From positions 1-27,950 of the IMG/VR virus record IMGVR_UViG_3300048592_001403: a stretch of 27,950 nt of DNA; one strand, written 5' to 3'. Origin of the DNA: a virus. This document shows positions 1 to 27,950 of the stretch, one piece after another. The translations under genes were made by a program, and so were the position numbers. The notes below the pieces were generated by a model that worked only from the letters and a program-made list of their open reading frames with translations, was not told the DNA's origin and searched no databases. How positions within the stretch are numbered: position 1 is the stretch's first letter; each line of letters starts with the position of its first letter.

Positions 1-1056
1 ATGATGCCCACCTCGAAAGCCCAAGCGGCCCACGTCAAGGAGCTTCGCATTTCCGATGCTCGTGGCCAGCGCAGGCGAGAGCTTCCGCGCACGATCCAAG
101 TCTCGCTCCTGATCGGTGATCAAAAGGACCGGATCGCCACAAAGTATGGCAAGTCTGAGTTCAACATAAACCTGAAGCGAGAAAGCGAGATCGCCCGCTT
201 CTTCGAGCATCGGTACGGTGGCGAGGATTATGTGCTGCCCGATGACGACGCCGGACGCGACGACGCGCTCTTAATGGCCCACCATCAGGTTAAGCTTGCC
301 CACGGTAAGCGCCGGGCCTTGAACTGGATTGCGGCGCGTTGCCCTTGGATGCAACCAGCCGAAGCTGAGCAGATCATCGCCCGCGCCTATGCACAAGACT
401 GGAACTTTACCGCCGACAAGCTCGCCGAACGGCTCGGCCTGACCTTCGATCTCCGCAATGCGCTCGGCGTTACGACAATCGGATCGGTCGATGTGGATAA
501 GGCAGGGCGCAAAGAGCTCCGGAAGGCCAAGGATCGCGAGTATCAGGCGGCAGTCCGCGCGGCCTCCGGAGCGACGCCTCGGACGCACAGTATCCGTAAG
601 CTTGAACCGTGGAGTAACAGGGCTGAACCGATGAGTGTGGCTCAATGGTATCGCTTACCTAAATCGCAGCGGGATCACGAGGTTGAGGCGCTGAGACAGT
701 TTCGTCGGCAGCAAGATACGGAGTATCCCTCAGGGGCCGACGAAACATTCTCAGGCACCGAAGGGCTGGCTCAGTCTTCTAGAACGTCGCGTGAAGATAT
801 GGCCCGCACCGGGGCCGGACGCGGGCTTGAGGCCGCGCCGGGTCAGGCAGCGGGGCATGATCACAGCACCCGGTGTGACAGCCCGCCCGAGCTTTGTGAC
901 AGCGAAGCCCGGCTTTGTGACATCGACGAGCACACATCGGAACCTGACGGAATGAACTCAGACCTTCGAAACCGCGCCAAGCGGTTTTGCGACGATCTTC
1001 CCTTCCTTACTTTTCGCGACGGCCTTCCTTTGGTTCAGCAGCACACAGCACCATGA
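1..1056 (+). CDS. Hypothetical protein of an element-specific family (CPWM / TTIG motifs)
   Basis: 351 codons; the start may lie further left because the window begins at the first ATG. I do not recognise a characterised family. Residues about 55-165 hold the shared features RYGGEDYVLPDD, LNWIAARCPWM and LGLTFDLRNALGVTTIG, which recur in order in the gene at 12865-13803 and partly in 12314-12868 and 13800-14252. A basic stretch follows (DKAGRKELRKAKDRE), then a KLEPW...QWYR segment that looks like a degenerate helix-turn-helix matching KTKPWVALGIKKRWYF in the second copy. The C-terminal third is low-complexity and encoded over direct repeats and a hairpin, so it may be little conserved as protein. 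Position at the left of the element and a DNA-binding-like tail suggest a replication or regulatory role; that is inference. Confidence 0.75.
   Translation: MMPTSKAQAAHVKELRISDARGQRRRELPRTIQVSLLIGDQKDRIATKYGKSEFNINLKRESEIARFFEHRYGGEDYVLPDDDAGRDDALLMAHHQVKLAHGKRRALNWIAARCPWMQPAEAEQIIARAYAQDWNFTADKLAERLGLTFDLRNALGVTTIGSVDVDKAGRKELRKAKDREYQAAVRAASGATPRTHSIRKLEPWSNRAEPMSVAQWYRLPKSQRDHEVEALRQFRRQQDTEYPSGADETFSGTEGLAQSSRTSREDMARTGAGRGLEAAPGQAAGHDHSTRCDSPPELCDSEARLCDIDEHTSEPDGMNSDLRNRAKRFCDDLPFLTFRDGLPLVQQHTAP
874..922 (+). repeat. Three TGTGACA direct repeats at exact 21-bp period
   Basis: TGTGACA occurs at 874-880, 895-901 and 916-922, so the starts are 21 bp apart, two helical turns. The repeats lie inside the 3' end of the gene at 1-1056. 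The same half-site (TTGTGACT and its complement) forms the inverted repeat at 1174-1221. The spacing is what iterons or a cooperative operator array show. Because the repeats are also translated (each as CDS or CDI), a coding repeat is the alternative. Confidence 0.5.
969..987 (+). terminator. Short hairpin with T-run in a shared 3' module
   Basis: AAACCGC (969-975) pairs with GCGGTTT (981-987) around a five-base loop, and the 3' arm ends in TTTT. Almost the same hairpin occurs at 13656-13673 in the paralogous gene. The T-run is short and the hairpin is inside the reading frame, so terminator activity is uncertain. The conservation of the block is the stronger observation. Confidence 0.3.
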
Positions 1057-1442
1057 GACATGCCCCCAACAACCACACGCCCGGTCTTTCCATGCGGAGT
1101 GAGCGTGCCCGTCAAGGGCCAGCGAGCGAACGACGCACAGATAGGGACAGGGAGGGTGGATGCAGCACGACTGTTGTGACTTACGCTAAGAGCGCCTTGA
1201 GGGCGCACGCTACAGTCACAAGATCAACATTCTTTCTCCGGTTGAGAAGAGCGCAACAATGAACATGCAGGCACAAGGCACACACAGGGCCAAGGGCGGC
1301 CATCAAGGCCGACCCGATCACGAGCACCCCGACAGCGATCAACGCGATTTTAAACCGTTGGAAAGGCCGTCACGGGTCCCTCCAGACGTGCAGCATGCGG
1401 GGGCGCCGCACCCCGAGCCATCGCTAGTTTATGGAAATTCCC
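1057..1442. other. Control region between gene 1-1056 and the terminase operon
   Basis: No convincing gene. A reading frame at 1259-1456 lacks a good ribosome binding site and has an unprotein-like composition. The reverse strand holds a hydrophobic stretch with no usable start. The region contains the inverted repeat at 1174-1221 and a GGGACAGGGAGGG string (1144-1156) that recurs at 4712-4724 upstream of the gene at 4974. It probably holds the promoter for the head operon. Confidence 0.5.
1174..1221. promoter_or_regulatory. Inverted repeat TTGTGACT ... AGTCACAA
   Basis: TTGTGACT (1174-1181) and AGTCACAA (1214-1221) are exact complements 32 bp apart, with a weaker GCGCC/GGGCGC pair between them. 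The arms match the TGTGACA repeats at 874-922, so one DNA-binding protein could recognise both. It lies about 220 bp upstream of the small terminase gene and could be an operator or part of an origin. Confidence 0.45.
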
Positions 1443-1973
1443 ATGCCCACGCATAAAAACCTGACACAACGCGCGTTCGCCAAGCTGGTCGGCCTGTCCC
1501 ACGGCAGGATCGCGGAGCTTGTTTCGGAGGGCCTTCCGGTGGAGCCGGGCGGCGGCATCGACCCCGACCGGGGGCGGTCATGGATTGCGAACAATCTCGA
1601 CCCGAAGCGCCGCCTGTCCGCCAAGCCGTCGCTGGGCTTCACGTCCGATCTGCAACCGCCCGATGCTTCCCCGCTCGCGCAGATGCGGACCAAGAAACTC
1701 CAAGCCGAGGCCCGGCTCGCCGAGCTTGATGTCTTGCGCCGCACCCGCACGGTTGTTTCACGCGCGGACGTCACTGCCGCCGCCTTTGGCCGGGCACGCT
1801 TCGAACGCGACGCATGGCACGGCTGGGCCGCTCGTGCGGCATCAGAACTGGCCGCAGCCTCTGGCGGCGATGCGGGCATTACCTTCACGACCCTTGACCG
1901 CCTCGTCCGCGAGCATCTGGCCGAGCTTGCAAAGACGCCGTGGTCGGTCGACGGCTCACAAGAGGACGCATGA
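1443..1973 (+). CDS. terS: Phage terminase small subunit (Nu1-like)
   Basis: 176 codons from the ATG at 1443, which has GGA at 1433-1435. An in-frame ATG at 1431 is possible but has no ribosome binding site. The N-terminus (TQRAFAKLVGLSHGRIAELV) is a winged helix-turn-helix of the kind Nu1-type small terminases use to bind the packaging site. The middle is a charged helix (MRTKKLQAEARLAELDVLRR) typical of the oligomerisation segment, and the C-terminus would contact the large subunit. It overlaps the large terminase gene by ATGA, so the two are translationally coupled. The assignment rests on this architecture and on the neighbour; primary-sequence conservation is low in the family. Confidence 0.8.
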   Translation: MPTHKNLTQRAFAKLVGLSHGRIAELVSEGLPVEPGGGIDPDRGRSWIANNLDPKRRLSAKPSLGFTSDLQPPDASPLAQMRTKKLQAEARLAELDVLRRTRTVVSRADVTAAAFGRARFERDAWHGWAARAASELAAASGGDAGITFTTLDRLVREHLAELAKTPWSVDGSQEDA

Positions 1974-3832
1974 CAACCGCAGCACAATGGTTCGACGAGC
2001 AGTGGCGGGCGGGCCTCGCGCCCGACCCGGAAATGACGGTCACGCAATGGGCGGAAGCCTACCGGATGCTTCCGGCAACGGCGGCAGAACCGGGCCGCTG
2101 GCGGACGAGCAGGACACCCTATCTCGCGGAGATCATGGCAACGCTTTCGCCGTCATCGCCCATCGAGAAGGTCGTCGTCATGAAGGCGGCACAGGTCGGC
2201 GGCACCGAGGTCGGCCTCAACCTCTTGGGCGCGATCATCCACTTGTGGCCGGGCCTTTGCCTTCATGTCAGTCCGACAACCGAGAGCGCCAGGCGCATGG
2301 TCCGTGCACGGGTCGATCCCATGATCGAGGCCACACCCGAATTGTCCTCGCGCATCGTCACGCCCGGCCCGCGCAAGAGCGGCAACTCGCAATTCTTCAA
2401 AGCCTATCCCGGTGGCGCGGTAGCCTTCGTCGGCGCGAACAGCGGCGTGGGCCTCCGCTCCACGCCCGCCCGCTTCGTGGTCCTCGATGAGACGGACGGC
2501 TTTCCGATGAGCGCAGGAGAGGAAGGCGATCCGGTCCAACTTGCCACCGCGCGAACCGCAACCTTTCGCGGCCGACGGAAAATACTCCTGATCTCCACGC
2601 CGACGATGGCGGGCATGAGCAGGATCGCGGCGGCCTACGCGGAGAGCGATCAGCGTAGGCTTCATTTTGCTTGTCTCCATTGCGGCGAACGCTTCGCGCC
2701 GACATGGGCCGACATTCGATGGCCGGAAGATCACCCCGAGGCGGCAACTCTCGTCTGCCCGCAGTGTGGCGGCATCCATGAGGAACGTGAAAAGCCGACG
2801 CTTCTCGCCGCCGCCGAATGGCGGGCCACCGCGCCGGGCGACGGACGGACGGCGGGCTTTCATGTTTCCGGCCTCGCATCGCCCTTCGTCTCGTGGGGCG
2901 AACTTGCGCAAGAGTTTCTTGCATCGCGCCGTGATCCCTCGCGCTTGCAGGTCTGGACGAATACGGGCCTTGGCGAGGTTTGGGAGGATCGTGAAACCTC
3001 GCCCGTCGAGGTCGAAGCCTTGATGGCGCGGGCAGAGGAAGCCGATCCGCCGTGGACGGAATTGCTGCCCGACGGCGTGGCGCTCATAACCGTCGGTGCG
3101 GACGTTCAGCAAGATCGCATCGAATGCGAGTTCGTCGCGTGGGGCTCGGGCGAGAGGTCGTGGTCCATCGACTACGCCGTCGTGTGGGGCGACACCGCGC
3201 AGGATGCGGTCTGGCAGGCTTTCGATCAGCTTCTCCTCCGCCGCTTCCGGCATCGCCGCGCCCTGCCGGATCTTGCCGTCCATGCCGTTGCCATCGACGC
3301 GGGCTATCGGACGGATCGCGTCATGGCCTTCGCGCAGGTCCGCGCCAACCGGCGCACGTGGGCGATCAAGGGCCGGGCCGGGGCTGGTGTGAAGCCGTGG
3401 CCAGCAAGGCCACCAAAGCCGCGCCGGGCAAGCGCGGGCGTGGTCCACATTGTCGGCGTTGATGCGCTCAAGCAGACGATCATGGCAAGGTTGCGCATCG
3501 CGGAACCGGGACCGGGCCATGTCGCCTTTCCATCGGACAGGGACCGCGAGTGGTTCACGCAGATCACAAGCGAACGCGTCGTGCGCAAGTTTCATGCCGG
3601 GCGGGCGCGGCTCGAATGGGTCGCGGACAAGACGATCAGGAACGAGGCACTGGACGCGCGGACCTATGCCACCGCCGCGTTGCATGGCCTCTATGCCCTC
3701 GGCGTATCGTTGGAAGAACGGGCGAAGGCCGCGATGGCGGCACCGCTCCGATCCAGTTCGCCCTCGCCGGATCGGGCGGAACCCGCGAAGGCTCAACCTC
3801 GCGTGATAAGGTCGAGGTGGCTGGACCGCTGA
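1970..3832 (+). CDS. terL: Phage terminase large subunit, GpA family
   Basis: 620 aa from the ATG that overlaps the terS stop (AGAGGA just upstream). This is the packaging motor ATPase and DNA-cleaving nuclease of a lambda-like system. Visible motifs: the variant Walker A KAAQVGGTE (residues 72-80), Walker B VVLDETD (170-176), the coupling motif LLISTPT (206-212), a four-cysteine zinc site (C235, C238, C263, C266), and acidic nuclease motifs in GADVQQDR and VAIDAGYRTDR. The length fits lambda gpA (about 640). No frameshift is seen, so packaging activity may be intact. Portal and capsid genes follow after an interruption of about 1.9 kb. Confidence 0.95.
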   Translation: MTTAAQWFDEQWRAGLAPDPEMTVTQWAEAYRMLPATAAEPGRWRTSRTPYLAEIMATLSPSSPIEKVVVMKAAQVGGTEVGLNLLGAIIHLWPGLCLHVSPTTESARRMVRARVDPMIEATPELSSRIVTPGPRKSGNSQFFKAYPGGAVAFVGANSGVGLRSTPARFVVLDETDGFPMSAGEEGDPVQLATARTATFRGRRKILLISTPTMAGMSRIAAAYAESDQRRLHFACLHCGERFAPTWADIRWPEDHPEAATLVCPQCGGIHEEREKPTLLAAAEWRATAPGDGRTAGFHVSGLASPFVSWGELAQEFLASRRDPSRLQVWTNTGLGEVWEDRETSPVEVEALMARAEEADPPWTELLPDGVALITVGADVQQDRIECEFVAWGSGERSWSIDYAVVWGDTAQDAVWQAFDQLLLRRFRHRRALPDLAVHAVAIDAGYRTDRVMAFAQVRANRRTWAIKGRAGAGVKPWPARPPKPRRASAGVVHIVGVDALKQTIMARLRIAEPGPGHVAFPSDRDREWFTQITSERVVRKFHAGRARLEWVADKTIRNEALDARTYATAALHGLYALGVSLEERAKAAMAAPLRSSSPSPDRAEPAKAQPRVIRSRWLDR

Positions 3833-3897
3833 ATGGCCGAGCGCAGCTGATCGCTTCGATGGAGAAGGCCAAGGGCGGACAACGCATGAGCCGGAGG

Positions 3898-4596
3898 TTA
3901 CTGATACTTGCGGCGCTTGAAAGCGGCGACGTCGGCAGCGGACAGCTTGAACCACTCTCCGTTGGCACGCTTGTCGGCAAACCGTCGATGCCAATAGGCT
4001 TCAATGCCGGGGGGATCATCTGTCCGGATTGAGTGTTCGAGAACAGCAGCATCCGGAAGAGCGGTACGAATTTGCTTCACACGCTTCTCTAGTTCATCGC
4101 CGCGCCCGATCTTAAAGTAGGCTCCCGCCTTGATCAGATAGACATAACCCTCCCGCTCAGCCGCTAAGCGGGGATCACTCGACTTCGGCGGAAGTATTGA
4201 GAGCAAGTCTTGGTACTCTTGCTGCTGCGAAGCCCAATCCCTTAATCCCTCAACCATCGCTGTCTTGCTACCAAAGTGAGCATCCAAGCTACTTGAATGA
4301 GGAAATGCCGGATGCTCTTTTTGATAGAACATCATCTGATACTTGGTCGGAAACGCCCTAAAGTGCCGGCAAGCCTCTGCCAGATGAGGGAACACTTGAT
4401 CGGGGTCCCATCTTTGAATGAACTTTTGTGGCTCGAAGCCCGCTTCAATGACGGCCTCGCTCCATTTGGTCCAGAACTTGCCTAGCCATTCGCTCCCACG
4501 AATGCCTGTCACGCGTGCAAACTTTTCGCGGCCCGGTGGCGTCCCACCATTGGCCGCCGCAAGTCGCTTGATTTCCATAAGTATTTTTTCTCGCAT
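3898..4596 (-). CDS. GIY-YIG nuclease-like protein (T5orf172/MUG113 type)
   Basis: 232 aa from the ATG at 4596; an in-frame ATG at 4644 also exists, and neither has a strong ribosome binding site. The C-terminal domain (from about residue 150) begins YVYLIKAGAYFKIGR, followed by E199 and the family's terminal GEWF (213-216), as in T5orf172/MUG113 GIY-YIG domains. The N-terminal about 130 residues, with the LAAANGGTPPGREKF pattern, resemble DNA-binding repeats found in homing-type nucleases. It is the only reverse-strand gene in the head module and sits directly behind the large terminase stop. This position suggests a free-standing homing endonuclease or a late insertion (morphon). It lacks the classical GIY triplet, having VYL and KIG, which is usual for this subfamily. 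Confidence 0.8.
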   Translation of the reverse strand: MREKILMEIKRLAAANGGTPPGREKFARVTGIRGSEWLGKFWTKWSEAVIEAGFEPQKFIQRWDPDQVFPHLAEACRHFRAFPTKYQMMFYQKEHPAFPHSSSLDAHFGSKTAMVEGLRDWASQQQEYQDLLSILPPKSSDPRLAAEREGYVYLIKAGAYFKIGRGDELEKRVKQIRTALPDAAVLEHSIRTDDPPGIEAYWHRRFADKRANGEWFKLSAADVAAFKRRKYQ

Positions 4597-4736
4597 AAGC
4601 AGAAGACTAGGACACCGCGTCTGTGCTGACAAGATCGCCAACATGCAAAGGGACGGGGATCGCCGTTCCGATCAAAGCTTAAATTCAGGCAATGATGTTT
4701 CTCAAGAGAAAGGGACAGGGAGGGCGACCGCACAAT

Positions 4737-4756
4737 ACTCCCGAAATTTCGGGAGT
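4737..4756. promoter_or_regulatory. 20-bp perfect palindrome ACTCCCGAAATTTCGGGAGT
   Basis: The sequence equals its own reverse complement over 20 bp, and a further half-site ACTCCCG follows at 4775-4781. No T-run follows, so a dimeric repressor operator is more likely than a terminator. It lies in the divergent region and could serve the GIY-YIG gene, gene 4974, or both. Confidence 0.55.
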
Positions 4757-4850
4757 TTCAACAGCAGTCCGATTACTCCCGCATTCGCCGGATTTTCTTC
4801 CCAGCAAAAGCCGTTGCAATGATGGCTTCCCGCCTTCCGTCGCCTGCAAA

Positions 4851-4913
4851 TGGACCATATATGGTCCACTAATTGCAAATTCACCTCAAGTGGTATCAAT
4901 ATGGTCCACTAAT
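4851..4913. promoter_or_regulatory. 18-bp palindrome plus 15-bp direct repeat (operator pair)
   Basis: TGGACCATATATGGTCCA (4851-4868) is a perfect palindrome. Its right half, extended to ATATGGTCCACTAAT (4859-4873), is repeated exactly at 4899-4913, 40 bp away (about four turns). The second copy ends 8 bp before the putative -35 at 4921. This is the arrangement of a two-site operator controlling the following operon. Confidence 0.6.
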
Positions 4914-4920
4914 CAGTGGG

Positions 4921-4949
4921 TTACAAAGCATACAAAGATGTGCTATACA
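4921..4949 (+). promoter_or_regulatory. Putative sigma70-type promoter for gene 4974
   Basis: TTACAA (4921-4926), a 17-bp spacer and an extended -10 TGCTATACA (TATACA at 4944-4949). The operator repeat lies immediately upstream. A five-codon leader frame (4960-4977) overlaps the start of gene 4974. Confidence 0.45.
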
Positions 4950-4973
4950 GGCGATTAACATGAGGGCCACCAC

Positions 4974-5570
4974 ATGAAGAAGATCACGGCTGCGGACTTT
5001 TACAGGCTCGTAGGCATCAAGGAAAACAGTCATAAAGCTTACGTCTCGCGCGGTGAAGTCGCACTCGCCTTCGGCACATCCCGCCCGAACGCGGGTGGAG
5101 TTTTTCTGGACCTCGATGTCGTCGCGTCTCTCCTGACCGACGAACTGACCCCTGCGTTTTCTCGCAAGACGGCTGCGACCCTCATTCGTGCATTCGCCGA
5201 CGTATGGCTCCACGCCGTCACAATGGCCGAAGCGGAAGCCGAGCCCGCTTTCCTGATCGTCGCTGAATTTGGCGCGGCAACATTTGGAAGGCGCGGTGAA
5301 ACGCGTGAGGGCGTCAACATCGGCGCGGCCACCCTTGCAGAAGCTTGGAAGGCGATGCAGCACGGAAAGAAAGTCGCCGACCGCATGACGTTCGTCAACG
5401 TCACATCCCTGCTCCGCGATCTCCGAAGCAGGGCGGCAAAGGAAGGCATCGATCTTCCAGAAGTCTTCGTGCCTCGCGACGATCCGGCATTCATGACCGA
5501 AATGGAAGATTTCCGTGCCCGTCGAGAAGCCCATGCGGCGCGTGTCATTGCAGCGAGGACAACGCCATGA
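4974..5570 (+). CDS. Hypothetical protein with possible N-terminal HTH
   Basis: 198 aa. I do not recognise the family. The start ATG has GAGG at 4962-4965. The N-terminus (TAADFYRLVGIKENSHKAYV) may form a helix-turn-helix. The middle is helical, and the C-terminal 30 residues are charged. It follows the palindromic operator region, so it may be an autoregulated DNA-binding protein. It overlaps the next gene by ATGA, and with that gene stands between terminase and portal, where many phages have accessory or head-completion genes. No membrane segment or signal peptide is seen. Confidence 0.7.
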   Translation: MKKITAADFYRLVGIKENSHKAYVSRGEVALAFGTSRPNAGGVFLDLDVVASLLTDELTPAFSRKTAATLIRAFADVWLHAVTMAEAEAEPAFLIVAEFGAATFGRRGETREGVNIGAATLAEAWKAMQHGKKVADRMTFVNVTSLLRDLRSRAAKEGIDLPEVFVPRDDPAFMTEMEDFRARREAHAARVIAARTTP

Positions 5571-5755
5571 CCACAGCGCGAGAACGCATCGAGGCCATGC
5601 GCGTCAGGGCGCGAGGCGGCGCACTGTTCACATGCGAGCAGATCGCCAAAGAACTTGGCATCCCTGTTGAGGAAGTGATGAAAGTTGCCCTTTGTCACTT
5701 CAACCGACCTGACGGCTTCATCCCTGCACCTCATGCCGGAGAGACAAAGCAGTGA
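5567..5755 (+). CDS. Small HTH-like protein, 62 aa
   Basis: 62 aa, coupled by ATGA to the gene before it and by GTGA to the portal gene after it. The middle, FTCEQIAKELGIPVEEVMKV, reads as a helix-turn-helix. The function is unknown; a small operon regulator or DNA-binding adaptor is possible. Coupling on both sides, with open frames in the whole operon, supports that it is expressed. Confidence 0.7.
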   Translation: MTTARERIEAMRVRARGGALFTCEQIAKELGIPVEEVMKVALCHFNRPDGFIPAPHAGETKQ

Positions 5756-7167
5756 TCGATTGGCTCTCCAAGCTTTTCTCTAGCGCTTCCACCCCTGCCC
5801 GTGTCCGCTCCTATGACGGCGGCGCGGGCGGACGACGCTGGAAGGGCGCGGGCGAAATGGCGTCCCAGCAGGCCGCAGGGCTTGCCGCCCGTGGCACCCT
5901 TGCCCGCCGAGCCCGTTACCTCGTCGGCAACAATGCCTTGGCCAGCGCTGGCGTCGAGGCATGGGTCAGCGCCCTCGTCGGCACTGGCATCAAGGGCCAG
6001 AGCGCCCATCCCGATCCGAGCCACCGCGCAGAGATCAGTGCCGCGTTTGAGGCGTGGACAGACCTCGCCGACGCCGACGGCCTGACCGACTTCTACGGAT
6101 TGCAGGCACTCGCCGCCCGCAGGATCGTCATTGACGGCGAAGCGCTCGGCCTCCTCACGACGGGCGAAGGCGGGCGTCTTGCGATCCGCCTTCTCGATCC
6201 CGAGCAGCTTGACGGCAGCATGACCCGCGAGCTTGGAGGCGGCGCACGCATCATCGCAGGCGTCGAGTTCGACGGAAGCGGTAAGCGGACCGCCTATTTT
6301 ATTTTCCCGGATCGGCCCGGCCTCGGCTTCACGCTCACATCGGTTCGCGTTCCTGCCGAGAACGTCGTCCATGTGTTCCGCCCCGACGTGCCGGGACAGG
6401 TGAGGGGCATCAGTTGGTTCGCACCTGTCCTGCTTCGGCTCAACGAGCATGATCAGGCCATCGACGCGCAGCTTGTCCGCCAGAAGTTAAGCGCGATGCT
6501 CGCGGGCTTCGTCATCGATCCGAATGGTGAGGGCGCGGGCCTTGGCGATCCTCCCGCCGTCAATGGCATTCTTGAGGGCGGACTTGAGCCGGGCACCATC
6601 AAGATACTGAGCGGCGGACAGGACATCAGGTTTTCCGATCCCGCCACCATCGGCGCAGAGGCGACCGCGTTTCTCACCGTGACCGCGCGGGAGATCGCAG
6701 CGGGCCTCGGCGTTCCCTACGAGGCAATGACGGGCGATCTGTCGTCGGTCAATTACAGCAGCATAAGAGCGGGCTTGGTGGAGTTTCGCCGCCGGGCAGA
6801 AGCGATCCAGCATGGCATCATCGCGTTTCAATTCCTGCGCCCGATCTGGCGGCAGTGGCTCCTGACCGAATTTCTCAGTGGGCGGATCAAATCGCCGGGC
6901 AGCGATTTGGAAGCCCTTCTCGCGGTCAAGTGGATCACGCCGAAAACGCAATGGGTCGATCCTGCAAAGGATATCGCCGCCGAGACGGAAGCCATTGCAG
7001 CGGGCCTCATGTCACGCCGCGAGGCCATCGCAAGCCGTGGCTACGACATCGAAGCGGTGGACGCCGAGATCGCCGCCGATCATGCCCGCGAAAAATCGCT
7101 CGGCCTCGACTTCGCGCCGAAGCCTGCGCCCATGCCCGTGACACCGAAGAAGGTTGCAGTCGAATGA
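5752..7167 (+). CDS. Phage portal protein, lambda gpB family
   Basis: 471 aa from a GTG start overlapping the previous stop. It would form the dodecameric ring at the capsid vertex through which DNA is packaged. The pattern fits lambda-type portals: a basic N-terminal region with LAARGTLARRARYLVGNN, a core segment with RIVIDGEALGLLTT, LLDPEQLDG and RGISWFAPVLLRL, and the conserved MTGDLSSVNYSSIRAGLVEF segment near residue 325-345. It is somewhat shorter than lambda gpB (533). It lies two small genes downstream of terL and overlaps the ParB-like gene by ATGA. No disruption is seen. Confidence 0.93.
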   Translation: MIDWLSKLFSSASTPARVRSYDGGAGGRRWKGAGEMASQQAAGLAARGTLARRARYLVGNNALASAGVEAWVSALVGTGIKGQSAHPDPSHRAEISAAFEAWTDLADADGLTDFYGLQALAARRIVIDGEALGLLTTGEGGRLAIRLLDPEQLDGSMTRELGGGARIIAGVEFDGSGKRTAYFIFPDRPGLGFTLTSVRVPAENVVHVFRPDVPGQVRGISWFAPVLLRLNEHDQAIDAQLVRQKLSAMLAGFVIDPNGEGAGLGDPPAVNGILEGGLEPGTIKILSGGQDIRFSDPATIGAEATAFLTVTAREIAAGLGVPYEAMTGDLSSVNYSSIRAGLVEFRRRAEAIQHGIIAFQFLRPIWRQWLLTEFLSGRIKSPGSDLEALLAVKWITPKTQWVDPAKDIAAETEAIAAGLMSRREAIASRGYDIEAVDAEIAADHAREKSLGLDFAPKPAPMPVTPKKVAVE

Positions 7168-7880
7168 ATGCGCCAATGAGGTCACGCCTTCCAGACTACG
7201 ACATTCATCCGCTGGCGGAACTTTTTCCCTTCATGAATGAACACGATGCATCGGCTCTCGCACAGTCGATCAGGGACATCGGCCTTCAACAGCCTATCGT
7301 TCTTTACGAGGGCAAAATCCTTGACGGGCGCAATCGTTACGTTGCCTGTTCCAATCTGCGGATCATTCCAGAGTTCACACAATACCAAGGCGACGATCCA
7401 CTAGGCTTCGTCATATCGGCCAATATTGCCCTCCGACACCTCACCGAGGCGCAGCGCTCGATGGTCGCCGCCAAGATCGCCAACATGCGGAGGGGGCGAC
7501 CGAGCAATACTGACCGAATTCAGACAGTTTCCATTTCTCAGGAGCAAGCCGCCGATTTGCTCCACGTTGGACGGAGCAGCGTCATCGACGCCCGCACCAT
7601 CATCCAGCGTGGAACACCCGAACTCGCAACGATGGTTGAACGGGGCGAGGTCGCTGTCTCTGCGGCGGCAGAGGTGGCCCGCCTGCCACGGGCTCAACAG
7701 CGCAGCATTGTTCGGGAGGGCGCGGCCAGCATCGCCAGCGCGGCGCGGGAGCAGCGGCAGGAGCGGCAAAGCCGCCCGCGAGCTGATGGAGTTACTCCGT
7801 TGGTCCGCAAGGTGCTTGCCCTGCTGGAACACGCGACACCAGCAGAGAAGAAGTTAATCAAGAAGGCTCTCAACCAATGA
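7164..7880 (+). CDS. ParB-like (ParB/Srx fold) protein with HTH
   Basis: 238 aa from the ATG overlapping the portal stop. The N-terminal domain carries the ParB/Srx signature, with LQQPIVLYEGKILDGRNRYVA (DGRNR at residues 54-58), then a central helix-turn-helix (QEQAADLLHVGRSSVIDA) and a lysine-rich tail. It ends in ATGA overlap with the capsid gene. Such proteins may bind CTP or DNA, or act as nucleases. Its place between portal and protease/capsid is unusual: the expected gene there is a protease or scaffold. Packaging-site recognition, DNA modification or a regulatory role are all possible. Confidence 0.85.
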   Translation: MNAPMRSRLPDYDIHPLAELFPFMNEHDASALAQSIRDIGLQQPIVLYEGKILDGRNRYVACSNLRIIPEFTQYQGDDPLGFVISANIALRHLTEAQRSMVAAKIANMRRGRPSNTDRIQTVSISQEQAADLLHVGRSSVIDARTIIQRGTPELATMVERGEVAVSAAAEVARLPRAQQRSIVREGAASIASAAREQRQERQSRPRADGVTPLVRKVLALLEHATPAEKKLIKKALNQ

Positions 7881-9637
7881 CCGACCAGACCGTGATCCTC
7901 ACGCGCCGCGCACCGATCAATTCCTCGACCTACGATCCCGAGGCACGAACGGTGGAGGCAATCCTATCGACAGGCGCAAGTGTTGAGCGTTACGACATGC
8001 GCGGTCCCTTCGAGGAACGCCTTGCGCTTGACCAGACATGGCCGGATCGCGTTCCGCTCATCGATGCACACGACAGAAGCTCGATGGATGCAGTCCTCGG
8101 CTTTGTCACAAACATTCGGACCGTGGGGAACTCCGTTTACGGAACAATTCATCTGTCGCGGCACAGCGAAACCGCGATCCGCATTTCGGCAGAACTCAAG
8201 GACGGCGCGAAGCTCGGCATTTCCATCGGCTATTCGGTGGCCGAGGTTCGCGAGGGCAAGGACGGCGAGAAGCGGACAAAGACCGCAACACGCTGGACCC
8301 TGCTCGAAGTTTCATTTGTGCCCGTCGGCGCTGACGCCGGGGCCTCAACACGCTCGAAAGGAGCAACGACAATGCCAGAACTGAACATCGAAGATCGCAC
8401 CGCGATCAACGCTTCGATCCGCACCTTCGCCCGTGTGGCGGGCCTCGATCAAACATGGATCGACACGCAGATCGACGCCAATGCGACCGAGGACCTTGCA
8501 CGCGCCGCCGCATTCGAGGCGATGCAAGCGAGGGGGCAGCAGACGCGCACGATCACCAGCACGGGGCACAATGATCGCAGCCTCGACAATCCCGATGTCC
8601 GCGTCCGCGCAATGGGCGAAGCGCTCTTTGCCCGCATCGCGCCATCGCATCAGGTCAGCGACGTGGCACGCGGCTTCGTCGGCCTCTCGACCGCCGAGAT
8701 CGCAAAGGAATGTCTTCGCGCCGCTGGCATCAGCACGACCGGGCTTAGCGCCTCGACCGTCGTCACCCGCGCTCTGCACACCACGTCCGACTTTGCGCTC
8801 ATTCTTGGCGACACCGTGGGCCGCTCGATGCGGCAGTCCTATGAGGCAACGCCGAGCATCCTCAAGCAGATCGCCCGCTCGATGACCATGCGCGATTTCC
8901 GCCGCGTCTCGCTCTTGCAGACCTCGCAGTTTGACAGGCTCGAACGTGTGGGGGAGAGCGGCGAATTTAAGCGCGGCACCTTCTCCGAGAGTGGCGAGAC
9001 AATGCAGATTGCAACCTTCGGCAAGGTCTTCGGCATCACGCGGCAGGCCATCGTCAACGACGATCTGAACGTCTTCGCCGATGTGCCGCGCAAGATGGGC
9101 GTTGCCGCCGCCGTGTTCGAGGATCAGGAACTCGTCAACCTGCTTGTGGCAAATGCCGCCATGGCCGACGGCGATCCCTGCTTCCATGCGAACCATGGCA
9201 ACCTCGCTGGCAGCGGTGGAGCGCCCGCCGATGCAACACTCACGGCGGCACGGCTCGCGATGCGCGATCAGGCGGACGACAGCGGCCAGCTTGTCAACTG
9301 CACGCCGAAATTCATCGTCGTCCCGAGCGAGCAGGAAACGGCGGTCGAGAAGCTCCTTGCCGCGATCTATGCGACAAGCGTTGACGACGTGAATGCATGG
9401 ACCGGGAAGCTCACGGTGCTTGTCGAACCGCGCCTGACCGACGCGAAAGCTTGGTATCTCGCCGCCGATCCCGCCACCATCGACGGGCTTCGCTTTGCCC
9501 ATCTTGAGGGCGAGGCGGGGCCGCAGATCGAGACGCGGCAGGGCTTCGATGTCGATGGCATCGAGACGCGCATTCGGCTCGACTTCGGTTGCGGCATCGT
9601 CGATTGGCGCGGCCTCTATAGAAATGCCGGGCAATAA
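7877..9637 (+). CDS. Prohead protease / major capsid protein fusion
   Basis: 586 aa. Residues 1-165 are a prohead protease of the HK97-like fold: H65 in LIDAHDRSSMDAVLGF, then the serine motif GISIGYS (S116) and the following LLEVSFVPVGADAG. Residues from 166 (MPELNIEDRTAIN) are a major capsid protein of about 421 aa with features of the family annotated as protease/capsid fusions (TFGKVFGITRQAIVNDD and VIVP-like FIVVPSEQE). It would be both coat subunit and maturation protease. A strong internal ribosome binding site and in-frame ATG at the domain border (listed separately) would give free capsid protein in excess. The last residues are followed after two bases by the gpW-like gene. Confidence 0.92.
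   Translation: MTDQTVILTRRAPINSSTYDPEARTVEAILSTGASVERYDMRGPFEERLALDQTWPDRVPLIDAHDRSSMDAVLGFVTNIRTVGNSVYGTIHLSRHSETAIRISAELKDGAKLGISIGYSVAEVREGKDGEKRTKTATRWTLLEVSFVPVGADAGASTRSKGATTMPELNIEDRTAINASIRTFARVAGLDQTWIDTQIDANATEDLARAAAFEAMQARGQQTRTITSTGHNDRSLDNPDVRVRAMGEALFARIAPSHQVSDVARGFVGLSTAEIAKECLRAAGISTTGLSASTVVTRALHTTSDFALILGDTVGRSMRQSYEATPSILKQIARSMTMRDFRRVSLLQTSQFDRLERVGESGEFKRGTFSESGETMQIATFGKVFGITRQAIVNDDLNVFADVPRKMGVAAAVFEDQELVNLLVANAAMADGDPCFHANHGNLAGSGGAPADATLTAARLAMRDQADDSGQLVNCTPKFIVVPSEQETAVEKLLAAIYATSVDDVNAWTGKLTVLVEPRLTDAKAWYLAADPATIDGLRFAHLEGEAGPQIETRQGFDVDGIETRIRLDFGCGIVDWRGLYRNAGQ
8357..8374 (+). promoter_or_regulatory. Internal ribosome binding site and start for free capsid protein
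   Basis: AAAGGAG at 8357-8363, eight bases, then an in-frame ATG at 8372. The ATG begins the capsid part at residue 166 of the fusion. The spacing is close to ideal and the signal is stronger than that of the full-length start at 7877, which is an ATGA overlap. Confidence 0.6.
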
Positions 9638-9639
9638 AC

Positions 9640-9870
9640 ATGGCCGAGACGGTCGCCAGCCTGACGGCCCAGCTTGAGGCGCTTCAACGCGCCCGTGCCA
9701 CGGGCGTGCGGCGCGTCGAGATCACCACAGGCAACGGCGTCAGCAAATCGACCGAGTACAAGGACGACGCGCAGATGGCCAGTGCCATAGCCGATCTCCA
9801 GCACCGCATCGCCGCCATTGGCGGGCGGAAGGTTTCAACAATTCTCATCGCAACATCGAAAGGACTTTGA
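9640..9870 (+). CDS. gpW-like head-tail joining protein
   Basis: 76 aa. Size and pattern match lambda gpW: an N-terminal helix (LTAQLEALQRARATGVRRVE), a short strand pair ending in STEYKD, and a second helix (MASAIADLQHRIAAIGG). gpW plugs the portal after packaging and provides the platform for tail attachment. It begins two bases after the capsid stop. It is the last gene whose product is expected to touch a tail; no tail gene follows. Confidence 0.85.
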   Translation: MAETVASLTAQLEALQRARATGVRRVEITTGNGVSKSTEYKDDAQMASAIADLQHRIAAIGGRKVSTILIATSKGL

Positions 9871-9871
9871 C

Positions 9872-10210
9872 ATGAAGAACTTTGTACAGCCCGGCCACAT
9901 GATCACTGTCGCCGCGCCCCTCGGGGGCGTCATCGGCGGCGCTCCCGTTCTGATCGACCATCTGTTCGGCATCGCCGCCACGACGCAGGACGCGGGCGAG
10001 CCTGTCGAGCTTGCCACCGTCGGCGTCTACGCGCTGGTCAAAGCGACAGGTGCCGTCACCGTCGGGCAGGTCGCCTATTTCGATGAGAGCGAGGGCGTGG
10101 TCACAACCACGTCCGACACCGACGCCAACGCCCGCATCGGCGTCTTCGCCGCCGCCGCCGCCGAGGCTGCGGCCACAGCACTTGTGAAGCTCGACGGATC
10201 GGCTTCGTAA
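9872..10210 (+). CDS. DUF2190 family phage head protein
   Basis: 112 aa from the ATG at 9872 (AAAGGA at 9858-9863). The sequence is a small beta-rich, alanine/glycine/valine-rich protein opening FVQPGHMITVAAP, with VGVYALVKATGAVTVGQVAYF and a closing KLDGSAS, as in DUF2190 proteins found next to capsid genes. In several phages these decorate or stabilise the capsid. Its stop ends the structural module; the recombinase leader begins within 40 bp. Confidence 0.85.
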   Translation: MKNFVQPGHMITVAAPLGGVIGGAPVLIDHLFGIAATTQDAGEPVELATVGVYALVKATGAVTVGQVAYFDESEGVVTTTSDTDANARIGVFAAAAAEAAATALVKLDGSAS

Positions 10211-10228
10211 TTCGGGGGTGCTTTCAAC

Positions 10229-10327
10229 ATGGCGGAAAGCCCGCCCAGCCTCATGCCTCCCCCAAGCGTTGAAAAGGGCATGAGGTCGCCAAGGGTCCTT
10301 GCGCTCATGGCCAAGCGTAAAAGGTAG
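10229..10327 (+). CDS. Possible 32-aa peptide
   Basis: ATG at 10229 to TAG at 10325-10327 encodes a proline- and lysine-rich peptide beginning MAESPPSLMPPPSVEKG. GGGGG at 10214-10218 could be a distant ribosome binding site. The frame covers the first hairpin of the proposed leader RNA and has no counterpart in element 2, so it is more likely incidental. Confidence 0.2.
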   Translation: MAESPPSLMPPPSVEKGMRSPRVLALMAKRKR

Positions 10328-10408
10328 CCGCCCCTCCGGAGTGATCCGGCCAAGGCTATCAGGCCCGACGAGATAGCCCCCGGCCCCAAGGCCGGGTGGC
10401 ATCTAACC
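10249..10408 (+). ncRNA. Candidate structured leader RNA 1, upstream of the recombinase operon
   Basis: A 5' hairpin (CCTCATGCC 10249-10257 with GGCATGAGG 10277-10285) is followed by a 66-nt block (10343-10408) that aligns without gaps with 26028-26093, 47 of 66 positions identical by hand count. The block ends in a hairpin (CCCGGCC with GGCCGGG around CCAA, 10379-10396) and the invariant GGCATCTAACC. The first small ORF starts 25 nt later. In the second copy the hairpin has changed on both arms but still pairs. It could be a regulatory leader, an attenuator, or a structured DNA site. I know no RNA family to assign it to. Confidence 0.45.
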
Positions 10409-10433
10409 TACTGAAAAACCACGGAGCTTTTGA

Positions 10434-10556
10434 ATGATTTGGACTGCGCAAGTGTTTGCGCACCGGATTGGTGCGCCCGATTTTGAGGAAGCCGAATGGC
10501 CGAGGGCCGTGGTAAAAACGAGGACGCGGAGGACGGTGGCCTTGCACTTGAGGTAG
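10434..10556 (+). CDS. Small ORF A of the recombinase cassette, 40 aa
   Basis: Starts at ATG 10434 with GGAG at 10423-10426. The peptide contains APDFEEAEWPRAVVK. The matching ORF of element 2 (26121-26294) has PPDFRDFGWPKAMVN at the same position, so the frame is conserved beyond chance of the DNA. It overlaps small ORF B in another frame. Function unknown; a leader peptide or small regulator of the recombinase is possible. Confidence 0.5.
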   Translation: MIWTAQVFAHRIGAPDFEEAEWPRAVVKTRTRRTVALHLR

Positions 10557-10648
10557 CCCGCGCACTTGCGAGGCAGGCAGCGCGTGAAGATTTCAACCGA
10601 ATGACGGGTCGCCGTCTCCGCGAGAAAACCACGGAGGCGAAGCCATGA
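10496..10648 (+). CDS. Small ORF B of the recombinase cassette, 50 aa
   Basis: ATG at 10496 with GAGGAA at 10485-10490. Its stop overlaps the recombinase ATG (ATGA), so the two are translationally coupled. The paralogue at 26183-26338 has 51 aa, and shares GK..DAEDG, RALAR, AR.DFNR and the closing TTEAK. It is a charged helical peptide. A recombination directionality factor or recombinase partner is a reasonable guess from position and size; the sequence itself does not show it. Confidence 0.6.
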   Translation: MAEGRGKNEDAEDGGLALEVARALARQAAREDFNRMTGRRLREKTTEAKP

Positions 10649-12351
10649 CCATCAAGACAAGACGAGGGGCGATTTACGCCCGCTATTCATCGGATCTGCA
10701 AAACCCCCGAAGCATTGGGGATCAGGTCGTGCTCTGCCGCGAACACGCGGCACGCATGGGCATTACGATCAGAGAGGTCTATTCCGACCAAGCCAAATCA
10801 GGCGGGTCGCTTCATGGCCGCGACGGGGTGCAGGAGATGATCCTCGCCGCGAAGCAGAAGGACTTCGATGTTCTGGTGGTCGAGAGCCTTGACCGCCTTG
10901 CACGCGATCAGGCTGACCTTGCCACGACCTTCAGGCAACTCAAGTTCGCGGGCGTCGAAATCGAGCAGGTGAACGGCGGGAAAGCGGACGCCCTGCAGAT
11001 TGGTGTCCACGGTCTGCTCGGTTCCCAATACCTCCTGCAACTCGGAGAAAAGACCAAGCGCGGAATGGCGGGCAATATCCGTGAGGGCCTGAGCGCCGGG
11101 GGCAAGTCCTATGGCTACCGCCCGGTGAAATGGGAGCCGGGCGAACTTGAGATCGACGAGGCCGAGGCGGCAGTCGTGCGCCGTATCTTCGATCTTTACA
11201 TCGCTGGAACATGCCCACGTTCGATTGCTGGCCTGCTCAACAGCGAGGGCGTCCCTGCCCCGCGCGGATCGAAGTGGAACGCCAGCACCATCAACGGCAA
11301 CGGCCAGCGCGGCTGTGGCATCCTTCGCAATCCGCTCTACTCCGGCGTCCGCATCTGGAACCGGGTCCGCATGGTCAAGGACCCGGACACGGGCAACAGG
11401 GTCAGCCGCCCGAACCCCGAAAGCGAATGGCGGATCAGCGAGGTTCCCGCCCTTGCCATCTTGAGCAGGGAGACTTTTGAGGCCGCACAGCAGATCAAAG
11501 CCGCCCGTTCGCACGCATACACCGCTCGCGAGGTTCTGCCCCGGAAGCAGCATCTTCTTTCCGGTTTGCTCCAGTGCGGTTGTTGCGGCTCTGGATTGTC
11601 CCTCCACGGCACCACAAAGGGCCACCGCCGCGTCGGTTGCAGCCGCCGCAAGGAAAGCCGCTCTTGCGCGAATAGCAGCCGCTACTACCTCGACGAGATC
11701 GAGGAAATGGTTCTCGTCAACCTCAAGAAAGTCCTAGCAGACCCAAAGGCGCTCCGGGCCTACGTTGACGAATACCAAAAGACGATGCGGGAGCTTTCGC
11801 GCAGCGCCAGCAACAATCGGGATGCACTCGAAAGGAAGCTGGCCGACATCAAGGGGCGGCAGCGCCGCCTCCGCGACCTTTACGAGCGGGGCGTCGAGGA
11901 TGACGCCGACGAGACAGCCAAGCGGCTCAACGAGCTTTCCGCTCAGGCGCGGGAAACCGAGCAGGAGCTTGAACAGGCCCGCCTAGCGGTGCCCAAGATC
12001 GAACTGCACCCACAGGCCATCGAGGCCTACAAGCGGGATATTTCGGCTCTGGCCTCACGGCTCAATCGGCTCCAAGAGGCCGATCCTGCCGCGTTGGAGC
12101 CGTTCAGAAGACTGGTGGAACGGGTCATCGTCCTTCCCGGCCATCCGACTGAAATCGAAGTCAAAGGACGCCTTGGGGCGCTGACCGTCGCGCCTGAGCG
12201 AGTGGTGATATCTATGGTAGCGGGAGAGCGAATTTCTCCCAAGCAACCACAACAGGATCAATTGGTTACGTTCTTCGAAAAGCCCATGACGCGCCTCCAC
12301 AGGAGTGCTGCCAATGGCAACAAACGGAAAGCGGGCAGGACGGCTGCCTGA
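10645..12351 (+). CDS. Large serine recombinase 1 (site-specific integrase)
   Basis: 568 aa; GGAGG at 10633-10637. The resolvase domain is at residues 1-160, with catalytic S15 in AIYARYSSD and the DRLARD motif. A recombinase domain follows (GLSAGGKSYGYRP, LNSEGVPAPRGSKW), then a zinc ribbon (CGCCGSG ... GCS....SCAN) and a coiled coil (about 380-470). It would cut and rejoin att sites through a phosphoserine intermediate. Up to VAGE (525-528) the C-terminus matches that of recombinase 2. The last 40 residues then differ completely, exactly where the tRNA-derived repeat ends. I read this as the original tail, encoded by antisense tRNA, having been replaced by DNA of element 2 when that inserted. 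The catalytic domains look intact. Confidence 0.95.
   Translation: MTIKTRRGAIYARYSSDLQNPRSIGDQVVLCREHAARMGITIREVYSDQAKSGGSLHGRDGVQEMILAAKQKDFDVLVVESLDRLARDQADLATTFRQLKFAGVEIEQVNGGKADALQIGVHGLLGSQYLLQLGEKTKRGMAGNIREGLSAGGKSYGYRPVKWEPGELEIDEAEAAVVRRIFDLYIAGTCPRSIAGLLNSEGVPAPRGSKWNASTINGNGQRGCGILRNPLYSGVRIWNRVRMVKDPDTGNRVSRPNPESEWRISEVPALAILSRETFEAAQQIKAARSHAYTAREVLPRKQHLLSGLLQCGCCGSGLSLHGTTKGHRRVGCSRRKESRSCANSSRYYLDEIEEMVLVNLKKVLADPKALRAYVDEYQKTMRELSRSASNNRDALERKLADIKGRQRRLRDLYERGVEDDADETAKRLNELSAQARETEQELEQARLAVPKIELHPQAIEAYKRDISALASRLNRLQEADPAALEPFRRLVERVIVLPGHPTEIEVKGRLGALTVAPERVVISMVAGERISPKQPQQDQLVTFFEKPMTRLHRSAANGNKRKAGRTAA
12215..12228. repeat. 14-bp att core at the element 1 / element 2 junction
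   Basis: TGGTAGCGGGAGAG is identical to 27907-27920 in the same orientation, with mismatches on both flanks. In the right copy it is the complement of the last 14 nt of a tRNA, CCA included. Here the rest of the tRNA is absent, as expected for the left att site of an integrated element. Confidence 0.7.
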
Positions 12352-12868
12352 AGAAAATGCCGCCGCGATGGGGTATCGCGGCGGCAATAGTGGACTGCTC
12401 AACATTGCGGATTGGAGCAGTCCACTTGTAGCTCGCACATCTGCGTCTGACAAGCCCCGCGAGAATGCGCGGAGCGGTGAAAACACTTCCGGGACGGGCG
12501 CCGCAGCCGCCTTCCTGCGCGACCTCATGGAGCTTGGCCGCTACCGCTACGGCGGGCCGAGCTTTATCTTCCCTGATACCGAGGAGGGGCGCACGCACGC
12601 GCTCATCGCCCTTCGCTACGCGATCCGCGTCGACCACTCATTCACGCTGGTAGCACGGGCAGTCTCATGGGCCGCTCTCTGGTCCCCTTGGATGCTGATC
12701 CACACGCCGGGGCGGTGGCAGGAGGCGGATCTTAAATCGGCCATCTCTGCCGCCTTGCAGGTGCCGCCATCGTTTAATAGCGCAGCGGACAGCGCGTCGG
12801 TGGGAATTACATATGAGGAGTGGAAGGCGATCCGGCCCCGCCGCCTGACGCCGGGGGTGCAGCAATGA
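12314..12868 (+). CDS. Hypothetical protein of the element-specific family, copy in element 2
   Basis: 184 aa from ATG 12314 (AGGAG at 12301-12305); the first codons overlap the replaced tail of recombinase 1. Residues about 65-125 hold RYGGPSFIFPDTEEGRTHAL and LWSPWM, in the order of RYGGEDYVLPDD and CPWM in gene 1-1056. The C-terminus (SVGITYEEWKAIRP) resembles the LGLT......TIG segment. I do not recognise a characterised family. It is coupled by ATGA to the next gene, a paralogue. It may belong to a replication or regulatory module of the element backbone; this is inference from position and recurrence. Confidence 0.7.
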   Translation: MATNGKRAGRLPEENAAAMGYRGGNSGLLNIADWSSPLVARTSASDKPRENARSGENTSGTGAAAAFLRDLMELGRYRYGGPSFIFPDTEEGRTHALIALRYAIRVDHSFTLVARAVSWAALWSPWMLIHTPGRWQEADLKSAISAALQVPPSFNSAADSASVGITYEEWKAIRPRRLTPGVQQ

Positions 12869-13803
12869 GCCGCCCGAAGTCGAAGGCCAAGGCCAACGCG
12901 AAAGCCGAACAGAAGCTTTGGGGCAAGGAGGCCAAGGAGCCGTCCGGGTTCGACATTGCGATCAAACGCCAGCGGGACGTGAACGTGCTTTTGGCCGACC
13001 GCCACGGCGGCACAAAGGACGATTTCGCGATGCCGGACGACGAAATGACGCGGCGCATCCTGCCAGCCGTCCTGCCCCACCACATCCGCTACGAGAACCC
13101 CGAGCGGCGCATCCTCAACTGGCTCTGCAAGCACTGCCCTTGGATGGCAGCGGAGGAGATGTGGCAGCTTGTCCGGAGTGCATTGCGCGCACAGGGACGT
13201 ATCCGGTCCGACGCGCACCTTGGGAAGCTGTTCGGCCTCAGCTACGAGGACATGCGGCGGCTCAAGATAACAACCATGCTCCCTCCCAACATGACGCGTG
13301 CGCAGGTTAGGGCAAGGTCGAAGGATGCTCTCAACGAGAGGCGGCGGAAGGCAGCCCGCGCGGCGGGCGTCAAGCCCCGCGAGGAGTACGAGGCGCAGGG
13401 CCTGAACAAGACTAAACCTTGGGTAGCGCTTGGCATCAAGAAGCGCTGGTACTTTGAACTCAAGAGGCGGGGCCAGCTTCCCGGTGCGGATGGGACTGCA
13501 CAAGTACCGTCAGACAAAGAAGGGTGTAACCCTTGTGACGTACCGAACCAGTGCAGTGCAGATATTAAGAACGACGCGGGAAGCACCGAAGCAGGGCGCG
13601 GGCTTGAAGCCGCGCCTGATCAGACGTCGGCAGAGACGGAGCGACAGGCTCCCCGAAACCGCGCCAGCGGTTTTGCGTCTCGGCGCAGCGCTAGCGAAGC
13701 CGCCTCACGCGTCCTCCTTGCAACGGTTCAGCGCGCACCATCCCTTATGAGGGTTCGGATCATCGCAACAGCAATCAAGGTAACAGCCACGGAGGTAGCA
13801 TGA
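12865..13803 (+). CDS. Paralogue of gene 1-1056 (CPWM motif, HTH-like tail)
   Basis: 312 aa, ATGA-coupled on both sides. Features in order: a lysine-rich N-terminus, FAMPDD, RRILNWLCKHCPWM (around residues 85-98), GLSYEDMRRLKITTM, a basic helix (ALNERRRKAARAAG), and KTKPWVALGIKKRWYF, which reads as a helix-turn-helix. The last quarter repeats AGRGLEAAP from gene 1-1056 and the AAACCGC hairpin, and otherwise is low-complexity. The likeness to gene 1-1056 marks both as backbone genes. A DNA-binding protein is likely; whether for replication, excision or transcription is not visible. Confidence 0.75.
   Translation: MSRPKSKAKANAKAEQKLWGKEAKEPSGFDIAIKRQRDVNVLLADRHGGTKDDFAMPDDEMTRRILPAVLPHHIRYENPERRILNWLCKHCPWMAAEEMWQLVRSALRAQGRIRSDAHLGKLFGLSYEDMRRLKITTMLPPNMTRAQVRARSKDALNERRRKAARAAGVKPREEYEAQGLNKTKPWVALGIKKRWYFELKRRGQLPGADGTAQVPSDKEGCNPCDVPNQCSADIKNDAGSTEAGRGLEAAPDQTSAETERQAPRNRASGFASRRSASEAASRVLLATVQRAPSLMRVRIIATAIKVTATEVA
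13656..13673 (+). terminator. Second copy of the shared 3' hairpin
   Basis: AAACCGC (13656-13662) and GCGGTTT (13667-13673) around GCCA, continuing TTTTGCG, as at 969-987. It lies inside the reading frame of the gene at 12865, so termination is doubtful. Confidence 0.3.
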
Positions 13804-14252
13804 ACACGGCAAATGTCATCACGGTGGACTTCAGCAGGGCGCGCGCAGACGCGCCCATGACGGAGCGGGGCGGGGCAACGATCCACCGCCTGACGCCAGA
13901 GCTTCACCCTGACAGCATCATCGCAATCCGCGTCAGTGAACTCACGCGGCTCCTGCATCACCGCTACCCGGGCGGAGATCACAGCAGCACAGACGCGATC
14001 GACATCATCCGCGTCGTCCTCGACCACTTCGCCAATCTTCGCAATGGCGCGCCACACATTACCGCATGGCTGGCGCAGCACTCCCCGCAGCAGGCGCCGC
14101 GCGAGGAAATCGCAGCCGAGTGGCCGCGCGGGAGGTATTGGAGGGCAGAACCCCTTGGCGTCCACCTTGGGCTTCTGGCTGATGAGGCCCACGCATGTGA
14201 AATCACCACGATCGGGTCGCGCACCTCGCGGCGGAAGTGGAAGCAAGCATGA
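13800..14252 (+). CDS. Hypothetical protein, short member of the element-specific family
   Basis: 150 aa; GGAGG four bases before the ATG, which overlaps the previous stop. It contains RYPGGDHSSTDAIDI, ITAWLAQHSPQQ and the LGLLADEAHACEITTIG segment, matching the order RYGG...D, LNWIAARCPW and LGLT...VTTIG of gene 1-1056. It lacks the basic helix and HTH-like tail. Three such genes in a row, all overlapping, suggest a multi-subunit or diverged tandem set. Function unknown. Confidence 0.7.
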   Translation: MNTANVITVDFSRARADAPMTERGGATIHRLTPELHPDSIIAIRVSELTRLLHHRYPGGDHSSTDAIDIIRVVLDHFANLRNGAPHITAWLAQHSPQQAPREEIAAEWPRGRYWRAEPLGVHLGLLADEAHACEITTIGSRTSRRKWKQA

Positions 14253-14350
14253 TAGGAGGCAATAGGAGGCCCGTGGGCGGGCATCTCGCCCGACCCTGCC
14301 CCAACACCACGCAGACCCTGAGCGCCGAAATTCGACCGCTCAAAATCGCG

Positions 14351-14369
14351 GCGCGGGTTCTTCCCGCGC
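14351..14369 (+). promoter_or_regulatory. Perfect 7-bp hairpin between operons
   Basis: GCGCGGG (14351-14357), loop TTCTT, CCCGCGC (14363-14369), without a T-run. It lies in the 171-bp gap between 14252 and 14424, which also has a tandem ATAGGAGGC repeat (about 14251-14269). It may be a weak terminator or a leader structure for the next gene. The gap holds no gene. Confidence 0.35.
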
Positions 14370-14423
14370 AGAGGAGAAGGGGTGCCATCGGCTCCGAATT
14401 AGATGAATGAAACGGGTTAGATC

Positions 14424-14894
14424 ATGGCAAACGATCCAGCAGTTCAGACTGTGTTCCGGTTGGAACGATTGGTCGCAGTCCTTGAGCAAGGCCGCGCGCC
14501 AGACCCGGAAGATACTGCTCTCTTGGCTGATGCCGTCCGGGCGGTGAGGTCGGGAAAGATTTCCTCTCTTGATGCGGCACTCGGGTTGGCAGCGGGCCGG
14601 GGCCAACCGCCCTTGTCGAGGCGATTGGCAATCCACACGCGTAACCTCCACCTCCGTGCAGCAGCCGAGCTTCTGGCGCCCAGTGCAAGTATATCGACAC
14701 GAGCCGAAAAGCTCCTTCAGGCCGACGAGCGCTATCGGTCGGGTCGTTGGCAGCGGGATCGCCTCTGCTCCGACTGCCCGCCTGACATCGTCGGCAGTGT
14801 GGACGGTCATTTGTGGGAGGCTCGCCATTCACATGGTTACATTCCTATTTCACAACGCGCACTGGAATGCATACTCACGAAGGGAGATCGCTGA
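14424..14894 (+). CDS. Hypothetical protein, 156 aa
   Basis: Not recognised. A helical N-terminal half (VFRLERLVAVLEQGRAPDPED; DALLADAVRAV-like pattern) is followed by a basic segment with RRLAIHTRNLHLRAAAELL and ALLQADERYRSGRWQ-type helices. One CSDC motif is near residue 115. No signal peptide or membrane segment. It precedes the coiled-coil gene at 14962 by 67 bp and may share its transcript, which seems to end at the hairpin at 16061-16092. The ribosome binding site is weak. Confidence 0.55.
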   Translation: MANDPAVQTVFRLERLVAVLEQGRAPDPEDTALLADAVRAVRSGKISSLDAALGLAAGRGQPPLSRRLAIHTRNLHLRAAAELLAPSASISTRAEKLLQADERYRSGRWQRDRLCSDCPPDIVGSVDGHLWEARHSHGYIPISQRALECILTKGDR

Positions 14895-14961
14895 GGTCCT
14901 TTCGTGGAATACTCTTCATTGAGATGGCATAGTGTCTCCACAGCTTGGAGAAGAAGTCTCA

Positions 14962-15990
14962 ATGTTGGCACAAATGAAAGAAGGCCTCGCGCGCATCCTT
15001 TCAACCGACGCATCGTCTCCGCTTGATCGGCTTCCCGCCGATGCTCGCTCCGTCCTGCGTCATTTGATGGAACGCCAGTCGGACCTGACCGCAGCCACTC
15101 TTGCGCTCACCGAAAGGCACGAAGAAACCCGGGTTGCTGCGCAGCGCCTGAGGCAGCAGATCGAAGTCATGGCTCATCCCGTCCGCGCACGCGAACATGG
15201 AAGGCATCCGCTCGCCAGTGATGATCCTCGCCTGCAGGTCGAACGCGGTCGTTTGCAGGCTCTTCAATCTGAGTTGGCCGAAATGCAGGCCTCGCTGTCC
15301 GCTCGCTCGGAAAAGCTCGCTCGTCTCAGTCAATTCATCAACCGTTTGACGAGATACGTTGAGAGCCTGCAAGGTCACAAGGTCGTTCCCGCAAGTTCCC
15401 CCACTCCCCGCATGTCGAGATCTGACCCTCGGCAAGCGGTAGAACAGGCCCGGCGGGAGATCGCAAGGCTGCGCGCTGACCTTCGCGAAATCGAAGCCGC
15501 ACCCCATCCCTCGGATGTTGTGAAGATGCGCGCTCGCCAAGCCATCGAGGCGTTGGCAGCGCGAGGACGGCCAGATGTTGACGTCATGGTTGCGCACGGG
15601 GAAACCGCCCCGGCTTGGCCGACGCTCTCGCTTCGCGTCAACCTTTCGGCGTCGGTCGCCAATCCCGAGGCGGCCCACCCAATCATTGGCTTAGGTCACG
15701 CGCAGCATGCGGACACCTTGGCCCTCATGGCATGGCTGCACCAAGACGCCTTCATCGCCAAGCTTGAAGCAGAGATTGAAGAGCAGTCCGACGATGCGAG
15801 GGCTTTGACGGACGAAGCTCGTGCTAGCCGGGTCGCAGAGATCAAGTCAGCCATCCTCGCCGCTGAGCGCGAAGAGGAAGCTGTTATCCGGTTGACCGAG
15901 CGGGATGGCAGCGAGTTAGAGAGGCGGGTCGACGCCGATCCGCGAGCCGTTCTGTCTATCAGTTCGGAGGCACCAGCACCGACAGAGTGA
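14962..15990 (+). CDS. Hypothetical coiled-coil protein
   Basis: 342 aa from ATG 14962 (GGAG at 14947-14950); a GTG at 14932 would add ten residues. Long heptad-like helices lie at about residues 30-140 (SDLTAATLALTERHEETRVA, LQALQSELAEMQASLSARSE) and 160-190, then a compact middle with WPTLSLRVNLSASVANP and a second helical stretch rich in E and R near 270-320. This architecture suits a structural or DNA-tethering protein. I cannot assign a family. It lies between backbone genes and the nuclease cargo, so either role is open. Confidence 0.65.
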   Translation: MLAQMKEGLARILSTDASSPLDRLPADARSVLRHLMERQSDLTAATLALTERHEETRVAAQRLRQQIEVMAHPVRAREHGRHPLASDDPRLQVERGRLQALQSELAEMQASLSARSEKLARLSQFINRLTRYVESLQGHKVVPASSPTPRMSRSDPRQAVEQARREIARLRADLREIEAAPHPSDVVKMRARQAIEALAARGRPDVDVMVAHGETAPAWPTLSLRVNLSASVANPEAAHPIIGLGHAQHADTLALMAWLHQDAFIAKLEAEIEEQSDDARALTDEARASRVAEIKSAILAAEREEEAVIRLTERDGSELERRVDADPRAVLSISSEAPAPTE

Positions 15991-16060
15991 GGGCGGGTCC
16001 CGGCCATACGACTATAACTGCCGACGCTGCTGAGTGCGGGCGCGCCGGGTGGCGGCAGTG

Positions 16061-16092
16061 GCGGGCGCGGTGGGTTCATACGCCGCGCCCGC
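16061..16092 (+). terminator. Strong 10-bp GC-rich hairpin after the coiled-coil gene
   Basis: GCGGGCGCGG (16061-16070) pairs perfectly with CCGCGCCCGC (16083-16092) over a 12-nt loop, followed by TTCC. It stands in the 164-bp gap before the gene at 16155 and probably ends the transcript from 14424, though the T-run is poor. Confidence 0.5.
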
Positions 16093-16154
16093 TTCCAAGC
16101 AGGTCTGTCTGTGGCAGACTTGAAGTGTGCAGCAGCAGTGGCAATACTGTGCGT

Positions 16155-16772
16155 ATGACGCCGGAGACCACGCAACAACTGATCTATCGGACTGCTAACC
16201 GACTGTTCGGCCAGCCGATCATTCAGAACCAGTTCCGCTCGACATTCGTTGAGGCAATGATAGAGCCGTATTTGGCTGATGCAGGGTGGCGATACGTCGG
16301 TAGCGACTGGAACGGGTGGGACTTCGAACGGAATGGCCAGCGCCTCGAAGTCAAACAGTCTGCACGTGTGCAATCGTGGTCATTCGCTCGTAGGAAGCTC
16401 ACACGGCCGACTTTCGACATTGCACCGCGCACGGGATACTTCCATGAGAACGGCGCCTCTTGGGTATCACTGCCCGGGCGAATTGCTGATGTCTATGTCT
16501 TTGCATGGCACGGCGTTGAGCCTTATGGTCCATTGGCTGATGGAAATCCGTATCCCGTTGACCAACGTGACGCGTCGCAATGGGTCTTCTATGTTGTTCC
16601 AGCTTCCGCATTACCCGCCGACGCGAAGACGATCAGCCTACGCACGATTGAAAGAAGATTGCCCGTGCAAGCCGTGCCAATCGAGAAGCTCTCTATTGAA
16701 ATCGAAGGTTCATTGAAGAGGGTTCGTGAGGTGCAAGCTACAGCGTCTTGGGCCATTCTTGATCCTAGCTAG
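16155..16772 (+). CDS. PD-(D/E)XK nuclease-like protein
   Basis: 205 aa from ATG 16155. An upstream GTG at 15987 is rejected because the terminator-like hairpin at 16061 would be inside the gene. The segment DWNGWDFERN-GQRLEVKQSA contains D56, E65 and K67 in the D...E-x-K order of PD-(D/E)XK nucleases, with an acidic E34 in the preceding helix. After it come RVQSWSF and a segment with RIADVYVFAWHG, as in proteins of restriction and defence loci. It is followed at once by the EEP nuclease frame (19 bp gap), so the two may have formed one unit. Enzymatic activity is inferred. Confidence 0.65.
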   Translation: MTPETTQQLIYRTANRLFGQPIIQNQFRSTFVEAMIEPYLADAGWRYVGSDWNGWDFERNGQRLEVKQSARVQSWSFARRKLTRPTFDIAPRTGYFHENGASWVSLPGRIADVYVFAWHGVEPYGPLADGNPYPVDQRDASQWVFYVVPASALPADAKTISLRTIERRLPVQAVPIEKLSIEIEGSLKRVREVQATASWAILDPS

Positions 16773-16790
16773 CGTCCATTGTGGGAATTG

Positions 16791-17633
16791 ATGAAGACTA
16801 TCACTTGGAACATGAGACGTGCCAGTGCAGGACATGCTAGCTGGCAAGTAGTGCGCGAACTGGACCCCGACATTGCGTTCCTTCAGGAGGTCGTTGATGT
16901 TCCGCAGGACATAACTTCCTGTTACTCAGTAGCGAAGGCGCATGCTGTCAAGCAGTCGGGGGAGCCGCAGAAGTTCTTGAATGATATTCTCAGCCGAATT
17001 CCACTCACCCATCCTCCATTGATCAAGTCCAAACTCGAATGGGTAAACAGCGAGAGAGTGTTTTTCAGTGGAAACATGCTCTTTCGCTCCGCTCAGATTG
17101 CTCGCTCTAATGTTGTCTTTGTGTGCGTCTATAGCCCGGCTTGGCCCGTTGCGGAGCAGAGACTTAAGGGGATTGATGTCAGCGGAGTGTAATTGGCTCT
17201 CAATCCAAATGTCTGGTGTACTGAGATCATATGGAAGCTGCTTGCAGACTTCGATGAGTTTGCCGATTATGAATGGATAATAGGCGGCGACTTCAATAGC
17301 TCCGAGACGTTCGACTATATGTGGCCCGGTGGGCCAAGGGGCAACGCACAGATAATGGAGAGGTTTGAAGCTCTAGGGCTACGTGACGCACTTCGAGAAA
17401 AACAGCGAGCGCTTGTGCCAACCTTTAAGAACCCATGAAATGGGAAAGCCATTCATCAACTCGACAAACTGTACATGAGTAGCGCATTGATGAGGGGGTT
17501 GCTCTCATGCGAGACAGGTTCGCATAATCGGGTATTTACCAACAAGCTCTCAGATCACCGCCCGATAATTGCGGAGGTCGACGTAGCGCGTGCAGAAGCT
17601 GCTCCTGCGCCGCAAAGACCGCTCTCTGTTTAG
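16791..17633 (+). pseudogene. Endonuclease/exonuclease/phosphatase (EEP) family protein with two in-frame stops
   Basis: A complete EEP domain is readable in one frame: KTITWNMRR (N7), IAFLQEV (E33), IIGGDFNSSETF, QLDKLYMS and the closing SDHRPIIAEV. The frame is cut by TAA at 17190-17192 and TGA at 17436-17438, with no frameshift between. Both look like single-base changes: the TGA falls where NP(W)NG is expected. The metal-binding and catalytic residues lie in three separate pieces, so no single product would be active without read-through. The frame ends in TAG 17631-17633, overlapping the convergent stop of the GIY-YIG gene. Confidence 0.8.
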
Positions 17634-18337
17634 ATCATCGCAGTCCCGGCCCGCTTGAAGTCACTAAGCCGTACCCAATGGTTCTTGCCTCGTTCGGCCC
17701 GCCAGAACCACCAACCATAGACCGGGCGTCCTATTGCAGCGATCGCCGCTGACCTCAGAGACGCGTGCTTCGTTCCCTTGAACCATACGGTTCCGTCCTT
17801 GCGCAGTCTAGCGGTGAATGTCTCCCCTTTGTGGGTAGCTCGAAGCCTCGCACCATTCGGAAAAAACTTGAGAGCCTTGCTGCCGTTGTCGGTGACTAAT
17901 CTCTGCTTTCTCGCGGCCATCTTTCGTCCTAGCAGCAGCGCCATCTCGCCGGATTGCTTCTCCCGGATCGCCTTCCGGATATGAGGGAGCATGTTCGTGG
18001 ACGCCTTCACATTCCCTCTCAATCTGTTTCCCTTGGGCAGCGTGACGCGCAAGATGAGCGCTTCAATCTCCTTGATATGTTCGTCGTTCACCGTCAGGAA
18101 GATGGAGAAGCGATCCCACTTCTGCTTGTGTCGATCTCGTAGATGAGCCTTAAGCCTACCGGATAAACTCTTGGCAAGGCCAATGTAGTACAATCGATCT
18201 CGTCGATAGAGCGTGTAGATGCCAGAGTTCCGTCCTACGAATTTTCTTATGATGTCCGGATGCCTTGCCAGAAGCTCGCTGGAAACGTTTTCAAGGTGCA
18301 ACCGAACTAATGCAGTCCGCTTCTGTTTCTTCGCCAT
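17630..18337 (-). CDS. GIY-YIG nuclease with C-terminal RAMA-like domain
   Basis: 235 aa. The GIY-YIG motif is classical: SGIYTLYRRDRLYYIG (residues 38-53), then R61 and a glutamate near 90. Residues 130-150 are a basic linker. From 160 a RAMA-like domain follows (DGTVWFKGTKHASLRSAA, then GWWFWRA at 208-214). RAMA domains are known from restriction-modification contexts and are thought to sense modified or target DNA. It is convergent with the EEP pseudogene and divergent from the type ISP enzyme, with 278 bp between. A role as modification-dependent nuclease is plausible. No strong ribosome binding site is seen. Confidence 0.8.
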   Translation of the reverse strand: MAKKQKRTALVRLHLENVSSELLARHPDIIRKFVGRNSGIYTLYRRDRLYYIGLAKSLSGRLKAHLRDRHKQKWDRFSIFLTVNDEHIKEIEALILRVTLPKGNRLRGNVKASTNMLPHIRKAIREKQSGEMALLLGRKMAARKQRLVTDNGSKALKFFPNGARLRATHKGETFTARLRKDGTVWFKGTKHASLRSAAIAAIGRPVYGWWFWRAERGKNHWVRLSDFKRAGTAMI

Positions 18338-18359
18338 CCGATTGATCCGCTAATGTACT

Positions 18360-18560
18360 TCAGTCACCGAATAATTCTGCGTGTGAGGTATCCGAAGTAG
18401 GCTTTACCATTTCCTCCATGTAAAGTGGCAAATGGTGTCTGCCATCATCCCGCTCGTCAGCGATGTTGGGGCCAACGCTGTGGACTTCTGGCATGACGTG
18501 TTCCGGCGCTTGGTCGTCTCTAGCGGAAGGCTGTCGGATTAGGAAATGCTCAGGTGACAA
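18360..18560 (-). CDS. Possible small protein or fragment between nuclease and type ISP genes
   Basis: 66 codons from a TTG, ending 23 bp before the GIY-YIG start and thus able to be co-transcribed with it. The reading (containing MPEVHSVGPNIADERDDG) has protein-like composition and normal codon use, but no recognisable family and no clear ribosome binding site. It could be the remnant of a longer gene. The divergent promoters for the GIY-YIG and type ISP genes must also lie here. Confidence 0.3.
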   Translation of the reverse strand: MSPEHFLIRQPSARDDQAPEHVMPEVHSVGPNIADERDDGRHHLPLYMEEMVKPTSDTSHAELFGD

Positions 18561-18615
18561 GACAAAACAGCACGTTAAGATGACTAACGGGCGAACAAAT
18601 TAGTGGGGGCTGAAC

Positions 18616-21600
18616 TTGAGCTTGCGCGATCTACTCGAAAAGTACCGGGCTGGCTCTTTATCAGAGCGCGAGAAGGGTACCTACTTTGAACGCCTAGTGA
18701 AGGTCTGGCTGGAGCATGCTCCAACGCAGAGGGTGCAGTTCAGCCGCGTGCTGATGTTTGCCGATTGGGCGAAGGAAAATCGCGCCGATCAGCGTGACAC
18801 GGGGATCGATCTTGTTGCCCAACTTGCCGACAGCCCTGACGATTGGTGCGCCATCCAGTGCAAGTTCTATCGGGAAGGCTATCGTCTCCAGAAGGCGGAT
18901 ATCGACAGCTTTTTCACAGCCTCGGGCAAGCGTCCTTTCACCCGACGCCTGATCGTTGACACTACTGGCGTGCAGTGGAGCGAACACGCGGAAGAAGCGC
19001 TGCGTGATCAGATCGTCGAGACCACCCGCGTCGGCCTCTCTGATCTGGAAGACAGCGGCATTGACTGGCACGCTTTTGCAATCACCGAGAACGTCAAGCT
19101 CCTCGACAAAAAGAAGCCTCGCCCTCATCAAGTTGCAGCGCTTGACGCGGTTAGAGAAGGACTGAAAACAGCAGACCGTGGCAAGCTGATCATGGCCTGC
19201 GGGACGGGCAAGACCTACACTGCTCTTCACATTGCTGAACAGCTCGTTGGCAAAGGCGGGCGCGTCTTGTTCCTCGTGCCATCACTTTCTCTCATGTCTC
19301 AGTCAATCCGAGAGTGGTCGATTGATGCCAACATTCCTCTACGGTCCTTCGCCGTTTGCTCCGACAGTCAGGTCGGCGTCCGCAAAGCCGCTGATGGCGA
19401 CGTGGCAGACATTGACGTTCACGACCTTGAAATTCCGGCGACGACCAAGGGTGCAACGATAGCGGCTAAAGCCACTCTTTTGGCCCCGGACAGTATGACG
19501 GTCATTTTCTCGACCTACCAGTCGATCCAAGCGATCTCCAGCGCACAACTCTCCTATGGCCTCCCGGAGTTTGATCTCATCATCTGCGATGAAGCGCATC
19601 GAACCACAGGTGTAAAGCTCGCCGATGAAGAGGAAAGTAACTTCATTCGAGTTCATGATGCAGCCTATATCAGTGGGAGGAAACGTCTTTACATGACCGC
19701 TACACCGCGCATCTTCGGAGAAGCGGTAAAGAAGACAGCGGACGAAGCCAATGCTGTTCTATGCTCTATGGACGATGAGAGCCTGTTCGGTGAGACACTT
19801 TTCACGCGCAACTTCTCATGGGCGGTGCAGAACGGTCTACTGACCGATTATAAGGTCATTGTGCTTGCGGTCGATGAGGAAGCCGTTAGCGCTGGCGTGC
19901 AGCGCCTCTTGGCGGATGAGAACAGTGAGTTAAAGCTTGACGACGCCACTAAGATTGTTGGTTGTTACAAGGCCCTCACCAAGGCTGATCTGAAGTCGGA
20001 TGTTGCCGGGGATACTGGTCCGATGCGTCGTGCCTTGGCATTCGCCAAGGACATCAGGCGTTCCAAGCTTGTGGAGACGGAGTTTGCCCGTGTTGCACAA
20101 GAGTGGCGTAATACGTTGGACGAGAAGGTAGCTGCAACAATCCCGCCGCTGGAAGTGAAAGTACAGCATGTCGACGGAGGTTTCAGCGCGCACGCCCGCA
20201 ACGAGCGCTTGGCGTGGTTAAAGGACGTGCATGCAGACACAGATACCTGTCGCATCCTAACCAACGCACGCTGCCTCTCTGAAGGCGTAGATGTGCCAGC
20301 GCTCGATGCAATTTTGTTCCTCCATCCAAGAAAGTCGCAGATTGACGTAGTGCAGTCGGTTGGGCGTGTAATGCGCCGCGCCGATGGCAAGAAGATGGGT
20401 TATGTAATTCTGCCCGTAGCTGTTCCAGCAGGTAAGGCCCCTGAGGAGGCGCTAGATGACAACGAAAAATATCGCGTCGTCTGGCAGATACTAAACGCAC
20501 TTCGGGCGCATGATGATCGTCTAGATGCGACGATAAACAAGATAGACCTCGGTGTTGATCCCGATGACCGCATCGAAATCATTGCCGTCACAAACCAGAT
20601 GCCCACGCGATCGGAGCCGAAGAAGACTGGCATCGACCTTGGGCAAGGCGGCGGAGCTGGTGACGCGGAACCCGGGGACGAGCAGCCAGAGCGGCCGCGC
20701 AAAAGCGGACAGAGTACTTCATCTCAGCTTGATTTTCAGTTTGACGAGTTTGCAAAAGCTATTATGGCGCGGATCGTTAAGCGCTGTGGCACTCGTACCT
20801 ATTGGGAAGAGTGGGCCAAGGATGTTGCGCGCATTGCTGAAGTCCATGTTACACGCATCCGTGCCGCCGTTAAAGCAGCGGGATCAGCAGAACGAAGAGC
20901 ATTTGACGCGTTCCTCGCGGAAATTCGTGATGACCTGAATGAGAGCATCACTGAAGAAGAAGCCATTGAAATGCTCGCCCAACATCTCATAACGCGTCCA
21001 GTGTTTGAGGCGCTTTTCGAGGGCTACAGTTTTGCCTCCAACAACCCGGTTTCAAAAGCATTGCAGGCCGTTCTAGATGTACTCGATCGCCAGCATTTGG
21101 AGAAGGAGGCCGAGGCTCTTCAGAAGTTCTACGCAAGCGTCAAGATGCGAGCACAAGGTGTTGATGATGCAACTGCGAAGCAGAAGATCATCGTCGAGCT
21201 TTACGACAAGTTTTTCAAAGCGGCGTTTCCTAAGCTCACAGCCCGATTGGGTATCGTCTACACGCCAGTAGAAGTGGTGGACTTTATCATCAAGTCTGTT
21301 GATGAAGCCCTGCAAGCCGAGTTTGGTCAGACGCTTGGCAGTGAAGGCGTCCACATTATTGATCCTTTCGTTGGGACGGGCACTTTCATCACTCGGCTGC
21401 TGCAATCGGGCCTAATTAGGCCTGAGCAAATGGCACACAAATATAGACATGAAATCCACGCCAACGATATCGTGTTGCTGGCTTACTATATCGCGGCCAT
21501 AAATATCGAGGCGGTTTACCACGAGCAGATGGGTGGGGAGTATGAGCCATTCCCCGGCATCTGCCTCACCGATACATTTCAACTATACGAGCAGGAGCGT

Positions 21601-23571
21601 GATCTTGTTAGTGACATGATGGCGGTTAACTCCAACCGACGAACTCGGCAGAAAGAGCTCGATATTCGCGTCATTATTGGTAACCCGCCCTATTCTGTTG
21701 GCCAAGGAAGCGCCAACGACAATGCCGCCAACATTGAATATCCGAGGTTGGATAACCGCATTCGAGAAACCTATGCGGCACGGACAGATGCGGTGAGTAA
21801 GAACTCTCTCTATGATAGCTACATTCGTGGAATACGTTGGGCGAGTGATCGTATTGGCGACAGGGGCGTTATAGGCTTTGTTACCAACGCCGGGTGGATA
21901 GACACGGCAGTCGCTAACGGTTTGCGAAGGTGCCTAGAAGAGGAGTTTTCAAGCTTGTATGTTGTCCATCTAAGGGGCAACGCACGCACGTCAGGCGAAC
22001 AACGGCGCAAAGAGAAAGACAATGTATTTGGCCAAGGTAGCCGTACTCCTGTAGCCATTGCTATTTTGGTGAAGAACCCTGTCTCCGCTGACCATTGCTC
22101 CATTCGGTTTTACGATATTGGCGACTACCTCTCCAAGGAGCAGAAGCTCGCTCTCACCGCTCGCGCAGGGAGTATTAATGGCCTTACAGCAGCCAATTCT
22201 TGGTCGACTATAACTCCCGATGAACACGGAGATTGGCTAAACCAGCGCGACAGCAGTTTTGATGAGTTCATTCCGCTTGGTGATAAGGACAAGACTACGA
22301 AGGGCGCACTTTTCTCAAACTATTCTGCCGGCTTAAAAACTCAGCGCGACGCGTGGGCTTATAATTTCAGTCGGTCAGCGCTGTCTGAAAACATGCAGAG
22401 AATGATTACGTCCTATGACCAAGAGTTAGAACGATTTAACGCTGCGCACGTCGGAGCCGATCGAAAGGCTAGAGGTGAAGCCGTTGACGATTTCGTTGAT
22501 GCTGATGCAAGAAGGATTAGCTGGACGCGCGCATTGAAGGCGGACATAGCGAAGAACAAGAAATTCTCTTTCGACGCTGCGTCTATGACTTCAAGTCTTT
22601 ATAGGCCGTTCTCTAGGCAATGGCTCTATTACAGCCGTAACTTTAATGAGATGGTCTACCAAATGCCGCGTCTCTTCCCGATAGGAGAAAGCGCTGCAGA
22701 AAATCGACTTATCTGCATTCCCGGGAATGGCACGCTCGATAGTTTTTCAACTCTGATGACTTCAGCAATACCGGATCTGAATATGTCTCCAACAGGAGGA
22801 ACGCAGTGCTTCCCTCGCTATCTCTATGATATTGTTGAGGCTCATGAAAATGAGATGGAGCAAGGTGAATTACTGGAAGTCCCTCAGGCAGGTCGAATAG
22901 TTCGCCGGGATGCCATCACAGATGCCGGGCTGATGCACTTTGCAGATGCCTATCCGGCCGAAGTGATTAGCAAGGATGATGTGTTCTATTACGTCTATGG
23001 TTTGCTGCACTCCGAGGAGTATCGGGAACTCTATGCTGATAACCTCGCCAAGCAGTTGCCGCGTATCCCCCTAATGAAGCGCGCTGAAGATTTCCGCGCC
23101 TACGTGACTGCGGGTCGTCTACTGGGCGATCTACATGTCAATTTCGCGGACGCTGAGCCATACCCGGTGACGATCAAAGAAGGTGACTTGCGGCTCGCCA
23201 ATATCGCTGATCCCTTTTCCTATTTCCGTGTCGAGAAGATGAAGTTCGGGGGAAAGCGCCCCAACCAAGACAAAAAGACGGTGATCTACAATTCCAAAAT
23301 TACCATTACGGGTATCCCGTTGGACGCATATGACTATGTGGTCAACGGGAAGCCAGCGTTGGAATGGGTCATGGAGCGTCAATGTGTGAAGACCGACCCG
23401 GCGAGCGGGATAGTGAATGACGCCAATCGCTATGCGGTTGAGACGGTGGGTGACCCCGCATATCCATTTGAGCTATTCTGTCGGGTCATCACTGTCAGTC
23501 TTGAGACATTGAAGATTGTTAGGGGCTTGCCGCCCCTTGATGTCAGTGGCGCAGTACCAAACGCGGGGTGA
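18616..23571 (+). CDS. Type ISP restriction-modification enzyme (LlaGI-like)
   Basis: 1651 aa from a TTG start with GGGGG seven bases upstream. Single-chain enzyme with, in order: an Mrr-like nuclease (GTYFERL at 21-27, D65 in GIDLVAQ, QCK at 81-83); a superfamily 2 helicase/translocase with Walker A ACGTGKT (195-201), DEAH (325-328), TAT (361-363) and QSVGRVMRR (580-588); a gamma-class N6-adenine methyltransferase with DPFVGTGTF (916-924) and NPPY (1023-1026); and a C-terminal target recognition region. LlaGI-type enzymes are near 1570 aa. They methylate one strand of an asymmetric site and cut after translocation and collision. All core motifs are present, so it may be active. GC content appears lower than in the flanking backbone genes, fitting acquisition as cargo. 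Confidence 0.95.
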   Translation: MSLRDLLEKYRAGSLSEREKGTYFERLVKVWLEHAPTQRVQFSRVLMFADWAKENRADQRDTGIDLVAQLADSPDDWCAIQCKFYREGYRLQKADIDSFFTASGKRPFTRRLIVDTTGVQWSEHAEEALRDQIVETTRVGLSDLEDSGIDWHAFAITENVKLLDKKKPRPHQVAALDAVREGLKTADRGKLIMACGTGKTYTALHIAEQLVGKGGRVLFLVPSLSLMSQSIREWSIDANIPLRSFAVCSDSQVGVRKAADGDVADIDVHDLEIPATTKGATIAAKATLLAPDSMTVIFSTYQSIQAISSAQLSYGLPEFDLIICDEAHRTTGVKLADEEESNFIRVHDAAYISGRKRLYMTATPRIFGEAVKKTADEANAVLCSMDDESLFGETLFTRNFSWAVQNGLLTDYKVIVLAVDEEAVSAGVQRLLADENSELKLDDATKIVGCYKALTKADLKSDVAGDTGPMRRALAFAKDIRRSKLVETEFARVAQEWRNTLDEKVAATIPPLEVKVQHVDGGFSAHARNERLAWLKDVHADTDTCRILTNARCLSEGVDVPALDAILFLHPRKSQIDVVQSVGRVMRRADGKKMGYVILPVAVPAGKAPEEALDDNEKYRVVWQILNALRAHDDRLDATINKIDLGVDPDDRIEIIAVTNQMPTRSEPKKTGIDLGQGGGAGDAEPGDEQPERPRKSGQSTSSQLDFQFDEFAKAIMARIVKRCGTRTYWEEWAKDVARIAEVHVTRIRAAVKAAGSAERRAFDAFLAEIRDDLNESITEEEAIEMLAQHLITRPVFEALFEGYSFASNNPVSKALQAVLDVLDRQHLEKEAEALQKFYASVKMRAQGVDDATAKQKIIVELYDKFFKAAFPKLTARLGIVYTPVEVVDFIIKSVDEALQAEFGQTLGSEGVHIIDPFVGTGTFITRLLQSGLIRPEQMAHKYRHEIHANDIVLLAYYIAAINIEAVYHEQMGGEYEPFPGICLTDTFQLYEQERDLVSDMMAVNSNRRTRQKELDIRVIIGNPPYSVGQGSANDNAANIEYPRLDNRIRETYAARTDAVSKNSLYDSYIRGIRWASDRIGDRGVIGFVTNAGWIDTAVANGLRRCLEEEFSSLYVVHLRGNARTSGEQRRKEKDNVFGQGSRTPVAIAILVKNPVSADHCSIRFYDIGDYLSKEQKLALTARAGSINGLTAANSWSTITPDEHGDWLNQRDSSFDEFIPLGDKDKTTKGALFSNYSAGLKTQRDAWAYNFSRSALSENMQRMITSYDQELERFNAAHVGADRKARGEAVDDFVDADARRISWTRALKADIAKNKKFSFDAASMTSSLYRPFSRQWLYYSRNFNEMVYQMPRLFPIGESAAENRLICIPGNGTLDSFSTLMTSAIPDLNMSPTGGTQCFPRYLYDIVEAHENEMEQGELLEVPQAGRIVRRDAITDAGLMHFADAYPAEVISKDDVFYYVYGLLHSEEYRELYADNLAKQLPRIPLMKRAEDFRAYVTAGRLLGDLHVNFADAEPYPVTIKEGDLRLANIADPFSYFRVEKMKFGGKRPNQDKKTVIYNSKITITGIPLDAYDYVVNGKPALEWVMERQCVKTDPASGIVNDANRYAVETVGDPAYPFELFCRVITVSLETLKIVRGLPPLDVSGAVPNAG

Positions 23572-23628
23572 AGGCGGGAGTTGGTTGGTGTAATGGTGTC
23601 ACCGCAATGGCAGAGGTAAGTCAGATTG

Positions 23629-24525
23629 TTAGATATCTAGATCATCTCTAGCTTTGATGGTGGAAATGAAGGTCTGCCATTCGCTCGTAGAAGCCACACC
23701 GCTCGCAGATGCCCTGTTTACCGCGGAGGCTATGTCAGAAGGTATTCTAATCGTCAATAGACGGGCTTCCTCTTGCTCTTCGCCCTTCGTGACTTTGAGC
23801 TTCAACATCTTCATTGCTTCGGTCAGGCGGTTGGTCAGTTGGACCTCTAGATTTGAACCCACTCGCTGCTTGAACTCTTGCCTTAGCCAGTCGTTCAGAT
23901 AAGTATCATTGTTGTAAGTGGTCCCGTAATCTCCATCTCTTGATACTATAATGACATTCTTTTTCGATCTCTTGGCGCAATCTACGATCCATTCCCAATT
24001 GACCGCGTCTCCAATCGAGGTGTCATCCTTCTTCCTCGGAGGATATCCAAGGAACCAACGTTTCCAAGCAAGCCGTCGGATGGAGTGGCGGCTCGGTTTT
24101 GTGCGAGATAGATGGCAGTCACCGTCAGATTTGAAAAGGCGCTGGACACATTTGTACACTTCATCATTCTTCAAGGGATCTAGAAGTATCTTTTCAATAC
24201 GGTTTCGTATTCGCTTCTGTTGAGTGTCGATCTCTGATACTGCCTTCTTTATCAACTCGGCTGGCCTAGCCTCAATAAGAATTGGGGGAAACTGCTTGGC
24301 ATCACCATTCGCGTTTTTAATGCTCTTGATTGTCTCCATAATCACCTTTTGCCGGTGTTTCATGAACTCCATTTGAACTTGGCTGCCCGTGATGATCAAG
24401 GCATGGTTTTGATCGATGAACTGAAGTTGCCGTTTGGCGGGTTCGCCAGACGCCATTCTATAGAAATCGAGAAGAACATTTGTGTCTATGAAGACAAGCC
24501 ATCCGGTATCTGCTCCCCGTGCCAC
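23629..24525 (-). CDS. PIN-domain protein (DUF4935-like)
   Basis: 298 aa from a GTG preceded by GAGGG nine bases upstream. The PIN acidic residues are visible: D14 in FIDTNVLLDFYR, E53 in QVQMEFMKHR, D173 in GDAVNWEWI, and D197/D199 in VSRDGDYG. A basic insertion (about 100-165) and a C-terminal extension (240-298) are present, as in the long PIN-like proteins of the DUF4935 type. It would be a metal-dependent ribonuclease. It is convergent with the type ISP gene, and its start overlaps the end of a broken frame at 24486-24767. No antitoxin gene is evident, so a solitary defence or toxin role is only a guess. Confidence 0.82.
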   Translation of the reverse strand: MARGADTGWLVFIDTNVLLDFYRMASGEPAKRQLQFIDQNHALIITGSQVQMEFMKHRQKVIMETIKSIKNANGDAKQFPPILIEARPAELIKKAVSEIDTQQKRIRNRIEKILLDPLKNDEVYKCVQRLFKSDGDCHLSRTKPSRHSIRRLAWKRWFLGYPPRKKDDTSIGDAVNWEWIVDCAKRSKKNVIIVSRDGDYGTTYNNDTYLNDWLRQEFKQRVGSNLEVQLTNRLTEAMKMLKLKVTKGEEQEEARLLTIRIPSDIASAVNRASASGVASTSEWQTFISTIKARDDLDI

Positions 24526-24767
24526 AGACCTAATCCCTCGTTATTCCAAGCGGGGATTACCCTAGTGAGTTTACCTGTGGGGTCAATCCACCTATCGCCG
24601 AATTGCGGGGTCTGATGAAGCGGCAACTCTGCCCGCGGCCTCCAAACCTGCTCGATGTAGAGCAGGTCATCTCCCCATGGTCGACTGCCGTTTCCATGTT
24701 GCCAAAGCGCTTCGCGCTCGGACAGAGGACTGCTAGCACCCGGTGGAGCTTGCTGTACGCTCCCGAT
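24486..24767 (-). pseudogene. Remnant of a gene upstream of the PIN gene
   Basis: A reverse-strand frame of 93 codons with protein-like sequence (for example LWQHGNGSRPWGDDLLYIEQ and the closing GLWHGEQIPDGLSS) ends in TAG, overlapping the PIN start. It has no ATG or GTG start. It is preceded in frame by a TAA (24768-24770), beyond which similarly plausible residues continue toward about 24900 (HFDANINKGANACG). I read it as a gene cut by a nonsense change or truncated. I do not recognise the family; a fortuitous open frame cannot be excluded. Confidence 0.35.
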
Positions 24768-24903
24768 TTATGGGCGCACCCCGAGATCAGTGGCCGCCGC
24801 GCTCCGCAGAGCATTGGCAGCGGAAGCGGTCCCACAGGCATTAGCACCTTTGTTGATGTTCGCATCGAAATGCTTATGACTGATTGCGATTGGAGAAGTG
24901 GTG

Positions 24904-25572
24904 ATGCGCTTTTTTCGCGGTATAGCTGTTCGGCCAGACCAAGCCGCCGAGATACGTCAGAAAATTCTTGGTTGTGGCCTTGGAGAAGGGGACGGTTGGT
25001 GGGACATGCGGCTGAGACGTCCGCCGAACAGAATAGCCTTATTTTCGAAAGACAACCTTACGACAGAGGATACTCGATCCGACGAATTGGAGGAACTGCC
25101 ATTCGTGTGTGCTTGCGGCGAATTCAATGGCGCAGCGTATTATGCTTGTTCGCACAATTGGTCAGAGCAGAACAATGTTCCGCTGATCATTGAGTTCGAT
25201 GTCGATGCTAGATCTGTGGCCTTGGATGGACGGGACTTTCTGTACAGGGCTTTTCAGGGGGGACGCCCTGAGATAGCAAGGCCCGTGCTTGTAGATTGTT
25301 TCGGTCCCAACATATTGCAGTACGTCGACCGAGCGTGGCGTTCCGACGATCAACAGTTTCGAATAGCCATGTGTGATCTTGCTATCCAAGATCCCGCTGT
25401 CATCAATGATCATTACAGGAATACGCGGGTCATTGCAGGTAGACACAAGACGGTGTTCCGCAATGCCTTCTTGATCCAACTTCCTGTGCCGGCTTCTGCG
25501 ATCATTTCTGTCCGGACTGACGTGACTTTTGAGTTTCCTGTCATCGACTATACGCTTGACGACATAGGGTGA
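24904..25572 (+). CDS. Hypothetical protein, 222 aa
   Basis: Start at ATG 24904 with GGAG at 24892-24895; two GTG codons just upstream are less well placed. The sequence opens MRFFRGIAV and includes PFVCACGEF, AAYYACSHN, PLIIEFDVD and DGRDFLYRAFQGG. Order and spacing of RG, the middle tyrosines and the closing acidic residues recall ADP-ribosyltransferase-type folds, but I cannot establish this. No membrane segment. It is the last cargo gene before the recombinase leader and is divergent from the PIN gene and its broken neighbour. Confidence 0.65.
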   Translation: MRFFRGIAVRPDQAAEIRQKILGCGLGEGDGWWDMRLRRPPNRIALFSKDNLTTEDTRSDELEELPFVCACGEFNGAAYYACSHNWSEQNNVPLIIEFDVDARSVALDGRDFLYRAFQGGRPEIARPVLVDCFGPNILQYVDRAWRSDDQQFRIAMCDLAIQDPAVINDHYRNTRVIAGRHKTVFRNAFLIQLPVPASAIISVRTDVTFEFPVIDYTLDDIG

Positions 25573-25943
25573 TGGGTAGAGTGGTCACTCGCCTCTCCCA
25601 TTTTCCCAAGGGACCGTACTCGTCCGGCAGTCTGCGGGGCCGCGGCCTCGCGATGTTCGCACGTTTTATTTCGTTTCCGAAAGCAGTTTTGATTTGGAGC
25701 CGCGCCAGCCTAGGCGGCCTCACCCCTTTGCATTCAATTAAAACTTAATTTCGAAAGCCGAAAAAATTCCCGCAGTTCGGGGGCGGCGCTCCCCGCGCGT
25801 TGGTAGCCGTGATACGGTCCCTACGGCGACATTGTCATTGGCGTGGAAAAGGTATGGTGATCTGTTTTCTCAGAAGCGAAAGAGGCGTATCTTTTCGCCT
25901 AGCTTGATTGCCCATTATTGAGGCGGGGGTCGCTGAGTTTCTT
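25573..25943. other. Gene-free region before leader RNA 2
   Basis: No gene supported. It holds an AT-rich stretch around 25737-25765 and a small hairpin (GCGAAA 25876-25881 with TTTCGC further on). It probably contains the promoter of the leader/recombinase transcript, but I cannot name clear -35 and -10 boxes. Confidence 0.4.
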
Positions 25944-26093
25944 CCCTGTTCGAACCACCCGGTGCGCGTGATTGAACGCACCGGGAACAGGGATCAGAAA
26001 GCAGCCAAGGCAGCATGCTTCGGGAATGACCCGGCTGCAGCCACCAGACCCCACGATGCAGCCTTCCGACCCTAGGCCGGAAGGCATCTAACC
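25944..26093 (+). ncRNA. Candidate structured leader RNA 2
   Basis: The 5' hairpin is strong: CCCTGTT (25944-25950) with AACAGGG (25986-25992), and inside it CCCGGTGCG (25958-25966) with CGCACCGGG (25977-25985). The conserved 66-nt block is 26028-26093. Its last hairpin pairs GCCTTCCG (26061-26068) with CGGAAGGC (26078-26085), followed by ATCTAACC. GGCTGCA (26033-26039) can also pair with TGCAGCC (26057-26063), competing with that hairpin. The counterpart pairing in leader 1 uses a 5' arm shifted by six bases, so only the last hairpin is position-conserved. The first small ORF starts 27 nt later. Confidence 0.45.
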
Positions 26094-26120
26094 TTTTGAT
26101 TTTTCAAGGGAGACACAACC

Positions 26121-26294
26121 ATGAACGCAACCGCTTTCTTGCAGGCGGGGCGAATGCGCCCGCCCGACTTTAGGGACTTTGGATGGCCCAAAGCCATGGT
26201 AAACGTGACGACGATGCGGAGGACGGCGAGCAGCGCCGGGAAATCATCCGCGCGCTCGCACGAATGCACGCGCGCCGCGATTTCAACCGGGTGA
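26121..26294 (+). CDS. Small ORF A of the second recombinase cassette, 57 aa
   Basis: ATG 26121 with GGGAG at 26108-26112. Contains PPDFRDFGWPKAMVN, aligning with APDFEEAEWPRAVVK of the ORF at 10434. The tail is longer than in the first copy and not conserved. It overlaps small ORF B over most of its length in a different frame. Confidence 0.5.
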   Translation: MNATAFLQAGRMRPPDFRDFGWPKAMVNVTTMRRTASSAGKSSARSHECTRAAISTG

Positions 26295-26338
26295 TGCGAG
26301 CCAGCCCTCGTGGAACCACGGAGGCGAAAGATGAGTGA
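26183..26338 (+). CDS. Small ORF B of the second recombinase cassette, 51 aa
   Basis: ATG 26183; its stop lies seven bases past the recombinase ATG, so the genes overlap. It shares GK..DAEDG, RALAR, AR.DFNR and TTEAK with the ORF at 10496-10648. Conservation across both cassettes in length, position and sequence argues that it is translated. A recombinase accessory or directionality factor is possible. Confidence 0.6.
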   Translation: MAQSHGKRDDDAEDGEQRREIIRALARMHARRDFNRVMRASPRGTTEAKDE

Positions 26339-27950
26339 GAAGCTGCGGGCTGCCCTTTATGCAAGGTATAGCACCGCCAACCAGTCGGAGCGGTCCTGCG
26401 GGGATCAGCTTCGTATCTGCCGGGAATATGCCAAGCGCAATGGCTACAGTATTGAGAAGGAGTTTTCCGATGAGGCCGCTTCTGGCGGCACCACCTTCGG
26501 AAGGCCAGACTTCGCTGCATTGATCGCGTTTGCTGAGAGTGGCGGATGCGACGCGATCATTGTCGAGCAACTCGACCGCTTGTCACGCGACATGGAAGAC
26601 CTCGCGGGCATCTTGAAGCGGATGCGATATTGCAATGTGCGACTGATCGAGGTCCACGGCGGCGAGGCCAGCACAGCAACGGTGGGCCTCCGTGGCCTCG
26701 TGGGGCAGCTTTTCCGAGAAGACACCGTTCACAAGACCCGGCGCGGAATGCAGGAGCGGGTCAAGGATGGCCTGTCGGCTGGCGGCAGGGCCTATGGCTA
26801 TCGCCCGGCTCCGGGCAAGCCGGGAGAGCTTGAGATTGTAGAGGCCGAGGCAGCCGTGGTGCGCCGCATCTTCAAGGAGTACATCGCAGGCCAATCCGCC
26901 AAGGCCATCGCAAAGAGCCTCAACGAGGACGGTATCCCTGCCCCGCGCGGATCGTCATGGGCGAACAACACGATCACAGGAAACGCGAACAGGAGGAGCG
27001 GCATCGTCCAGAACAAGCTTTATTGCGGCCACCTCGTTTGGAACAAGGTTCGGATGGTTCGCGATCCGGCGAGCGGCAAGCGGATTTCACGGTCGAACCC
27101 GTCCGAGCTTTGGCACCGCGCCGAGGTGCCGCACCTCGCCATCATCGACGCTGATGCCTTCGCCAAAGCACAGAGCCGGAAGGCGGAAAGCGCCCAACGC
27201 CATGCCAAGGGCGAGCGCGCGCCGCGCGTGAAGCATCTCCTTGCAGGCCTGCTTAAGTGCGGCAGCTGCGGAAAGGGAATGAGCATTCAAGGCAAGATGG
27301 GCGGCAGGCGGCGGGTTCGCTGCACCGACGCGGACAACGGCGGGCTTTGCACCAATCGGAAGCCCTACTACCTTGATGAGATCATCTCGACGGTCGTCGG
27401 TAATCTGAGGGACTGGCTGGCCGATCCGCAGGGCGTCAAGGACTACGTCGATGCCTACCTTGATGAATGGCGCGCTGCCGCCTCGCAGGCGGTTCGCGAG
27501 CGCGATCAGGTCGCCCGGAAGCTTGCCAATGCGGAACAGGGCCTATCCCGCCTTGTGGACGCGCTGGCGGCTGGCACCCTGCCTTCGGACGTGGTCGCGC
27601 CCAAGGCGCGCGAGTTGGAGGCCGAGCGCGAAAGCCTCAAGGCACGGCTCGCTATGGCCGAGGAGGCGGTGCCGAAGATCACCCCCCATCCGGGCTTGGT
27701 GCAGCAGTATTGGAAGACAATGGACGAATTGGCCGAGAACCTTGAGGCCCTGCGGGATGAAGGCCCGGAGGCATTCGAGGCGGTTCAGAAGCTGGTCGGG
27801 CTGGTAAGCGTCTCCCCCGGAAACCCGGCTAATATCAAGGTCGAGGGACGCATAATGGCGCTGATTGAGCAGAAGAAGAACGCCAAACCAAGGAAGTTGC
27901 TTGGAGTGGTAGCGGGAGAGGGACTCGAACCCCCGACCCCAGGATTATGA
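26331..27950 (+). CDS. Large serine recombinase 2 (site-specific integrase)
   Basis: 539 aa from ATG 26331 (GGAGG at 26320-26324); a GTG at 26310 is in frame but lies upstream of the ribosome binding site. Resolvase domain with S14 in ALYARYST and DRLSRD. Recombinase domain with GLSAGGRAYGYRP and LNEDGIPAPRGSSW. Zinc ribbon CGSCGKG ... RCTDADNGGLCTN. Coiled coil near 385-450. It is plainly homologous to recombinase 1 over nearly the whole length. From VVAGE (526-530) to the end (GLEPPTPGL) the codons are the antisense of a tRNA 3' half, and the TGA stop falls on T33-C34-A35 of that tRNA. The gene thus carries its own att site. Confidence 0.95.
   Translation: MSEKLRAALYARYSTANQSERSCGDQLRICREYAKRNGYSIEKEFSDEAASGGTTFGRPDFAALIAFAESGGCDAIIVEQLDRLSRDMEDLAGILKRMRYCNVRLIEVHGGEASTATVGLRGLVGQLFREDTVHKTRRGMQERVKDGLSAGGRAYGYRPAPGKPGELEIVEAEAAVVRRIFKEYIAGQSAKAIAKSLNEDGIPAPRGSSWANNTITGNANRRSGIVQNKLYCGHLVWNKVRMVRDPASGKRISRSNPSELWHRAEVPHLAIIDADAFAKAQSRKAESAQRHAKGERAPRVKHLLAGLLKCGSCGKGMSIQGKMGGRRRVRCTDADNGGLCTNRKPYYLDEIISTVVGNLRDWLADPQGVKDYVDAYLDEWRAAASQAVRERDQVARKLANAEQGLSRLVDALAAGTLPSDVVAPKARELEAERESLKARLAMAEEAVPKITPHPGLVQQYWKTMDELAENLEALRDEGPEAFEAVQKLVGLVSVSPGNPANIKVEGRIMALIEQKKNAKPRKLLGVVAGEGLEPPTPGL
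27907..27920. repeat. 14-bp att core in the tRNA 3' end
   Basis: Identical to 12215-12228. It covers tRNA positions 63-76. It marks the right att site of element 2 and presumably the target site that both recombinases use. Confidence 0.7.
27907..27950 (-). tRNA. tRNA with CAT anticodon (probably elongator Met), 3' half
   Basis: On the reverse strand positions 33-76 of a tRNA can be numbered without gaps: T33, CAT anticodon (27947-27949), AA, anticodon stem TCCTG, five-base variable loop, T arm GGGGG-TTCGAGT-CCCTC, acceptor TCCCGCT, A73 and encoded CCA ending at 27907. The anticodon stem lacks the CCC of initiator tRNA, so elongator Met or Ile with modified C34 remain. The 5' half is beyond the window. 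Confidence 0.88.

Follow-up and report, generated by a model that had tools for sequence, protein, structure and literature searches.

The window, which is the whole 27,950-nt stretch of viral DNA analysed and the entire IMG/VR record, is best read from its sequence as two head-to-tail elements at the 3' end of a tRNA-Met(CAT) gene. Very probably, each of these tandem elements carries its own serine recombinase, whose gene reads through the attachment site and whose C-terminus is swapped by integration. The exchange of the C-terminus goes beyond the original prediction, as the core lies, by comparison of sequences, inside the recombinase gene throughout the family, so that insertion would exchange the end of the encoded protein.

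The core repeat and the partial tRNA gene

The 14-bp sequence TGGTAGCGGGAGAG is present in exactly two copies in the window, at positions 12215-12228 and 27907-27920, both on the plus strand, and is absent from 100 dinucleotide shuffles of the window (chance expectation 0). The two copies are found in the same frame and at the same codons, near the 3' ends of homologous recombinase genes. The right core is the tRNA 3' end and would represent attR of element 2; rightward of it, the antisense tRNA runs on up to the last base of the record. These 44 nt (27907-27950, minus strand) agree at every position with the 3' half of the intact tRNA-Met(CAT) genes at eight Bradyrhizobium loci, and the gene is cut at its anticodon by the record end, which is why ARAGORN called no tRNA in the window. 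The DNA 3' of the left core, on the other hand, departs from the right-copy sequence from base 15 onward. The original prediction of direct repeats of the last 14 nt of a tRNA(CAT), placed at matching codons in two homologous recombinases and with the tRNA continuing only beyond the right copy, is therefore borne out.

The left core has the layout expected of a hybrid, attP-like site, in which the right half-site of element 1 is joined to the left half-site of element 2, and the same layout is found in relatives. As the window begins inside element 1, it covers two of the three predicted cores, and the third would lie beyond its left end. The record begins at the ATG of its first gene and finishes at a stop codon, which suggests that the contig was trimmed at gene borders.

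The recombinases and the contents of the two elements

Recombinase 1 (10645-12351, plus strand; 568 aa) has its last codons in element 2 and reads ...SMVAGERISPK... around the core, while the last codons and the TGA stop of recombinase 2 (26331-27950, plus strand), the C-terminus of which is ...GVVAGEGLEPPTPGL, fall within the tRNA-Met antisense strand. The Resolvase, Recombinase and zinc-ribbon Pfam domains score above cut-off in both proteins, which are thus large serine recombinases. They share 44% identity and are placed by a tree as sisters (support 0.96) within the family that targets tRNA-Met(CAT). The likeness extends to the DNA upstream of the two genes, where an 80-nt leader of recombinase 1 (10335-10414, plus strand) is 71% like that of recombinase 2 (26020-26099, plus strand).

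Element 1 (1-12225, plus strand), the left part of which is missing, opens with an unknown protein and ends with recombinase 1; between them, PHROG matches define a capsid and packaging module (1431-10210) encoding TerS (1431-1973), TerL (1979-3832), a portal (5752-7167), a protease-capsid fusion (7877-9637), a head-tail adaptor (9640-9870) and a decoration protein (9872-10210), all on the plus strand. No tail genes were recognised among the PHROG matches in the recorded part of the element, and no primase or AlpA-type regulator was recognised in that part either, the left end being missing. Judged by these predicted genes, element 1 is a capsid-module satellite without tail genes. Its 12.2-kb relative L275 has the same module alongside genes for a primase and for a tyrosine integrase, likewise has no tail, and by gene content resembles a capsid-forming satellite. 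The capsid relatives of element 1 (L267-L281) are without its recombinase family.

The recorded part of element 1 shares with capsid-forming PICIs the packaging, portal, capsid, adaptor and integrase genes and the presence of capsid and packaging functions without tail genes. However, the recombinase of capsid-forming PICIs is a tyrosine recombinase and that of element 1 a serine recombinase, and the characteristic set of tyrosine integrase, primase or replicase and AlpA-type regulator is not found in the recorded part of element 1.

Element 2 (12226-27917, plus strand; 15.7 kb) is delimited by the two presumed crossover points, which were placed at the core centre by comparison with palindromic attP sites. 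According to Pfam and PADLOC matches, it carries a Type ISP restriction-modification gene, a PIN-domain protein and recombinase 2, the Type ISP enzyme (18616-23571, plus strand; 1651 aa) being its cargo; it carries no capsid genes. The opening genes of the two elements are distantly related (26%), and no close relative of the element 2 gene turned up among viral contigs.

The recombinase family and its attachment site

A scan of genomes and viral contigs with recombinase 2 as a single protein gave no matches, and a family alignment was needed. The alignment-based scan of GTDB genomes yielded a family of 80 loci, nearly all of them alphaproteobacterial by title. In 63 of the 80, the recombinase gene enters the 3' end of tRNA-Met(CAT) antisense, and the tRNA-coded end of the protein is VA[GE]EG[LF]EPPTxGL or close to it (...VAxEGLEPPTxGL). 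The stop codon, TGA, is the complement of U33-C34-A35 and is supplied by the anticodon loop, as can be read directly at the end of recombinase 2; at a few of the 80 loci the tRNA is read in another frame. Relatives with one element, for which the original prediction had advised a search, proved to be the rule at the tRNA-Met(CAT) site (63/80 loci), and neither of the two observations that it had listed as contrary to the tandem was made. Across the family, the aligned sequences place attP within the 3' end of the recombinase gene.

Where the left end of a further element comes after a recombinase gene, the core usually lies within an inverted repeat, for example GTGGTAGCGGGAGAGCGCTACCGCC, and a pattern search of 30 genomes returned many perfect copies of the inverted repeat and few matches for a reversed control. 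From these sequences we infer that the crossover occurs at the repeat centre, corresponding to tRNA nt 65-66, and that the element would restore nt 66-76. The left core of the window is without the clear palindrome of its relatives (2 of 10 pairs), and the hairpin at this site is weakly better than that of shuffles (z -2.1). Some attP-type left ends, in Roseibium, Stappia and Nitratireductor, have no recombinase nearby. The outer flank of attB, on the non-tRNA side, varies freely between genomes.

The exchanged C-terminal tail

As attP is located inside the recombinase 3' end and the tail at the far end of the element, integration would swap the C-terminus of the recombinase. The translation of 125 sites past the core in the recombinase frame gave tails typically of 23 or 28 aa, such as VAEDRYRQSPHLPEIRYRLRLFSRLLAA and VAGVRYIARPTISEALFSYRRAA. 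Most of these left-end sites have no recombinase gene upstream, so at most of them the tail codons would be silent in the integrated state. In the free phage RR1-A, the recombinase is fused to a tail in the middle of the genome (integrase end ...GGRVVAGERFEQSPQIILGRFVA, followed by the stop), and the recombinase of Microcystis phage Mae-JY30 is likewise fused to such a tail; the conserved reading would therefore belong to the circular or phage form. At the same position as the conserved tails of relatives, recombinase 1 of the window reads the tail VAGERISPKQPQQDQLVTFFEKPMTRLHRSAANGNKRKAGRTAA (12217-12348, plus strand). The left end of element 2 encodes most of this tail, which is 44 aa long and diverges from the RYRxSP consensus. 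In the structure model of recombinase 1, order extends to around residue 510, and residues 511-568 are predicted to be disordered (pLDDT <50), as would be expected of an exchangeable tail.

The last residue of the tail is alanine in 53 of 87 tails (61%), the corresponding figures being 11 of 109 for +2-frame translations (p 2e-14) and 16% for long ORFs. The Ala-rich C-termini of ssrA-type tags act as ClpXP signals. By analogy, our preferred guess is that the Ala-rich tail ends may constitute a ClpXP-type, degron-like signal and hence a stability switch. A possible, less favoured alternative, which has on its side the exact coupling of tail exchange to integration state, is that the swap acts on directionality rather than on stability, the tailed recombinase being competent for integration and the form with the tRNA-coded end for excision. 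Serine integrases, however, normally rely on a separate directionality factor, and the tail, short and of varying length, is predicted to be disordered. Also in favour of a directionality switch is the integrase of Mx8, the activity of which is altered by a swapped C-terminus (PMC4701971, PMC6070905).

In most relatives, roughly the first 25 bp past the core form a palindrome with the opposite half-site, as would be expected if the conserved tail were mere attachment-site DNA, a recombinase-binding half-site whose open frame is fortuitous. This explanation is nevertheless improbable, because beyond the half-site the changes pile up at third codon positions. In a selection test of 87 distinct tails of 15-31 aa, with 24 independent pairs and with the 25-bp half-site left out, differences at codon positions 1, 2 and 3 numbered 40, 41 and 87 (24 pairs, p 6e-7), and 58 of the 133 changed tail codons were synonymous, compared with the 26% expected for single changes. 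Across the 24 pairs, the DNA difference was 18% inside the tail and 60%, with conservation near random, in the 60 nt past its stop, a contrast partly inflated by the choice of tail pairs by similarity. The excess of terminal alanine over both of its controls also argues against attachment-site DNA alone. The tails of the family are thus shown by their substitution pattern to be under selection at the protein level, the divergent 44-aa tail of the window standing apart from this result. That the tail is instead a small separate peptide, independent of the recombinase and started from an NTG codon at the core, is very unlikely, for although the base ahead of TGGTA gives such a codon at every left end, the phages and tandems show the fused frame, and the sequences preceding the left ends are unrelated from site to site, which rules out a shared ribosome site.

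Tandem arrays in relatives

The claim that a single tRNA 3' end carries two serine-recombinase elements in tandem is supported by the sister relationship of the recombinases and by three-core arrays in relatives. A full three-core tandem is found in Methylosinus sp. Sm6 (NZ_JAINDZ010000027, minus strand), with cores at 66220, 42633 and 3566, where an intact recombinase (44346-42568) reads through the core at 42633 and a second intact recombinase (5273-3531) ends in tRNA-Met (3498-3574). Methylocapsa aurea (NZ_JQKO01000004) has cores at 15593, 44105 and 91007, of which the second comes after a broken recombinase and the last is at tRNA-Met; in a comparison for an empty site, its left flank gave only weak 70-bp matches within the genus, none of them near a tRNA. 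The array of a Mesorhizobium MAG (SAKE01000008) includes at least four cores (73198, 95367, 110149 and 153809) and ends at tRNA-Met, and one contig of Nitratireductor sp. ZSWI3 contains two hybrid junctions in succession and therefore at least three elements. The pattern of an integrase for each element, a core at either end of it and a last core in the tRNA is thus complete in relatives, and two of its three cores are inside the window.

These arrays also bear on the idea that the window holds a single element whose recombinase gene was duplicated internally, the 14-bp identity being inherited from a gene that ended at the tRNA. Such an origin could account for the sister recombinases, the leaders that are 71% alike and the distant relationship of the two first genes, but it has very little probability, given that 44% identity is far below that of a recent duplication, that the contents differ (a capsid module in one element and a restriction island in the other), and that other genomes have independent arrays of two and three elements whose contents are unrelated.

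Proposed mechanism

In the tandem reading, each of the two elements would owe its insertion to a large serine recombinase of its own, encoded at the right end of the element by a gene that reads through the attachment site. In the circle or phage genome, the recombinase gene would run into the left end of its own element and so encode the conserved, presumably disordered tail. Recombination in the core would part this tail from the recombinase gene, and the integrated recombinase would obtain about ten residues and a stop codon from the tRNA antisense strand, while the element would restore tRNA nt 66-76. In a tandem, the upstream recombinase would continue into the downstream element's left end, thereby gaining the tail encoded there, as appears to be the case at 12215-12351. 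For the second insertion, attR of the first element may have taken the role of attB.

Tandems may grow because the attR of a resident element, which keeps the core and the tRNA half-site, could serve as attB. The piling up of elements at tRNA-Met would be explained by the retention in attR of the core and the whole tRNA-side half-site, the other side of attB being unconstrained flank. With regard to the tandem step, it is a point on the other side that a serine integrase would need to take attR as attB.

The tail may mark the circle-encoded recombinase for proteolysis or otherwise alter its activity. As a tentative proposal, held with far less confidence than the tandem itself, the tRNA could function as an integration-sensing switch: the integrase made from the circle would carry a proteolysis signal, which would be swapped on integration for a tRNA-antisense end that stabilises or redirects the enzyme, and newcomers to a tandem would re-tag the integrase behind them, so that only the tRNA-adjacent element would keep the integrated-state enzyme. 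The annotated C-termini of these integrases would depend on the integration state, and an integrase cloned from a prophage would thus be the tRNA-tailed form.

The family offers a sequence-testable case, spanning all its members, in which integration would rewrite the end of the integrase, with tail and stop both provided by the tRNA, and in which selection at the protein level clearly acts on a form confined to the circle. The old question of how temperate elements tell the integrated from the free state may thereby be opened to half-life and recombination assays.

Comparison with known systems

In the open-licence literature, no description was found of an integrase end and stop supplied by a tRNA, of a selected Ala-ended tail, or of integrase tails supplied by a neighbouring element. 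The Islander survey described 125 tandem islands at tRNA genes, each with its own integrase and tRNA fragment, which is the layout proposed here, although the survey covered tyrosine integrases only and stated in 2014 that no serine integrase was known to have a tRNA gene as its target (PMC4383910). The active Paracoccus phage vB_PamS_Pami6 has a serine recombinase at tRNA-Met(CAT) and, going by its description, resembles the present family; the available part of that report does not mention C-terminal exchange (PMC6536676).

The closest parallels concern integrases whose C-terminus is replaced upon integration, a property that can be read here from the tRNA-coded end at 63 of 80 loci, the tail of RR1-A's own and the neighbour's tail at 12215-12351. 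In streptococcal rumA ICEs, as in this family, the attachment site lies inside the serine integrase gene, and integration alters the C-terminus of the integrase in both length and sequence; however, the target there is a protein gene, which is also modified, whereas here a tRNA gives tail and stop and stays intact, and the available text of that report describes no conserved Ala-ended or neighbour-supplied tail (PMC4701971). In Myxococcus phage Mx8, attP is likewise located in int, and integration, which converts IntP to IntR, swaps 112 C-terminal residues for 13 and alters activity, but the enzyme is a tyrosine recombinase and a single phage type is concerned (PMC4701971, PMC6070905). The integration-dependent immunity of mycobacteriophage BPs, in which attP lies in the repressor gene and integration removes an ssrA-like tag (PMC4557955), has the same geometry of an attP within a coding gene. 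In BPs, however, the switched gene encodes the immunity repressor and the tag is proven, whereas in the present family the recombinase would be switched and the tag is suggested by its sequence.

Gene content of element 2

The cargo of element 2 includes a Type ISP restriction-modification enzyme encoded as a single polypeptide (18616-23571), beside which lie, at 23629-24525, the gene for a protein with a PIN domain and, at 17630-18337, one for a RAMA-like protein. An endonuclease/exonuclease/phosphatase-like reading frame at 16779-17438 is broken by an in-frame stop at approximately 17190 and gave no Pfam match. The left end of the element is occupied by three adjacent genes (12305-12868, 12868-13803 and 13800-14252) that show distant kinship (26-31 %) to the first gene of element 1 (1-1056); no family was recognised for the latter or its three relatives.

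Recombinase genes and related loci

An 80-nt leader, 71 % identical between its two copies (10335-10414 and 26020-26099), is located 5' of both recombinase genes, and AACCACGGAGGCGAA is identical in both, directly before each start. Among the related loci fetched for comparison, that of Bradyrhizobium sp. cir1 (L163:5357-5490) contains two cores separated by 57 bp between the recombinase and tRNA-Met, with the frame kept, apparently a scar left by the loss of a second element. Left ends with the conserved tail were also found in Roseibium, Stappia and Nitratireductor (L140-L141, L142-L144 and L137-L139) without an adjoining recombinase of the tRNA-Met family, possibly representing integrase-less elements or elements exceeding the fetched stretch. 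In some members of the family (L007, L011, L013, L015, L094 and L099), the recombinase gene runs into the tRNA in another frame, so that the protein ends, for example, in GSGRGT or RTPDTRIMIPLL.

Capsid module of element 1

Element 1 carries a capsid and packaging module without tail genes (1-10210), adjoining the serine recombinase, a combination that looks like a capsid-forming satellite with a new integrase type.
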